The notes beneath the pieces are model-generated. The model made no database searches, was not told where the DNA came from, and was given only the letters and a program-made list of their open reading frames with translations. The position numbers and the translations under genes are program-made. Source: Microbacterium schleiferi (GTDB taxonomy: Bacteria > Actinomycetota > Actinomycetes > Actinomycetales > Microbacteriaceae). From it: a stretch of DNA of 64,000 bases. The DNA lies in assembly GCF_015565955.1 (NCBI RefSeq), contig NZ_CP064760.1, forward strand, positions 2,170,001 through 2,234,000, in the 5' to 3' direction. Position 1 is the stretch's first letter, and the number at the start of each line of letters is the position of its first letter. Shown here piece after piece: positions 1 to 64,000 of this stretch.

Positions 1-329
1 CCCGGCCCGAGTCCCAGAAGCAGCGGCAGCAGGGCCACGAGTTCCTTCGAGCCGATCGTCGGGAGCACGCTGTCGACCGTGAGACCGGGAACCCCGCGTC
101 GGCGCGCATACCAGTCGACGATCGCCTCGCGCAGCGCGACCGTCCCCACGGTCTGCGGGTACGCATGAGCGTCAGTCGCAGCCGCAAGCGCCCGAGCGAT
201 CACGTCCGGGGTCGGATCGACCGGCGAACCGATCGAGAGATCAACGATCCCATCCGGGTGCGAGCGCGCCTGCGCGGCGTAGGGCGCCATCGCGTCCCAC
301 GGGTAATCGGCCAGATCGGCGACGCCCAT
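1..329 (-). CDS. dapC: Succinyldiaminopimelate transaminase DapC, N-terminal part
   Basis: The first 109 residues of a PLP-dependent class I/II aminotransferase; the rest lies beyond the left edge. The ATG is at 329. Near the N-terminus 'LSIGSPVDPTP' is followed by 'YPQTVGTVALREAI', typical of the actinobacterial DapC that aminates N-succinyl-2-amino-6-oxopimelate in the lysine/diaminopimelate pathway. The gene follows fdxA on the same strand with a 15-base gap, a neighbourhood conserved in actinobacteria. The assignment rests on the N-terminus and context; the catalytic lysine is not in the window. Confidence 0.8.
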   Translation of the reverse strand, partial: MGVADLADYPWDAMAPYAAQARSHPDGIVDLSIGSPVDPTPDVIARALAAATDAHAYPQTVGTVALREAIVDWYARRRGVPGLTVDSVLPTIGSKELVALLPLLLGLGP

Positions 330-344
330 CGGTCGAAACCCGGG

Positions 345-665
345 TCAGTGGTTCTGCGGGGGCAGTTCGGCGATGACCGGGTGGTCCTTGGGGATCACAC
401 CCACCTTGGCCGCTCCACCGGGCGAACCGAGGTCATCGAAGAACTCGACGTTCGCCTTGTAGTAGTCCTGCCATTCCTCGGGCAGGTCGTCTTCGTAGTA
501 GATCGCCTCGACGGGGCATACGGGTTCGCAGGCGCCGCAGTCGACGCACTCATCCGGGTGGATGTAGAGGCTGCGCTCCCCCTCATAGATGCAGTCGACG
601 GGGCACTCGTCGATGCAGGCACGATCCTTGACATCGACGCACGGAAGGGCGATCACATACGTCAC
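345..665 (-). CDS. fdxA: 7Fe-8S ferredoxin FdxA
   Basis: A 106-residue low-potential ferredoxin, a soluble electron carrier. The N-terminal half carries the cysteines of the [3Fe-4S]/[4Fe-4S] pair: C9, then 'CIDECPVDC', then 'CVDCGACEPVC'. This spacing marks the mycobacterial FdxA type with a C-terminal extension ending in PPQNH. The GTG at 665 is chosen because the protein then begins VTYVIALPC, the usual family start; the open frame extends further upstream without family similarity. A TAGACT hexamer 7 nt before this GTG fits a leaderless transcript. The gene lies directly upstream of dapC. Confidence 0.92.
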   Translation of the reverse strand: MTYVIALPCVDVKDRACIDECPVDCIYEGERSLYIHPDECVDCGACEPVCPVEAIYYEDDLPEEWQDYYKANVEFFDDLGSPGGAAKVGVIPKDHPVIAELPPQNH

Positions 666-672
666 GAGAGCA

Positions 673-678
673 AGTCTA
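673..678 (-). promoter_or_regulatory. -10 element for leaderless fdxA
   Basis: TAGACT on the minus strand ends 7 nt before the fdxA GTG, which would place the transcription start at or next to the start codon. Its first three bases are also the TAG stop codon of the upstream membrane-protein gene. Confidence 0.5.
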
Positions 679-1059
679 GTCGGCTGTCCGGACGGCCCGG
701 CCGCGATCGACACGCTCTGGCCACGCGACCACGAACGCCGTAACGGCGGGAAGCCACAGCGTCCAGACGACCCCCAGGATCGACTGCGGCACGATCACCG
801 AACCGCCGGCCCCGGTGCCCGACAGGACGATCGCGACACCCATCGCACCCAGACCCGTGGCAAGGGCCGCCCACCGGTCGGCGGTGAGCGCGCGCACCGC
901 GATGATGACCGCTCCCGCGGCGACCATGGCCAGCACGAGGCCCACCGGAAGACCGAACACGCGGTACGCGTGACTGACGGTGCCCGCGGCGCCGTAGATC
1001 ACCCCGACGACCAGCGCGACCACCCACCCGGCAAGGCGAAGAAACGAGAAGCGCGGCAC
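676..1059 (-). CDS. Small integral membrane protein, DUF6113-like
   Basis: A protein of about 127 residues with four predicted hydrophobic segments (for example 'GWVVALVVGVIYGAAG' and 'GLVLAMVAAGAVIIAV') and no catalytic motif. Length, topology and position beside fdxA/dapC match a small membrane family (DUF6113) found in Microbacteriaceae; I name the family from memory of its pattern and cannot confirm it. The GTG at 1059 is chosen because the hydrophobic core starts soon after it and TACAGT lies 6 nt upstream. The longer open frame upstream overlaps azlD and is not coding-like. Function unknown. Confidence 0.7.
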   Translation of the reverse strand: MPRFSFLRLAGWVVALVVGVIYGAAGTVSHAYRVFGLPVGLVLAMVAAGAVIIAVRALTADRWAALATGLGAMGVAIVLSGTGAGGSVIVPQSILGVVWTLWLPAVTAFVVAWPERVDRGRAVRTAD

Positions 1060-1065
1060 CGCATC

Positions 1066-1071
1066 ACTGTA
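1066..1071 (-). promoter_or_regulatory. -10 element for leaderless membrane-protein gene
   Basis: TACAGT on the minus strand lies 6 nt before the GTG at 1059. This spacing recurs throughout the window and supports this start. Confidence 0.45.
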
Positions 1072-1094
1072 TCGCGGCGCCTCTGTGCGAAACC

Positions 1095-1409
1095 TCACAC
1101 CGCCAGGCCCCACCACCGGAGCGCCGCCGCGACCGCGGCTGCCGCCACCACGACGACGAGGAACGGCGCACGAAGCAGCAGGAGGCCCGCCGCCACGAGG
1201 ATCGCGGGAACCCGTGCATCCACGACGATCTCCTGCCCGAGCCCGAACGTCTGCACGGCGACGAGCGCGGCGAGCAGGGCGACGGTGAGCAGATCGGCGA
1301 TGCGCGCGGGTCGAGGCGCCTCGAGCAGGCGAGGGGGAACGAGATACCCCGTCACCTTGAGAGCCAGGCAGATGACGGATGCCAGCGCGATAGCGCTCCA
1401 GAGGGTCAT
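1095..1409 (-). CDS. azlD: AzlD family branched-chain amino acid exporter subunit
   Basis: A 104-residue, highly hydrophobic protein with three to four membrane segments and the conserved 'LKVTGYLVPPRLLE' region near residue 20, typical of AzlD. AzlD forms a two-component exporter in the cytoplasmic membrane with AzlC; known members export branched-chain amino acids or analogues such as azaleucine. Its ATG overlaps the azlC stop codon by four bases, so the two are translationally coupled. The exact substrate cannot be read from sequence. Confidence 0.85.
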   Translation of the reverse strand: MTLWSAIALASVICLALKVTGYLVPPRLLEAPRPARIADLLTVALLAALVAVQTFGLGQEIVVDARVPAILVAAGLLLLRAPFLVVVVAAAAVAAALRWWGLAV

Positions 1410-2230
1410 GGCAGCCCCTCCCGCTCGGGAAGATCATCGGGTTCGTCGAGGCCATCGGATCCGAGACTGCTGTCGACGCCGGGGCCACCCGCGGGCCCTG
1501 CGCCGCCCTTCGCCGCGCCGCCTCCCCAGTCGGCCCACCCGACGACGATTGCGACGAGGGCGGCGATGAGCACCGGAAGACCCGGCATGAGAGACGGCGT
1601 CAGCACTGTCGCGACCACCGCCGCCGCGATGCCGACGACGATCGGCTGTCTCCCGCGCAGGCGCGGCCACAACAGGGCGAGAAAGGCTGCAGCGGCCGCG
1701 GCATCCAGCCCGTACGCGCGCGGGTCGCCGAGCACATCACCCAGCAGCGCACCGGCGAGGGTCGAGAGGTTCCAGCCGAGGTAGATGCCGATGCCGGTGA
1801 CCCAGAAACCGACGGTTCGGGCCCGGGGTGTGCCCTGCGCCAGGGCGACGGCCGTGGATTCGTCGATCGTGAACTGCGGCGCCGCGATGCGTGTGAACCG
1901 TCCCGGCGGCAACAGCGTCGACATCCGGATGCCGTAGGCGATGTTTCGCGCGCCCAGCAGGGCAGCCGAGGCAACGGCTGCGGGGATGGCAGCCAGCCCT
2001 CCGGCAGAGATGACGCCGACGAAGGCGAACTGCGATCCGCCCGTGAACATCACGAGGCTGAGGACACACGTCTGCCACACGTCGAGACCCGCCGCGACCG
2101 ACAGTGCGCCGAACGACACGCCGTAGGCGCTCGTGGCCAGCGCGACGCCGACGCCTTGGCGCCATGCGCCGCGCGCGGCGTCCATTCCGCCCTGTTCCGA
2201 CGGCTCCTCACCGTGCCGCATGCTCGCCAT
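1406..2230 (-). CDS. azlC: AzlC family branched-chain amino acid exporter, large subunit
   Basis: A 274-residue membrane protein and partner of AzlD. Family hallmarks are 'FTGGSQFAFVG' (residues 62-72), 'ARNIAYG' (94-100) and the following FTIDESTAVA stretch. About five to six membrane segments are followed by a hydrophilic Gly/Pro/Asp-rich tail from about residue 235 that is unusual in length. An ATG three codons inside could be the true start. The role as a branched-chain amino acid exporter is a family inference. Confidence 0.88.
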   Translation of the reverse strand: MASMRHGEEPSEQGGMDAARGAWRQGVGVALATSAYGVSFGALSVAAGLDVWQTCVLSLVMFTGGSQFAFVGVISAGGLAAIPAAVASAALLGARNIAYGIRMSTLLPPGRFTRIAAPQFTIDESTAVALAQGTPRARTVGFWVTGIGIYLGWNLSTLAGALLGDVLGDPRAYGLDAAAAAAFLALLWPRLRGRQPIVVGIAAAVVATVLTPSLMPGLPVLIAALVAIVVGWADWGGGAAKGGAGPAGGPGVDSSLGSDGLDEPDDLPEREGLP

Positions 2231-2283
2231 CCTCGCAGTCCGCGAGCCTTTTCTGCTGTCAGTGGCGCGTCCCCGCGCCGCCG

Positions 2284-2289
2284 TAGGCT
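2284..2289 (+). promoter_or_regulatory. -10 element for leaderless serine hydrolase gene
   Basis: TAGGCT lies 6 nt before the ATG at 2296. The spacer GGGGGA could instead act as a ribosome binding site, but it is too close to the ATG to be efficient. Confidence 0.45.
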
Positions 2290-2295
2290 GGGGGA

Positions 2296-3426
2296 ATGAC
2301 CCGCCGAACCCGACGCCGCGGGCGCTCGCTCGCGGGAGCCACCCGCATCACTGCTGTCAGCGCCACCACGGCCACGCTCGTCGCCGCACTCCTCTCGGGG
2401 TGCAGCCCCACGCCGCCGGCAGCGCCGCTCGGCGAGGCGTTCGCTGCGGCGCTGGATGCGGCCTCCGTCCCCGGCGGGGCGATCGCGGTGCGTCGGGATG
2501 GAGTAACCACGGTCTATCCGGCCGGGGTCGCCGATGCCGATGGCACGCCCGTCACGGAGGAAACCCTGTTCGGTTACCGCTCTGTCACCAAGTCGTTCGT
2601 CGCGACGGTGATCCTGCAGCTCGCCGATGACGGCATCCTCGACCTCGATGCCACAGCGCCTGCCGCGGGGACGGGGATCGAAACCACCGCGACGATCGAT
2701 GAGCTGGCAACGATGACCTCGGGTGTCCCCAGCTACTCGACGCAGGCAGGGCTTGTCGACCTCCTGGTCGAGGACTGGACGCGCAGCTGGACCGACACGA
2801 CCCTGTACGGGTTGACTGCCGGCCTCCCCGAGGAGTTCCCGCCCGGGACCAGCTACGAGTACTCGAACACCAACACGGTCCTGCTCGGGCAGATCATCGA
2901 CACAGCGTCGGGCCAGAGCTGGCCTGAAGCCGTCCGCACGGGAATCCTGGAACCACTCGAACTGAACTCCGTGATCTATCCCGGCAACGCCCTGCCCCCC
3001 GAGGATGCCGCGACGCCGTTCCAGGTGGATGCTGACGGCACCGTGGAAGAACTTCCCACGGTCCGCGCGAGTGCGTTCTCGGCAGCCGGCGGCCTGTTCG
3101 GCACGGCCGGCGACCTGGCGGGATGGGCCGAGGCGCTGGGGACGGGTTCGCTCGTGTCAGACTCGGCACAGGAACGTCGGGTGTCGGAGTGGCACGACAC
3201 GGCCCCTGATCCGGCGAGCCCGTATTACGACGAGTACGGCTTCGGCATCGGCCGGATCGGCAAGTGGATCGGCCACACGGGCAACGGTCTCGGCTACCAG
3301 GCCCTCGCGATGTACCACCCGGAATCCGCGACGGCGGTGGCGATCGTGGTCAACGCCACCGGACCAGACCCCGATCTGCCGGCGCATCTGTTCGAGCAGT
3401 TGCAGGAGCTGATCCTCGCGGACTGA
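2296..3426 (+). CDS. Lipoprotein serine hydrolase (class C beta-lactamase / DD-peptidase fold)
   Basis: 376 residues. An Arg-rich N-terminus and hydrophobic stretch end in a lipobox (LLSGC, Cys36), so it is probably a lipoprotein on the outer face of the membrane. The penicillin-binding-type motifs are in order: S96-V-T-K99 (nucleophile and base), Y189-S-N191, and H327-T-G329 in place of the KTG triad. This fits a serine hydrolase of the Beta-lactamase (PF00144) family, such as a D-alanyl-D-alanine carboxypeptidase or esterase. The substrate is unknown. It is monocistronic and converges on typA with an 18-base gap. Confidence 0.88.
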   Translation: MTRRTRRRGRSLAGATRITAVSATTATLVAALLSGCSPTPPAAPLGEAFAAALDAASVPGGAIAVRRDGVTTVYPAGVADADGTPVTEETLFGYRSVTKSFVATVILQLADDGILDLDATAPAAGTGIETTATIDELATMTSGVPSYSTQAGLVDLLVEDWTRSWTDTTLYGLTAGLPEEFPPGTSYEYSNTNTVLLGQIIDTASGQSWPEAVRTGILEPLELNSVIYPGNALPPEDAATPFQVDADGTVEELPTVRASAFSAAGGLFGTAGDLAGWAEALGTGSLVSDSAQERRVSEWHDTAPDPASPYYDEYGFGIGRIGKWIGHTGNGLGYQALAMYHPESATAVAIVVNATGPDPDLPAHLFEQLQELILAD

Positions 3427-3444
3427 TCCCTCCCGGGATTGCGA

Positions 3445-5355
3445 TCAGGCGTTGGCGTCCTGGCGCTTCAGGCGCGATGCGGCACGGCCACGTTCGGTCG
3501 CGTCCAGGACGACCTTGCGGATGCGCACCTTCTCGGGCGTCACCTCGACGCACTCGTCTTCGCGCGCGAACTCCAGGCTCTCCTCCAGCGACAGCAAGCG
3601 CGGCGGAGTCATCGACTCGAACGTGTCGGCCGTGGAGGAGCGCATGTTCGTGAGCTTCTTCTCCTTGGTGATGTTCACGTCCATGTCATCACTGCGCGAG
3701 TTCTCACCGATGACCATGCCCTCGTAGACCTCTTCCGTGGGCTGCACGAAAAAGCTCATGCGCTCCTGGAGCGCGATGATCGCGAAGGGGGTCACGACGC
3801 CGGAGCGATCAGCGACGATCGACCCGTTCTGGCGCGTCACGATCTGACCCGCCCACGGCTCGTAGCCGTGCGAGATCGCGTTGGCGATACCCGTGCCACG
3901 GGTCGTCGTGAGGAATTCGGTGCGGAAGCCGATGAGCCCGCGGGAGGGCACGACGAACTCCATGCGAACCCAGCCGGTGCCGTGGTTGGTCATGTTGTCC
4001 ATGCGCCCCTTGCGGGCGGCGAGCAGCTGCGTGATGGCCCCGAGGTACTCCTCGGGCGCGTCGATCGTCAGATGCTCAAAGGGCTCGTAGGTCTTCCCAT
4101 CGATCTTCTTGGTGACCACCTGAGGCTTGCCGACGGTCAGCTCGAAGCCTTCGCGCCGCATGTTCTCGACGAGGATCGCCAGCGCCAGCTCGCCGCGGCC
4201 CTGCACCTCCCAGGCATCCGGCTTGCCGATGTCAACGACCTTCAACGAGACGTTACCGATCAGCTCGCGATCCAGCCGGTCCTTGACCATACGGGCGGTG
4301 AGCTTGTGACCCTTGACCTTGCCGACCAGCGGAGAGGTGTTGGTGCCGATCGTCATCGAGATGGCGGGGTCATCGACCGTGATCGCCGGCAGCGGGCGCA
4401 CATCTTCGGGGTCGGCGATCGTCTCGCCGATCGTGATGTTCTCGATGCCCGCGATCGCAACGATGTCGCCGGGGCCGGCGGACTCCGCCGGATAGCGCTC
4501 CAGCGCACGGGTCTTCAGCAACTCGGTGATGCGCGCGCTGGTGTGCGAACCGTCGTGGCGCACCCACGCGACAGTCTGACCCTTCTTGAGGGTGCCATTG
4601 AACACGCGCAGCAGCGCGAGGCGGCCGAGGAAGGGGCTGGAGTCGAGGTTCGTCACCCAGGCCTGCAGCGGCGCCTCATCGTCGTAAGACGGCGCCGGAA
4701 CGTGCTCGAGGATCGCCTCGAAGAGCGGCTCGAGATCGTCGTTGTCGGGAAGGGAGCCATCGGCAGGGCGGTTGCGGGATGCCGCTCCCGCGCGCCCACT
4801 CGCGTAGACGACGGGGACATCCAGAAGTGCGTCCACGTCGAGATCGGGCACGTCGTCGACCATGTCGGAGGCAAGGCCCAACAGCAGGTCGTGGCTCTCC
4901 TCCTCGACGTCAGCGATGCGGGCGTCCGGACGGTCGGTCTTGTTCACGAGAAGGATGACGGGAAGCTTCGCCTCCAGGGCCTTACGCAGCACGAAACGCG
5001 TCTGGGGCAGCGGACCCTCCGAGGCATCCACCAGCAGCACGACACCGTCGACCATCGACAGGCCGCGCTCAACCTCGCCACCGAAGTCGGCGTGACCCGG
5101 GGTGTCGATCACGTTGATCGTCACGGGGACCTCGGTGTGAACACCGTTGTAGGTGATCGCGGTGTTCTTCGCGAGGATCGTGATGCCCTTTTCCCGCTCG
5201 AGGTCGTTCGAGTCCATCGCGCGCTCTTCGACGTGCGCGTGCTCACCGAACGAGCCGGTCTGTCGCAGCATCGCGTCCACGAGCGTTGTCTTGCCGTGGT
5301 CAACGTGCGCAACGATCGCGACGTTTCGGAGGTCCGAACGGAGGGCATGCGCCAT
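3445..5355 (-). CDS. typA: Translational GTPase TypA/BipA
   Basis: 636 residues, normal for the family. The P-loop AHVDHGKT (16-23), DTPGHADF and NKTD define the G domain. EF-G-like domains II, III and V follow, with a BipA-specific C-terminus around 'SRSDDMDVNITKEKKLTN'. TypA is a ribosome-associated GTPase involved in 50S assembly and stress adaptation. The ATG at 5355 is preceded by an AAGGA-type ribosome binding site. The 661-codon open frame on the opposite strand is a shadow produced by GC-rich codon structure. Confidence 0.97.
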   Translation of the reverse strand: MAHALRSDLRNVAIVAHVDHGKTTLVDAMLRQTGSFGEHAHVEERAMDSNDLEREKGITILAKNTAITYNGVHTEVPVTINVIDTPGHADFGGEVERGLSMVDGVVLLVDASEGPLPQTRFVLRKALEAKLPVILLVNKTDRPDARIADVEEESHDLLLGLASDMVDDVPDLDVDALLDVPVVYASGRAGAASRNRPADGSLPDNDDLEPLFEAILEHVPAPSYDDEAPLQAWVTNLDSSPFLGRLALLRVFNGTLKKGQTVAWVRHDGSHTSARITELLKTRALERYPAESAGPGDIVAIAGIENITIGETIADPEDVRPLPAITVDDPAISMTIGTNTSPLVGKVKGHKLTARMVKDRLDRELIGNVSLKVVDIGKPDAWEVQGRGELALAILVENMRREGFELTVGKPQVVTKKIDGKTYEPFEHLTIDAPEEYLGAITQLLAARKGRMDNMTNHGTGWVRMEFVVPSRGLIGFRTEFLTTTRGTGIANAISHGYEPWAGQIVTRQNGSIVADRSGVVTPFAIIALQERMSFFVQPTEEVYEGMVIGENSRSDDMDVNITKEKKLTNMRSSTADTFESMTPPRLLSLEESLEFAREDECVEVTPEKVRIRKVVLDATERGRAASRLKRQDANA

Positions 5356-5453
5356 GAGGGAATCCTTGCGGGTGGGGAGGCGGCCGGGATGCCGGCGCCC
5401 TCCAGGATATCTCAGGAGCGCTGAGGCACCGCTGAACGGTGGTCGCGAGCGCC

Positions 5454-7193
5454 TTACGCGGACTTCTGCTCTGCCAGGAGAGCGGCCCGAGCCTCGCGAC
5501 GTTCGCGCTGCTCGGCCGGGTCAGGGACCGGCACTGCCGCGATGAGTCGCTTGGTGTAGTCATCCTGCGGGTTGCGCAGAATCTGCTCCTTCGACCCCTG
5601 CTCGACGATGCGTCCGTGCTGCATGACGGCAATGCGGTCAGCCAGCAGGTCCACGACCGCGAGGTCGTGAGTGACGAACAGCGTCGCGAACTGCTTCTCC
5701 TTCTGGATCGCCTGCAGCAGTTCGAGCACACGCGCCTGCACCGACACATCCAGGGCGCTGGTGGGCTCGTCGGCCACGAGCACCGTGGGGTCCAGCGCCA
5801 GGGCGCGCGCGATACCGATGCGCTGACGCTGCCCACCCGAGAGCTCATGCGGGTACCGGTTGCGGAAATCGCGCGGCAACTCGACCAGATCGAGCAGATC
5901 CTCGACGCGCTGCGAGATCTCCTTCCGGTCGCGGCCCGCCAGTTCGAGGGGCTCACCGATCGACTCACCGACCGGCCAGCGCGGGTTCAGCGAGGACCCG
6001 GGATCCTGGAACACGATTCCGAGCTTTCGGCGCACCGCCCGCAGCTCCTTGGGGTTCACGCCGACCATGTCCTGACCGGCAACGCGCAAGGATCCCTCGG
6101 CGATCGGCACCAGTCCAACGATCGCGCGGGCGATCGTTGTCTTGCCCGACCCCGACTCCCCCACCAGACCCAGCACCTCGCCCGGCTGGATCGACAGGGT
6201 CGCATCCGAGACCGCGCGGAAGGCGGGGACGCGGCCGCGCTTGGGGTATTCGATCGAGACGTTCTCGAGCCGCAGAGCCGCGGTCGAGTCGTCGCGTCGC
6301 GTCTCCTCCTCGGCCCGCGCTTCCCCGAGGCCAAGGTGGGGCACGGATGCCATGAGCGCGCGCGTATACGGATGCTCGGCCTCACCGAAGACCTGCGTTG
6401 CAGGCCCGTATTCAACGACGTCCCCGTCTTTCATCACCATGACGTCATCGGCCATGTCAGCAACCACGCCCATGTCGTGGGTGATGAGGATGATGGCTGA
6501 GTCGAGCTTCGTGTGGAGGTTACGCAGCAGATCGAGGATCTCGGCCTGCACCGTCACATCGAGCGCGGTCGTCGGCTCGTCGGCGACGAGCACACGGGGC
6601 TCCAGCGAGATCGACTGCGCGATCATGGCGCGCTGGCGCTGCCCACCCGAGAGCTGGTGGGGGTAGGAGTCGAAGGCCTTCAGCGGATCCGGCATCTCGA
6701 CCAGACGGAGCAGCTCGAGCGAGCGCTCCTTGGCCTGCTTGCGCGTCATTCCGGGACGGTGGGTCATCAGCGCTTCCGAGATCTGGAAGCCGATGGTGTA
6801 GACGGGATTCAGGGCCGTCATGGGCTCCTGGAAGATCGCGGCGATGCCCTCGCCACGTACCTTCCGCAGAGCCTCGGGGCGCGCACCGAGAATCTCCTTG
6901 CCGGCGAGCTTCGCACTCCCGTGGACCCGGGCGTTCTTGGGCAGCAGACCCATGATGGCCATGCTGCTGGTGCTCTTTCCGGAGCCCGACTCACCGACGA
7001 TCGCGAGGACCTTGCCGGGCATGAGGTCGTAGCTGACGTGCTTGGCAGCGGCGACCCAGCTACCGCCGACGAAGAACTCGACACCCAGGTTCGATACCGA
7101 CAGTGCGGGGCCTGCCGTTGACGTCGCGGCGGTCTGCGCGGCCCGTTCCTTGCGTCCCAGGCGTCCGCCCGTGCGCGGCTGATCAGAAGTCAT
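5454..7193 (-). CDS. Dipeptide/oligopeptide ABC transporter, fused double ATPase
   Basis: 579 residues carrying two complete ABC ATPase domains: Walker A GESGSGKS (67-74) and GESGSGKT (345-352), with signature LSGGQRQR at 181-188 and 451-458. Each half carries the C-terminal oligopeptide-transporter region ('HPYTRALMASVP' and its equivalent near the end), so it equals DppD and DppF joined in one chain. It energises uptake through the two permeases encoded upstream. It is probably the last gene of the transporter cluster, although a gene on the other strand (7223-7837) separates it from the permease genes. Confidence 0.93.
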   Translation of the reverse strand: MTSDQPRTGGRLGRKERAAQTAATSTAGPALSVSNLGVEFFVGGSWVAAAKHVSYDLMPGKVLAIVGESGSGKSTSSMAIMGLLPKNARVHGSAKLAGKEILGARPEALRKVRGEGIAAIFQEPMTALNPVYTIGFQISEALMTHRPGMTRKQAKERSLELLRLVEMPDPLKAFDSYPHQLSGGQRQRAMIAQSISLEPRVLVADEPTTALDVTVQAEILDLLRNLHTKLDSAIILITHDMGVVADMADDVMVMKDGDVVEYGPATQVFGEAEHPYTRALMASVPHLGLGEARAEEETRRDDSTAALRLENVSIEYPKRGRVPAFRAVSDATLSIQPGEVLGLVGESGSGKTTIARAIVGLVPIAEGSLRVAGQDMVGVNPKELRAVRRKLGIVFQDPGSSLNPRWPVGESIGEPLELAGRDRKEISQRVEDLLDLVELPRDFRNRYPHELSGGQRQRIGIARALALDPTVLVADEPTSALDVSVQARVLELLQAIQKEKQFATLFVTHDLAVVDLLADRIAVMQHGRIVEQGSKEQILRNPQDDYTKRLIAAVPVPDPAEQRERREARAALLAEQKSA

Positions 7194-7222
7194 CGTTCGT
7201 TCTCCCGTGTCAGGATGGGCGC

Positions 7223-7837
7223 ATGCCCGAACCGGTCACTCTTCGCCCGCGCGGCGGCATGATCATCGCCACGCTTGCCCTCGTGATCACGGCAGCGGCC
7301 CTCGTATTCATCGCCGTAGACGGCGGACTGCTCGACCTTGCCCGCTGGGCGTGGCCGGTCGTGTTGCTCGGCTGGGGCGCCTGGCTGCTGTACCTGCGCC
7401 CGTTCGTTCGCGTCTCCGAAGGCTTCGTCGAGGTGAGCAACATCGTTCGCACCTACCGCGTGCCGTGGAGCGACATCGACGCGATCGACTCCCGCTTCGC
7501 GCTCACGATCCGCACGCGCGGCGGCCGCCTCATCCGCGCCTGGGCAGCTCCCGCACCGGGAGCCCGACAGGCCCTGTCGACGCAGCGCGCCGATGTCGCG
7601 CATGCGCCCGGGGACGACGACACGCGTCGCCCGTCGGATGCCGAAGGCACCGCCTCCGGTGATGCCACCGGCCTCGTGCGCCGCGAACTCGACCGCCACC
7701 GCCGTGAAGACGTCGTGGCGCCGGGTGATGTGACCACGGTGGGCCAGACGGTCGTGACGTGGCATCCGCTGCTGATCGCGGGCACCGTTGCGCTCGCGGC
7801 CGCCGCGGTTGCGAGCCTCGTGCTGCCTCACGGCTGA
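7223..7837 (+). CDS. PH-domain membrane protein
   Basis: 204 residues. Two hydrophobic segments (about residues 13-35 and 37-52) are followed by a short bacterial PH-like domain, 'VRVSEGFVEVSNIVRTYRVPWSDI', typical of the bPH_6 group. A polar linker and a final membrane segment near the C-terminus follow. The ATG at 7223 is chosen because the longer frame upstream overlaps the ATPase gene and has no family similarity; AGGATGGG lies just upstream. Its 3' end overlaps the permease gene by 10 bases in convergent orientation. Function unknown. Confidence 0.8.
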   Translation: MPEPVTLRPRGGMIIATLALVITAAALVFIAVDGGLLDLARWAWPVVLLGWGAWLLYLRPFVRVSEGFVEVSNIVRTYRVPWSDIDAIDSRFALTIRTRGGRLIRAWAAPAPGARQALSTQRADVAHAPGDDDTRRPSDAEGTASGDATGLVRRELDRHRREDVVAPGDVTTVGQTVVTWHPLLIAGTVALAAAAVASLVLPHG

Positions 7838-9033
7838 TCATCCGATCTGTCGCCGCGATCTCGTCGGCGACCGGGAGGCCCAGACCCCTCGCCGAGGTCG
7901 GTGAATTCATCCATGTACGGGACATCGGAATCCGACGTCGGAGCCTCGACCATCGTGACCGCCTGCACCGACGGAATAGCCGCGACGGCACGGGATGCCT
8001 TGCGGCGACTCACCTTCGCCTGCTGACGCGGGTCGAAGGCGTCTCGCAGACCGTCACCGATGAAGTTGATGCACAGGGCGAGCAGGATGATGAACAGACC
8101 CGGCCACCAGAACAGCCACGGACGCGTCCGGAACGCCTCACGGTACGTGCTGATGATCTGGCCGAGGGAAACATCCGGGTACTGGATGCCGAAGCCCAGG
8201 AAGCTCAGGGCCGCCTCCGTCAGCACAGCGGCGCTCATCAGGAGCGTCGTGTTGACGATGATCACGCCGACGGCGTTCGGGAGGATGTGCCGGAAGATGA
8301 TCCGCGCGTTGCTCGCACCGGCGACCCGGGCTGCATCCACGAACTCGCGTTCTCGCAGCGACAAGAAATCACCGCGAACGAGGCGGGCAAGACCGGTCCA
8401 GCTCAGGATGCCGAGGAACAGTCCGAAGACGAACGCGTTGCCGCCGAACAGCTTCCCCATGATCGAACCGAGGACGATGATCGGGATGATGATGATGACG
8501 TCGGTAAACCGCATGATCAGCGAGTCCGACCAGCCGCGGAAGTAGCCCGACACCGCGCCGAGGCTCACACCGACGACCAGCGAAACCAGGCCGACGAGGA
8601 ACATGACGGTGATCGACTGCTGCGTACCGCGCATGACCTGCGCGAAAACGTCCTTACCCAGTGTGTCTTGACCGAACGGGTGCTCACCGAAGCTCAGGGG
8701 CCACAGGGATAGCGTCGGCTGCCCGCCGTTGACAACGGGGTAGGCGGTCCACCAGTTCAACGGCCACCAGCCGGGGATACGCCACCCGTTGATCGAGAGG
8801 ACCCCGGCGGCATTGGCCTCGAGGGCCCCGGTGCCTCCGATGACGGTCCCGACGGAGGTGAATGCCAGCAGGATGACGAGGACGAGGATGACCAGCGCGG
8901 TCATCGCCAGCTTGTGGCGGAAGAAGCGACGGCGCACGAGGGCGCCCTGGCTCATGCCCGCGACGGCCTTCTGTTCGATCGTCTGCTCGGAGCCCCGGTC
9001 CTGGGGCGCATCTGTGGGAAGCGAAGTCGCCAT
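7828..9033 (-). CDS. ABC transporter permease, DppC type
   Basis: 401 residues; a BPD_transp_1 permease with an N-terminal OppC-type segment ('RRFFRHKLAMTALVILVLVILL'). The family region QDTLGKDVFAQVMRGTQQSI and the EAA loop 'DAARVAGASNARIIFRHILP' contact the ATPase. Six membrane segments are likely. The protein is about 100 residues longer than typical DppC because of a periplasmic-side insertion after the first helix and a charged C-terminal tail. It starts one base after the stop of the partner permease, so the two are co-translated. Confidence 0.92.
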   Translation of the reverse strand: MATSLPTDAPQDRGSEQTIEQKAVAGMSQGALVRRRFFRHKLAMTALVILVLVILLAFTSVGTVIGGTGALEANAAGVLSINGWRIPGWWPLNWWTAYPVVNGGQPTLSLWPLSFGEHPFGQDTLGKDVFAQVMRGTQQSITVMFLVGLVSLVVGVSLGAVSGYFRGWSDSLIMRFTDVIIIIPIIVLGSIMGKLFGGNAFVFGLFLGILSWTGLARLVRGDFLSLREREFVDAARVAGASNARIIFRHILPNAVGVIIVNTTLLMSAAVLTEAALSFLGFGIQYPDVSLGQIISTYREAFRTRPWLFWWPGLFIILLALCINFIGDGLRDAFDPRQQAKVSRRKASRAVAAIPSVQAVTMVEAPTSDSDVPYMDEFTDLGEGSGPPGRRRDRGDRSDDQP

Positions 9034-9034
9034 G

Positions 9035-10570
9035 TCAGTTCACCCGGATCCGTGGGTCGAGAGCGGAGTAGAGGAGGTCAGCGATCAGGTTGAAGATCAC
9101 TGCCAGGACGCCGGTGACGACGAAGAAGCCCATCACGAGGTTGACGTCACCCTTCTCGAGGCCATCGACGAACAGAGAACCCATTCCCTTCCAGGCGAAG
9201 ATCGTCTCGGTGATGACCGCGCCGCCGATGAGCGCGCCGATGTCGAAGGCGATGATCGTTGCGATCGGAATCAGCGCGTTGCGCATCGCGTGGCGGACCA
9301 CAACGGTGCGCTCCGTGAGGCCCTTGGCCCGCGCCGTACGCACATAGTCCTGGTTCATGACCTCGAGCAGGCTCGAGCGCGTGTACCGCGTATAAGCCGC
9401 GATCGAGACGACAGCCAGGGCGATTGTCGGGAGGATGAGGTGCGAGAACCCGTCGAGGATCTGGAACCACATGTCACCCTGCAAACCGGGGGTCCGTGAG
9501 CCGATCGTCGCGATGACGCCGCTCTGCGGGATCCGCTGCACGTAGTCGGGATAGACCAGCAGAACGCGGTCGATGACGATGACGAAGAAGGTGATGAAGC
9601 TGACGATCGCCGCGGTACGCGCGGCTTCCCGCTTTCCGTCGCCCCCGACGATGAGGCCGACGACGATGCCGATGCCGATCGCCGCGATGCCGAGCAGAAT
9701 CAGCATCCAGCCCTCGGGGACATAGAAGAACAGGTACTGCAGCGGGAAGTAGAGGGCGATCCAGATTGCCACCGTGATGAGGGAGGCCAGGAGCGCGCGC
9801 CGGTTGGCCAGGCCCGTCGAGATCGCGGTGACGCCGACGGCAGCGCCCACTCCGGTGACGATGACCCCGATGAGGCCGATGGTCGGCTGGGCGAACCAAT
9901 TCGTGACGCCGAGAAGCCCCAGCATGCCCGCGCCGGCAACGAAGGCCGAGCCGAAGGTGATCAGCCGGGTCTTCCACGAACCTCCGAGAAGGCTCATGAA
10001 CACGACACCGGATATCAACCCGGTGATGAGCACCGCGAGCCAGGTCACATTTGGATCGGCCAAAAACTCGTTGAAGCGGATCGCGCCGAACTCCTTGAGG
10101 AGCACCGCGACCCAGAAGATCGGGAGCGAGTAGACGATGAAGGTCAGGAAGGTGACGCTGTAGTCGAATCCGCTGTACTGGCGAAGCGCCGTGATGATAC
10201 CGATCGTGACACCGACGAGGATCGCGATGATCGTGGCTGCCGTGACCAGCTGGATCGTCGAACCAGCCGCGGAGGCCAACGCCTCGGTGACGGGCTGATT
10301 GCCGCGGGTGTAGGCGAGCCCGAGATCGCATCGCAGGATGAGGCACTGCGCGGCGCCGCCCAGCCACGTGAAGTAGCGGACGACCGGAGGCAGATCGAGA
10401 TTCAGAATCTCGATGCGGTAGGCGATTTGCTCTTCGCGGTTGGGTGCGCTGCTGCCGCGCAGGTCCTTTAGCGGGTCGCTTCCGATCGCGGTGAGGGTGT
10501 AAACGATGAACGATGCGACAAGGAGCACGAGCAGGATCGCGCCCAGTCGCCTCAGGAGAAACGTCAGCAC
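9035..10570 (-). CDS. ABC transporter permease, DppB type, with membrane insertion
   Basis: 511 residues against roughly 310-340 for ordinary DppB. The N-terminus ('MLTFLLRRLGAILLVLLVAS') and C-terminal half with the EAA loop ('RTARAKGLTERTVVVRHAMR') are typical of the family. Between residues about 175 and 340 there is an insertion rich in hydrophobic helices, probably five to six extra membrane spans, that ordinary DppB lacks. The frame is intact throughout. It pairs with the DppC-type permease downstream to form the channel of the peptide transporter. Confidence 0.9.
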   Translation of the reverse strand: MLTFLLRRLGAILLVLLVASFIVYTLTAIGSDPLKDLRGSSAPNREEQIAYRIEILNLDLPPVVRYFTWLGGAAQCLILRCDLGLAYTRGNQPVTEALASAAGSTIQLVTAATIIAILVGVTIGIITALRQYSGFDYSVTFLTFIVYSLPIFWVAVLLKEFGAIRFNEFLADPNVTWLAVLITGLISGVVFMSLLGGSWKTRLITFGSAFVAGAGMLGLLGVTNWFAQPTIGLIGVIVTGVGAAVGVTAISTGLANRRALLASLITVAIWIALYFPLQYLFFYVPEGWMLILLGIAAIGIGIVVGLIVGGDGKREAARTAAIVSFITFFVIVIDRVLLVYPDYVQRIPQSGVIATIGSRTPGLQGDMWFQILDGFSHLILPTIALAVVSIAAYTRYTRSSLLEVMNQDYVRTARAKGLTERTVVVRHAMRNALIPIATIIAFDIGALIGGAVITETIFAWKGMGSLFVDGLEKGDVNLVMGFFVVTGVLAVIFNLIADLLYSALDPRIRVN

Positions 10571-10683
10571 GTTCGGCCTCGCGGGTTCGCGGACTCAAGT
10601 GTCATGGGTGTTCCATTCGGGGCAGAGCTTTGCCCAAAGGTACTACGGCATGCGATGTCGCGGCCGGTCGCCGCGACACAGCT

Positions 10684-10714
10684 GTGGGCGCCGAGGGGTC
10701 ACCTCGGCGCCCAC
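10684..10714 (-). terminator. Strong hairpin after the binding-protein gene
   Basis: A perfect 13-bp stem, GTGGGCGCCGAGG with its complement, around a 5-base loop. No U-run follows, as is usual for actinobacterial intrinsic terminators. It lies between the binding-protein gene and the permease genes and could reduce read-through. Confidence 0.65.
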
Positions 10715-10729
10715 GCTATTGGTGTCGAC

Positions 10730-10759
10730 TTCGGGGAAGCGGCTCAGCCGCTCCCCGAA
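10730..10759 (-). terminator. Second hairpin just after the binding-protein stop codon
   Basis: TTCGGGGA-AGCGGC pairs with GCCGCTCCCCGAA through a 3-base loop and one bulged base. It starts 8 bases beyond the stop codon and stands in tandem with the hairpin at 10684-10714. It may also protect the 3' end of the abundant binding-protein mRNA. Confidence 0.55.
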
Positions 10760-10766
10760 GGAGGGA

Positions 10767-12634
10767 TCAACCCTCAGCGTCGACCGGTGCCCACTCCCAG
10801 AAGTTCCAGAAGTAGTCCGGGCTCAGCGGCATGGCCTTCACTCCGGTCACGCGGTCGCTCGAGACGAGCAGACCGGGGAACTGGAAGATCGGGATCGTGA
10901 CGGCATCCGACCAGATACCCATCTCGGCCTCGTTGAGGAGGTCGGTCTGCGTGTCGTAGTCCGAGGTGACGTTGAGCGTCTGCAGTGCAGCCGTGACGTC
11001 CTCGTTGCAGTAGCCGTTGTAGTTTCCACCCTTGGTGTCCGGTGCTGCGAAGTCGTAGCACGCGTAGATCTGGTCCGATCCACCGACGGCGAGGCTGGTC
11101 TGCGACCAGGCGAAGATCACGGCGTCGTGCGGGTTGATCGGGTTGACCGACGGGTCGGTGAACTCCCAGTTCGGCTCGCTCTGGTCGACGAGCTGGAAGC
11201 CAGCCTGCGCGGCCGAAGCTGCGATGAGCTCGAACTCCTGGCCACGACGGACGTTGCCCTCGGGGTACCAGAAGCCGACCTCGACCGGCGTGGTCACACC
11301 GGCGTCGGCGAGGAGCTGCTTGGCGCCCTCGATGTCGACGTCGGCGTAGTCGGCCGAACCGTTGTCGGCGGTGAGGATCGGGTAACGGACCGTGTCAGCC
11401 TCGCTCACGAGGTTCGCGTTGCGAACATCAGCATCGGGGTTGAGCGGCACGATGATCTTGTCGACGATCTCCTGGCGCGGGATCGTCTTCAAGAACGCCT
11501 GGCGGACGGCAAGTGCCGTCGCCTCGTCGCCACCGTAGGTAGCCGGGTCGAACGGACCGCCGTTGTTGACGGTCAGGTCGACGTGCTCGTGCGAGGCCTG
11601 GACACCGGTCTGGACCTCAGCGGTTGCGATGCCCTCGGCAACCTGGAGGATGTCAGCGGTGGGCTGACCCGTCCAGATGTCGAGCTCGCCGGCCTCGAGG
11701 GCCTGCAGCGCCGTGGTGGCGTCGCCGATCGCGCGCACCGTGATGCGCTCGAACTTCGGCGAGGGACCCCACGTGTAGAGGGGTTGGCGACGAGAGTCGT
11801 GTACTGGTCCTCAGCCGTCTCCTCGATCGTGTACGCGCCGCTGGTCAGGGCAGCAGCGGGGCTGTCCGGCAGCGAGGTGTAGGCGTAGGCGTCGCCCCAT
11901 GCGGTGCCGAGCGCGTCGAGGACTGCGTCGTCACCGTTGGTGATGGCATCCACGACCTTCTGCTTGGCGGTCTCGGCGAAGCTCTTGGCGGCCTCGCTGT
12001 ACTTGTCCCAGTCGCCCTGCTCGCCCGAAGCCGAGTAGGTGTCCCAGGCAGCCTGGACGTCGGCGTACTCGTCGGGGAAGGCGAGTGCGTAGGTGCCGTG
12101 TGCCGACACACCGAGCGGGTTGACGAGCTCCCAGTCCACGTACGGCTCGTCGTAGACGAGGGTGATCGTCTTGTCGCCGGTCTCGGGGGTCTGGGTGACG
12201 AGGTTGTAGCCGGTCGTGGCAGCGGGCGAGAACGCGTCGCTGACGTTGCCGGAGAGGGCGGCCCACTCCAGGAGCATGTCGGCCTCGTCGATCGGAACAC
12301 CGTCGGACCATACGGCGTCTGCGGTGATCGTGTACTCGACCGTCAGCGGGTCTTCGCTCACGACTTCGTAGGAACCGAAGTCGGTGTTGCGCACCCACTC
12401 AGGGGTGTTGTTGTAGTAACCGAACGTGGTGTCGGTCATGTACTTGATGTTGCCGTTGGCGGTGTTGTTGCCAGCGGAGCTGTCGTCGTTGAAGTGGAAG
12501 AAGCCTTCGTTGTACGCAACGGTGACTTCGGAGTTCTCCACGACATCCGACTGGTAGGGGTTGCTGCAGCCGGCGAGCACGAGTGCTCCCACTGCAACGA
12601 CGCCTACGCCCGCCGCAAGACGTGCGATCTTCAC
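10767..12634 (-). CDS. Peptide ABC transporter substrate-binding lipoprotein (frameshifted)
   Basis: A family 5 extracellular solute-binding protein of about 622 residues once one frameshift is repaired. The GTG at 12634 follows a canonical AGGAGGAA site. The signal peptide ends in the lipobox LAGC, and the mature part carries 'VEYTITADAVWSDGVPIDEAD', typical of SBP_bac_5. The frame breaks at 11780-11783 (GGGG): after LVANP the read frame gives STRG, whereas one extra base restores LYTWGPSPKFERITVRAIGD and continues to the stop at 10767. It lies upstream of both permeases and captures peptides for them. I regard the break as probably a sequencing error. Confidence 0.85.
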
Positions 12635-12771
12635 ATTTCCTCCTGTGCAAGGGGTTATGTGCCGGGGGCATGATTGACCCCGGCACGGATGGAAAAACCC
12701 TAAGCGCGGGCTGTGAGTTGTTCAAAACCTGAGGCCGAAAAGTTACATACCCTTAACTCGGCGGGAGTTGC

Positions 12772-13611
12772 ATGTGGCAATCTGACAAGGTGCACCCCCG
12801 GAAGCGGCCTCCTGTTGTGAGCGAAGTGCTGAACGTTTCGCGCGTTGAGGGGCAAACACGTACGCGGCTGACGTGGGAGCTGTGGATCGTCCTGGCCATC
12901 ACCGTTGGCCAGTCGGCGCTGTACAGCCTCCTGTCGTTCGTTCGATCGCTCATTCGCGCCGCCGAGCAGAATCAGACCCTCGCACAGCAACAGACCCAGC
13001 TGAACCCGAACCGGGACGCCGAGGCGCTGTGGAACGCGCTCTACCAGTTCCTCAGCATCTTCTTCGGTTTGGCGCTGGTCGCACTCGTGATCTATCTGCT
13101 GTGGGAGCCGGGGTCCAATGCCCTGCGGCGGATCGGCCTCGACTTTTCCCGCTTCGGCGGCGATGTCGGCCGTGCACTGCTGCTCGGCGCCGTGATCGGC
13201 ATCCCCGGTCTTGCTCTGTACGTCATCGGCCGCGCGCTCGGGATCACCCTTCAGGTGAGCGCCTCACCGCTGGATGCCGCGTGGTGGACGGTCCCGCTGC
13301 TGATCCTTGCGGCGCTGCGGGCTGGGCTCACCGAGGAGGTCATCTTCCTCGGATACCTCTTCGACCGCCTCCGCCGGTTCGGCTGGAACTGGTGGGCGAT
13401 CATCCTCACCACGGCAGGCCTGCGCGCGGCGTACCACGCCTACCAGGGCTTCGGAGCGATCGTCGGCAACTTCGCGATGGGCGTCGTCTTCGGCTGGTGC
13501 TACCGCCGATGGGGTCGCGTGATGCCCCTCGTGATCGCCCACACCCTCATCGACATCGTCGCGTTCATCGGCTATCCCCTCGCGGTATCCCTCTTCCCCA
13601 CGGTCTTCTAG
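12772..13611 (+). CDS. CPBP family intramembrane metalloprotease
   Basis: 279 residues with about eight hydrophobic segments. The CPBP/Rce1-type motifs are visible: E188-E189 in 'LTEEVIFLGYLFDRL' (motif 1, with Leu where many members have Arg), H222 in YHAYQG (motif 2) and H257 in 'IAHTLID' (motif 4). A family member would cleave within the membrane or process prenylated or bacteriocin-type substrates; the substrate here is unknown. The first 30 residues are polar and poorly conserved, so an internal GTG around residue 16 may be the real start. It is divergent from the binding-protein gene. Confidence 0.88.
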   Translation: MWQSDKVHPRKRPPVVSEVLNVSRVEGQTRTRLTWELWIVLAITVGQSALYSLLSFVRSLIRAAEQNQTLAQQQTQLNPNRDAEALWNALYQFLSIFFGLALVALVIYLLWEPGSNALRRIGLDFSRFGGDVGRALLLGAVIGIPGLALYVIGRALGITLQVSASPLDAAWWTVPLLILAALRAGLTEEVIFLGYLFDRLRRFGWNWWAIILTTAGLRAAYHAYQGFGAIVGNFAMGVVFGWCYRRWGRVMPLVIAHTLIDIVAFIGYPLAVSLFPTVF

Positions 13612-13627
13612 CCCCCCTGCCCCGCCC

Positions 13628-13702
13628 TGATCCCCGCGAGACACAACCTCGCGCGACGCACGGGGTACGTCCGTCGCGCGAGTGCACGTCTCACGGGGAT
13701 CA
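13628..13702. repeat. Palindromic repeat element, copy 1
   Basis: A 75-base imperfect palindrome. Outer arms TGATCCCCGCGAGAC / GTCTCACGGGGATCA pair with one mismatch, and inner arms CTCGCGCGACG / CGTCGCGCGAG pair perfectly. The central part (ACGGGGTACGT) and the GAGACnnAACCTnGCGCG core resemble the element at 14758-14821. The two copies frame the endonuclease-like gene. This copy may also terminate the CPBP gene, whose stop lies 17 bases upstream. Confidence 0.75.
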
Positions 13703-13809
13703 GGTGGGCCGGGAGCGGGGGTCCTCCACGGGCGGAGGGGCGGGAGGGTTGTGCACCGACAGGGACCGCGACGGGGTATGGGTGGGTGGAGAGCTGCTCA
13801 CCATGAAGG

Positions 13810-14792
13810 ATGCAACCGAGGATCGCGATCTCTCCGAGTCCCGTTCGCCTTCACGTCGCGTCGGATGCCGCGCCGACGACTCGACCGCGTGATAACCGCA
13901 CTCTCGTACGCGTTCGGCACGGCGTATGGGCGGATGCGGCGGCCTGGCGCGCTCTGCCCCCGTGGGATCGCTACCTGGCGCGTGTTCACGCCGTCGCGCT
14001 GCTGCGACCGGATGCCGTGTTCTGCCGCGAGTCCGCCGCTGCCCTATGGGGTCAGCCCATCTTCGGCGAGCCGCGCGACATCCATCTCTTCGATGGCGGG
14101 GCGGCGCGCTCCCACCGCGTGGGGGACGTCGTGAGGCACGCGAGCATCGCGCCGCCCCGCGTCGTCGAGGCTGGTGGGCTTCTGTTGACTGCTCCCGCTG
14201 ATACCGCGGTCGCGCTGATGCGCGCTCTTCGCCCCGCGTGGGGTCTCGCGGCGGTAGACGCCACGATCAGTGAGCGCCAACTCGGTCTCTGCACGATCGC
14301 CGAGGTTCGGGATGCCCTTTCGCTCCAGGTGGATCGCCGCCATCGGCGCCGCTGCGTGTGGGCGCTCGATCACGCAGACCCCCGTTCGGAGAGCGTGGGC
14401 GAGTCAGTGAGCCGCGCGGTGATCAGCTGGCTGGGATTCGAGGAACCCGAGTTGCAGCATCCGTTCCACCTCGAGGGTCACGACGACCGCTGCGACTTCT
14501 TCTGGCCGCGCTCCGGGGTCGCCGGAGAGTCCGACGGGTATGGCAAGTACGCCGCACCCGCCGACCTCATCGCCGAGAAACGCCGCGAAGACCGCCTGCG
14601 CCGACACCTTCGAGGCTTTGCGCGCTGGGACTGGCACGACGCCATGCGGGCCGACCCCTGCGCCGAGCGCTCGAGGCAGCCGGCGTCCGCCGCATCCGCC
14701 CGCCCCAACCCGCCATGCTCGCCACCCTCTCCCCCGGCCCCGCCCGTCCCGGCCACCCCGTGAGACGTAACCTGGCGCGTGAAACGGGGTGA
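13810..14792 (+). CDS. Endonuclease-like protein with N-terminal winged-helix region (frameshifted)
   Basis: About 327 residues if one base is restored. The N-terminal half ('LVRVRHGVWADAAAW', then 'RESAAALWGQPIFG') resembles AbiEi-type winged-helix regions. The C-terminal part ('ELQHPFHLEGHDDRCDFFW', 'GESDGYGKY', 'EKRREDRLRRHLRGFARWDW') has the D...E...K spacing of the DUF559/Vsr-like nuclease fold. The frame breaks in CCCC at 14655-14658: one more C gives DPLRRALEAAGVRRIRPPQP and a stop at 14792 inside the downstream palindrome; as read it stops at 14763. Such genes are common in Microbacteriaceae; their role is unknown. The start is uncertain. Confidence 0.65.
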
Positions 14793-14821
14793 CGTATGGC
14801 GCGCCAGGTTACGTCTCGCGG
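14758..14821. repeat. Palindromic repeat element, copy 2
   Basis: A 64-base palindrome with perfect 18-bp arms, GAGACGTAACCTGGCGCG (14762-14779) and its complement (14800-14817), extended outward with one mismatch, around a 20-base centre containing ACGGGGTGACGT. It resembles the element at 13628-13702 in arm sequence and centre. It covers the last codons and stop of the endonuclease-like gene. Confidence 0.8.
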
Positions 14822-14848
14822 ATTTGGGGGTGGGCGGGGGCGGGGGGG

Positions 14849-17750
<2,902 letters not shown>

Positions 17751-17754
<4 letters not shown>

Positions 17755-18134
17755 GCAGCGCCGCCGGTGAGCGCGACGTACGCGTCACGGTCCAGGAGCG
17801 CGTCGATGTCGGCAGGCGTGACCTTGAGCTTCATGAGCCAGCCGGCACCGAACGGATCGGAATTGACCACGGACGGATCGTCGACGGCCTCGTGATTGAC
17901 GGCGAGCACCTCGCCGTCAACGGGTGCGAACAGCTCACCGACGGACTTCGTCGACTCGATCTCGCCGCAGACCTGGCCGGCCGAGACACCGTCTCCGACG
18001 CCCGGAAGCTCGAGGAAGACGACATCGCCGAGCTTGTCGGCGGCGTAATCGGTGACCCCGATCACGGCTTCATCGCCCTCCAGGCGCAGCCATTCGTGCT
18101 CGGCGGTGTACTTCAAGGTCGTCAGATCGGTCAT
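17751..18134 (-). CDS. gcvH: Glycine cleavage system H protein
   Basis: 127 residues, the usual length. The lipoyl-attachment lysine is K63 in '[15 protein letters not shown]', and the family pattern [18 protein letters not shown] precedes it. GcvH carries the aminomethyl group between GcvP and GcvT on its lipoyl arm. It lies between gcvT and gcvP with 4-base ATGA overlaps on both sides, so the three proteins are translationally coupled. Confidence 0.97.
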
Positions 18135-19366
18135 TTCGTCCTCCGGTAAAAGGGCAGGGTCGTCACGGATGCGGGGATGAGGGTGCCACGAACGTCGATC
18201 GCCAGGGCGGTGCCGGGCTCGGCGAGCGCGGGGTCGACGTAGGCGAGGGCGATGGGATGGCCGAGAGTCGGGCTGAGCGCACCCGAGGTCACCTCCCCGA
18301 CGACCGGCGCACCGCCGGCTGCCTGATCGACGACGGGATACCCGGCGCGTCCGGCGCGACGGCCTTCGGAGACGAGTCCGACGAGCACGCGGCGGTCGGC
18401 ATCCTCAGCCTGAGGCACTGACTTGCCGACGAAGTCGGGCTTGCCGTCGGCAACGCTGCGCGCGAGCCCCGCCTGGGCGGGCGTCGTCTCGAGCGAAAGC
18501 TCGTGGCCGTACAGCGGCATCCCGGCTTCCAGCCGGAGGGTGTCGCGGGCTGCCAGACCGGCCGGGACGAGTCCGTACGGTTCTCCCGCCACCAGCAGGG
18601 CATCCCAGAGGGCTCCGGCCGCACGATGGGGGACGAGCAGTTCGAAGCCGTCCTCCCCGGTGTAGCCCGTGCGGGCGATGAAGAGCGGCTCGCCGGCGAA
18701 GGATCCGGCAGCCCAGGCGTAGTAACCCAGGTCGGCAAGCGCAGGGGAAACGTCGTCGATATCGGATGTCGCCGCCACGATGTCGTGCGCGGCAGGCCCC
18801 TGGACGGCGATCAGCGCCAACTGATCGGTCACGTCCTCGATCTGTGCGGTGTCGGAGATGCCCGGGACGAACAGGAAGGACGCGATCCCGTGGCCGCGCT
18901 CGCCTGCCGCGAGGAAGGATGCCGCGACCGGCGCGCGTGCGGCACGGAGGCGGAAGGCCTCGGCCACGGCATCCCGGTTTCCCGCGTTGGCGATGACGAG
19001 GTAGCGATCCTCGGCGGTGCGGTAGACGATGACGTCATCGACGATGCCGCCGTCCTCGGACAACACGAGCGAGTACTTCGCCTTGCCGACCCGCATACCC
19101 GAGTGATCGCCCGAGAGGGCGTAGTCCAAGAACGCGCCGCTGGGCTCTCCCGTCACCAGGAACTCGGCCATGTGCGAGATGTCGAACAGGCCCGCGGCGT
19201 CGCGCACCGCGTGGTGTTCGGCGAGGTCGGATGCGTAGCGCACGGGCATCAGCCAGCCACCGAAGTCGGTGAACGCAGCACCGAGGGCGACATGTCGATC
19301 GTAGAGCGGCGAGCGTTTCGGCTCGGGTGGAGCCTGCTGCGATTCTGGTGGAGCGGGGTGTGACAT
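18131..19366 (-). CDS. gcvT: Glycine cleavage system T protein (aminomethyltransferase)
   Basis: 411 residues; it releases ammonia and transfers the one-carbon unit to tetrahydrofolate. Family signatures are '[20 protein letters not shown]', '[10 protein letters not shown]' and '[10 protein letters not shown]'. A stretch around residues 155-190 ('[19 protein letters not shown]') is inserted relative to short bacterial GcvT, and an N-terminal Pro/Gln-rich extension precedes the core. First gene of the gcvTHP operon, directly downstream of the glycine riboswitch. GGGAGA before the ATG is the ribosome binding site. Confidence 0.96.
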
Positions 19367-19404
19367 GAGTTCTCCCGGTCGTCGGACGGGGGACGCCGTA
19401 CGAC

Positions 19405-19612
19405 GCCCGTGAACTCCCCCTCTGTCTGTGGCCTGAGAGTTTCACGCGGCATCCAGGTGAACCGGATGCTGTGCTTTCACCGTCGGCGGACGCCACCCGA
19501 TGCGTGGGTGATGACGCTTTCCAGAGTGGCCGGACGTGCGCGGTACGCGGACCTGAGAGATTGGCGGGGAGGCTTGCTCCTTCGGTGCCCGGTGTGACCC
19601 GGGGCTCTCCCG
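19405..19612 (-). promoter_or_regulatory. Tandem glycine riboswitch
   Basis: Two adjacent glycine-aptamer patterns stand upstream of gcvT on the minus strand. Aptamer 1 has GGGAGAG, then ACCGAAGGAGCAA, then CTCTCAGGT, followed by the linker ending CACTCTGGAA. Aptamer 2 has GCCGACGGTGAAAGC, then AACTCTCAGGC and CAGAGGGGGAGTTC. This is the classical cooperative arrangement that activates gcv expression when glycine is high. It explains most of the gap between gcvT and the MarP-like gene. The final G/C-rich stretch before gcvT may form the expression platform. Confidence 0.9.
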
Positions 19613-19687
19613 CACCCGTCATGTGGCCGGATCTTCAGTTGCGCGGCCAGCATATCCCAGCACGCGGTTTCGGCACGGCGACGCGCG

Positions 19688-20872
19688 TCAGGGGGTGCAC
19701 GAACCGGTCGATACCGGCTCGGCGAGCGCGGGCGCCTGCTGCGCGAGAGGTGCGAGCACCCCCGAGGTGACGGCGTAGCCGACATCCGACCCGTCATCGG
19801 CACGGGCGAACACGACGCCCGCCGCCGCGCCGCCCGCGGTGAGCACGGGCCCTCCGGAGTTGCCGGGAGCGACGCGGGCATCCAGCGCGTAGATCTCGCG
19901 GCTCACCCTCGCGTTGTCGTAGATGTCGGGCACCTGCGCGGTTCCGACCGAGCGCACTGACGCCTGCCCCAGCGTGAACGGGCCCCCATAGGGGTAGCCG
20001 GCGACGGCCGCCGTGTCGCCGGCCCGGAGCGTTGCCACGATAGGCAGCGCCGCGGCGTCCTCGGTCTCGACCGCGACGACGGCGAGATCCTGGTCGGGGT
20101 CGAACCAGACGACGCGGCCTGCCTGCGCCATCCGTCCCGGCAGCTCGACCACGATCTGCTCCATGCCGGCGACGACATGCGCGTTCGTCACCACGCGGTC
20201 ATCGGCGATGACGAATCCCGACCCGGTCATGCCACGGGAGCACGCGAACGCAGTTCCGGAGACACGGGCTACCGATTGCGCAGCAGTGCTCAGGGCGGGG
20301 TCATCCAGCGCCACCGCGGGGGCGGTGGGCGCCGTGGCCGGAAGATCCAGCAGCGTGCCCATCCGGGGCAGGGCGTCGACGAAGACCGCCTGCCGCAGCT
20401 GCGCGAGAGCGGCGCTCACGGGCGCGGGGGTCAGGGCGTCGATCGCCGCGAGGACGCGGGACGAGGAGGTCGCGGCAGTGACGACCGGCACCCCCGAGAC
20501 CGCCGCGCTCTGGGCGACCAGCGAGAGCGACAGCGCCGTGGCGACGACGGCGACGACGCCCCCGAGCAGACGGTCGATCACGTGCAGGCGCAGTTTCTCG
20601 GCGCCGCGGCGCAGGGCGCTGCCGATCGCACCCCCGGCGACGGCGCCACCCAGGAGCACGGCAACGACTCCCGCAATGAGCACCGGGCCGCGCCAGTCGG
20701 ACTCGGGCAACAGGGGCGCAACGATCGGCAGGAGCCACCAGACCGCGATGCCACCGACGGCAAGGCCGAGGGCCGATCCGAGGATCGCGAGCACTCCGCT
20801 GCCGAGTCCCCAGGCAAGCGCACCGAGCAGCAGGATCACGACGAGAACGTCGGTGAGGATGCCGAGGACCAC
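19688..20872 (-). CDS. MarP-like membrane-anchored serine protease (CvpA-trypsin)
   Basis: 394 residues. Four N-terminal membrane segments form a CvpA/colicin V production region (1-125), then a trypsin-like domain follows with H232 (TNAHVV), D262 (DQDLAVV) and S339 (GNSGGP). Architecture and length match Rv3671c/MarP of Mycobacterium, a periplasmic protease needed for acid and oxidative stress resistance. Cys211 and Cys392 bracket the protease domain, where MarP has its regulatory disulfide. The GTG at 20872 starts the first helix directly. Confidence 0.9.
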   Translation of the reverse strand: MVLGILTDVLVVILLLGALAWGLGSGVLAILGSALGLAVGGIAVWWLLPIVAPLLPESDWRGPVLIAGVVAVLLGGAVAGGAIGSALRRGAEKLRLHVIDRLLGGVVAVVATALSLSLVAQSAAVSGVPVVTAATSSSRVLAAIDALTPAPVSAALAQLRQAVFVDALPRMGTLLDLPATAPTAPAVALDDPALSTAAQSVARVSGTAFACSRGMTGSGFVIADDRVVTNAHVVAGMEQIVVELPGRMAQAGRVVWFDPDQDLAVVAVETEDAAALPIVATLRAGDTAAVAGYPYGGPFTLGQASVRSVGTAQVPDIYDNARVSREIYALDARVAPGNSGGPVLTAGGAAAGVVFARADDGSDVGYAVTSGVLAPLAQQAPALAEPVSTGSCTP

Positions 20873-20967
20873 GCATCCAGTCTGTCGATCAACCTGGGGG
20901 TTTTCTTCCAGCTCGCCCGAGTTGCGGTTCTGGTCATCCTGACCCTAAGATCGGATTAGCAGTTAGA

Positions 20968-20978
20968 GTCACTATGAC
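20968..20978 (+). promoter_or_regulatory. Candidate NrtR operator overlapping the start codon
   Basis: The palindrome GTCA-CTA-TGAC spans the ATG of the regulator gene. A CTAA-N7-TTAG inverted repeat lies just upstream (20945-20959), and TAGAGT stands 4 bases before the ATG. Autoregulation of the NAD operon is a plausible reading; which repeat is the operator cannot be decided from one locus. Confidence 0.3.
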
Positions 20979-21758
20979 ACAAACCAGTATCGCTCTCGAT
21001 CCTCACCGCGCAGCATCCACGGATGCCATCCGCGTCGCTGTGTCGACCGTGATTTTCACGGTCCGCCGCGCCCCCGGAGAGTCCTCCGCGCGACTGATGA
21101 TGCCGCTCGTGCGCCGGACTCGCGAACCCTACGAATGCCTCTGGGCGCTTCCCGGCGGCTGGCTCGACGCCGGTGAGGGCCTGGATGCCGCTGCCTCGCG
21201 CACCCTGGCCGAAACAACCGGACTCACGCCGAGCTACCTGGAGCAGCTCTACGCGTTCGGAGATGTCGACCGCTCCCCACCCGGGTCGTGTCGATCGTGT
21301 ACTGGGCGCTGCTTCGCGCTGACGACGTGGATGCCCAGCGGGCGGCGCACGAGGCGGCCGGCGATGCGCCCGAGAACGTCGCTTGGTTCGACGCGAACTC
21401 TCCGGGAGCCCTGGCCTTCGACCACAACGAGATCGTGTCGTACGCCCTGTGGCGGCTGCGCAACAAGGTCGGCTACAGCCGTATCGCCCACGGCCTGCTC
21501 TCCGAGCTGTTCACGTTGGCCGAGCTTCGCGAGGTGTACGAAGCGGTCCTCGATCGGCGCCTCGACCCCGCGAACTTCCGGCGTCAGGTCGAGAACTCCG
21601 GAAACCTCATCCCTACCGACCGGTTCCGCACCGGTAGCCATCGTCCCGCCCGCCTGTACCGCTATAACCAGGATGTCGAACTCGCCGACAGAGGTCCGCT
21701 AAACGCCCCTCGACGCGATGGCACGACGTTGCCCGCCCTCGAATCGAGCACCTCATGA
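20974..21758 (+). CDS. nrtR: NrtR-like Nudix-related regulator of NAD synthesis (frameshifted)
   Basis: About 261 residues after repair: an N-terminal Nudix fold and a C-terminal winged helix ('KVGYSRIAHGLLSELFTLAELREVYEAV', quoted in part). The Nudix box (GWLDAGEGLDAAASRTLAETTG) keeps the first Glu and Arg but has Thr for the catalytic Glu after Arg, as expected of a sensor rather than an enzyme. NrtR proteins repress NAD genes and sense ADP-ribose. The frame breaks at CCCC 21275-21278; one extra C restores 'SPTRVVSIVYWALLRADD'. The stop overlaps the nadA ATG, so it heads the nad operon. Confidence 0.85.
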
Positions 21759-23104
21759 CTGCTGTCAACATTGCCCTCACGCCGCGCCGTATCGATCCCT
21801 CGGTCGACCACGAGATCGCCGCCATCGTCACGGGCTCCGGTCAGGGCGAGACCTGCAATACCGACCTCGCTGCCGCGCCCTGGAGCTTCGACACGGTTCC
21901 CGGATACGGTCCGGGCGCCTCGGAGGGCGATGTCATCCCGACCGGGGCGCCCCGCCAAGGCGAGCTGCCGCGGGAGTACCGGGAGGCCGACGAAGCCGAG
22001 CTCGACGCGCGGATCACCGCCGCCAAAGCGACCCTGGGTGAGCGCGTCGTGGTGCTGGGGCACTTCTATCAGCGCGAAGAGGTCGTCCGGCACGCCGATT
22101 ACGTGGGCGACTCGTTCCAGCTCGCGAACGCCGCGAAGGCACGCACGGATGCCGAGGCCATCGTCTTCTGCGGGGTGCACTTCATGGCCGAAACCGCTGA
22201 TCTGCTCTCGGGACCCGATCAGGCGGTGATCCTGCCGAACCTTGCCGCGGGGTGCTCGATGGCCGACATGGCCTCGATCGACGAGGTCGAGCAGGCGTGG
22301 GAAGAACTCGCTGACGTCTACGGCGACCTCGACACCCCCGACGCCGAGGGGCTGCTGCCGGTCATCCCCGTCACCTATATGAACTCCTCCGCCGCCATCA
22401 AGGGGTTCGTCGGGCGCCACCACGGGATCGTGTGCACGTCCTCGAACGCCCGCACGGTGCTCGAGTGGGCCTTCGAGCGCGGCCGGCGGGTGCTGTTCTT
22501 CCCCGATCAGCACCTGGGCCGCAACACAGCAAAGGCGATGGGCGTGCCGCTCGAGCAGATGCCGATGTGGAACCCGCGCAAGCCCCTGGGCGGCAACGAT
22601 GACGCGACCCTCGAGGATGCCCGGGTCATCCTGTGGCACGGCTTCTGCTCGGTCCACCGCCGGTTCTCGGTGAGTCAGATCGACAAGGCCCGCGCCGAGC
22701 ACCCGGGTGTCCGCGTCATCGTGCACCCCGAGTGCCCCATGGAGGTCGTGGATGCGGCCGACGAAGCGGGCTCGACGGACTACATCCGCAAGGCCATCGA
22801 GGCGGCGACCGAGCCCACGACCTTCGCGATCGGCACCGAGGTCAACCTCGTGCAGCGGCTCGCGGCGGAGCATCCGCAGCACGAGATCTTCTGCCTCGAC
22901 CCGGTCGTGTGCCCCTGCTCGACGATGTACCGCATCCACCCCGGGTACCTCGCCTGGGTGCTCGAGTCGCTCGTGGCCGGCGAGGTCGTCAACCGCATCA
23001 CGGTGCCCGCCGATGTCGCCGACCCGGCCCGCGTGGCCCTGGAACGGATGCTGGCAGCCAAGCCGCCGGCAGCGCCCGCCGCCGCCTGGGAGCAGGCGTC
23101 ATGA
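21755..23104 (+). CDS. nadA: Quinolinate synthase
   Basis: 449 residues; condenses iminoaspartate with dihydroxyacetone phosphate to quinolinate using a [4Fe-4S] cluster. The conserved cysteines lie in 'IVFCGVHFMAETA', 'LAAGCSMADM' and 'DPVVCPCSTMYRIHP'; the family regions VVLGHFYQREEVV and 'YMNSSAAIKGF' are present. The N-terminal extension of about 60 residues is common in actinobacterial NadA. It overlaps the regulator gene and nadB by 4 bases each. With nadB and nadC it forms the de novo NAD route from aspartate. Confidence 0.96.
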   Translation: MTAVNIALTPRRIDPSVDHEIAAIVTGSGQGETCNTDLAAAPWSFDTVPGYGPGASEGDVIPTGAPRQGELPREYREADEAELDARITAAKATLGERVVVLGHFYQREEVVRHADYVGDSFQLANAAKARTDAEAIVFCGVHFMAETADLLSGPDQAVILPNLAAGCSMADMASIDEVEQAWEELADVYGDLDTPDAEGLLPVIPVTYMNSSAAIKGFVGRHHGIVCTSSNARTVLEWAFERGRRVLFFPDQHLGRNTAKAMGVPLEQMPMWNPRKPLGGNDDATLEDARVILWHGFCSVHRRFSVSQIDKARAEHPGVRVIVHPECPMEVVDAADEAGSTDYIRKAIEAATEPTTFAIGTEVNLVQRLAAEHPQHEIFCLDPVVCPCSTMYRIHPGYLAWVLESLVAGEVVNRITVPADVADPARVALERMLAAKPPAAPAAAWEQAS

Positions 23105-24660
23105 CATCCGCGCCGCGGGTGATCGTCGTCGGCAGCGGCATCGCGGGCCTGACCGTGGCCCTCCACGCCGCCGACCGCGGCTGCAGCGTGACTGTCGTGA
23201 CCAAAGATGTGCTGGAGCACGCCAACACCCGCTACGCGCAGGGCGGGATCGCGGGAGTCATGTTCGCCGATGACCGCGTCGAAGACCACATCCGCGACAC
23301 CCTCGTCGCCGGAGCCGGGCTCAGCGACGAGGCAGCCGTGCGTGTCCTGGCCACCGAAGGCCCAGCGCGGATCCGCGAACTGGTCGCGCTCGGGGTCGCG
23401 TTCGATCGGGACGAACACGGGGAGTTCCGAAAGGGGCTCGAGGCAGCGCACTCCTATCCCCGCATCCTGCACTCGGGTGGCGACGCCACGGGAACCGAGA
23501 TCGAGCGCGCGCTCGTCGCGGCCGTGCGCGCGACGGCGGCGACGGTCATCGAGCACGCGTTCCTTGTCGACCTGCTCGTCGAGAACGCGCGCGTGAGCGG
23601 CATCCGCATCCTGCGGGACGAGCGCGACGGTCACGCCGGCACGCTCGAGACGCTGCAAGCGGATGCTGTCGTGCTGGCCACCGGCGGAATCGGCGAGCTG
23701 TTCGCGCACTCGACCAATCCCGCCGTTGCCACCGGCGACGGCATCGCCGCGGCGATTCGGGCCGGAGCCGCCGTCGCCGACCTCGAGTTCGTGCAGTTTC
23801 ACCCGACCGTGCTCGCCGCGGGCGACGCGTTCCTGGTCTCCGAAGCGGTGCGCGGCGAAGGCGCCACCCTCATCGACGAGGAGGGCCATCGGTTCGTGTT
23901 CGATGACCACCCCGACGGCGAACTCGCGCCGCGGGATGTTGTCGCCCGCGCGATCGCGCGCGTCATGCGGCAGCAGGACGGCCGTCCCGTGCTGCTGGAT
24001 GCCACGGCCATCCCGGCGACGGATGCCGATGCCCGCGCCGCGTGGCTGCATGAAAGGTTTCCGACGATCGACGCGGCAATGGCTGACCGGGGCCTCGACT
24101 GGGCTCGGACTCCGGTGCCGGTCACTCCGGCCGCCCACTACCTCATGGGCGGCATCGTGACCGACCTCGATGGGCGCTCCTCGCTCGCCGGTCTGTACGC
24201 CGTGGGTGAGACGGCCCGCACCGGGGTGCACGGGGCCAATCGGCTCGCCTCGAACTCGCTTCTGGAGGGCGCCGTGTTCGGAGCGCGCGCCGGGGACGCG
24301 CTGGCAATGGATTCCGCATCCGGCGTGTGGCCCGTGCTCCCGCACCACGACGGCGGGTTCGATCGCGACGTCGACACCGCCGGAGACGCAGGAGCGCCGC
24401 ACCCAGCCTTCACGCGCGCCGCCCTGCAGAACCTCATGTGGGAGAACGCCTCGCTGGTGCGGGATGAGGCGGGCCTGGCCCGTGCCGCGGGGGTCATCGC
24501 CGCCTGGCGGGCGCACGAGCGCACACCGCACAGCGAACGTGCGTACGAGGACGAGAATCTGCTGCTGGTGGCAGAGCACGTCGTCGCTGCTGCCCGGGCG
24601 CGAACGATCTCGGCCGGCGCTCACTTCCGGCGCGACGCCGAGCTCGCGGCGGTGCGCTGA
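23101..24660 (+). CDS. nadB: L-aspartate oxidase
   Basis: 519 residues; oxidises L-aspartate to iminoaspartate with FAD and delivers it to NadA. The Rossmann motif GSGIAGLTVAL is at the N-terminus. The succinate dehydrogenase/fumarate reductase family pieces 'RYAQGGIAGVMF', 'LATGGIGELFAHSTNP', 'EFVQFHPT' and 'GVHGANRLASNSLLEG' follow. The ATG at 23101 overlaps the nadA stop codon. The C-terminal helical domain is complete, and the stop overlaps the nadC start (TGATG). Confidence 0.96.
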   Translation: MTSAPRVIVVGSGIAGLTVALHAADRGCSVTVVTKDVLEHANTRYAQGGIAGVMFADDRVEDHIRDTLVAGAGLSDEAAVRVLATEGPARIRELVALGVAFDRDEHGEFRKGLEAAHSYPRILHSGGDATGTEIERALVAAVRATAATVIEHAFLVDLLVENARVSGIRILRDERDGHAGTLETLQADAVVLATGGIGELFAHSTNPAVATGDGIAAAIRAGAAVADLEFVQFHPTVLAAGDAFLVSEAVRGEGATLIDEEGHRFVFDDHPDGELAPRDVVARAIARVMRQQDGRPVLLDATAIPATDADARAAWLHERFPTIDAAMADRGLDWARTPVPVTPAAHYLMGGIVTDLDGRSSLAGLYAVGETARTGVHGANRLASNSLLEGAVFGARAGDALAMDSASGVWPVLPHHDGGFDRDVDTAGDAGAPHPAFTRAALQNLMWENASLVRDEAGLARAAGVIAAWRAHERTPHSERAYEDENLLLVAEHVVAAARARTISAGAHFRRDAELAAVR

Positions 24661-25529
24661 TGCTGACCCGAACCGAGATCGACCGTGTCGTCGCCGCGGC
24701 CCTGGCCGAGGACGCGCCGTGGGGTGACGTGACCGCGGAAGCGTTCGTGCCGGCATCCGCGCGGGCCCAGGCAGACCTCGTCGCCCGGGAGCCCGGCGTC
24801 TTCAGCGGCGGCGACGTATTCGCCACCGCGTTCTGGCTGACCGACCCCGCGATTGCCGTGACGGTTCACCTCGCCGACGGCGACACCTTCGCGGCGGGCG
24901 ATGTCATCGCGAGCGTCGACGGACCCGCCCGCGGCGTGCTCACCGCCGAGCGGGTCGGACTCAACTTCGCCCAGCGAATGTCGGGCATCGCCACCCTGAC
25001 CTCTCGCTACGTCGCCGCTGTTGCCGACACTGGCGCGCGCATCGCCGACACCCGCAAGACCACCCCCGGTCTGCGGGCGCTCGAGCGCCACGCGGTGAGA
25101 AGCGGCGGCGGCCACAACCACCGGCATTCCCTCTCGGATGCCGTCATGGTCAAGGACAACCATCTCGCCGTGCTGACCGCATCCGGCGCCTCCATCACCG
25201 ACGCACTGCGCACCGGTGTCGCGAGCCTCCCCCACACGATGCGCGTCGAGGTGGAAGTCGACAGGGTCGATCAGATCCCCGCGGTGCTCGCCGCTGGCGT
25301 CGACATCATCATGCTCGACAACTTCTCGCTCGACGAGCTGCGGGCGGGGGTCGACCTCATCGCGGGCAAGGCGGTCGTCGAGGCATCCGGGGGCGTGTCC
25401 CTGGAGACTGTCGGCGCGATCGCCGCAACCGGCGTCGACGTTGTCTCGGTCGGCGCGTTGACCCATTCCGCCCGCGCGATCGACCTGGGCCTCGACATCC
25501 GAATCGATCTCGAGGCGCCACGGACGTGA
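24660..25529 (+). CDS. nadC: Nicotinate-nucleotide pyrophosphorylase (quinolinate phosphoribosyltransferase)
   Basis: 289 residues, the usual length. It converts quinolinate and PRPP to nicotinate mononucleotide. Family signatures are 'NFAQRMSGIAT', 'DTRKTTPGLRALER', 'VMVKDNHLAV' and the C-terminal 'EASGGVSLETVGAIA', covering PRPP and quinolinate contacts. It shares one base with the nadB stop and four with the next gene, so the nad genes form one translationally linked unit. Confidence 0.97.
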   Translation: MLTRTEIDRVVAAALAEDAPWGDVTAEAFVPASARAQADLVAREPGVFSGGDVFATAFWLTDPAIAVTVHLADGDTFAAGDVIASVDGPARGVLTAERVGLNFAQRMSGIATLTSRYVAAVADTGARIADTRKTTPGLRALERHAVRSGGGHNHRHSLSDAVMVKDNHLAVLTASGASITDALRTGVASLPHTMRVEVEVDRVDQIPAVLAAGVDIIMLDNFSLDELRAGVDLIAGKAVVEASGGVSLETVGAIAATGVDVVSVGALTHSARAIDLGLDIRIDLEAPRT

Positions 25530-26668
25530 GCTTTCGGTACCTCGACAATGCGGCGACAACGCCGGTGCGCCGGGAGGTGCTCGAGGCCATGACGCCCTAC
25601 CTCACGTCCCACTTCGGCAATCCGTCCAGTCATCACTCCGTCGGCGAGCACGCGGCGCGGGCTCTCGCTGACGCACGAGCACGCGTCGCGGCGGTGCTCG
25701 GCATGCGCCCCTCCGATGTGATCTTCACCTCGGGGGCTACCGAAGCCAACAATCTCGCGATCAAGGGCGTCTCGATCGCCGCCCAGCAGCGGCGCGGCGC
25801 ACGCCACATCGTGACAACCGCTATCGAGCACGAATCGGTGTTGGCATCGGTTGACTACCTCGTCCGGATCCACGGATTCGAGGCGAGCATCCTCCCCGTC
25901 GACCGTGTCGGACGGGTCGATCCGGATGCCGTGGCCGCCGCTGTCCGCGCCGACACCGCGAGCGCCAGCATCGGCTATGCCAACAACGAGATCGGCACGA
26001 TTCAGGATGTCGCGGGCATCGCCGCGGCACTCGCCGGCCGAGTCCCGCTGCATCTGGATGCCGTGCAGGCTGCCGGATGGCTTCCCCTGAGCGACACCGG
26101 CGCCGACGCGCTGTCGATTGCCGGTCACAAGATCGGCGCGCCCAAGGGCATCGGTGCCCTCGGCATCCGGTCTCGGATCCCCCTCGAACCCGTCATCCAC
26201 GGCGGCGGTCAGGAGCGGGAGCGACGCAGCGGCACCGAGAACGTCGCCGGCGCCGTCGGGCTCGCGCGCGCCGTCGAACTCGCCGAGGCCGACCGCGTGG
26301 ATGCCGCGGCGCGCGTGTCTGCGATGCGTGACGAGCTCATCGCGGGTGTCCTCGATCGCGTCCCGACGGCGCGCCTCACGGGAGATCCGACTCATCGCCT
26401 GCCCGGGACGGCGAGCTTCACCTTCGCGGGTGTGGGGGGCGAGACCGTGCTTCTCGAGCTCGAGCGGCGCGGGATCATCACCTCGAGTGGCTCAGCGTGC
26501 GCGGCCGGGAGCGACGAAGCCTCGCACGTTCTCCTCGCTCTCGGCGTGGACGCCGACGAGGCTCGGACGGCGGTGCGGATCACCCTCGGTCACAGCGCCG
26601 AGGGATCGGTGGAGCCGATCGTCGAGGCGGTCGAGGCTGCGGTCACCGCCGTAGTATCCGGGGTATGA
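25526..26668 (+). CDS. Cysteine desulfurase (NifS/IscS family)
   Basis: 380 residues. The PLP lysine is K202 in 'SIAGHKIGAPKG', and the persulfide-forming cysteine is C325 in 'SSGSACAAGSDEASH', so the catalytic set is complete. The GTG start overlaps the nadC stop. Co-transcription with nadA suggests it supplies sulfur for the NadA iron-sulfur cluster, as NifS encoded beside the nad genes does in Bacillus; that role is inferred from position. It could also serve thiolation or general cluster assembly. Confidence 0.92.
   Translation: MSFRYLDNAATTPVRREVLEAMTPYLTSHFGNPSSHHSVGEHAARALADARARVAAVLGMRPSDVIFTSGATEANNLAIKGVSIAAQQRRGARHIVTTAIEHESVLASVDYLVRIHGFEASILPVDRVGRVDPDAVAAAVRADTASASIGYANNEIGTIQDVAGIAAALAGRVPLHLDAVQAAGWLPLSDTGADALSIAGHKIGAPKGIGALGIRSRIPLEPVIHGGGQERERRSGTENVAGAVGLARAVELAEADRVDAAARVSAMRDELIAGVLDRVPTARLTGDPTHRLPGTASFTFAGVGGETVLLELERRGIITSSGSACAAGSDEASHVLLALGVDADEARTAVRITLGHSAEGSVEPIVEAVEAAVTAVVSGV
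26652..26657 (+). promoter_or_regulatory. -10 element inside the cysteine desulfurase gene
   Basis: TAGTAT lies 7 nt before the ATG of the glycosyltransferase gene. It could give a separate leaderless transcript besides read-through from the nad operon. Confidence 0.4.
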
Positions 26669-27570
26669 CCCAGCCGGCGATCACCGTCATCGTGCCGGGC
26701 TTGGATGTCGCCCCGTACGTCCCCGACGCGCTGGCCTCGCTGCGGAACCAGACGCGTGAGGACTGGGTGGCCCTTCTCGTCGACGACGGTTCCACCGACA
26801 GCACCGGGGATCTGTTCGAAGAGGCTGCGGCACGTGATGAGCGATTCCGTGTGCTGCGTCAGCCGCGCACGCGGGGCCTGGGCGCTGCCCGCAACGCCGG
26901 ACTCGATCTGGTGACGACACCCTTCGTCGGATTCCTCGACGCCGACGACGAGTTCACCCCGTGGGCACTGGAGCGTCTGGTCGGCACTCTCGAGCGCACC
27001 GGGAGCGATGTCGTGATCGGCGCGTACACACGGCTGCGTCCGCAACCCGATGGCACGTACCAGGAAGGCGTTGTGCAGCCCTGGGTTGCCGCGGCGACCG
27101 CACCCGAGCGCCACAGGGTCCGGCTAGACGAGCATCCGGCGGCGACGGGAAGCATCGTCGCGTGGGCAAAGGTGAGCCGGGCACGGTTGTGGGATGAGCT
27201 CCGCTTCCCCGAAGGGCATCTCTACGAGGACCAGGTCGTCGCGCAGCAGATGCTGGTTGCGGCATCGGCCTTCGACACGATCCCCGATGTCGTCGTGCGC
27301 TGGCGGATGCGCCCCGACGGGACCTCGATCACGCAGCGCGAGTCCGAGGTCGCGGTGCTCCGGGACTGCCTGGACGCGATGGCCGCGGGCCTCGAGGTGC
27401 TCACGGGGCATGCCGATGCACGTCGTGCCCGCGTCGAGCTCATCCGGGCGATGGATCTGCCGCGGCTTCACGCACTCGCCACGGGCAATCCCGATCCGGA
27501 GTACGGGGCGCTGCTGGCAGCCTTCGAGGCACGCGTGGACGCGCTGGCGCTCGAGCGCTCTGACGCCTGA
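26665..27570 (+). CDS. Glycosyltransferase family 2
   Basis: 301 residues with the GT-A fold of family 2: 'ITVIVPGLDVAPYV' at the N-terminus, the nucleotide-binding 'LLVDDGSTDSTGDLF', 'PRTRGLGAARNAGLD', and the metal-binding DADDEF. The second half ('LYEDQVVAQQML', then 'WRMRPDGTSIT') contains the conserved ED acceptor-site motif. No membrane segments are evident. It probably acts on a cell-surface glycan or teichoic-acid-type polymer; the substrate is unknown. It overlaps the desulfurase stop by 4 bases, an odd partner for NAD genes. Confidence 0.88.
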   Translation: MTQPAITVIVPGLDVAPYVPDALASLRNQTREDWVALLVDDGSTDSTGDLFEEAAARDERFRVLRQPRTRGLGAARNAGLDLVTTPFVGFLDADDEFTPWALERLVGTLERTGSDVVIGAYTRLRPQPDGTYQEGVVQPWVAAATAPERHRVRLDEHPAATGSIVAWAKVSRARLWDELRFPEGHLYEDQVVAQQMLVAASAFDTIPDVVVRWRMRPDGTSITQRESEVAVLRDCLDAMAAGLEVLTGHADARRARVELIRAMDLPRLHALATGNPDPEYGALLAAFEARVDALALERSDA

Positions 27571-27591
27571 CGCGCGCTACCGGGCGTCAGG
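27566..27591. terminator. Bidirectional hairpin between convergent genes
   Basis: CCTGACGC and its perfect complement GCGTCAGG around a 10-base loop. It overlaps the stop codons of the convergent glycosyltransferase and DUF2461 genes and can serve both strands. Confidence 0.5.
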
Positions 27592-28221
27592 GTCGGTGGC
27601 GATGGTGGTGTGCAACCAATCGCACCACACCGATACGACGTGCCACGCGGCGCGGATCTCATCGAGAGCGACCGGTGTCCACATCCACTCATCCGGCTGC
27701 TCCTCCCGCCCGACCGCGAGATGACGAAGCCGCAAGAGCTCGATGCGGGGGTGGTCTGTCGCAAATCCCCGCGGCGCGGTGCGCAACGCGTTCTCGCGCA
27801 TCGGTTCGAAACCCGCGGCGCGGACCTCGGCGAGCGTGGCCTCCAGGTCGGGGGCCGTGCGCGGATCATCGACGAGGGACCGAAACGCCGCCAGCCGCGC
27901 CGGCGAAGGTTGATACATCCCGCCCCCGATCAGCAGGCCGGATGCCGACAGCTGCAGGTAGTGAGCAGCGGATGCGCGGGTCACGAGACCGATCTGGAGC
28001 TTGTAGGGCGACTTGTCGGCGCTGAAGCGGACGTCGCGATACGGACGGAAGATCTTGACGGGTCCGAACTCGGGCTCGAGCTGCTCGGCGAGCGCTTCGA
28101 ACGGGCCCGCGACGTTGGTGTCGTACCGGGCCTTGTTGGTCTGCCACCAGTCCTTGGTGTTGTGGACCGCCAGCTCGTCGAAGAAGGCCAGGGCGTCGGG
28201 ATTCAGGCCGTCGAAGCTCAC
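27577..28221 (-). CDS. DUF2461 domain protein
   Basis: 214 residues forming one DUF2461 domain: 'FFDELAVHNTKDWWQTNKARY', then 'IFRPYRDVRFSADKSPYK' and 'LIGGGMYQPSPARLAAFR' (quoted in parts). The family is widespread in bacteria and fungi but has no settled biochemical function. No signal or membrane segment is visible. The start is a GTG at 28221. It converges with the glycosyltransferase gene and diverges from the small acidic gene next to it. Confidence 0.9.
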   Translation of the reverse strand: MSFDGLNPDALAFFDELAVHNTKDWWQTNKARYDTNVAGPFEALAEQLEPEFGPVKIFRPYRDVRFSADKSPYKLQIGLVTRASAAHYLQLSASGLLIGGGMYQPSPARLAAFRSLVDDPRTAPDLEATLAEVRAAGFEPMRENALRTAPRGFATDHPRIELLRLRHLAVGREEQPDEWMWTPVALDEIRAAWHVVSVWCDWLHTTIATDPDAR

Positions 28222-28253
28222 GCCTGGAGCATAACGCCGGCCGGTGACACCGG

Positions 28254-28259
28254 TAAGGT
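28254..28259 (+). promoter_or_regulatory. -10 element for small acidic protein gene
   Basis: TAAGGT lies 6 nt before the ATG at 28266. This favours that ATG over the GTG at 28260, which would directly abut the hexamer. Confidence 0.5.
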
Positions 28260-28265
28260 GTGAGC

Positions 28266-28475
28266 ATGACTGCGAACGATGGCGCTGGCACGGAACGCGA
28301 GAATCTCGACGCCCTTCGCAAGGAGATCGACGACCTGAAGTCGATCCCCGAGGAGCAGCTCATCTCCCCGACACCGGCCGATCTTCTCGAAGAAGAGCCC
28401 ACGCCGCATCCGACCAACGCGATCGGGTCCGAGCAGTGGGACAAGTCGGTGGACGAAGAGACCCTCGACGACTGA
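28266..28475 (+). CDS. Small acidic hypothetical protein
   Basis: 69 residues, very acidic (many Glu/Asp), with a short amphipathic helix 'NLDALRKEIDDLKSIPEEQL' and a Pro-rich middle. No membrane segment and no cysteine. I do not recognise a family, though short acidic proteins of this style occur next to DUF2461 in related genomes as far as I recall. The coding signal (third-position G/C, a promoter at the expected distance, and a hairpin downstream) supports a real gene. Confidence 0.65.
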   Translation: MTANDGAGTERENLDALRKEIDDLKSIPEEQLISPTPADLLEEEPTPHPTNAIGSEQWDKSVDEETLDD

Positions 28476-28507
28476 TCGCATCCCCCGAGCGACCCGGCCC
28501 GACAAAA

Positions 28508-28525
28508 TCCCGACGTCGGTCGGGA
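28508..28525 (+). terminator. Hairpin after small acidic gene
   Basis: TCCCGAC and GTCGGGA form a perfect 7-bp stem around GTCG, 33 bases after the stop codon of the small acidic gene and before the MFS gene. Confidence 0.5.
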
Positions 28526-28654
28526 ATCGAACGTCGGCTGCCGCGGTTATCGTAATGGTCGCCACCCCGCGTGGCTCGATTGCGCCTGGCCTCCCAGCAC
28601 ATCCCCATGGATTTCGCCGGTGGTGGCTCGCGCCCCGATAGTGAGGAACCGCCC

Positions 28655-30196
28655 GTGGCAGCGATCAACGCGAACCCGCAGACAGGCTCGATCCCGACGG
28701 TCGTTTCGGATGCGAGGCCCGCTGCGAGTCGAGGAATGCAGCTGAGCCCCGCAGAGAACCGGATCATCTGGCTCCTGCTCTCGGCAGCGTTCGTCGCGAT
28801 CCTGAACGAGACGACCATGGGTGTGGCGATCCCGCGTCTCATCGTCGATCTCGGCATCACCGCGGTCGCTGCACAGTGGTTGACGACCGCGTTCATGTTG
28901 ACGATGGCCGTCGTCATCCCGATCAGCGGGTTCCTGTTGCAGCGCTTCACGACCCGCCAGGTCTTCCTGGCGGCGATGACGCTCTTCTCGACGGGTACCG
29001 CCGTGGCGTTCATCGCACCCGGCTTCGAGATCCTTCTCGTCGCGCGCGTCATCCAGGCATCGGGCACCGCGATCATGATGCCTCTGCTGATGACAACCCT
29101 CATGACCATCGTTCCGCCGCACGCGCGCGGTCGGATGATGGGCCGGGTCAGCATCGTCATCGCGCTCGCTCCGGCGATCGGCCCCTCGCTGTCGGGACTC
29201 ATCCTCGACTCCCTCGGCTGGCACTGGATCTTCGGAATCGTGCTCCCGATCGCGATCGCGGCGCTCGTGGCCGGGGCGATCTGGATCCGCAACCTTGGTG
29301 AACCCACCCGCGCACCGATCGACGTGCTCTCGGTCATCCTCTCGGCGTTCGGGTTCGGTGGCCTCGTGTACGGGCTCAGCCAGATCGGCGGCGCGGCAAG
29401 TCACGGCGGCGGCGAGGCGGATGCCGCCGCCGGCGCCGGCTCCACGATGACCCTCGTGACTGCCATTGCGATCGGGATCGTCGCGCTCGCGCTGTTCGTC
29501 TGGCGCCAGCTGGTGCTGCAACGCAAGGACGACGCCCTGATGGACCTTCGCGTGTTCCGTTCGGCCAACTTCTCCCTGTCGATCGCCCAGATGGGGATTC
29601 TGTCGATGGCGTTCTTCGGCGCGATCACCGTGCTCCCCCTGTACCTCAGCCAGGCTGTCGGGGCCACAGCGCTCGAGAGCGGGCTCCTGCTGCTGCCGGG
29701 GTCACTCGCGATGGGCTTCGCCGGCCCGATCGTGGGCCGCATCTACGATGCATCCGGCACACGGGTGCTTCTGGTTCCTGGCGCGATCCTGGCCGTTACG
29801 GCGCTGTGGGCGTACGCCAGCTACGGCGCCGACACCTCGATCTGGGTGATCCTCGTGACGCAGATCGTGCTGTCGCTCGGACTCGCGCTCTCGTTCACCC
29901 CGCTGTTCACGGCGTCGCTCGCGTCGCTCCAACCGCGTTTCTACTCCTACGGTTCCGCGGTCCTCGGTACGGTACAGCAGGTTGCCGGAGCGGCGGGCGT
30001 GGCCGTCATGGTCACGACGATGTCGGCGATCGCCGCCTCCGCCGTCGAAGCGGGGCTGCCGGCCAACGAGGCTGCCGCAGCCGGCGCGCGCGGGGCATTC
30101 ATGGTCTCGGCGATCGTGGCGCTCCCGATCCTCGTCGGTGCGTTCATCATTCGGAAGCCCGCCGACCAGCCCGAGGGTGTCGTTCCGGCGCACTGA
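28655..30196 (+). CDS. MFS drug exporter, DHA2 (14-TMS) family
   Basis: 513 residues with about 14 membrane segments. The DHA2 motifs are 'LNETTMGVAIPRLIVDL' in TM1, 'WLTTAFMLTMAVVIPISGFL', and motif C 'IALAPAIGPSLSGLILD' of proton-driven antiporters. The GTG at 28655 is chosen because GAGGA lies 9 bases upstream; the frame extends 28 codons further without a convincing start signal. Family members export drugs and antiseptics; the substrate cannot be predicted. No regulator gene is adjacent. Confidence 0.9.
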   Translation: MAAINANPQTGSIPTVVSDARPAASRGMQLSPAENRIIWLLLSAAFVAILNETTMGVAIPRLIVDLGITAVAAQWLTTAFMLTMAVVIPISGFLLQRFTTRQVFLAAMTLFSTGTAVAFIAPGFEILLVARVIQASGTAIMMPLLMTTLMTIVPPHARGRMMGRVSIVIALAPAIGPSLSGLILDSLGWHWIFGIVLPIAIAALVAGAIWIRNLGEPTRAPIDVLSVILSAFGFGGLVYGLSQIGGAASHGGGEADAAAGAGSTMTLVTAIAIGIVALALFVWRQLVLQRKDDALMDLRVFRSANFSLSIAQMGILSMAFFGAITVLPLYLSQAVGATALESGLLLLPGSLAMGFAGPIVGRIYDASGTRVLLVPGAILAVTALWAYASYGADTSIWVILVTQIVLSLGLALSFTPLFTASLASLQPRFYSYGSAVLGTVQQVAGAAGVAVMVTTMSAIAASAVEAGLPANEAAAAGARGAFMVSAIVALPILVGAFIIRKPADQPEGVVPAH

Positions 30197-30221
30197 TCGG
30201 TAGCGAGCGGATCGGTCCCGT

Positions 30222-30252
30222 GCAACCCCCTGTCGATACCGGCCGGGGTTGC
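30222..30252 (+). terminator. Hairpin after MFS gene
   Basis: GCAACCCC pairs with GGGGTTGC (8 bp) around a 15-base loop, 26 bases after the stop codon and before the next ribosome binding site. Confidence 0.5.
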
Positions 30253-30295
30253 CTACCGTGTGGCGTACGAACTTCACGCACCAGGGAGGATCTTC

Positions 30296-30844
30296 ATGTC
30301 GCACCTGACCGGAAAGACTGTCGCGTTTCTCGTTACTGACGGCTTCGAAGACAGCGAACTGACCTCACCCTGGGAAGCAGTGACCTCGCACGGGGCGCAG
30401 GCGCGCCTCGTCTCGCCCGCCGGAGACAGCGTCACAGGCAAGAACGGCCACCACCAGAGCGTGGATGTCGATAGCTCCGTCGCCAACGCCGCCGAGTTCG
30501 ATGCTCTCGTCCTGCCGGGCGGCGTCGTCAACGCCGACCACCTGCGGATGGATGCCGCATCCTGCGGGTTCGCGCGGGACTTCTTCGAGCAGCACAAGCC
30601 CGTCGGCGTGATCTGCCACGGCGCGTGGACGCTCATCGAGGCGAACGTCGTCGACGGTCGCACGCTGACCAGCTACCCGAGTCTTCAAACCGACCTGCGA
30701 AACGCGGGAGCGAACTGGGTTGACGAGGAGGTCGTCGTCGACCAGGGGCTTGTCTCGAGCCGCACTCCCGATGATCTCCCCGCCTTCAACGACAAGCTCG
30801 TGGAGGAGATCGGCGAGGGCCGGCACGAGGGCCAGACAGCCTGA
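30296..30844 (+). CDS. DJ-1/PfpI family protein (type 1 glutamine amidotransferase-like)
   Basis: 182 residues. The nucleophile elbow 'VGVICHGAWTLIEA' has C107 followed by H108, and E18 in 'TDGFEDSEL' is the partner acid, so the PfpI triad is complete. Relatives act as general stress proteins, proteases or deglycases; the activity is disputed within the family. It begins after a strong AGGGAGGA site 6 bases before the ATG, consistent with high expression. It converges with the small gene at 30875. Confidence 0.92.
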   Translation: MSHLTGKTVAFLVTDGFEDSELTSPWEAVTSHGAQARLVSPAGDSVTGKNGHHQSVDVDSSVANAAEFDALVLPGGVVNADHLRMDAASCGFARDFFEQHKPVGVICHGAWTLIEANVVDGRTLTSYPSLQTDLRNAGANWVDEEVVVDQGLVSSRTPDDLPAFNDKLVEEIGEGRHEGQTA

Positions 30845-30874
30845 GAGCAATCGTGAGACGGTGCTCCGCTGCGA

Positions 30875-31129
30875 TCAGCGATCGTCGAGCGTGCCCAGCT
30901 CATCTGCTCCGGGGAGCTCGTGCTCATCTTCGGGCACAGGCACAAGCGCGATCGGGACGCCCGGGCTCAGGAGCAAGAAGGCTTCGCGACGCATCCCCTC
31001 GCCGTCGTTGACCCGAAGCCACTGGGGAGCACTCAGCATGCCATCGAGGACCTCCTGACGCACATCCTCGAACTCTCGGCCGCCGACGCTGTAGAGCTCG
31101 CCGCCGTAGACGATGTCAATGCGCTTCAT
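30875..31129 (-). CDS. Small hypothetical protein with N-terminal YGG pattern
   Basis: 84 residues beginning 'MKRIDIVYGGELYSVGGRE', then 'PQWLRVNDGEGMRREAFLLL', with an acidic C-terminus. No signal peptide or membrane segment. I recall similar short proteins in Microbacterium without assigned function. Its ATG overlaps the 3' end of the preceding DUF7882-like gene by 14 bases, so the pair is co-transcribed. The N-terminal Tyr-Gly-Gly followed by beta-strand-like alternation resembles the other small proteins nearby. Confidence 0.7.
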   Translation of the reverse strand: MKRIDIVYGGELYSVGGREFEDVRQEVLDGMLSAPQWLRVNDGEGMRREAFLLLSPGVPIALVPVPEDEHELPGADELGTLDDR

Positions 31130-31451
31130 GATTACCTCCGGGCACAGGGTCGCCTTCCTTCGGTTCAGGCACCACGTACAAGCCCGATGGAGAGTTCGCT
31201 GTGAACGCGAGTGCTTCCACCCACGCCATGTTCAGCTGCGGACGGCGCCCACCGTAGAACTTGTAGACGAGTGAGCAACGCGGGTGAACCCACACGGTGG
31301 TTCGACCGTCTCCGATGCTCGCGTCGTCCTTCCACGTGAAGTGAAACGCCTCGTTCCGCCTCAGCTTCGTCCCGATGACAACCTGCAGATGCACCAACGT
31401 CCGATCATCGAAGTCGACCTTTACCGTGCCGTCGTAGATGAACTTTCCCAT
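31116..31451 (-). CDS. DUF7882-like small protein, copy 1
   Basis: 111 residues: 'MGKFIYDGTVKVDFDDRTLV', then 'LQVVIGTKLRRNEAFHFTW', 'TTVWVHPRCSLVYKFYGG' and 'MAWVEALAFTANSPSGLYVV'. It aligns along its length with the protein encoded at 38778-39107. The family (I believe DUF7882) is often mis-labelled as ATP-dependent DNA ligase; no ligase motif is present. The ATG at 31451 is chosen by alignment with the paralogue and by GGGGAGA upstream. A longer frame exists upstream but lacks similarity. Confidence 0.78.
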   Translation of the reverse strand: MGKFIYDGTVKVDFDDRTLVHLQVVIGTKLRRNEAFHFTWKDDASIGDGRTTVWVHPRCSLVYKFYGGRRPQLNMAWVEALAFTANSPSGLYVVPEPKEGDPVPGGNHEAH

Positions 31452-31733
31452 TCCACTCTTTCTCCCCTGTATGGGCGCGCCCCGGACCATTGCGAAGCGC
31501 CGTGGTGCGGATCTCCGTAATGATTGCAGACCCAACGATCAGTATGCGACCACATCGCCCCCGTTCGCGCCGACGCCACCTACGCCGATCACAATCAACC
31601 CACGGCGCCCGCCTGCGTATCTCACTCTGCTAGTCCCAGTGGGCGTGACGGTCAAGTCCCTCCCGTGCATGCTTTGCCGCTTCTAGCGTTGATCCCGTGA
31701 GGTCATCACGACCGCCCAGAGAGGAGACATCCG

Positions 31734-32000
31734 ATGCCTGGACGCCGGAATTCGAGCCTGAAAGACCCGGAGCTGTACGAGGAGCTGCGCGACGACGGGG
31801 CATCAAAGGAGAAGGCGGCTCGCATCTCGAACGCTGCAGCAAAGCGCGGTAGGGACAACGTCGGACGCAAGGGGGGCGAGTCGGGCAGCTACGAGGATTG
31901 GACCGTCGCCGAGCTGAAGAAGCGCGCGAAGGACGTGGGATTGTCCGGTTACTCGTCGATGCGCAAGAACGAACTCATCGACGCGCTGCGGAACCACTGA
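31734..32000 (+). CDS. Small basic protein with Rho_N/SAP-like helix-extension-helix
   Basis: 88 residues. The N-terminal part '[20 protein letters not shown]' and the basic Ala-rich stretch match a small family (DUF7218-like) common in actinobacteria. The C-terminal '[20 protein letters not shown]' followed by [11 protein letters not shown] is a Rho-N/SAP-type motif associated with nucleic-acid binding. GAGAGGAGA lies 6-7 bases before the ATG. It may be a small DNA- or RNA-associated stress protein; this is inference from the motif. Confidence 0.82.
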
Positions 32001-32136
32001 GGTTGGGCACGACCTTCACAATCGCACCCAACGCCGCGGCGAGCAGCGACACAAGTTCGGTGAGGAGGATTCCCAGGATTGCGACGAGCGCGGCAATGGA
32101 TCCCACCCACATCCCAGCAGTTCGCAGAGCCTTCAT
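31975..32136 (-). CDS. Possible 53-residue membrane peptide antisense to the SAP-like gene end
   Basis: An open frame too short for routine calling: [20 protein letters not shown] followed by a second hydrophobic stretch ([20 protein letters not shown]) and a basic end. One or two membrane helices would be expected. It overlaps the last 26 bases of the SAP-like gene on the other strand and otherwise fills the intergenic space. There is no clear ribosome binding site and no TAnnnT at the usual distance, so it is tentative. Confidence 0.35.
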
Positions 32137-32185
32137 GTACTCAGGCTAATGGGTCGTCGCTGAGGAGGCACGGCCAAGTGCATTG

Positions 32186-32503
32186 TCAGAGCTCCAGCGG
32201 CCACGGGTCGTCCGGCGCCCCGCCCCGCACACCCTCGACGCGCAGCCTGCGGCGCTGAATCTCTTCGATCGAGGCGCGGTCGGGCTCCATGGTGACCTCT
32301 CCGGGGACCGACTCGACAACGAGCGCGGTGGCCTCGTTCAGGAGCAACGTCGCGGTGACAGAGTGCCCATCGGCGCTCATGGCGGGAACAGTGACGGCAT
32401 CCGCCGTCCGATGCTCGCTGAGAATCCGGGCGTAGTCGATCAAGGCATCGGCCGTGTCGTCATGCATGAAGAGCGACCTACCGGCATAGTGCACGTACTT
32501 CAT
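32186..32503 (-). CDS. Small hypothetical protein with N-terminal YAG pattern
   Basis: 105 residues starting 'MKYVHYAGRSLFMHDDTADA' and followed by 'LIDYARILSEHRTADAVTVP', then a strand-rich region 'TATLLLNEATALVVESVPGE'. No membrane segment. I recall comparable unannotated proteins in Microbacteriaceae. Its N-terminal Tyr-x-Gly...Asp-Asp pattern resembles the DUF7882-like proteins. A TAGGTT hexamer 6 nt before the ATG supports the start. Confidence 0.7.
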   Translation of the reverse strand: MKYVHYAGRSLFMHDDTADALIDYARILSEHRTADAVTVPAMSADGHSVTATLLLNEATALVVESVPGEVTMEPDRASIEEIQRRRLRVEGVRGGAPDDPWPLEL

Positions 32504-32509
32504 GTCGTG

Positions 32510-32515
32510 AACCTA
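32510..32515 (-). promoter_or_regulatory. -10 element for leaderless small protein gene
   Basis: TAGGTT on the minus strand, 6 nt before the ATG at 32503. Confidence 0.5.
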
Positions 32516-32595
32516 AGCCTCATCATCACGGTCCACGACCCTCTTGACATCCCGGTTCCGATGGTCGGGGTGTCCTGGATCATGAGCCCGGAGCC

Positions 32596-33426
32596 CTACT
32601 CGGCGAGCCGACGCAGGATCGTGTCCATGACGCGGTCTGGAAGTAGGCGTCGGGCCGCGACGACGACCTTGGCCGACCCCGGCGTCGCGTAGCGCGTCCG
32701 CGGGCGCCTCGTCGTGGCTGCGCGCACGATCGTCGCGGCGACATCCTCGGGTGTGCCCGACGCTGCCGATGCGTCGACCCGCTCGTAGTTGCGCACAAGG
32801 GCTCGCGCCTGCCGCCCGTAGGCGCCGTCGCCCGAGTATTCCTCGGCGCTGCGCCGCGAGATCGTGTTCCATTCGGTGCGGATCGGCCCGGGCTGGATGA
32901 TGACCACGTCGATCCCGTGCGGGGCAAGCTCAATGCGCAACGAGTCCGAGAGCCCTTCGACGGCGAACTTCGTCGCGTGATACCAGCTGCCGATCGGCTC
33001 GTAGATCCGACCGCCGATCGAGGACACGTTGATGATGCGTCCACGTCCGAGCGCGCGCATCGTCGGAAGCACGAGTTGCGTCAGCCGCGCCAGGCCGAAG
33101 ACGTTGACCTCGAACTGGCGACGGGCTTCGTCGATGGGCACGTCTTCGAGCGCTCCGTACGACCCGTAGCCGGCATTGTTGACGAGCACGTCCAGCCGGT
33201 GCTGCTCCGCGAGGATGCGATCCACGCCGGCACGTAGAGACGCGTCGTCGGTGACATCCATCTCGAGCACGTGACATCCGGATGCCTCGAGCTCCTGCAT
33301 CCGGTCGACCCGACGTGCGGCTCCGTAGACGATCCAGCCGCGGGCGGCGAGGGCGAGTGCTGTGGCGTGTCCGATTCCGGATGAGGCGCCGGTGATGAGG
33401 GCAACGGGGCGTGGCTTCGGGCTCAT
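32596..33426 (-). CDS. Short-chain dehydrogenase/reductase
   Basis: 276 residues of the classical SDR fold. TGASSGIG (12-19) binds NAD(P), NNAGYGSYG follows strand 4, and the catalytic Ser (INVSSIGG), Tyr and Lys (YHATK) are all present. The Arg-rich 'YGAARRVDRMQEL' after strand 2 suggests preference for NADP. The substrate is unknown. It stands alone in orientation between the small genes and the hydrolase-like gene, with no adjacent pathway to suggest a role. Confidence 0.93.
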   Translation of the reverse strand: MSPKPRPVALITGASSGIGHATALALAARGWIVYGAARRVDRMQELEASGCHVLEMDVTDDASLRAGVDRILAEQHRLDVLVNNAGYGSYGALEDVPIDEARRQFEVNVFGLARLTQLVLPTMRALGRGRIINVSSIGGRIYEPIGSWYHATKFAVEGLSDSLRIELAPHGIDVVIIQPGPIRTEWNTISRRSAEEYSGDGAYGRQARALVRNYERVDASAASGTPEDVAATIVRAATTRRPRTRYATPGSAKVVVAARRLLPDRVMDTILRRLAE

Positions 33427-33467
33427 TCCCCTAGTTCACCACGCCCGGTGGCGCTCAGCTCCAGATG

Positions 33468-34145
33468 TCAGTCCCAGTCGAGGTAGTCCTCGATGGGCCA
33501 CGCGGTCTCCCCGACGTGTGTGAGGGGAAACAGGTCCCGCGCACCCTCGATCGTGACGACGCTGATTCGCTCGGGAGCAGTCGCCGCGAGCGCCTGCCCG
33601 TTAGCCGGTGGCGACACCTCGTCATCGGCGCCCTGGATGATCAGGATGGGAAGACCTGAGGGGATCTCGAGCGCACCTCCCTCTGGTGTGGCGGAGCGGG
33701 CGGCGCTCTGCATCGCGACAAGGTCGACCTTGCGGGCGGTCTCCGGCACCTCGGAGGCAGCGAATGCCGCGACATCCTCGGGCCCCTCCACACTGAGAAG
33801 CAGGAGTCCGCCGAACCGCCCGGGGTGATCGAGCGCCGCGATCCGTGCCACCGTGCCGCCGAAGCCGTGTCCGCCGACCCAGGGAGAGGTCAGACCGAGG
33901 TGATCCATCAGGTCGACGATGTCTTGAGCCAGATGATGCATCGTCGGCTCGACTCCGGCCTGCGGACGACGACTGCCCATGCGCACGACGTGGAAATCCT
34001 CCTCGGCGAGAGCTTCGGCAAGGGGTCCCAGGTAGCCGATGTTCAACCCCTGCCCGGGAAGCAGCATGAGGGATGGCCCGTTGCGGCGGTCGTCGGCGTA
34101 CGGGATCGCCCGACCGTCGGGTTCGAACGTCTCGAGTTCAGCCAT
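33468..34145 (-). CDS. Alpha/beta-hydrolase-fold protein lacking the nucleophile serine
   Basis: 225 residues with an alpha/beta-hydrolase layout: 'LMLLPGQGLNIGYLGPLAEA' as oxyanion-side strand and loop, an elbow region VGGHGFGGTVARIAAL, an acid candidate in 'IIQGADDEVSPP', and a possible His near the C-terminus. The elbow reads G92-H93-G94-F95-G96, so Gly stands where the nucleophile Ser should be. It may be non-hydrolytic or use another mechanism. It sits between the SDR gene and ychF on the same strand. Confidence 0.8.
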   Translation of the reverse strand: MAELETFEPDGRAIPYADDRRNGPSLMLLPGQGLNIGYLGPLAEALAEEDFHVVRMGSRRPQAGVEPTMHHLAQDIVDLMDHLGLTSPWVGGHGFGGTVARIAALDHPGRFGGLLLLSVEGPEDVAAFAASEVPETARKVDLVAMQSAARSATPEGGALEIPSGLPILIIQGADDEVSPPANGQALAATAPERISVVTIEGARDLFPLTHVGETAWPIEDYLDWD

Positions 34146-34166
34146 CAGCCTCAGTCCTCTCGTGGG

Positions 34167-35240
34167 TCAGTTGTTGAAGCGGAACTCCACGACGTCGCCG
34201 TCCTGCATGACGTAGTCCTTGCCTTCGAGCCGGGCCTTGCCTCGCGAGCGAGCCTCGAGCACCGAACCCGCGGCGACGAGGTCATCAAACGAGATGACCT
34301 CCGCCTTGATGAAGCCCTTCTCGAAGTCGGTATGGATGACCCCGGCGGCCTGCGGCGCCTTCCATCCCTTCCCGATCGTCCACGCACGAGCCTCTTTCGG
34401 ACCGGCGGTCAGGTAGGTCTGGAGGCCCAGCGTGTCGAAGCCGATGCGGGCAAGCTGGTCGAGGCCTGACTCCTCCTGCCCCGTCGAGGCGAGCAGCTCC
34501 GCGGCATCCTCGGGGTCGAGGTCGATGAGCTCGGACTCGATCTTGGCGTCGAGGAAGACAGCCTGCGCGGGAGCGACGAGGGCCGCGAGCTTCGCCGTGG
34601 CCTCGGCATCCGTCAACACCGACTCATCGACGTTGAACACGAAGATGAAGGGCTTGGCCGTCAGCAGCCCGAGTTCGCGAATAGGGGTGAGGTCGATGCC
34701 GGATGCCGACAGCAGCGTCCCGCGCTCGAGCGCGTCCTTCGCAGCGAGCGCCGCCTCGAGCACGACAGGGTCGATCTTCTTGCCCTTGACCTCTTTCTCG
34801 TACCGCGTGATCGCCTTCTCGAGCGTCTGCAGGTCGGCGAGCTGGAGTTCGGCGTTGATGGTCTCCATGTCGTTCTTCGGATCGACGGCGCCATCGACGT
34901 GCACGACATCCGCGTCGGCAAAGCCACGCACGACCTGGGCGATCGCGTCGGCCTCGCGGATATTGGCGAGGAACTGGTTGCCCAGCCCCTCCCCCTCGGA
35001 GGCACCCCGGACGATGCCGGCAATATCGACGAACGAGACGCTGGCCGGGAGAATCCGCTCGGATCCGAAGATCCCCGCGAGGGCGTTCAACCGCGGGTCG
35101 GGCAGGTTGACCACGCCCACATTGGGCTCGATCGTCGCGAACGGGTAGTTCGCCGCGAGCACCTGATTCTTCGTGAGAGCGTTGAAAAGAGTCGACTTGC
35201 CGACGTTCGGGAGTCCGACGATACCGATGGTAAGAGCCAC
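34167..35240 (-). CDS. ychF: Redox-regulated ATPase YchF
   Basis: 357 residues, normal length. The Obg-like P-loop is GLPNVGKS (9-16), and the base-recognition motif is NVDE ('FIFVFNVDESVL') rather than NKxD, which explains ATP preference. The C-terminal TGS-like domain ends 'EGKDYVMQDGDVVEFRFNN', typical of the family. YchF associates with ribosomes and stress responses. The GTG at 35240 is chosen by family alignment (MALTIGIVGLPN); the longer frame upstream is not conserved. Confidence 0.96.
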   Translation of the reverse strand: MALTIGIVGLPNVGKSTLFNALTKNQVLAANYPFATIEPNVGVVNLPDPRLNALAGIFGSERILPASVSFVDIAGIVRGASEGEGLGNQFLANIREADAIAQVVRGFADADVVHVDGAVDPKNDMETINAELQLADLQTLEKAITRYEKEVKGKKIDPVVLEAALAAKDALERGTLLSASGIDLTPIRELGLLTAKPFIFVFNVDESVLTDAEATAKLAALVAPAQAVFLDAKIESELIDLDPEDAAELLASTGQEESGLDQLARIGFDTLGLQTYLTAGPKEARAWTIGKGWKAPQAAGVIHTDFEKGFIKAEVISFDDLVAAGSVLEARSRGKARLEGKDYVMQDGDVVEFRFNN

Positions 35241-35248
35241 GGGGGTCC

Positions 35249-35254
35249 AGTCTA
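35249..35254 (-). promoter_or_regulatory. -10 element upstream of ychF
   Basis: TAGACT on the minus strand, 8 nt before the GTG. This is slightly longer than the 6-7 nt seen elsewhere, but still compatible with a leaderless or near-leaderless mRNA. Confidence 0.4.
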
Positions 35255-35287
35255 CGGGGGCGGCGCGGCCGCGCCCCGGCGCGCCTC

Positions 35288-35923
35288 GTGAGCGATGTCG
35301 TACCCGCAAGCAATGCTGAAGCCGTGCCACTGGATTTCACCGCAATCGACTTCGAAACGGCGAACTCCAGCAATGCGTCAGCGTGCGCCGTGGGACTTGC
35401 CCGCGTTCGCGACGGGATCATCGTCGAGACGGCGGGGTGGCTGATTCAGCCCCCGTTCCCCCATGACCGGTTCTTCGAGATCAACACCCGCATCCACGGC
35501 ATCCGCGAACAGGACGTCGTGGACGCACCGACGTGGTCGCAGCAGCTGCCCGATCTGCTCGGATTCCTCGGCAACGACGTCGCGATTGCTCACAATGCGG
35601 GCTTCGACATGAGCGTCATCCGCCGCGCCTGTGAGGCAACCGGAACGGCATGCCCCGACCTCAGCTACGCGTGCACGGTGCAGATGTCGCGGCGCACCTA
35701 CGACATCCCGTCCCACCGGCTTCCCGCGGCAGCTGCGGCAGCGGGGTATGCGGGCTTCGTGCACCACGAGGCGGTCGCGGATGCCGTGGCTTGCGCTCAC
35801 ATCGCGATCGACGCAGCCCGGCGCGCAAGCGCCTCCGACATCACGTCGCTCACCGAGACACTCGGGGTACGACTCGGGCGCCTCGAGGGATTCGCCGCTG
35901 CCGCCGAGACGATCTTCGTCTAG
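35288..35923 (+). CDS. DnaQ-like 3'-5' exonuclease
   Basis: 211 residues with the DEDDh exonuclease fold of DNA polymerase III epsilon-type proteins. D21 and E23 lie in 'FTAIDFETANSS', Asp in 'AHNAGFDMSVIRRAC', and the final His and Asp in 'HHEAVADAVACAHIA'. No polymerase or BRCT domain is attached, so it is a stand-alone nuclease for DNA repair or RNA trimming. The start is a GTG at 35288; an internal GTG at codon 13 is equally possible because conservation begins just after it. Confidence 0.88.
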   Translation: MSDVVPASNAEAVPLDFTAIDFETANSSNASACAVGLARVRDGIIVETAGWLIQPPFPHDRFFEINTRIHGIREQDVVDAPTWSQQLPDLLGFLGNDVAIAHNAGFDMSVIRRACEATGTACPDLSYACTVQMSRRTYDIPSHRLPAAAAAAGYAGFVHHEAVADAVACAHIAIDAARRASASDITSLTETLGVRLGRLEGFAAAAETIFV

Positions 35924-35994
35924 GGACCACACCTGCTGCGGGTGCTGCGGCGCGGGGAATCGGCGATGTCGGTGGTCCGCGGCATCCTGACGAC

Positions 35995-37320
35995 ATGGAC
36001 GCATTACTGGTGTCGGGAATCATCCTCGGAAGCCTGCTGGCGGGCCTGATCGCGGGGTGGGCGTTCGGCGCGGCGGGGGCACGGGCCCGATCGGCGGCTC
36101 AGCTTGCCACGGCGCGGGAGCAGCTCGCCGCGACGAGCGCCGCTCACGACGCGGCGCTCGCACAACTGGCGCAGCAGAAAGAGTGGTACCGCGACCTCGT
36201 CGCGCAGACCCGCTCCGATCAGGCAGTTCGCGAGGAACGAGAGCGACGCGAGCAGTCGGTGCTCCGCGCCCTCGAGCCGGTGCGTGAGACGCTGCAGTCG
36301 ATGCAGCTGACGGTCGCCGAACTCGAACGCGAACGGCACAACCAATACGGCACGATCGCCGAGCAGCTCCGGCGAGCGCAACAGTCCGATGAGGCACTGC
36401 GGGCGACGACCGAGAGCCTCGCGAGTGCCCTGCGCTCGGGAAGCACACGAGGCGTGTGGGGCGAAACACAGCTGCGCCGTGTCGTCGAAGCTGCCGGGTT
36501 GACCCGCCACGTCGATTTCGACATCCAGTCGACGATCGAAACGGATGCCGGAACCGCGCGCCCCGACATGATCATCCGGCTCCCCGGAGACAAGGCCATC
36601 GCCGTTGACGCGAAGGTGCCGCTTGATGCCTACCTGGAAGCCGCGGCGGTCCCCGACACCGCGACCGGCGCGGACGCGGCGAACCGTCGCACCCTGCTGG
36701 ACAAACATGTGAAGGCGATGCGCGCGCATGTTGACGCGTTGGCGAAGAAGACCTACTGGGCGGGACTCACATCCAGTCCCGAGTTCGTCATCTGCTTCGT
36801 TCCCAGCGAGTCGCTTCTCTCGGCTGCTCTGGATACCGATCCAACGCTGCTGGACTACGCCTTCGGGCGCCGCGTTGCGCTGGCGTCGCCGGTGAACCTG
36901 TGGGCAGTTCTCAAGACCGTCGCCTACACCTGGACGCAGCAAGACGTGACCGCCGATGCGCGGCGCCTGTTCGACCTCGGCAATGAGCTGTTCTCACGGC
37001 TGGGTGGTCTCGCGACGCACGCGAACGATCTCCGCCGCTCGATCGAGAGGACGGTGGAGTCCTTCAACCGCTTCGCCGGAACACTCGAGTCTCGGGTGCT
37101 CGTCACAGCGCGGAAGTTCCCGGGAATCGATGAAACGAAGCTGGATGCCGCAACTGGCCCTGCCCCGATCGAGTCAGCACCGCGCCATCTGACCGCGATC
37201 GAATTCCTCCAGGATGACGACCCGACATCGAACGGAGGCACCGAGTCCTCCCCCGCTCTCGCCGCCGATCTCGGCGCCGTCCGCGAGCGGATACAGTCGC
37301 CTACGCGCCGCCGGGAATGA
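35995..37320 (+). CDS. rmuC: DNA recombination protein RmuC
   Basis: 441 residues. An N-terminal membrane segment (residues 4-24) is followed by a long coiled coil rich in Ala/Glu/Arg (about 25-140) and the RmuC nuclease-like core: 'GVWGETQLRRVVEAAGL', 'AIAVDAKVPLDAYL', 'FVICFVPSESLLSAALD' and 'PVNLWAVLKTVAYTW'. RmuC limits inversion at short repeats in E. coli; its biochemistry is predicted nuclease. The ATG at 35995 begins the membrane segment. The 3' end overlaps the small gene on the other strand by 20 bases. Confidence 0.93.
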   Translation: MDALLVSGIILGSLLAGLIAGWAFGAAGARARSAAQLATAREQLAATSAAHDAALAQLAQQKEWYRDLVAQTRSDQAVREERERREQSVLRALEPVRETLQSMQLTVAELERERHNQYGTIAEQLRRAQQSDEALRATTESLASALRSGSTRGVWGETQLRRVVEAAGLTRHVDFDIQSTIETDAGTARPDMIIRLPGDKAIAVDAKVPLDAYLEAAAVPDTATGADAANRRTLLDKHVKAMRAHVDALAKKTYWAGLTSSPEFVICFVPSESLLSAALDTDPTLLDYAFGRRVALASPVNLWAVLKTVAYTWTQQDVTADARRLFDLGNELFSRLGGLATHANDLRRSIERTVESFNRFAGTLESRVLVTARKFPGIDETKLDAATGPAPIESAPRHLTAIEFLQDDDPTSNGGTESSPALAADLGAVRERIQSPTRRRE

Positions 37321-37525
37321 GGCTCAGCAGCGCGATGACGGTCCCCGACACGAGGACGAACGCCCCGATCGACCACCACACCGACGGCTGATGACCCTCG
37401 GGGCGGCGGACCCGGAAGAACACATCCGGTCGCCGCGCGGGATCACTGGCGTCGGCGATCACGGCTTGCGCCCCGGTGTGCGGGCCCGTTCGCGGGTTTC
37501 GCTCTTCGCTCGGCGGTGTCGACAT
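37301..37525 (-). CDS. Small single-pass membrane protein
   Basis: 74 residues: a polar N-terminus ('MSTPPSEERNPRTGPHTGAQ'), then 'ARRPDVFFRVRRPEGHQPSV' and one C-terminal membrane helix 'SIGAFVLVSGTVIALLSL'. GAGGAG precedes the ATG at 37525 at a good distance, which decides that start over the longer frame. Convergent with rmuC and overlapping it by 20 bases. I do not recognise the family. Confidence 0.65.
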   Translation of the reverse strand: MSTPPSEERNPRTGPHTGAQAVIADASDPARRPDVFFRVRRPEGHQPSVWWSIGAFVLVSGTVIALLSLIPGGA

Positions 37526-37627
37526 TGCGTCACTCCTCGCTTCCGGTACGGTCTCTGTCGATTCTGCCAGAGCCCCACCGCGACGCGGCCGCACTGCGCC
37601 CGCTCGGCGCGTGAACCGGTCAGCCCG

Positions 37628-38617
37628 TCAGAGCCACTTCGAGACGAGGTGCTCGGACGTGATCCGCCGGAGCGTGCCCGATGCACCGCGCAACACGACA
37701 CTCTCCGTGTACACGTAGCCGCCCTCACGGCGCACTCCCGCGACGAGCTCACCGTTGGTCACGCCCGTCGCGACGAAGATCGTGTTGCTTCCCCGCACCA
37801 TCTCGTCGGCCTCATAGATGTGTCCGTCGACCTTCAGCCCCGCATCTGTGGCGCGCTGCGTCTCGTCGTCATCACGCGGCCAGAGCCGGCCCTGAATGTG
37901 GCCGCCGAGAGCCTTGATCGCGCACGCTGTCACGATCCCCTCGGGGCTACCGCCGATGCCCACGCACATGTCGGTGCGCGCATTGTGACGGGCTGCGTTG
38001 ATCCCGCCCGCGACGTCACCGTCGCTCATAAGACGCGTTCCCGCGCCAGCCTCACGAATGTCCTCGATGAGTTGGTCGTGTCGGGGGCGGTTGAGGACCG
38101 AGACCACAATCTCGTCGACGGGCTTTCCCAGCGCCTTGGCCAGGAGGCGGATGTTCTCACCGATCGGAAGGCGAATGTCCACGACGCCGACCCCAGCGGG
38201 TCCTGTCACGAGCTTGTCCATGTAGAACACCGAGGACGCGTCGAGCATCGTGCCGTGATCCGAGACCGCAAGGACGGAAAGCGCGTTGTTGCGTCCCGCT
38301 GCTGTCAACGAGGTTCCATCGATCGGGTCGACCGCGACATCGCATTTCGGGCCCCGCCCGTTGCCGACGCTCTCTCCGTTGAAGAGCATGGGCGCGTCAT
38401 CCTTCTCGCCCTCGCCGATGACGATGGTGCCATCGAAGCTCACGGTGGTCAGGAACGCACGCATCGCATCCACGGCTGCCCCATCGGCAGCCTCCTTGGC
38501 ACCGCGGCCAATGAAGGGCACCGAGCGGATTGCGGCGGCTTCTGTCGCCCGCACCAGCTCGAGAGCGAGGTTCCGATCGGGATGCAACGGGCTCATATCT
38601 GCGGTCAGGCTCACCAT
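37628..38617 (-). CDS. glpX: Class II fructose-1,6-bisphosphatase GlpX
   Basis: 329 residues; hydrolyses fructose-1,6-bisphosphate to fructose-6-phosphate, the committed step of gluconeogenesis in actinobacteria. Family motifs 'VIGEGEKDDAPMLFNGE', 'VAVDPIDGTSLTAAGR' (metal binding), 'VGIGGSPEGIVTACAIK' and 'GHIQGRLWPRDD' are intact. The ATG at 38617 is 6 nt after a TAGGGT hexamer. It lies close to fba, which catalyses the neighbouring glycolytic step, but on the opposite strand. Confidence 0.97.
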   Translation of the reverse strand: MVSLTADMSPLHPDRNLALELVRATEAAAIRSVPFIGRGAKEAADGAAVDAMRAFLTTVSFDGTIVIGEGEKDDAPMLFNGESVGNGRGPKCDVAVDPIDGTSLTAAGRNNALSVLAVSDHGTMLDASSVFYMDKLVTGPAGVGVVDIRLPIGENIRLLAKALGKPVDEIVVSVLNRPRHDQLIEDIREAGAGTRLMSDGDVAGGINAARHNARTDMCVGIGGSPEGIVTACAIKALGGHIQGRLWPRDDDETQRATDAGLKVDGHIYEADEMVRGSNTIFVATGVTNGELVAGVRREGGYVYTESVVLRGASGTLRRITSEHLVSKWL

Positions 38618-38623
38618 GCTCTC

Positions 38624-38629
38624 ACCCTA
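38624..38629 (-). promoter_or_regulatory. -10 element for leaderless glpX
   Basis: TAGGGT on the minus strand, 6 nt before the ATG at 38617. Confidence 0.5.
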
Positions 38630-38675
38630 GCGACGGCGCGACGGGCCACTGCAGACTTTCGCGCTCGGGTTCCGA

Positions 38676-38693
38676 CAAGAATCGACGTTCTTG
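38676..38693. promoter_or_regulatory. Inverted repeat upstream of glpX
   Basis: CAAGAA-TCGACG-TTCTTG, a perfect 6-bp dyad about 60 bases upstream of the glpX start, in the 160-base space shared with the end of the DUF7882-like gene. It could be an operator for glpX or a terminator for its neighbour. Confidence 0.3.
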
Positions 38694-38719
38694 CCAGAGC
38701 TGCAATCGCGCGCCCCTTC

Positions 38720-38753
38720 TATCGAGCCACGAGTATCGAGCCACGAATATCGG
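38720..38753. repeat. Short tandem repeat, 14-base unit
   Basis: TATCGAGCCACGAG is followed directly by TATCGAGCCACGAA and then by a partial third unit TATCGG. It lies 24 bases beyond the stop codon of the DUF7882-like gene and 100 bases upstream of glpX. Confidence 0.7.
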
Positions 38754-38777
38754 CAGCGCCTCACCTGCCCGCGACGG

Positions 38778-39107
38778 TCAGGGCCGGGTCACCGGCGCCG
38801 TCGTCGCGTCGAAGTGCTGCGCGACCAGCAGTATCCCTCCGGAGGAGTTCGCCGAGTTGGCGAGGTCCTCAATCCATTCACGGCTCAGCTGGGGCGACTC
38901 GGGCTCGTCGAAGACGAACCGGAGCGGAATCGACGGATGCAGCCACAGCGTGGTGCGACCGGGTTCCTGGTCGTCTGGATGCTGCCACGACACCGTGAAG
39001 CTCTCGCCGCGACGCAGCTTCGTGGCGATCACCACTTTGAGGTGCGCAAGCGCGAGATCATCGATGTAGATCGGGGTTGCCGATCCGCCGTAGTAGACAG
39101 TTCCCAT
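38778..39107 (-). CDS. DUF7882-like small protein, copy 2
   Basis: 109 residues: 'MGTVYYGGSATPIYIDDLAL', then 'LKVVIATKLRRGESFTVSW', 'TTLWLHPSIPLRFVFDEPE' and 'LSREWIEDLANSANSSGGIL'. It is the better match to the family consensus of the two copies. A TAAGGT hexamer 7 nt upstream fixes the ATG at 39107, although the frame continues another 39 codons. No cysteine, signal peptide or membrane segment. Function unknown; any label as DNA ligase would be wrong because no KxDG motif exists. Confidence 0.82.
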   Translation of the reverse strand: MGTVYYGGSATPIYIDDLALAHLKVVIATKLRRGESFTVSWQHPDDQEPGRTTLWLHPSIPLRFVFDEPESPQLSREWIEDLANSANSSGGILLVAQHFDATTAPVTRP

Positions 39108-39114
39108 GTGCGCC

Positions 39115-39120
39115 ACCTTA
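39115..39120 (-). promoter_or_regulatory. -10 element for leaderless DUF7882-like gene
   Basis: TAAGGT on the minus strand, 7 nt before the ATG at 39107. Confidence 0.5.
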
Positions 39121-39237
39121 TGCGCCGCGCCGTGAGTACGGGCCGTCATGGCAGAACCCTCATGTTCGCGTTGCATCTCCCGGCGTTCTCGAACAATCTC
39201 ACGGCCGGCTCTTTCGCTGTGCAATCGGACGCTTCGC

Positions 39238-39243
39238 TAGAGT
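39238..39243 (+). promoter_or_regulatory. -10 element upstream of fba
   Basis: TAGAGT about 47 bases before the fba ATG would give a conventional leader containing the AAGGAG site. No convincing -35 is visible. Confidence 0.35.
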
Positions 39244-39290
39244 GACCGTGAACCCCCACCGAGGTGAATCCCCCGACAAGGAGCGCACTC

Positions 39291-40322
<1,032 letters not shown>

Positions 40323-40328
40323 GCCCCC

Positions 40329-40363
40329 GCGGTACGGGCGCACTCACCCGCCACGAACCGCGT
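40329..40363. terminator. Possible terminator between fba and DUF6264 gene
   Basis: A nested dyad, outer CGCGGT/ACCGCG and inner CGGG/CCCG, in the 49-base space between convergent stop codons. Confidence 0.35.
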
Positions 40364-40371
40364 GTCTGGCC

Positions 40372-40929
40372 TCAGGAGATCGAGGTCAGATACGCGGTGA
40401 AGGCGGGATCTGACATCAGCGGCACGATGGCGAGCGCGCCGACGACCAGATGGGTCACGACCGCGCCGACCAGCGGCACCCACCACGCGAGCTTCCCCGC
40501 CATCGTTCTGCGCACCGAGAACCAGGCGGCGATGAGGTAGCCGATGACGAGCGCAACGGCCGCGGCGGCTCCCCAGGCCTGCCCGCCCTCGAGGTTGGTG
40601 AATTCGCCGGGGATCCCCATCACTTCGAACACCGTGGCGGCGTACTGGGGGAAATCGAGCAGCGCGATCGCCGCGACCGCGACGTTGACCAGGGCGTAGG
40701 CGAGCAGCGCGAAGGTGACGATGCGATCAACGGCCCGCGACCGTGCAGGATCGGCCGGCGCTCCGGCTGCGCGGGCGGTGTTGTTCGCGGATGTCTTCTC
40801 CGCGTCATCCGTCACCGACTCACCGGTCTCGAGCGACCACGTCGCGTCAGGCTTCTGAATACGCGCGCGCTGCTCTTCCGGCGTCGCGTAGACGCCGTAC
40901 TTCGGCTCCGGTCGCTCGTCGTCGCTCAT
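40372..40929 (-). CDS. DUF6264-like membrane protein
   Basis: 185 residues. A polar, proline- and acid-rich N-terminus containing '[16 protein letters not shown]' is followed by four membrane segments ('[20 protein letters not shown]', '[17 protein letters not shown]', '[18 protein letters not shown]' and one more). This layout matches a Microbacteriaceae family I know as DUF6264; the function is unknown. It follows ispH on the same strand with a 4-base overlap of stop and start, so it is co-translated with that essential gene. Confidence 0.78.
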
Positions 40930-41972
40930 GCGCGCACGCGCCCGCCCCGGTGCTCACTGGCACCCTGTCGCAACTCCTTGGGGAGCGAGAACATCAGATC
41001 CTCTTCGGCGGTGCGCACTTCTTCGACGTCGCGGTAGCCCGCTGCCGCAAGGTCTTCGAGCACCTGCTGAACGAGCACCTCGGGAACTGACGCGCCGCTT
41101 GTCACGCCGACGCTGGCGACGCCTTCGAGCCACTCCTGTCGGATTTCGTCCGCGTAATCGACCCGGTACGCGGCCTTGGCGCCGTATTCGAGCGCCACCT
41201 CAACGAGGCGCACACTGTTGGACGAATTGGCCGACCCGACCACGATGACCAGGTCCGTGCCCTGGGCGACCTTCTTGATCGCTACCTGACGGTTCTGGGT
41301 CGCGTAGCAAATGTCATCCGAGGGCGGATCCTGCAGCTCCGGGAACCGCTCACGCAGCCGCCTGACCGTGTCCATCGTCTCGTCGACCGAGAGCGTCGTC
41401 TGCGAGAGCCACACCACGCGGGACGGGTCCCGCACCTCGACGGTGTCGGCCTCCTCGGGTGAGTTCACGATCGTGATGTGCTCGGGCGCTTCTCCCGCTG
41501 TGCCCTCGACCTCTTCGTGGCCGAGGTGACCGATCAGGAGGATCTCGAACTCGTCGCGCGCGAAGCGCACGGCCTCGCGGTGCACCTTCGTGACCAGAGG
41601 GCAGGTCGCATCGATCGCCTGCAGCTGACGGTCGGCAGCGGACTGCACGACAGCCGGCGAGACGCCGTGCGCGCTGAAGACGACGTGCGCGCCCTCGGGC
41701 ACTTCGTCGACCTCATCGACGAAAATCGCGCCCTTCTGCTCGAGCTCGGTGACGACATGGATGTTGTGAACGATCTGCTTACGCACGTAGACGGGCGCAC
41801 CGAATCGCTCCAGCGCCTTCTCGACCGCGATCACGGCACGATCGACGCCGGCGCAGTATCCCCGGGGCGCGGCAAGCAGCACCCGCTTGGGTCGGTCGAC
41901 CGGGATATCCTGGAGACGCTCACGGCGCCGCGGAACGCGGGGCATGGGCATGTGTACCGCGGGAGTGCTCAT
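40926..41972 (-). CDS. ispH: 4-hydroxy-3-methylbut-2-enyl diphosphate reductase
   Basis: 348 residues; last step of the MEP isoprenoid pathway, yielding IPP and DMAPP. The three cluster cysteines lie in '[13 protein letters not shown]', '[14 protein letters not shown]' and '[13 protein letters not shown]', and the catalytic Glu region '[11 protein letters not shown]' is present. The ATG at 41972 follows TAGAAT by 7 nt, and the N-terminal 30 residues before the core are basic and variable. It is divergent from xseA. The isoprenyl transferase at 51 kb uses its product. Confidence 0.97.
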
Positions 41973-41979
41973 CGGTCCG

Positions 41980-41985
41980 ATTCTA
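41980..41985 (-). promoter_or_regulatory. -10 element for leaderless ispH
   Basis: TAGAAT on the minus strand, 7 nt before the ATG at 41972. Confidence 0.5.
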
Positions 41986-42027
41986 CGGGCGCGGCCTGAG
42001 CGCGGGCCGGGCAAGCCGAAAGGGATC

Positions 42028-43323
42028 ATGACGACATTCCAGCCCGAGCGCGTTCCCGGACAGGCACCGCCCCCGGATTCCGTGCATCCTCGGGACTCCA
42101 GCGCCCAGTCCCCGACCTCGGTCGCTCGCCTCGGCGACACGATCCGCGGCTTCGTCGAGACGTGGGGGTCGGTGTGGGTCGAGGGAGAGATCACGTCGTG
42201 GAACCTTCGCGGCGGCAATGTCTTCGGGCGGATCAAGGACCTCGCGACGGACGCGACGATCTCGATCCGGATCTGGTCGAGCACGCGGCAACGCCTCCCC
42301 GCTGACCTGGCCGTCGGCGATCGGGTCGTCGCGTGCGTCAAAGCCGACTACTTCACGCGCACGGGGGATTTCAGTTTCGCGGTCTCGGCGATGCGGCACG
42401 TGGGGCTGGGCGACCAGCTCGAACGCCTCGAACGCCTCCGGACACAACTGCGCGGGGAAGGGCTGTTCGATTCCGCGCGTAAGAAACCGCTCCCCTTCCT
42501 CCCCCACCTCATCGGCCTGATCACGGGTGAGAAGTCGGATGCCGAGAAGGACGTGCACCGCAACGCCGAGCTCCGTTGGCCGCGCGTGCGATTCCGCACG
42601 CAGTACGCGGCGGTGCAGGGCGATCGCTGCGTTCCCGAGACGATCGCCGCTCTTACAGCCCTGGATGCCGACCCCGAGGTGGACGTCATCATCATCGCTC
42701 GCGGTGGCGGCGACCCGCAGACACTGCTGGGGTTCAGCGACGAGCGGCTCGTCCGCGCTGTCGCCGCGGCATCCACACCTGTCGTCAGCGCGATCGGGCA
42801 CGAGAACGATCACCCGATCCTCGATGACGTGGCTGATCTGCGCGCATCCACACCCACGGATGCTGCCAAGCGCGTCGTTCCCGACGTCGCCGAGCAGCGG
42901 GCGCTCGTGTCCCAGTTGCTCAGCCGTGCCCGCACGCGCGTGACACAACGGCTCGCGCACGACATCTCCCAGGTCGAGCAGCTGCGCTCCCGGCCGGTCT
43001 TGCGCAATCCCGAGCACGCCGTGGCTCAGCGCGCGCAGCACATCGAGCTGCTGGTCGCGCGAGGACGGGATCACGCGGAACGCGCCGTGGCGGCGCAGAC
43101 CCGACGCACCGCCGAGTTGCGGGCTGCGGTTCGCGCGCTGTCCCCGGCCTCGACACTGGCCCGGGGGTATGCGATCGCGCATGTCGGCGGCGGTGTGATC
43201 GTCCGGGATGCCGAGCAGGCGCCCGCCGGCACAGAGGTCACCGTCACCGTGGGGCGAGGCTCCTTCGGGGCCCGTTCCGCAGGCGAGGTTGACGAGACCA
43301 GCACCCCCGATCGGCCGCTCTAG
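42028..43323 (+). CDS. xseA: Exodeoxyribonuclease VII large subunit
   Basis: 431 residues. The N-terminal OB-fold tRNA_anti-like domain ('[20 protein letters not shown]') binds single-stranded DNA, and the catalytic Exonuc_VII_L domain includes '[18 protein letters not shown]', '[19 protein letters not shown]' and '[19 protein letters not shown]'. A long coiled coil ends in '[15 protein letters not shown]'. It degrades single-stranded DNA in repair together with XseB. The ATG at 42028 follows AAAGGGA; the longer frame overlaps ispH. Confidence 0.96.
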
Positions 43324-43326
43324 GAT
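43321..43326 (+). promoter_or_regulatory. -10 element for leaderless xseB, overlapping xseA stop
   Basis: TAGGAT lies 6 nt before the xseB ATG. Its TAG is the xseA stop codon, so the small subunit may have its own leaderless transcript. Confidence 0.45.
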
Positions 43327-43332
43327 GGAAAC

Positions 43333-43581
43333 ATGACCGCCGCGAACCCGCCTGCCCCGGGTGACGTCGACGGCCTGTCGTTCGAGCAGGCTCGCGACGA
43401 GCTCGTTCGCGTCGTCGCGGAGCTGGAACAGGGAGCACCGACCCTCGAGGAGTCGCTGCGGCTGTGGGAGCGCGGCGAGGCGCTCGCGGCGCGATGCGAG
43501 CAGTGGCTCGTCGGCGCGAAAGAGCGGCTGGATGCGGCACGCGCTTCATCGACGCCCGCCACGGGCGGGGATGGATCGTAA
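43333..43581 (+). CDS. xseB: Exodeoxyribonuclease VII small subunit
   Basis: 82 residues, typical length. It is one helical hairpin: 'LSFEQARDELVRVVAELEQG', then 'TLEESLRLWERGEALAARCE', with the Pfam Exonuc_VII_S pattern LEESLxLxExGxxLxxxC. Several XseB copies bind each XseA. It lies 9 bases after xseA, and its TAA stop shares one base with the ATG of the next gene. Confidence 0.96.
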   Translation: MTAANPPAPGDVDGLSFEQARDELVRVVAELEQGAPTLEESLRLWERGEALAARCEQWLVGAKERLDAARASSTPATGGDGS

Positions 43582-44225
43582 TGGCGCAGCGGGAACGGAT
43601 CGTCGCCGAGCTTGGTCGACCAGAAACTCCTGAGGAAACGGCGGCGCGCAAGGCTGAGTCGTCCCGGATCTATCGCTCGAGTCAGACCTTCCGCAATCTG
43701 ATCGCTGCCCTGGTGATCACTCTCGGCATCGTCGCGATTGTCATCTTCGCCGTCCCCCGCGGCGAACCAGCGGAGAGGGAGCCGATCGACGTCGCCGCCG
43801 TTGCCGAGGAGGTCTCGCTCACCCTCGACGGATCAACCGCGATCGTCCCCGTCGTCCCCGATACGTGGCTGGTCAACGCGGCCACCGTCGCCGGCGACGA
43901 CCCGCGCACCTGGACGGTCCTGTACGTCCCCGAGGGTGATGCCGGATTCGTTCGCGTTGCCCAGGGCTTCGGTGCCGACCCAACATGGCCCACGCGCGAG
44001 CTCTCGGGGGCGGATACCGCAGGAACCACCGTCATCGACGGTGTCGAATGGACCGAATACGACATCCCCGACCCTGCTCGTGCCGGCAACATCTCGGCGG
44101 CTCTCAGCACGACCGCCGGCCCGGACACGATTCTCGTCTACGGTGCGACGACACCGGACGCCCTGCGCGTGATCGCGGCGAGCCTGGCCGATCAGATCAT
44201 CGCTGCCGACGAGGAGAGTTCATGA
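43581..44225 (+). CDS. DUF4245 membrane-anchored protein
   Basis: 214 residues. A polar N-terminus with 'RSSQTFRNLIAALVITLGIV' marks one membrane helix, followed by an extracytoplasmic domain of the DUF4245 family ('DTWLVNAATVAGDDPRTWTV', 'DGVEWTEYDIPDP'). The family is limited to actinobacteria and has no known biochemical role. It is regularly found between xseAB and a fructose-bisphosphatase or fumarase in related genomes, as it is here beside carbonic anhydrase and fumC. Starts on the last base of xseB. Confidence 0.88.
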   Translation: MAQRERIVAELGRPETPEETAARKAESSRIYRSSQTFRNLIAALVITLGIVAIVIFAVPRGEPAEREPIDVAAVAEEVSLTLDGSTAIVPVVPDTWLVNAATVAGDDPRTWTVLYVPEGDAGFVRVAQGFGADPTWPTRELSGADTAGTTVIDGVEWTEYDIPDPARAGNISAALSTTAGPDTILVYGATTPDALRVIAASLADQIIAADEESS

Positions 44226-44857
44226 TGCCGACCACGACGCCCGCCGAGGTGTGGGGCGACATGCGCGAGGGAAACGCCCGGTTCGTCTCCGGCGACCCCT
44301 CGCATCCGCGACAGGACGTGGAGCGTCGCCACGAACTGGCGGGGGGCCAGCGCCCGCGCGCCGCGCTCTTCGGCTGCGCGGACTCCCGACTTGCCGCCGA
44401 GATCATCTTCGACCAGGGGCTCGGTGATCTGTTCGTCGTCCGAAACGCCGGTCAGGTCATCTCCGACTCCGTCGTCGGCAGCCTCGAGTACGCCGTCGCG
44501 GTGCTCGAGGTCCCCCTGATCGTCATCCTCGGGCACGACGAATGCGGTGCCGTCGCCGCCGCGATCGAATCGACGACCCTGGATGCTCCCGCACTCCCCC
44601 CACACATTTGGCGCCAGATCGCCCCCATCGTCCCGGCGGTCAGGCGCGTCATCCGAGCCTCCGACGGCGGCCCCGTCGACGCTGAGGAAGTCGGCCGCGA
44701 GCACTTGCGCGACACCGTCGCCGAGCTCCTCCACTCTTCCGAACTGATCAGCGACGCCGTCGCCGCCGGAACGCTCGCGATCGTCGGAGCGAACTACCGC
44801 CTGTCCGAGGGCACGGCCATCCCCGATGTCATCGTGGGCACCGCCGAGGACTCCTGA
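44222..44857 (+). CDS. Beta-class carbonic anhydrase
   Basis: 211 residues; interconverts CO2 and bicarbonate with zinc. The zinc ligands are C52 in 'FGCADSRLAAE', H105 and C108 in 'ILGHDECGAVAA', and the Asp-Arg dyad D54/R56 is intact, so it is probably active. The ATG overlaps the stop of the DUF4245 gene. No membrane or signal segment. It likely supplies bicarbonate for carboxylases in central metabolism; this role is inferred. Confidence 0.94.
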   Translation: MMPTTTPAEVWGDMREGNARFVSGDPSHPRQDVERRHELAGGQRPRAALFGCADSRLAAEIIFDQGLGDLFVVRNAGQVISDSVVGSLEYAVAVLEVPLIVILGHDECGAVAAAIESTTLDAPALPPHIWRQIAPIVPAVRRVIRASDGGPVDAEEVGREHLRDTVAELLHSSELISDAVAAGTLAIVGANYRLSEGTAIPDVIVGTAEDS

Positions 44858-44905
44858 TGACGACGGGCAGCTGCCCGAGCCCAACCGAAGCGAAGGAACG
44901 AGGAC

Positions 44906-46300
44906 GTGACTGACATCGAGTACCGCATCGAACACGACACGATGGGCGAGGTGCGGGTTCCCAAGAACGCGCTGTATGCCGCACAAACCCAGCGGGCCGT
45001 CGAGAACTTCCCCATCTCGGGTGATGCGCTCGACCCCGCCCAGATCGTGGCGCTGGCGCGTATCAAGAAGGCCGCCGCACTGGCCAACCGGGACCTGGGC
45101 ACCCTCGACCCGCAGATCGCTGGAGCCATCGCCGCTGCCGCCGACGAGATCATCGACGGCGCTCACGCCGACCAGTTCCCGATCGACGTGTACCAGACCG
45201 GCAGCGGGACCTCGTCGAACATGAACATGAACGAGGTGCTGGCAACCCTCGCGACGCGCAGCCTCGGTCAGACCGTGCATCCGAACGATCACGTCAACGC
45301 GTCCCAGTCCTCCAACGACGTGTTCCCGACCTCGGTGCACGTCGCCGTGACGCAGGAACTGATCGATGACCTCATCCCGGCGCTCGACCACCTCGCGGTC
45401 GCCCTGGAAGAGAAGGCCGAGCTCTGGCAGAGCGTTGTGAAGTCGGGCAGGACGCACCTCATGGATGCCACCCCTGTCACCCTCGGCCAGGAGTTCGGCG
45501 GCTACGCTCGCCAGATCCGACTCGGCATCGAACGCGTCCAGGCCGTCATCCCCCATGTCTCCGAGGTGCCCCTGGGCGGAACGGCCGTCGGCACGGGCAT
45601 CAATACCCCCCTCGGCTTCCCGCAGAAGGTCCTGGAGATCCTGGTCTCGGAGACGGAGCTGCCGATCACCGAGGCCAAGGACCACTTCGAGGCGCAGGCA
45701 AACCGCGACGCTCTCGTCGAGGCATCCGGTGCACTGCGCACGATCGCGGTCTCGCTCACGAAGATCAACAACGACCTGCGCTGGATGGGATCGGGACCGA
45801 ACACGGGCCTTGCCGAGCTGCGCATCCCCGACCTTCAGCCCGGCTCGTCGATCATGCCCGGCAAGGTGAACCCGGTCGTGCCCGAAGCAACCCTCATGGT
45901 GTGCGCGCGCATCATCGGCAACGACGCGACGATCGCCTGGGCCGGAGCCTCGGGCGCGTTCGAGCTGAACGTCGCGATCCCCGTCATGGGTACAGCGCTC
46001 TTGGAGTCGATCCGGCTCCTGGCCAACACCATGCGTGTCCTGGCCGACAAGACGATCGTCGGCCTGGAAGCCAACGTCGAGCGGGCCACGGCCTTCGCGG
46101 GAATGTCGCCGTCGATCGTGACCCCCTTGAACAAGCTCATCGGCTACGAAGCGGCAGCTAAGATCGCCAAGCACGCGGTGGCCGAGGGAGTCACGATTCG
46201 TGAAGCCGTCATCTCACTCGGCTATGTCGACCGCGGCGAGCTGACCCTCGAGCAGCTCGACGAGAAGCTCGATCTGCTGTCGATGACCCACCCGGGGTAG
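44906..46300 (+). CDS. fumC: Class II fumarate hydratase
   Basis: 464 residues; hydrates fumarate to L-malate in the TCA cycle. The fumarase/aspartase signature '[18 protein letters not shown]' carries the catalytic serine loop, with '[16 protein letters not shown]' and '[20 protein letters not shown]' (substrate-binding SGRTH and the general-base His in TPVTLG region). The GTG at 44906 lies after GGAACGAGGA. Class II (oxygen-stable, no iron-sulfur cluster) suits an aerobe. Confidence 0.97.
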
Positions 46301-46334
46301 TCCGCCATGGATGCGCCGGGTTCGCGCTGCGGGC

Positions 46335-46340
46335 GATAAT
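46335..46340 (+). promoter_or_regulatory. -10 element for leaderless histidine kinase gene
   Basis: GATAAT lies 6 nt before the ATG at 46347. It favours this start over the in-frame ATG 12 codons upstream, which lies too close to the fumC stop. Confidence 0.5.
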
Positions 46341-46346
46341 CACCCC

Positions 46347-47443
46347 ATGACACGGTCCCAGCGGCCGCATTCCGCTCGGCGTCGCATCGTCACGGGGGCG
46401 GCGCTGGCGTGTGCGTTCGCGCTCGCGCTCGTCGGAGGCGTGACGTTCACGACGCAGGCTGTCGCGCTGTGGCGCGACGGTGCGCCGCTGGATGGCCTGG
46501 TGCTTCCGATGATCGTCTTCGGCGTGGCATCGCTCGTCGCCGTCGCCCTCGTGGTGCTCGTCGGATGGTTCGTCACCGGTGCGGCGCTTCGCTCGATCGC
46601 GCAGGTGCGGGCAGCCGCCGACAGCATGACCCTCGCCGATCTCAGCCGTCGCCTTCCGGGGGACGGGGGCGAGGGCATCGCCGACCTGTCGCAGAGCGTG
46701 AACTCGATGCTCGATCGTCTCGAGGGATCGGTCGACTCGCAGCGGCAGCTGCTGGATGACGTGCGCCACGAACTCAAGACGCCGATCACCATCGTGCGCG
46801 GGCATCTCGAGATCATGGACGCCTCGGATCGGGCCGAGGTCGATGCCACCCGCGCGATCGGCATCGCGGAACTCGACCGGCTCTCTCGGCTGGTCGAAGA
46901 CATCGATCTGCTGGCCGCGGCGGAAACCGACACCTACGAGCGCGATGAGATCGAGCTCGCTGCGCTCACGGCGCGGATGGCAGACATGGTGGCCGTCATC
47001 CCGGGACACAGCTGGCGCGTCACCGAGCGGGCGACGGGACGGATGATGGGCGACGGCGACCGTCTCCTGCAGGCGTGGCTGCAACTGGCCGACAACGCGT
47101 CGAAGTACTCCCCCGATGCGAGTCCGATCGAGGTCGGCAGCGCGTCAGATGCGGTCGAAGTTCGCCTCTGGGTACGCGATCACGGACCCGGTGTTCCGCC
47201 CGCGATGCGCCATCGCATCTTCCGCCGCTTCGACCGCGCGGGACGGCGCCGTAGTGTGGGAGGCTCAGGGTTGGGACTGGCGATTGTTGATGCCATCGCG
47301 AAAGGCCACGGTGGCCGATGCGAGGTGACCGATACCCCCGGGGGCGGGGCGACTTTCACCATCCACGTACCGCACACCAGCGGTGCGTCCTACCCGGCGC
47401 CGGTGCGCGCCGATGACGTGATCCATCAGGGGGAAAGCGGTGA
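46347..47443 (+). CDS. Sensor histidine kinase (3' end frameshifted)
   Basis: About 366 residues. Two membrane helices (13-38 and 52-80) flank a very short outer loop, then a HAMP domain ('AADSMTLADLSRRLPGD'), the dimerisation helix with H141 (DDVRHELKTPIT) and the ATPase domain (N box 'LADNASKYSPDA', 'DHGPGVPP', 'GGSGLGLAIV'). As read, the frame runs about 1 kb past the regulator start. One extra G in GGGGG at 47429-47433 would end the protein at TGA 47441-47443, a GTGA overlap with the regulator. The signal is unknown. Confidence 0.88.
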
Positions 47444-48096
47444 CGAGGATCCTCATCGCAGAAGACGAGCCGCAGATATCGGCGTTCGTGGAGCGGGGGC
47501 TGCGCGTGGCGGGCTACGAGACCGTGGTCGTCGACGACGGTCCGCCGGCTCTCGAGCTCCTCCGAGGCGGGGCGATCGACCTCGCCCTGCTCGACATCGG
47601 TCTGCCGACTCTCGACGGGCTCGAGGTGCTGCGCCAGATCCGCCGCGAGGGCCGCAACGTGCCGATCATCATGCTCACCGCCCGCACCAGCACACGGGAT
47701 ACCGTCGAGGGTCTGGAGTCGGGCGCCAGCGACTACATCCGCAAGCCGTTCACGTTCGAGGAACTCCTCGCACGTGTTCGCTCGCGACTGCGCGAGGTCC
47801 CCGCGGACGCGGGAACGACGATCGTCCACGGGGAGGTCTCCCTGGACCTGTTGTCGCGGCGGGCCCTCGTCGCGGGGCGCGAAGTCGAACTGTCAGCTCG
47901 GGAGTTTGCGCTCGCCGAGCAGTTCCTGCGAAGCCCGGGAACGGTCCTTTCTCGCGAGCAGCTGCTCAGCCGCGTCTGGGAGATGGACTTCGATCCCGGA
48001 TCCAACGTCGTCGACGTGTACGTGCGCTACCTGCGGGGAAAGCTCGGAGCGCACCACATCGCCACCGTGCGGGGCGCCGGCTATCGCTGGGAGTGA
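47440..48096 (+). CDS. OmpR-family response regulator
   Basis: 218 residues. The receiver domain has acidic pocket E8-D9, phospho-acceptor D52 (LALLDIGLPTLDG), LTAR and K101 region 'YIRKPFTFEELLARV'. The C-terminal winged helix is of the Trans_reg_C type ('LSAREFALAEQFLRSPGTVL', 'VDVYVRYLRGKL', 'TVRGAGYRWE'). Starts with GTG at 47440, coupled to the kinase gene. It is probably phosphorylated by that kinase and binds DNA; target genes are not evident in the window. Confidence 0.95.
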   Translation: MTRILIAEDEPQISAFVERGLRVAGYETVVVDDGPPALELLRGGAIDLALLDIGLPTLDGLEVLRQIRREGRNVPIIMLTARTSTRDTVEGLESGASDYIRKPFTFEELLARVRSRLREVPADAGTTIVHGEVSLDLLSRRALVAGREVELSAREFALAEQFLRSPGTVLSREQLLSRVWEMDFDPGSNVVDVYVRYLRGKLGAHHIATVRGAGYRWE

Positions 48097-48127
48097 CGCG
48101 GCTGACGCTCGGTGGGCGGGCAAGAGA

Positions 48128-48161
48128 ATGCCCCCGGCGTCTGGGGTGTCGCCGGGGGCAT
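48128..48161. terminator. Bidirectional terminator between regulator and phoH
   Basis: A perfect 12-bp stem, ATGCCCCCGGCG and its complement, around a 10-base loop, 31 bases after the regulator stop. The gene on the other strand also ends towards it. Confidence 0.75.
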
Positions 48162-48331
48162 GGGCCGGTTATTGGGGGTTTCACCGACCAGGGGGTCTCG
48201 CGATCTGGGGGGCTCGCGGAACCCGGTGCACCCATGGTCGCAGACACCGGGTCACCGCAGACCCCCCGCTCGATGAGACTCTTCTCATGGTTCCGTGAGG
48301 ATCAGCTCGGAGAGAGGCCGCCTCGGCCCGA

Positions 48332-49696
48332 TCAGGACAGCTCGCCCGACTCCAGGAGGTCGGTGACAAGCGCAGCGATCGCCGAGCGCTCGGACCGCAC
48401 GAGCGTGACATGCCCGAAGAGGTCCTGGCCCTTGAGGGTCTCGATGACCGAGGCGACACCGTCGTGACGTCCCACCCGAAGGTTGTCCCGCTGGCCGACA
48501 TCGTGGGTGAGGACAACGCGCGAGTTCTGTCCGATCCGGCTGAGCACCGTGAGCAGGACATTGCGCTCCAGAGACTGGGCTTCGTCGACGATCACGAACG
48601 CGTCGTGCAGTGAGCGCCCCCGAATGTGCGTCAGCGGAAGCACCTCCAGCAGGCCTCGTTCGACGACTTCTTCCAGCACGTTCCCGGACACGACCGACCC
48701 GAGCGTGTCGAAAACTGCCTGACCCCAGGGGTTCATCTTCTCGGCCTGGTCACCCGGCAGGTAGCCGAGCTCTTGACCGCCGACTGCGAACAGCGGACGG
48801 AACACGATGATCTTGCGCTGCTGCTGCCGCTCGAGCACCGCCTCCAGCGCCGCGCACAGAGCAAGAGCCGACTTTCCGGTGCCGGCCCGTCCGCCGAGCG
48901 ACACGATGCCGACCTCTGGGTCGAGAAGAAGGTCGATCGCGACGCGCTGCTCGGCTGAGCGCCCGTGCAGACCGAAAACTTCACGGTCGCCGCGAACAAG
49001 CCGGAAGCTCCCGTCGCCGGTGACACGCCCGAGTCCCGAACCGCGCTCGGAGTGGATGATGAGACCGGTGTTCACGGGCAGACCGGTCACCTGGTCGCTG
49101 GTAGCGACCTCGCTCTCGTAGAGATCGCTGAGCTCGTCACCGGAGATGTCGATCGTGGCGATGCCCGTCCACCCGGAGTCGATTGCCTGTTCGGCCAGGT
49201 ACTCCTCGGCGGAGATCCCGAGCGACGCCGCTTTGACCCGCATCGGCAGGTCCTTGGAGACGACCGTGACCTCCTGGCCGTCGGAAGCGAGGTTCATGGC
49301 CACCGCCAGGATGCGGCTGTCGTTGTCGCCCAGACGCATCCCCGAGGGCAGCGCATCCGGGTTGGTGTTGTTCAGTTCGACGCGGAGCGTCCCTCCGGCA
49401 CCGACGGGCACCGGGAAGTCGAGGCGACCGTGCTCGACTCGCAGCTCGTCGAGGTGACGCAGCGCCTGCCGGGCGAAGTACCCGATCTCGGGGTCGTGAC
49501 GCTTGCCCTCGAGTTCGGTGATCACCACGACCGGCACCACGACGTTGTGCTCGGCGAATCGGAAGAACGCGCGCGGATCGCTCAGCAGCACCGATGTGTC
49601 GAGCACGTAGGTGCGAAGCGTCTGATCCTGCTCGGCATCCTCGATCCGGTTGTCCTGGTGAACCCGGTCCTGTGCCTGTGCTGCCCGTGTGGTCAC
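48332..49696 (-). CDS. PIN-PhoH fusion ATPase/ribonuclease (PhoH2 type)
   Basis: 454 residues. An N-terminal PIN nuclease domain has D33 in '[12 protein letters not shown]', '[10 protein letters not shown]', '[13 protein letters not shown]' and '[11 protein letters not shown]' as acidic sites. A PhoH ATPase domain follows, with GRAGTGKS (Walker A, around residue 275), '[20 protein letters not shown]' (Walker B) and '[12 protein letters not shown]'. Mycobacterial PhoH2 of the same architecture is an RNA-unwinding ribonuclease toxin paired with PhoAT. No antitoxin-sized gene is seen just upstream here, so stand-alone action is likely. GTG start at 49696. Confidence 0.94.
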
Positions 49697-49780
49697 AACC
49701 CACTCCCGCCCCGGGTGGTAATTCCCGGTACCCAGCGAGTCGACCAGGGGTCACGAGTCGCGATCCTGACGGCCGACCCG

Positions 49781-49799
49781 GTCGGGCGCCTTGCCCGAC
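49781..49799 (-). terminator. Hairpin after the aminotransferase gene
   Basis: GTCGGGC and GCCCGAC (7 bp) around GCCTT, about 84 bases past the stop codon and before the phoH start. The rest of the 186-base space shows no gene. Confidence 0.45.
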
Positions 49800-49882
49800 G
49801 AGTTGAACGTACGACGGCGAGCCGATGCCGCGGGCGGCGACACGCTGTCGACACCGTTACATCGAGGTAAATTTCTCGGGCC

Positions 49883-51012
49883 CTACCAGGTGCGGGATGC
49901 CGCGTAGGCCGAGAGTGCGGAGGCGAACAGCGACAGCGATTCGTCGCCGGTACCTGCGTGGGCCGAGACACGGATCGTGCCGCCCCGAGGGGTGATGGTC
50001 ACTCCCGCGTTGGCCAGCGCCGCCGCGAGGGGACCGGCATCCTGCGGCTGGGGAGCCAGGGTCACGATCCCCGCACGACGCTCGGGCTCTCGCGGCGTGA
50101 TCACGGGGATGGCGTTCTCGTCGGCGATCTCGATCACGCGGGTCGCCCGCGCCTCGACGGCCGCGGCGATCGTGGCCACACCGACATCGTGGATCTCGTG
50201 GAGGGCACTTCCCAGGCGCGCCGCAGCGAGCGAATCGGCCTTCGAGACGATGAACGCCCGAGCATCCGGCGATGGCTCGGGCACCGCATCCACGGGCAGC
50301 CCGTCGGCAACTCCGGCGTAGCCGGAGAGCACGGGGCCAGCCGATCGACGGCGCGCTGACTGTAGCTTGCGACCCCGGTGCCACGTCCAGCACGAAGCCA
50401 CTTGTATCCGTTCGCGCAGACGACGTCAGCGACGCCGTAGTCGGCATCCACGACACCGAGGCCTTGGATCGCGTCGACGATGAGCAGGCGATCCCCGATC
50501 ACGTCGCGGAGGGCTCCCAGGTCGGCGCGGTATCCGGTGCGGAAGTCCACGAGGCTCACCGCGACGGCGGTGACCTCATCGGTGAGGGCGTCGCGCACGG
50601 CATCCGGCGTCATGAAGCCGTGCTCGGGTTCGAGCCATGCCGCACGGAGAGTGCCCAGCGCAGCCTCGGCACGCGCGGCGGCGATCGTCAGAGCGGGATA
50701 CTCGGCGCGGGAGAGCAGGAGGGTGCCGCTGAGTCCATAGATCGCCTGCTGCAGACCGTGGCTCGTCGAGGGCTGGATCACGATCTGCTCGGCAGGGACA
50801 CCGAGCACGGATGCTGCGTGAGTGCGAGACTGGTCGACGTGTTCGTTGACCAGGTCGACGCTCGAACGGCGCCCCGTCCCGAGAAGCTCGGCATCGGCGT
50901 GGACCTCGCTGCGGACGACGGGCGAGAGCGGACCGAACGCCGCCCAGTCCAGATAGCCGGGCTCGGAGTCGAAGGACTCGATGTAGGCCGTGATGTCACC
51001 CGTCACGGTCAC
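49883..51012 (-). CDS. Class V aminotransferase-like PLP protein (frameshifted)
   Basis: About 376 residues after repair. The isc/csd-like class V fold is shown by 'VIQPSTSHGLQQAIYGLSGT', the Asp and Gln in 'LLIVDAIQGLGVVDADYG', and the PLP lysine in 'DVVCANGYKWLRAGRGTG'. The frame breaks in GGGG at 50333-50336: after DRLAP the read frame gives CSPATPE, whereas one extra base gives VLSGYAGVADGLPVDA and continues to the stop at 49883. The product may be a kynureninase/isopenicillin epimerase-like enzyme; the substrate is unknown. It lies 44 bases after the isoprenyl transferase gene. Confidence 0.83.
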
Positions 51013-51056
51013 ATTGTGGCACGCCAGGGCATCACCGCGGGCGGTCGCGGCAGCGC

Positions 51057-51848
51057 TCAGCCCCCGAAGCGACGCTCACGACTCGCGTAGTTGCGCAGCG
51101 CCCGAAGGAAGTCCACCTCGCGAAGGTCCGGGCCCAGTGCCTCCATGAAGTAGAACTCGCTGTGCGCGCTCTGCCAAAGCAGAAAGTCGCTCAGCCGCTG
51201 CTCACCGGAGGTCCGGATGACCAGGTCAGGGTCGGCCTGTCCCCCGGTGTAGAGGTGTTCACCGATCTGTTCGGGCGTGAGACTTGCCGCGAGCTCTTCG
51301 AGCGATCCACCGTCTCGGTCGTGGGCGGCGATGATGCTGCGGACAGCGTCGACGATCTCCGAGCGCCCGCCGTATCCGACCGCGAGGTTCACGTGAAGCC
51401 CCTCGTTCCCTGCCGTGCGCTCCTCTGCTGCACGCAGCACCCTGGTCAGTTCGGGCGGAAGCAGATCGGCCCGGCCCACGTGCTTGACCCGCCAGTTCCG
51501 AACGCGCGAGACCTCTTCGGCGAGTTCGGCGATGATCTGCAGCAGGTCGTTGAGCTCTGCCGCGTCGCGCTTACGGACGTTGTCGGTCGAGAGCAGGTAG
51601 AGGGAGACCACCGTGACACCGAGGTCGTCGCACCATTCCAGGAATTCGCGCATCTTGGCTGCGCCCGCACGATGACCGTGCGCCGCCGTCTCGTAGCCGA
51701 GTTGACGCGCCCACCGACGATTGCCGTCGATCATCATCGCGATGTGGTGCGGCATGTTCTCGGGCGTCAGCTCGCGGCGGAGCCTGGCGGTGTAGAGCCG
51801 ATACAGCGGGCCTTTGCCGCGCGCTGCTGCTCCGACTCCCGATGCCAC
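51057..51848 (-). CDS. uppS: Isoprenyl transferase (cis-prenyl diphosphate synthase)
   Basis: 263 residues of the undecaprenyl diphosphate synthase family. The catalytic D41 lies in 'PHHIAMMIDGNRRWARQLG'. 'VSLYLLSTDNVRKRD', 'VNLAVGYGGRSEIVDAVR' and 'DLVIRTSGEQRLSDFLLWQS' follow in order. It elongates a prenyl diphosphate with cis-added isoprene units for the lipid carrier of cell-wall synthesis; whether it makes the short Z,E-farnesyl or the long chain cannot be told by eye. Its GTG at 51848 is 6 nt after TAACGT. Confidence 0.94.
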   Translation of the reverse strand: MASGVGAAARGKGPLYRLYTARLRRELTPENMPHHIAMMIDGNRRWARQLGYETAAHGHRAGAAKMREFLEWCDDLGVTVVSLYLLSTDNVRKRDAAELNDLLQIIAELAEEVSRVRNWRVKHVGRADLLPPELTRVLRAAEERTAGNEGLHVNLAVGYGGRSEIVDAVRSIIAAHDRDGGSLEELAASLTPEQIGEHLYTGGQADPDLVIRTSGEQRLSDFLLWQSAHSEFYFMEALGPDLREVDFLRALRNYASRERRFGG

Positions 51849-51854
51849 ACGGCC

Positions 51855-51860
51855 ACGTTA
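51855..51860 (-). promoter_or_regulatory. -10 element for leaderless uppS
   Basis: TAACGT on the minus strand, 6 nt before the GTG at 51848. Confidence 0.45.
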
Positions 51861-51932
51861 CTCCTGCGCCCGACCCCAGCGAGGACGCGGACGAGGCGCC
51901 GACGCGTACCCCCGCGGGAATACTCGGACTCG

Positions 51933-51938
51933 TAGGCT
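51933..51938 (+). promoter_or_regulatory. -10 element for leaderless hemolysin III gene
   Basis: TAGGCT lies 6 nt before the GTG at 51945. Confidence 0.5.
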
Positions 51939-51944
51939 CAGAGG

Positions 51945-52709
51945 GTGACCCCGTCTGGCGTGAACCCTCCGACCGATCGCCCGACTCCCGAGTGGGACGA
52001 GGCGGTCGACGGAGCCGAGATGCCCCGGCTGCCGCTGATCGAAGAAGCCGAGTCCGTCGCTGCCGACGAGCTCAAGCCGACCTGGCGCGGCTGGATTCAC
52101 GCGGCGACGTTCCCCATCGCGATCGCCGCTGGCATCGTTCTGATCGCCCTCTCGCAGGGAACGGCGGCCAAGTGGTCGGCTGCCGTGTTCATGGCGACGT
52201 CTCTTCTCCTGTTCGGCAACTCAGCCTTGTACCACCGCTTCCGGTGGAAGCCGAAGACGCGCGCGATCCTCAAGCGCATCGACCACGCGAACATCCTGCT
52301 GCTGATCGCCGGTACGTACACCCCGATCGCGGTGCTGGCGCTACCGACATCCCAAGCAACGATCCTGCTCTCCCTCGTGTGGGGTGGCGCGATCCTGGGC
52401 ATCCTGTTCCGGGTGTTCTGGATCGACGCTCCGCGCTGGCTCTACGTGGCCCTCTATCTTGTGCTCGGATGGGCAGCGGTCATGTACATCGTGCCGCTGT
52501 TCGAGGCGAACGCCGCGATGATGGTGCTCGTCGCTGTCGGCGGCATCCTCTACACGCTCGGCGCCGTGGTCTACGCGCTCAAACGTCCCAACCCCTGGCC
52601 GGGCCACTTCGGGTTCCACGAGATCTTCCACGTGTGCACGGTGCTCGCGTTCCTGTGCCACTGGACGGCGTGCCTGCTCATCGGTCTGAGCCCCGCCTAT
52701 CACGGCTAG
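51945..52709 (+). CDS. Hemolysin III / TrhA family membrane protein
   Basis: 254 residues of the PAQR/hemolysin III family with seven membrane segments after a 45-residue acidic N-terminus. Conserved metal-site regions are 'GNSALYHRFRWKPKTRAILK' (Ser and His), 'IDHANILLLIAGTYTPIA' (Asp-His) and the C-terminal 'FHEIFHVCTVLAFLCHW' (two His). Related proteins have been linked to membrane fluidity; the hemolysin name is historical. GTG start at 51945, supported by the promoter hexamer. Confidence 0.92.
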   Translation: MTPSGVNPPTDRPTPEWDEAVDGAEMPRLPLIEEAESVAADELKPTWRGWIHAATFPIAIAAGIVLIALSQGTAAKWSAAVFMATSLLLFGNSALYHRFRWKPKTRAILKRIDHANILLLIAGTYTPIAVLALPTSQATILLSLVWGGAILGILFRVFWIDAPRWLYVALYLVLGWAAVMYIVPLFEANAAMMVLVAVGGILYTLGAVVYALKRPNPWPGHFGFHEIFHVCTVLAFLCHWTACLLIGLSPAYHG

Positions 52710-52721
52710 CGAGAGCCGAGG

Positions 52722-53015
52722 TTAGGACCGTCCGGGCTCCTCGGCATCCGGCGCCGCATCGCCGTCGGCACTCTCCGAGTCAGCTCCTGACTCCTCCTCA
52801 GACTCTGCCCGCGCCTCGGCATCCAGTTCCTCGCGGATGTCCGCGCGCACGCGACCGCGGCGGATGCGGCGCATCATGTCGGAGATGAGCAGAATGACCA
52901 CGACAGCCAGCAGCGCAATGATCAGAAAGCCCCACGGGCCCGGGGTGACGAGGTCGGGGTCCACCGTCGAGGGGCTCGGAACCGGGGTCGCGGTCCCCAA
53001 CAGAATGCGCATCAT
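52722..53015 (-). CDS. Small single-pass membrane protein with acidic tail
   Basis: 97 residues. A short outer N-terminus with Pro/Ser/Thr, one membrane helix 'WGFLIIALLAVVVILLISDM', a basic stop-transfer 'RRIRRGRVRADIREEL' and a strongly acidic tail (Glu/Asp/Ser/Ala) characterise it. The start is one of two adjacent ATG codons at 53015/53012; the frame upstream overlaps the divergent DUF4307 gene. I do not recognise the family. Its stop codon is 12 bases from the convergent hemolysin III gene. Confidence 0.75.
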   Translation of the reverse strand: MMRILLGTATPVPSPSTVDPDLVTPGPWGFLIIALLAVVVILLISDMMRRIRRGRVRADIREELDAEARAESEEESGADSESADGDAAPDAEEPGRS

Positions 53016-53080
53016 GTCTCGTTTCGACTGGCCAGCGTCTAGCCTGGAGTTCCAGCCTAACGACTCACGAGACACCCCCG

Positions 53081-53500
53081 ATGACGACCGCACCCCCCGC
53101 ATCCGACGCCGCGATCCGCGCGAAGCTCGACGATCGCTACGGGCGACGAGGTGGGCGCGCGCCTCGCTGGGTCATCATCCTCGGGCTCGTGGTGGTCGTG
53201 GCGATCATCGGGTGGTTCGGCTGGATGACCGTCGCGAACTCACTCGAGAGTGTGGATGCCGACACCACCGGCTTCACCGTGGTCGACGACCGTACGGTGA
53301 GCCTCAGCTTCCAGGTGACGGCACCGACCAATCGGGAGGTCGCGTGCATTCTCGAGGCGCAGGACGAACAGCACGGCATCGTCGGTTGGCGGGTGCTGGT
53401 CATCCCTCCCTCGAGCGAGCACACGCGTGCGTTCGTCGAGACGATCCCGACGACCGCGGGCGCGACGACGGGTTTGATCAACGCCTGCTGGGTGACGTAA
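53081..53500 (+). CDS. DUF4307 membrane-anchored protein
   Basis: 139 residues: 'AAIRAKLDDRYGRR' before one membrane helix ('WVIILGLVVVVAIIGWFGWM') and an extracytoplasmic beta-rich domain with 'VVDDRTVSLSFQVTAPTNRE', 'ACILEAQDEQHGIVGWR' and 'TTGLINACWVT'. This is the actinobacterial DUF4307 pattern; two conserved cysteines (in ACIL and NACW) may form a disulfide. It is regularly found just upstream of greA, as here. Function unknown. Confidence 0.88.
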   Translation: MTTAPPASDAAIRAKLDDRYGRRGGRAPRWVIILGLVVVVAIIGWFGWMTVANSLESVDADTTGFTVVDDRTVSLSFQVTAPTNREVACILEAQDEQHGIVGWRVLVIPPSSEHTRAFVETIPTTAGATTGLINACWVT

Positions 53501-53520
53501 TCTAGCGAGACTGATTCAAC

Positions 53521-53545
53521 GACGCCCTGGCGCTGCCGGGGCGTC
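53521..53545 (+). terminator. Hairpin between DUF4307 gene and greA
   Basis: GACGCCC and GGGCGTC (7 bp) followed by TTGCC, 20 bases after the DUF4307 stop and 34 before the greA start. It may terminate or attenuate transcription into greA. Confidence 0.5.
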
Positions 53546-53578
53546 TTGCCATATCGGCGCCGACGAAAGGAGACGCTC

Positions 53579-54070
53579 GTGTCCAGCGATGCCCCGGTGA
53601 CCTTCCTCACCCAGGAGGCCTTCGACCGCCTCCACGCCGAGCTCGAGCACCTGTCCACCGTCGGCCGCGAAGAGATCGCCAAGCGCATCGAGGCAGCGCG
53701 CGAAGAGGGAGACCTCAAGGAGAACGGCGGCTACCACGCAGCCAAGGACGAGCAGGGCAAGCAGGAAGCTCGCATCCGCACTCTCCAGGCCCTGCTGAAG
53801 AACGCCACGGTGGGTGTCGCGCCCGAGAGCACGGGAGTCGTAGAGCCGGGAACTGTCGTCACAGCGGTGGTCGCCGGCGGCGAAGAGGTCTTCCTCCTCG
53901 GAAACCGCGAGATCGGTGCCGGGTCAGAGCTCGACGTGTACAGCGAAGCCTCGCCGCTCGGTGCCGCGATTCTGGGCCTGAAGGAGGGCGACACGACGTC
54001 CTACACCGCGCCCAACGGCCGGGAGATCGCGGTGGAGATCGTCAAGGTCGAGACCTACGACGGGCAGTAA
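53579..54070 (+). CDS. greA: Transcription elongation factor GreA
   Basis: 163 residues. The N-terminal coiled coil carries the acidic tip 'AREEGDLKENGGYHAAKDEQ', which enters the RNA polymerase secondary channel and stimulates cleavage of backtracked RNA. The C-terminal FKBP-like domain includes 'ASPLGAAILGLKEGDTTSY'. The GTG at 53579 follows AAAGGAGA at the right spacing, so the 11-codon longer frame is rejected. It converges with ilvA. Confidence 0.96.
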   Translation: MSSDAPVTFLTQEAFDRLHAELEHLSTVGREEIAKRIEAAREEGDLKENGGYHAAKDEQGKQEARIRTLQALLKNATVGVAPESTGVVEPGTVVTAVVAGGEEVFLLGNREIGAGSELDVYSEASPLGAAILGLKEGDTTSYTAPNGREIAVEIVKVETYDGQ

Positions 54071-54079
54071 GGCTCGACG

Positions 54080-55306
54080 TCAGTCCGCGGCGACGTGGAC
54101 GACGAACCCGGCGTTTTCCAGCGTCGCGATGACGTGAGCCTTGTGCTCTTCGCCGCGTGTTTCGACGCTCAGCTGCAGGATCACCTCGCTGATCTGAAGC
54201 CCCTGCCCGTGACGGGTGTGCAGGACCTCGATGACGTTGGCACCCGCGAGAGCCAGCAGCTCTGAGACCCGCGCCAGCTGCCCGGGGCGATCTGGCAGCG
54301 GGACACGCATCGTCATGTAGCGACCGGATGCCGACAGTCCGTGCGCGACGACGCGCTGCAGCAGCAGCGGATCGATGTTGCCGCCGGACAGCACGCACGC
54401 CGTCGGGCCCTGCGCGGTGATCTTGCCGGCCAGAATGGCCGCGACCCCGACGGCGCCCGCCGGCTCCACAACCTGCTTCGCGCGCTCCAGCAGCACGAGA
54501 AGGGCCCGCGCGATGTCGTCCTCAGAGACGGTGACGACCTCGTCCACCAGCTGGCTGATGATCTCGAAGGGCAGGTCTCCCGGTCGTGCGACGGCGATGC
54601 CGTCGGCGATCGTGGCTCGGGTGGCGACCTCCAGGGGGCGACCTGCCGCGAGTGAGGCCGGGTAGGCAGCAGAGTTCTCGGCCTGAACGCCGATGATGCG
54701 CACCGAACGCCCCACGGCAGCCGCGCGGGCCTTTACCGCGGCGGCAACACCCGACATCAGTCCCCCGCCGCCGATCCCGATGATGACTGTGTCGAGGTCG
54801 GGCATGTCGTCCATCAGCTCGAGGCCGAGGGTGCCTTGCCCCGCGATGATGTCCGGGTGGTCGAAGGGGTGGATCAGCACGGCGCCGGTGCGCTCGGCGA
54901 ATTCGGCGGCCAGGCGAAGCGGCGTTTCGACCGTGGCACCTTCGAGGATGACATCGGCTCCATAGCCGCGGGTGGCCAGCAGCTTCGGAACCGGTACGCC
55001 CAGCGGCATGAAGATCGTCGCGGGAATCCCGAGCTGATGAGCGGCCAGGGCGACCCCCTGCGCGTGGTTACCGGCGGATGCCGCGACCACACCGCGTGCC
55101 CGTTCGGCCTCCGTGAGGCGAGAAAGCCGGTTCACGGCGCCCCGGATCTTGAACGAACCAGTGCGCTGGAGGTTCTCGAGTTTGAGGGCGACGGGTACGC
55201 CGAGCAGGTCTGTCAGATGCAGGGACTCGTCCATCGGGGTGTGTCGGATGACACCCGAAAGAGTTGCTGCCGCATCCTCGATGTCGGCGAGGGTGGGGAT
55301 ACTCAC
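54080..55306 (-). CDS. ilvA: Threonine ammonia-lyase
   Basis: 408 residues. The PLP lysine is K53 in 'QRTGSFKIRGAVNRL', and the glycine-rich phosphate loop is 'IIGIGGGGLMSGVAAAV'. The C-terminal ACT-like domain (about 325-408, 'VPLPDRPGQLARVSELLALA') is that of the single-ACT, biodegradative-like form. It deaminates threonine to 2-oxobutanoate for isoleucine synthesis or catabolism. The GTG at 55306 is chosen because AGGAGAA lies upstream and its GTGA overlaps the stop of the AI-2E family gene; the ORF extends 12 codons further. Confidence 0.94.
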   Translation of the reverse strand: MSIPTLADIEDAAATLSGVIRHTPMDESLHLTDLLGVPVALKLENLQRTGSFKIRGAVNRLSRLTEAERARGVVAASAGNHAQGVALAAHQLGIPATIFMPLGVPVPKLLATRGYGADVILEGATVETPLRLAAEFAERTGAVLIHPFDHPDIIAGQGTLGLELMDDMPDLDTVIIGIGGGGLMSGVAAAVKARAAAVGRSVRIIGVQAENSAAYPASLAAGRPLEVATRATIADGIAVARPGDLPFEIISQLVDEVVTVSEDDIARALLVLLERAKQVVEPAGAVGVAAILAGKITAQGPTACVLSGGNIDPLLLQRVVAHGLSASGRYMTMRVPLPDRPGQLARVSELLALAGANVIEVLHTRHGQGLQISEVILQLSVETRGEEHKAHVIATLENAGFVVHVAAD

Positions 55307-56496
55307 TTGCCGATTCTCCTCGGGCGGGGAACGGTCGACCAAATCAGGTCGGGCGCGTCAGGTTTCGCGCCGGGCTCCCACGCCCGATCACCCAGGTAGA
55401 CCGCCACGACGTTGACGAACGCGGCCAGAGGCACGGCGAACAGCGCCCCGGGGATGCCGGCGATGAGCGCACCACCCGCGACGACGAGCACCACCGCGAG
55501 GGGATGCACCTTGACGGCAGATCCCATGAGAAGCGGCTGCAGGACGTGGCCTTCCAGCTGCTGGACACCGAGCACGACCACCAGCATCCAGAGTGCGATC
55601 CACGGACCGTTGTAGACGAGAGCGAGGAAGACAGCGAGCGCTCCGGTGACGACGGCACCGACGATCGGGATGAAGGAACCGAGGAAGACCAGCACAGCAA
55701 TGGGGATGGCAAGCGGCACGCCGAGCAGGAACGCCCCGAGGCCGATACCGACCGCGTCGATCGTCGCGACGAGCAACTGCGTGCGCGCATAGTTGGCCAC
55801 CGTGACCCAGCCGGCACGTCCGGCGCCGTCGACCGCGGGACGCGCAGCGCGCGGGAACAGCCGGGTCGTCCAGCGCCAGATCCCCGCGCCGTCGGCGAGG
55901 AGGGTGAGCAGGATGAAGATCGTGAGCAGCGCTCCCGTTGCCACATGTCCGACCGTGGTGCCGATCGCCAGGGCACCCGTCCACAGCAGTTCAGCCTGCT
56001 GCTGGATGAAGGTCCAGGCCTGCGCGAGCAGGTCGTCGATCTGGCCGGCGGTGAGGTGAAGCGGCCCGTCGATCAGGTACTGGCGGAACTGCTGCACTGC
56101 CTCAATCGTGCGCGACTGCACCGATGGCCACTCGCGCGTGATCTGCCAGATGGCAAGCCACAGCAACCCGGTGACGATCGCCGCCGTACCGAGCACGGTG
56201 ATGGCGATCGCGAGCCATCGCGGGAACCGCAGGCGCAGCATTCCGGTGAAGGCCGGCCACACCAGCGCGGTGATCAGGATCGAGATCAGAAGCGGGATGA
56301 CCAGCAGTTTGAGCTGGATGACAAGCCAAATCCCGACGCCGATCGCCGCCGCGATCACCAGGAACCGCCAGGCGTAGGCGGCTGCCAGGTGGAACCCCGG
56401 AGGGATGCCGCGCGTCGCCTGCACGGACACGATCCGACGTCTGTCCCGAATCGCGTCGAAGAACGACCCCGTGGGCTTGTCGTCGGGAGTACTCAT
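55303..56496 (-). CDS. AI-2E family (PerM-like) permease
   Basis: 397 residues with about eight membrane segments and the family signature 'LVFLGSFIPIVGAVVTGALA' plus 'VQQLEGHVLQPLLMGSAVKV'. Members include the TqsA autoinducer exporter and Na+/H+ antiporter-like proteins; the substrate here is unknown. The ATG at 56496 is 6 nt after TAGACT. Its stop overlaps the ilvA GTG, so the two are translationally coupled. Confidence 0.93.
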   Translation of the reverse strand: MSTPDDKPTGSFFDAIRDRRRIVSVQATRGIPPGFHLAAAYAWRFLVIAAAIGVGIWLVIQLKLLVIPLLISILITALVWPAFTGMLRLRFPRWLAIAITVLGTAAIVTGLLWLAIWQITREWPSVQSRTIEAVQQFRQYLIDGPLHLTAGQIDDLLAQAWTFIQQQAELLWTGALAIGTTVGHVATGALLTIFILLTLLADGAGIWRWTTRLFPRAARPAVDGAGRAGWVTVANYARTQLLVATIDAVGIGLGAFLLGVPLAIPIAVLVFLGSFIPIVGAVVTGALAVFLALVYNGPWIALWMLVVVLGVQQLEGHVLQPLLMGSAVKVHPLAVVLVVAGGALIAGIPGALFAVPLAAFVNVVAVYLGDRAWEPGAKPDAPDLIWSTVPRPRRIGK

Positions 56497-56502
56497 CCGT
56501 TC

Positions 56503-56508
56503 AGTCTA
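56503..56508 (-). promoter_or_regulatory. -10 element for leaderless AI-2E family gene
   Basis: TAGACT on the minus strand, 6 nt before the ATG at 56496. Confidence 0.5.
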
Positions 56509-56544
56509 GAACCGGGGCATGGCACAGGCCGGGAGCGCGGGCAC

Positions 56545-56550
56545 TAGCGT
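56545..56550 (+). promoter_or_regulatory. -10 element for secreted-domain gene
   Basis: TAGCGT lies 6 nt before the GTG at 56557. The GGAGG between them is too close to act as a normal ribosome binding site. Confidence 0.45.
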
Positions 56551-56556
56551 GGAGGT

Positions 56557-57468
56557 GTGAAACGTGGCCCGCTCATCGCCGTCATTGCGGCCGGCGCGGT
56601 GCTTCTCGTGGTCGCCGGCGTCGTGCTCTGGCTGGTGCTACGCCCCTCCGGACCGCAAGCCGTCGTCGAAGAGTACCTCGATGACGTGAGCCGCGGCGAT
56701 GCGGCTGCCGCCCTGAGCCTCGTCACTGCTGACGGAGTCGATGCGGCGTCCACCGAAGCCGCATTCGCCGGCGCCTCCGCCACCATCTCCGACGCCGTCG
56801 TCACCGCCATCAGTGAGGATGGTGACACGGCCACGGCGTCTGTCACGTTCACGCTCGACGCGTCATCCGGGTCCGGCGAGATCGCCCTCGTTCGCACGGA
56901 TGCCGGGTGGAAGGTGACCGCCAGCGGACTGGGGTCTCTCACGATCTCTTCGACGGTGGGCGATGCCGCCGTCATCGGCACCGCGCTCATCGGGGTGGAC
57001 GAGCCGGTACTGCTGCTCCCGGCGCTCTACGACGTTCTCCCCGCTCCCGTCGGCATCCTGACGGGAGCGACCACCGCCGCGGTCAGTCCCGGTGCCGCGA
57101 CGACCGCGGCGCTGGAGCCGCAGCTGTCGGATGCCGCGCTCGAGACCGCGGCAGCACAGGTGCAGGCCCACCTCGATGCGTGCACGGCGCCGACCGACGC
57201 GATCCCCGAGAACTGCGGCATCCGCGTCCCCTGGGCTGCCGATCTCGCCCTCCTGACAACGCTCAGCTTCCGCGTCGAGACGGCGCCGACGCTCGCTTTC
57301 GCCGTGAACCTGTCGAGCTTTGCCGCGACGGGCGGTGTGCTCGTTGCGACGGCCTCCGGAACGACACGGGACGGCTCGGCGGGGACGTTCACCTATCGCA
57401 CGGACGACTGGTCGCTGCGCGGGGGGATGAGCTTCACCGGAAACCAGCTCGTTCTGTCGGTTGACTGA
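56557..57468 (+). CDS. Membrane-anchored extracytoplasmic hypothetical protein
   Basis: 303 residues. One N-terminal membrane helix 'IAVIAAGAVLLVVAGVVLWL' is followed by a domain like DUF4878/NTF2-type lipoproteins ('EEYLDDVSRGDAAAALSLVT', 'LVRTDAGWKVTASGL'). A second half has two cysteines (DACTAP and ENCGIR) that could form a disulfide. Function unknown; the first domain resembles those found in actinobacterial cell-envelope proteins. Divergent from the AI-2E family gene, convergent with the HtpX-like gene. Confidence 0.82.
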   Translation: MKRGPLIAVIAAGAVLLVVAGVVLWLVLRPSGPQAVVEEYLDDVSRGDAAAALSLVTADGVDAASTEAAFAGASATISDAVVTAISEDGDTATASVTFTLDASSGSGEIALVRTDAGWKVTASGLGSLTISSTVGDAAVIGTALIGVDEPVLLLPALYDVLPAPVGILTGATTAAVSPGAATTAALEPQLSDAALETAAAQVQAHLDACTAPTDAIPENCGIRVPWAADLALLTTLSFRVETAPTLAFAVNLSSFAATGGVLVATASGTTRDGSAGTFTYRTDDWSLRGGMSFTGNQLVLSVD

Positions 57469-57493
57469 ATCGGACCGTCTGCCGATCTGAGCC

Positions 57494-58384
57494 TCAGAAC
57501 TGGCCGCCGATCGTGTGCAGGCGTTCGATGCGGGCGGGAATGGGCGGATGGGTCGCGAACAGGCGCGACACGCCCTTGGCGCTGAGCGGGTTGGCAAACC
57601 ACAGGTGCGCCATCGAGGTGTTCGCCCGGGTGAGCGGTTGCGCGTGGGACTCGAGCTTCGCGAGCGCCGACGCCAAGCCATCGGGGTCACGGGTGGTCAG
57701 CGCGCCGGTCGCGTCGGCGAGGTACTCGCGCTGACGCGAGATGGCTGCCTGCACGGCACCGGCCAGCAGCGGCGCCACGATGGCGGCGACGATGCCGAAG
57801 ATGAGGAAGAACAGCTGCGCTTGGCTGTTGTTGCCCGACCGGCGCAGACCACCGAAGAACGCCATACGCATCAGGATGTCGGCGAGCAGCCCCACCGCCA
57901 CGACGAGGCCGAACACGATGAGGGAGACCCGGATGTCGTAGTTGCGGATGTGACCGAGTTCGTGCGCCAGCACCCCCTCGAGTTCGCGGTCGGTCATGAT
58001 CTCGAACAGCCCTGTCGTCACCGTGATGGCGGCCTCTTCGGGCTTGCGGCCCGTGGCGAAAGCGTTGGGCGCGGCATCCTCGACGACATACAAGCGCGGC
58101 ATCGGGGTGCCGGTCGTGATGCACAGGTTTTCGACCAGCCGATAGTAGCGCGGCGCGTCTTCGCGGGAGACCTCGATGGCTCCCGCGAGGGCGAGGGCTT
58201 CACGGTCGGCGGCGAAGTACTGCACCACGGCGTAGCCGACGGCAAAGATCAGGATGAAGGCCGTCACCCACCAGTTGTTGCCCATGAGCCAACCGGCGAG
58301 CAGACCAATGGCCCCCAGCCCGAGGACGAACAGGATCAGGATGAACCAGGTGTTGCGCTTGTTCCGCGCGATGGCGCTGTACAT
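57494..58384 (-). CDS. htpX: HtpX-like M48 family membrane metalloprotease
   Basis: 296 residues with four membrane segments in two pairs (10-33 and 36-55; two more after the active site). The zinc motif H141-E142-L-G-H145 with the downstream Glu in 'QREYLADATGA' is intact, as is 'ATGRKPEEAAITVTTGL'. HtpX degrades misfolded membrane proteins. It follows lemA with a 21-base gap, the standard lemA-htpX order. Confidence 0.94.
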   Translation of the reverse strand: MYSAIARNKRNTWFILILFVLGLGAIGLLAGWLMGNNWWVTAFILIFAVGYAVVQYFAADREALALAGAIEVSREDAPRYYRLVENLCITTGTPMPRLYVVEDAAPNAFATGRKPEEAAITVTTGLFEIMTDRELEGVLAHELGHIRNYDIRVSLIVFGLVVAVGLLADILMRMAFFGGLRRSGNNSQAQLFFLIFGIVAAIVAPLLAGAVQAAISRQREYLADATGALTTRDPDGLASALAKLESHAQPLTRANTSMAHLWFANPLSAKGVSRLFATHPPIPARIERLHTIGGQF

Positions 58385-58405
58385 GCGGCCTCTCGCCGGA
58401 ACCGG

Positions 58406-58975
58406 TTAGAACTGGATGCGCGGCGGCTCGGAGATCGCTGCCCCGTCAACGACCTCGAAGAACTCGCGCTCGCTGAAACCGAGGTTCTTGGCGAACAGGT
58501 TGTTCGGGAAGACCTTGATCTTGGTGTTCAGCTCGCGAACGCCGCCGTTGTAGAACCGGCGGGATGCCTGAATCTTGTCTTCGGTGTCAACCAGTGCCTG
58601 CTGCAGTTGCAGGAAGTTCGTACTGGCCTGCAGCTGGGGATAGGCCTCGGCGACGGCGAACAGGGACTTCAGAGCCTGCTGCACGTGCCCTTCGGCAACA
58701 CCCGCCTCCGCGGGCCCGGACGCGGAGAGCGTCTCGGCGCGCGCTTGCGTGACGTTTTCGAACACCGCCCGTTCGTGAGCCGCGTAACCCTTCACCGTTT
58801 CGATCAGGCCCGGGATCAGGTCGGCGCGGCGCTTGAGCTGGACGGTGATGTCGCTCCAGGCCTCGTCGACGCGCACATTCAACTGCACGAGCGAGTTGTA
58901 TGTCGCCCACAGGTAGATGCCAACGATGACGACCAGCGCCACGATGATCAGAACCGGGATCAGCCACTCCCACAT
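58406..58975 (-). CDS. lemA: LemA family protein
   Basis: 189 residues. An N-terminal membrane helix 'LIPVLIIVALVVIVGIYLWA' is followed by the helical-bundle LemA domain: 'YNSLVQLNVRVDEAWSDITV', 'RRADLIPGLIETVKGYAAHE', and the C-terminal 'VFPNNLFAKNLGFSEREFFE'. Its role is undefined but it regularly precedes HtpX, and a link to membrane protein quality control is plausible. The ATG at 58975 is chosen over the one at 58984 because TAGGAT lies 7 nt upstream of it and contains the other ATG. Confidence 0.93.
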   Translation of the reverse strand: MWEWLIPVLIIVALVVIVGIYLWATYNSLVQLNVRVDEAWSDITVQLKRRADLIPGLIETVKGYAAHERAVFENVTQARAETLSASGPAEAGVAEGHVQQALKSLFAVAEAYPQLQASTNFLQLQQALVDTEDKIQASRRFYNGGVRELNTKIKVFPNNLFAKNLGFSEREFFEVVDGAAISEPPRIQF

Positions 58976-58982
58976 GGCTGCC

Positions 58983-58988
58983 ATCCTA
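58983..58988 (-). promoter_or_regulatory. -10 element for leaderless lemA-htpX
   Basis: TAGGAT on the minus strand, 7 nt before the ATG at 58975. The alternative start at 58984 would fall inside this hexamer. Confidence 0.5.
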
Positions 58989-59041
58989 GGGGACGCGCCT
59001 GCCGACTGACTGTGAGTGCGGTGGATCCGCAGCCGACCGGA

Positions 59042-60355
59042 TCAGCTGCCGAGTACCCGCTCCAGATACGTGTTCTGGAACGCGCGACGCGGGTCGAGGC
59101 GGTCGCGCAACGACACGAAATCGTCGAACCGGGGGTACCGCTCGCGCAAACCGTCGGCATCCAGGGTGTGCATCTTGCCCCAGTGCGGCCGACCGTCGTG
59201 CGCGAGCATGATCTGCTCGACGGCGGTGAAGTACTCGGTGGGGTCCTCACGCCAGTACCGGTGCACGGCGATGTAGCCCGAGTCTCGGTCATGCGCGGTC
59301 GACAGCCAGCGGTCGTCGCCGGCAGCGAAGCGCACCTCCACCGGAAATGAGATCCGCCATCCGCGAGCACGGATGAGGGCACGCAGTTCGTCGAACGCCG
59401 AGCGCACCGCGGCGGCCGGCAGGGCGTACTCCATTTCACGAAACCGCACGGTGCGGCTCTGCGTGAACACACGAGTGGACCGGTCGGTGTAGTCACGGTT
59501 GCCGGTGAGCTTCACCGCGAGCCGGGAGAACGGGGGCACGACGGCAGGAACGCGGGCACCGACGCCGCACACCGCGCGGTAGACCCCGTTGGCGAGGAGG
59601 GATTCGTCGACCCACTTCCCCACTGCCGGGAGGGGTTTGCGCACCGCGGATTCGGGCAGGCGCGTGTTGGACTTCGTCAGTGCGACATCTGTGTGGGGAA
59701 ACCAGTAGTACTCGAAGTGATCGACACTCGAGACGCGCTCATCGAGGCTGTCGAGGACATCAAGGAGCGGCTCTGGCCGCTCTGTCGCCTCGAGCACGAA
59801 CGCCGGGACGCACTGCACGGTGACATCGACCAGGATGCCCAGAGCACCCAGTCCGAGCGCGACAGCGGGCAGAAGATCCGCGTTCTCGGTGTCACTCACC
59901 CTCAGGATGTCGCCGGTTCCGGTAACCAGGGTGGCGCCGACGATCTGGGTGGAGATCCCGCCGAAGGCGGCGCCCGTGCCGTGGGTTCCGGTCGAGATCG
60001 CCCCGGCGATCGTCTGCCGGTCAATATCGCCGAGGTTCTGCATCGCCAGCCCGTAGGGGGCAAGGAGCCCCGGGATCTGATGCAGTCGGGTGCCGGCGCG
60101 GAGCGTGACCCGGCGGCGTTCGTGATCGACGGAGACCAGACCTGAGAGGTCGGTGAGATCGAGCAGGACGTCGGAGGCGACGGCGATCCCCGTGAAGCTG
60201 TGCCCGGCACCCACCGCCTTGATGCGACGACCACGGGAGAGCGCGGCCTGCACCGAGCGCTGCACGGCGTCCGCGGATGCCGGGAACTCGACGCTCTGCG
60301 GTCGTACGCGCGCCGAGCGTCCCCAGTTCTGCCATGTGCCGCCGGGTCGTGTCAC
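59042..60355 (-). CDS. FAD-linked oxidoreductase (D-arabinono-1,4-lactone oxidase family)
   Basis: 437 residues. The FAD-binding PP loop 'IKAVGAGHSFTGIAVASDVL' holds H52, the usual site of covalent FAD, and 'NLGDIDRQTIAGAISTGTHG' contacts the flavin. The C-terminal ALO domain contains HWGK ('GRPHWGKMHTLDADGL'), typical of aldonolactone and alditol oxidoreductases. The real substrate is unknown. It overlaps the PLP gene by 4 bases and is translated after it, so the two products may serve one pathway. Confidence 0.9.
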   Translation of the reverse strand: MTRPGGTWQNWGRSARVRPQSVEFPASADAVQRSVQAALSRGRRIKAVGAGHSFTGIAVASDVLLDLTDLSGLVSVDHERRRVTLRAGTRLHQIPGLLAPYGLAMQNLGDIDRQTIAGAISTGTHGTGAAFGGISTQIVGATLVTGTGDILRVSDTENADLLPAVALGLGALGILVDVTVQCVPAFVLEATERPEPLLDVLDSLDERVSSVDHFEYYWFPHTDVALTKSNTRLPESAVRKPLPAVGKWVDESLLANGVYRAVCGVGARVPAVVPPFSRLAVKLTGNRDYTDRSTRVFTQSRTVRFREMEYALPAAAVRSAFDELRALIRARGWRISFPVEVRFAAGDDRWLSTAHDRDSGYIAVHRYWREDPTEYFTAVEQIMLAHDGRPHWGKMHTLDADGLRERYPRFDDFVSLRDRLDPRRAFQNTYLERVLGS

Positions 60356-61581
60356 AGGAACGCCTTCCCTTCGCCGCGATACGTCGGCGCCTCACCGACG
60401 ACGGTGTCATCGTCCACGAGCAGGTAGTGGTCGACCCGCTCGGCAAGTTCGCCGCTCTTGGCGTGCCGGAACCAGACCCGGTCCCCGACACGCAGGTGTC
60501 GCGCCGCCTCGCCCTGCAGGGGGGTCTGCACCTCTCCCGCTCCCTCGCGGGGCAGCGTGCGCAGACCCGTCGGCCAGACCGGTCGCGGTTGGCGGGAAGC
60601 GACGGGCGGGCCCGACGCGATCCATCCGCCGCCGAGCACTGTCGCAATGTCGGGCGTGGGCTTGCGCACCACCTCGAGCGAGAAGGCAGCGGCCGGTTGG
60701 GGTGCGAAGACGCGGTATCCGTCGAACAGGTGGCCGGCAAACAGGCCGCTTCCCGCGGTCACCTCGGTGACAGCTTGATCGGATGCCGTGAACTCCAGTG
60801 ATCCGGTGCCGCCGCCATTGACGAACTCCAGCGGGGCGATCGGACGCAGGGCTGCGACGATCGCCTGGCGCCGCTCCAGAAGCTCCGCGGAAGACCGGTG
60901 CTGCATCCATCGGATGAGCCCGTCGCCGGAACCCGTGGCATCCCCCTGGCCCGCGATCTGCGCCTCGTACATCATGAGTCCGACGAGCTGGAAGCCCTCG
61001 CGACGGGTGATCGCGCGCGCGAGGCTTGCCACCTCGCCCGGTTCGTGCACCGGCGAGCGACGCACACCGATGTGGCCGAGCGCGGGGGCTCGCCACGACG
61101 CGTCAGCGTCGATCGCGACACGGATGGTGGGTCGCGATCGCGGCGGCACGACCGCATCGACGATGTCGAGTTGGGCGAGATCGTCGACCATGAGCGTGAC
61201 CCGCGCGCAGGCCTCGTCGCTCTCGGCCAGCGTCGCGATCGCTCCCCGGTCAACGGTCGGATATCCGAGAACAACGTCATCACGCGTCTGGGCGAGCCAG
61301 AGCGCCTCAGGCAGCGTGAAGGCGAGGATCCCGGCGTAGCCCGGCAGGGCGAGGGTCGCGTCGATCGCCTCGCGCACGCGAACCGACTTGCTCGCGACAC
61401 GGATGGGGACGCCTGCGGCGCGCACCGCCATGTCCAGAGCGTTGTGCCGAAGGGCCCCGAGATGGAGCGTCGCGACGGGGCCGGAGACGGATGCCACGGC
61501 ATCCGTCTCCCGTTGCCAGTAGGTGGCGGCGTCGTGAGCCGGCTGTTTCGCATCCGTCAGAGCCTGCCCAAACGACACCAT
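60352..61581 (-). CDS. Fold-III PLP enzyme, alanine racemase-like N-domain (amino acid deaminase/aldolase type)
   Basis: 409 residues. The PLP lysine is K65 in 'GVPIRVASKSVRVREAIDA'. The TIM-barrel pattern continues through 'VGLMMYEAQIAGQGDA' and 'EFVNGGGTGSLEFTA', and a C-terminal D-serine dehydratase-like domain ends in 'FRHAKSGELAERVDHYLLVD'. Relatives are D-threonine aldolases and D-serine deaminases; the specific reaction is open. The ATG at 61581 is 6 nt after TAGAGT. First gene of a two-gene operon. Confidence 0.9.
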   Translation of the reverse strand: MVSFGQALTDAKQPAHDAATYWQRETDAVASVSGPVATLHLGALRHNALDMAVRAAGVPIRVASKSVRVREAIDATLALPGYAGILAFTLPEALWLAQTRDDVVLGYPTVDRGAIATLAESDEACARVTLMVDDLAQLDIVDAVVPPRSRPTIRVAIDADASWRAPALGHIGVRRSPVHEPGEVASLARAITRREGFQLVGLMMYEAQIAGQGDATGSGDGLIRWMQHRSSAELLERRQAIVAALRPIAPLEFVNGGGTGSLEFTASDQAVTEVTAGSGLFAGHLFDGYRVFAPQPAAAFSLEVVRKPTPDIATVLGGGWIASGPPVASRQPRPVWPTGLRTLPREGAGEVQTPLQGEAARHLRVGDRVWFRHAKSGELAERVDHYLLVDDDTVVGEAPTYRGEGKAFL

Positions 61582-61587
61582 GACGGC

Positions 61588-61593
61588 ACTCTA
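61588..61593 (-). promoter_or_regulatory. -10 element for leaderless PLP-enzyme operon
   Basis: TAGAGT on the minus strand, 6 nt before the ATG at 61581. Confidence 0.5.
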
Positions 61594-61665
61594 CTCGGGC
61601 CGGTGGTGCACCTTCGGGGCTGACGTGCGTGTGCTCGTGCGAAGGCGCACGTCGGGTCGGCGAGT

Positions 61666-61671
61666 TAGGGT
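61666..61671 (+). promoter_or_regulatory. -10 element for leaderless membrane-protein gene
   Basis: TAGGGT lies 6 nt before the ATG at 61678. Confidence 0.5.
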
Positions 61672-61677
61672 GCTCCC

Positions 61678-62199
61678 ATGACGGCATCCCGCAGCTCATC
61701 GGTTCGCGTCAGCCTCGTCGCCGTGCTCGGAACGGTCCTCGTGTTTCTGTACGCGACGCTGGCTGCCGTTCAGATCCTGGTGCTGAATCCGCTTGCGGTA
61801 GCGCCCGGCACGTCCCTCGAGCAGATCCACGCCGATCTCGCTCAGGCCGGCGAGTCGCTCGGCACTCCCTTCGTGCTGGCCTTTCTGAGTCTCGGGCCGG
61901 CGCTGGCCGTCCTCCTCATGTTTCTGCTGGCCCGTCAGCCACGGGTCGGTGCTCGCGCGACCGGGATCGGGTACGCCGTGCTGCTCGCGTTCGGGGCTCC
62001 TGCCTCCTTCATCGCGTCATTCGGCCCCGGGATGGCGTTGGCCGACACCTACCTCACCTCTGGCGCCGACCATTCGGGCTGGAGCTCCGTGCTGTATGGC
62101 GTCAGCGCCCTCGCGCTCGCGGTCGCTGTTGTTCTGAGCATCATCCCTCAGCGCGACGCTGGGCGTCAGGAACTGAACCAGCCGAAGCTCGCTGACTGA
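61678..62199 (+). CDS. Four-helix membrane protein of unknown function
   Basis: 173 residues with four membrane segments: 'LVAVLGTVLVFLYATLAAVQ', 'FVLAFLSLGPALAVLLMFLL', 'GIGYAVLLAFGAPASFIASF' and 'VLYGVSALALAVAVVLSIIP'. The loop after the first helix holds an amphipathic stretch with Gln/Asp. No recognisable motif or family. The last 34 bases overlap the AAA+ ATPase gene on the opposite strand. Confidence 0.8.
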   Translation: MTASRSSSVRVSLVAVLGTVLVFLYATLAAVQILVLNPLAVAPGTSLEQIHADLAQAGESLGTPFVLAFLSLGPALAVLLMFLLARQPRVGARATGIGYAVLLAFGAPASFIASFGPGMALADTYLTSGADHSGWSSVLYGVSALALAVAVVLSIIPQRDAGRQELNQPKLAD

Positions 62200-63593
62200 T
62201 CCTCGTGCGGCGGCTGGTCGGCGAGGTCGCCGTCACCGGAGCCGAGCATTGCACGGGTGAGTTTCTGGCGTGAGCCCAATAGACGCTCGAGTTCGGCGAC
62301 GAGGTCGGCGTCGCCCGGCTCGCGCCCCTCGCCGATCGCGCGGAGCACCGTGCGCCTCATCAGTTCCTTCGCGAAGGAGCCGGTGGTTCCCTCGGCTCGG
62401 TCAGCTGCCGCCGTCAGCGTCTCGTCGCTGAACGACAGGTCTCGGGCATACCGTCGGAAGAGGCTGCCACGCTCCTGCGCGGCAGGGAGGGGAATCTCGA
62501 CCGCAAGATCCACACGCCCCGGGCGTTCGGCGAGGGCACGTTCGAGCACGTCGACACGGTTTGTCGTCATGACGAAGGCGACGTCGGCGTCCCCACCGAG
62601 CCCATCGAGGGCATCGAGCACCTCAAAGAGCAACGGTTGTGGGGAGCCATGCCGCTGCATCGCGACGAGGTCGATATCTTCGAGAACGACGATCGCGGGC
62701 TGGAAGGTCCGCGCGATCTCGGCAGCCGCGGTCACGAACTGGATGCTTGATCCTGTGAGCACGACAGCTGTGACATCCGGCGTTGCGGTGAGCAGGTGGC
62801 GGACGGTCAGCGTCTTGCCCGTTCCGGGCGGACCGTACAACAACACGCCGCGCTTCAGGTGCTGCCCCGCGTCACGAAGTGCCGTGCTGCTGCGGCCGAT
62901 ACCGATGACGTGCTGCGCGATCTCGTCAAGGACACCCTCGGCGAGCACGACCTCGTCGGCCGCGACAGTGGGGCGGGCGACGAACGTGGCACCGGCATCG
63001 CGGCCGAACTCGGTCGGCTGGAACGACAAGACCTGTCCGCGGAGCACGCTGTGTTCAACCATCAGACGACGCAGTGCGTCGAAGAACGAGGGAACAACGC
63101 TCTCGTCCGCGCACAGCACCTCCAGCTGCCCGGTCTGCCGCCCGAACTCGGGTGCGGCTGCTCGTTGCGCGACGACGATCGGTGTGCCCTCGAAGGTCAA
63201 CAGCCGTACGCCGAGCGACACCACCCGGGTACTCGTGTCCGGACCGGTTGCCCGTTCGATGTAGTCCACGGGACCGGGCGCGTAGCGTGCGTGCGGGTTC
63301 GTCACCCACTCAGCGAGCCCCTGGTGGTGTCGTTGATCGGCGCCGGTGACGCCGATCAGGCGCCCACCGGCCGCGCCCATCGCGTTCAATGCGAGATCCG
63401 CATCGACCATGCGGTGATCTGCGATCCGTTCGACCAGCACCGAGACCTGAGATGCATCAACGCCCAGGTGCTCGCTGACCACGTCACCGAGCGGTGTTCG
63501 CACCGAGAGCGCCTCACGACTACTCACCTCGTTCACGTGTCGGAGGTACTCAGATACAGCTCGCATCAGTTCGCGGTCATCGTCAGCCAACAT
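62166..63593 (-). CDS. AAA+ ATPase with uncharacterised N-terminal domain
   Basis: 475 residues. The single AAA module has Walker A GPPGTGKT (254-261), Walker B 'AIVVLEDIDLVAMQRHG', sensor 1 'VAFVMTTNRVDVLERALAER' and the arginine-finger region PGRVDLAVEIPLP, like Cdc48/FtsH/proteasomal-ATPase modules. Residues 1-240 are an unrecognised domain without membrane helix or protease motif. Other single-module relatives act as chaperones or remodelling factors. The ATG at 63593 is chosen because the upstream frame (His/Arg repeats from a low-complexity GGTGGC tract) is not coding-like. Confidence 0.88.
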   Translation of the reverse strand: MLADDDRELMRAVSEYLRHVNEVSSREALSVRTPLGDVVSEHLGVDASQVSVLVERIADHRMVDADLALNAMGAAGGRLIGVTGADQRHHQGLAEWVTNPHARYAPGPVDYIERATGPDTSTRVVSLGVRLLTFEGTPIVVAQRAAAPEFGRQTGQLEVLCADESVVPSFFDALRRLMVEHSVLRGQVLSFQPTEFGRDAGATFVARPTVAADEVVLAEGVLDEIAQHVIGIGRSSTALRDAGQHLKRGVLLYGPPGTGKTLTVRHLLTATPDVTAVVLTGSSIQFVTAAAEIARTFQPAIVVLEDIDLVAMQRHGSPQPLLFEVLDALDGLGGDADVAFVMTTNRVDVLERALAERPGRVDLAVEIPLPAAQERGSLFRRYARDLSFSDETLTAAADRAEGTTGSFAKELMRRTVLRAIGEGREPGDADLVAELERLLGSRQKLTRAMLGSGDGDLADQPPHEDQSASFGWFSS

Positions 63594-63678
63594 GCCATCG
63601 ACTCTTTCACAGCCGTTGCGGTGGCGACGGTGGTGGCGGTCGTGACGGTGGTGACGGAGGTGAGGCGGCATCCCGCGT

Positions 63679-64000
63679 TCAGGCGGCGTTGGGGTAGAAG
63701 GTGGGCATCCGTCGCTCTGGGTGGACGATGTAGCGGCGCCCGTGCGGGGACACCCATTCCAGAGACCCGTCGCCGAGGTGGGTGATCACCCACCCGCCGT
63801 GATGTTTCACCGTGTGGTGCCCTTGGCACAGCGGTGCCGTGTTCGTCACGGATGTTTCACCACCGTCACTCCACGCGACCGTATGGTCGATCTGGCACTG
63901 GGAGGCGGGTTTCCCGCACCCCGGACCCATACACCGGTCAGCCCGCCACGTCACGAGCTTGGTCAGTTCCGGTGGTGGTCGGTACCGGGTGCGCCCGACG
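63679..64000 (-). CDS. DUF222/HNH endonuclease, C-terminal part
   Basis: The last 106 residues of a protein that begins beyond the right edge. 'YRPPPELTKLVTWRADRC' leads into the HNH module: 'CMGPGCGKPASQCQIDHTVA', 'TNTAPLCQGHHTVKHHGGW', then a strand 'WVSPHGRRYIVHPER' and a short tail. This is the typical end of actinobacterial DUF222-HNH proteins, a numerous family often seen near mobile DNA. Zn-binding Cys and the His-Asn-His residues are present, so it is probably catalytically intact. Confidence 0.88.
   Translation of the reverse strand, partial: VGRTRYRPPPELTKLVTWRADRCMGPGCGKPASQCQIDHTVAWSDGGETSVTNTAPLCQGHHTVKHHGGWVITHLGDGSLEWVSPHGRRYIVHPERRMPTFYPNAA

Follow-up and report, generated by a model that had tools for sequence, protein, structure and literature searches.

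One-Base Deficits at G/C Runs in a Single-Contig Microbacterium Genome: Probable Consensus Errors Rather than Broken Genes

Introduction

Are genes that lose their reading frame at short runs of G or C broken in the bacterium, or only in the record of its genome? This question is raised by a stretch of 64,000 nucleotides of Microbacterium schleiferi DNA (hereafter, the window), which comprises bases 2,170,001–2,234,000 of a genome assembled into one contig (3,296,665 bases). An earlier note, made from the sequence alone, had listed six genes in this window that each lose the frame at a G or C run, and had proposed a systematic under-call of homopolymers in the assembly. The genome has a G+C content of 68%, and long A/T runs are few. 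Its completeness is 95.31% despite the single contig, compared to at least 99% in 14 of the 16 same-genus genomes searched, the remaining two consisting of 120 and 280 contigs.

As a reference we used Microbacterium schleiferi FXH-192, the closest named relative by GcvP protein (91% protein identity; entries for this genome or a very similar one may have been outside the search). When reversed, the FXH-192 contig is collinear with the window and about 85% identical to it, and its name states node length and coverage in the style of a short-read assembler. Positions preceded by G000 follow the numbering of the window's own genome contig. A plasmid search with one 501-base piece gave no match, and among the literature matches listed for M. 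schleiferi there was no title on this genome.

Results

Six Genes in the Window Are One Base Short at or Beside G/C Runs

Reading the window at all six coordinates confirmed that the runs lie where the earlier note had placed them. Comparison with FXH-192 by blastn revealed an uncompensated one-base gap in the window at all six sites, which bears out the claim that each gene is one base short. That the missing base belongs to the run itself held for three sites (all runs are given as read on the plus strand), where the FXH-192 run is exactly one base longer: CCCC at 15313–15316 (FXH-192, CCCCC), CCCC at 21275–21278 (likewise CCCCC), and GGGGG at 47429–47433 (GGGGGG), about 5 codons upstream of the kinase stop. 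This part of the claim could not be pinned down for GGGG at 11780–11783 (FXH-192, GCGGG), CCCC at 14655–14658 (GAGCCCC), and GGGG at 50333–50336 (CCGGGG, where the missing base may be a C beside the run). FXH-192 has another base beside the run at these three sites, and the lost base could therefore be that of the run or its neighbor; here, the run-length statistics described below would favor the run.

The binding protein gene (10770..12634, minus strand), split between two frames, encodes an ABC transporter solute-binding protein of family 5, with an SBP_bac_5 match on the FXH-192 copy (E 2.4e-33) and tblastn pieces that are 98% and 96% identical. The second gene (13810..14789, plus strand; about 320 amino acids, two frames) acquires, as read, a different tail ending at 14763. 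It had been named endonuclease-like, a name that we could not support: the FXH-192 copy is without a Pfam or NCBIfam match at E 1e-3, and only a weak AbiEi match was obtained (E 0.0049). The third gene is gcvP (14855..17754, minus strand), encoding the aminomethyl-transferring glycine dehydrogenase in two frames (TIGR00461 on the FXH-192 copy); it is the single copy found in the genome, as two abutting pieces at one place only. Two tandem glycine riboswitch aptamers (19415–19622, minus strand; 66.8 and 36.6 bits) are located upstream of the glycine cleavage genes leading to gcvP. An NrtR-type Nudix repressor follows in two frames (20974..21758, plus strand), with NrtR_WHD and NUDIX matches on the FXH-192 copy and pieces that are both 91% identical. 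A 718-codon ORF (46311..48467, plus strand) contains the histidine kinase, which misses its natural stop and runs on in the wrong frame through the response regulator; the regulator itself (47440..48096, plus strand; Response_reg and Trans_reg_C) is intact. Since domain matches in the FXH-192 kinase (377 residues) extend no further than residue 356, the break spares the catalytic part and replaces only the tail. The sixth gene encodes a class V aminotransferase in two frames (49886..51012, minus strand; Aminotran_5 on the FXH-192 copy, E 7.1e-13; pieces 87% and 93% identical).

Scanning the window against 58 FXH-192 genes revealed one more break flanked on either side by conserved protein, which was absent from the earlier list. 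It affects dapC, encoding succinyldiaminopimelate transaminase, whose N-terminal part occupies the left edge (1..329, minus strand) and whose frame breaks at CCCC G000 2170000–2170003, a run starting one base before the window. Frame changes at 30261, 39179, and 39273 (the last a strict break, as defined below, with a gap of two) were set aside because they lie upstream of likely start codons. The gene open at about 30,290–30,560, which may encode a PfpI/DJ-1 protein, appears truncated in FXH-192, where the ORF has 118 codons and unrelated sequence at its end.

More Distant Relatives Remain in a Single Frame

We compared the intact FXH-192 proteins with loci L002–L080 and L085–L143, counting loci with a hit of ≥ 40% identity and leaving out L114, which is the window's own genome. 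A site was counted as crossed if the best alignment kept a single frame for at least 50 residues past it in both directions. A 12-residue margin proved too lenient, since a wrong frame can resemble the right one for some 20 residues, and the L114 aminotransferase itself passes it. The earlier note had stated that in five cases conserved family sequence resumes directly after the repair, and relatives indeed stay in one frame at five sites (all but the kinase). A single frame across the site was found for the binding protein in 8 of 8 loci, for gcvP in 79 of 79, for nrtR in 53 of 53, and for the aminotransferase in 10 of 10. In the endonuclease-like protein, the site lies 41 residues from the protein end in a variable region; 10 of 13 alignments passed the 12-residue margin and 1 of 13 a 35-residue margin. 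When the tails of these 10 relatives were scored against the three frames of the window, the shifted frame was best in all 10, as it was for the FXH-192 tail (135 vs. 29). The kinase site is 5 codons from the end, and none of 17 loci crossed it even at the 12-residue margin. In all 12 loci read (L085–L095 and FXH-192, L144), the kinase stop overlaps the regulator start, in agreement with the view that the added base restores a natural stop.

One-Base Deficits Recur Along the Contig

To be called strict, a break had to have on each side at least 8 aligned codons, ≥ 70% identical residues, no stop, and changes mainly at the third codon position. Four of the six sites (11780, 15313, 21275, and 50333) are strict breaks, with changes mostly at third positions on both sides. 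Site 14655 fails on the third-position rule, and 47429 is too close to the gene end for the test to reach it. Relaxed constraint downstream of the lesion, as expected of true pseudogene decay, was not seen at the four strict sites.

We applied this test against FXH-192 to 308 kb of the same contig, i.e., 228 kb around the window, 400,001–440,000, and 1,200,001–1,240,000 (206,420, 37,301, and 23,614 bases aligned, 267 kb in total). Among 224 FXH-192 genes (249,615 aligned coding nucleotides), 29 strict single-base breaks were detected, comprising 28 deficits in 23 genes and 1 surplus. The deficits are spread over the assembly regardless of gene function, with 23 in the 228 kb region and 4 and 1 in the other two. 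The sole surplus (G000 401796) lies near the beginning of an ORF, at a distance of 9 codons. Three strict breaks involved more than one base: two of −2, one of which precedes a start codon, and an insertion of +1457. Of the 28 deficits, 23 touch a G/C run of at least four in this genome; such runs, together with the bases next to them, make up about 5% of the sequence. One deficit (G000 2141649) does not lie at a run. For 9 of the 28 events the same run is one base longer in FXH-192, and for 19 the sequence differs there. The broken genes include dapC, dapD, and dapE, as well as pth, which is interrupted mid-gene and of which no other copy was found in the genome. With 90% of the genome taken as coding, these numbers extrapolate to about 330 strict coding breaks genome-wide.

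Two observations lie beyond the window. At G000 2132806, a C run lacking one base joins a crtI-family gene to the next gene, so that annotation would show a false fusion protein. About 250 bases past the right window edge (G000 2234249), a 1,457-base insertion, presumably an IS256-type transposase, splits a gene that is whole in FXH-192.

A simple six-frame ORF comparison had given 27 breaks in each direction. It was rejected, since shadow frames and mirrored breaks had contaminated the reverse count, in favor of the strict test, which requires conserved protein and changes at third positions on either side of a break. Run in reverse (own gene intact, FXH-192 shifted), the strict test returned two breaks of a single base, each within the 228 kb region, and one of −292 in the third region. 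Of the two, G000 2132806 is the crtI-family site already described, viewed from the other side, and G000 2169055 is 11 codons from the beginning of an ORF. A looser list for the 228 kb region held 38 clean single-base breaks (32 deficits and 6 surpluses), from which the strict test retained 23 deficits and no surplus. This list includes a TTT-to-TT change as well as an AA-to-A change whose place, ahead of glmU, is doubtful. The glmU ORF holds three looser breaks. Two of them (G000 2272226 and 2272282) precede the glmU domain, where the corresponding piece of the window's genome contains a stop, so that more than one gene may be involved. An early frame classifier assigned deficits near G000 2132807 and 2151391 to FXH-192, which was contradicted by other comparisons, and these assignments were dropped.

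For control, 21 disjoint pairs of related genomes (80–93% identity; assembly methods mixed and mostly not known) were scanned in both directions, the 42 loci being drawn from the 68 of 79 loci L002–L080 that exceed 20 kb. Only 2 strict single-base breaks (one deficit and one surplus) were found in 726,662 coding nucleotides, besides breaks of −41, −2, 29, and −2. The comparison of 28 deficits in 249,615 nucleotides with 2 single-base breaks in 726,662 gave a Fisher p-value of 6e-15, with nucleotides treated as trials.

The G/C Shortfall Rises with Run Length

Runs were counted where three flanking bases on each side are identical, and run length was taken from FXH-192. The proportion of G/C runs that are one base shorter here rises with run length, from 1/1415 for runs of three to 2/276 for four, 8/64 for five, and 2/6 for six. 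In total, 13 such runs are one base shorter and 3 are one base longer, all of the latter being runs of three, while 274 conserved G/C runs of four are equal in length in both genomes. The corresponding control shortfalls, with directions pooled, were 8/5002 (three), 0/871 (four), 4/225 (five), and 1/11 (six). Shorter A/T runs amounted to 1/140 (three), 0/9 (four), and 0/2 (five). The earlier note had emphasized one sign and one base class. The sign is upheld by 28 deficits among 29 strict single-base breaks, whereas the preference for G/C partly reflects the base composition and the small number of long A/T runs.

Discussion

Our data make it very probable that the six frame breaks stem from errors in the assembly consensus, one base having been omitted from or next to a G/C run. 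A systematic homopolymer under-call, as suggested earlier, is supported by the single sign, the dependence on run length, the spread over three regions, the breakage of needed genes, the low completeness of a one-contig genome, and the near absence of such breaks in the controls. Genes of the dapC, dapD, dapE, pth, and gcvP type are normally needed by the cell. The source is a Microbacterium closely related to M. schleiferi, and its genome was probably put together from long reads with too little polishing; the consensus would drop one base in or beside G/C runs, and the genes are expected to be intact in the organism. The pattern itself is shown by the comparisons; its placement in the sequencing data or their consensus is inferred, as is the type of sequencing. 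The biology is almost certainly ordinary, and the broken genes an artifact of the record rather than gene loss by the bacterium.

The same breaks could in principle be real mutations, arisen in a high-slippage lineage (e.g., one with a mismatch-repair defect) that lost one base in many runs and now carries true pseudogenes. Real slippage would likewise increase with run length. However, it would have to break dapC, dapD, dapE, pth, and gcvP together, and no second copy was found for pth or gcvP, the two genes searched. Slippage should also lengthen runs, but 13 shorter G/C runs stand against 3 longer ones, and 28 strict deficits against 1 surplus. Protein conservation moreover persists on both sides of the strict breaks, although the strict test demands this. 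We therefore regard real mutation as highly improbable.

Even less credence can be given to programmed frameshifting or transcript slippage that restores the frame at the runs. All six sites do carry G/C runs four or five bases long, but the same genes are unshifted in relatives, the 274 conserved G/C runs of four show no difference in length between the two genomes, and neither the genes nor the positions of the sites within them are related. Pseudogenes exist in any genome, yet isolated ordinary pseudogenes at the background rate are an equally remote explanation, given a break rate about 40 times that of the controls. Equally improbable is a living Microbacterium lineage with hundreds of real one-base G/C contractions, some in essential genes, compensated by widespread frameshifting.

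If the breaks are consensus errors, gene losses, pseudogene counts, and pathway gaps (lysine/DAP synthesis, glycine cleavage, and pth) read from this genome would be false. Caution is advisable for single-contig genomes with completeness below expectation, and the present case offers a small worked example of how such errors can be detected with one relative and control pairs.

The phenomenon is already known, as excerpts of two publications (PMC12007338 and PMC6325685) report errors of this kind in bacterial genomes assembled from long reads. According to the excerpts on Kastor, long-read errors are mainly short indels at homopolymers (PMC12007338); in Kastor's older-chemistry assembly, most indels were false deletions, and such errors inflate the number of pseudogenes and depress completeness (PMC12007338). 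The excerpt of the other publication reports indels over-represented at homopolymers in assemblies that include high-G+C Pseudonocardia (PMC6325685). The breaks described here resemble the errors outlined in these excerpts (PMC12007338 and PMC6325685) in their one-base deletions at runs, the many frameshifted genes, and a completeness below expectation. They differ from the cases presented there in that they were deduced from relatives alone, and in that G/C runs dominate, as the base composition predicts.
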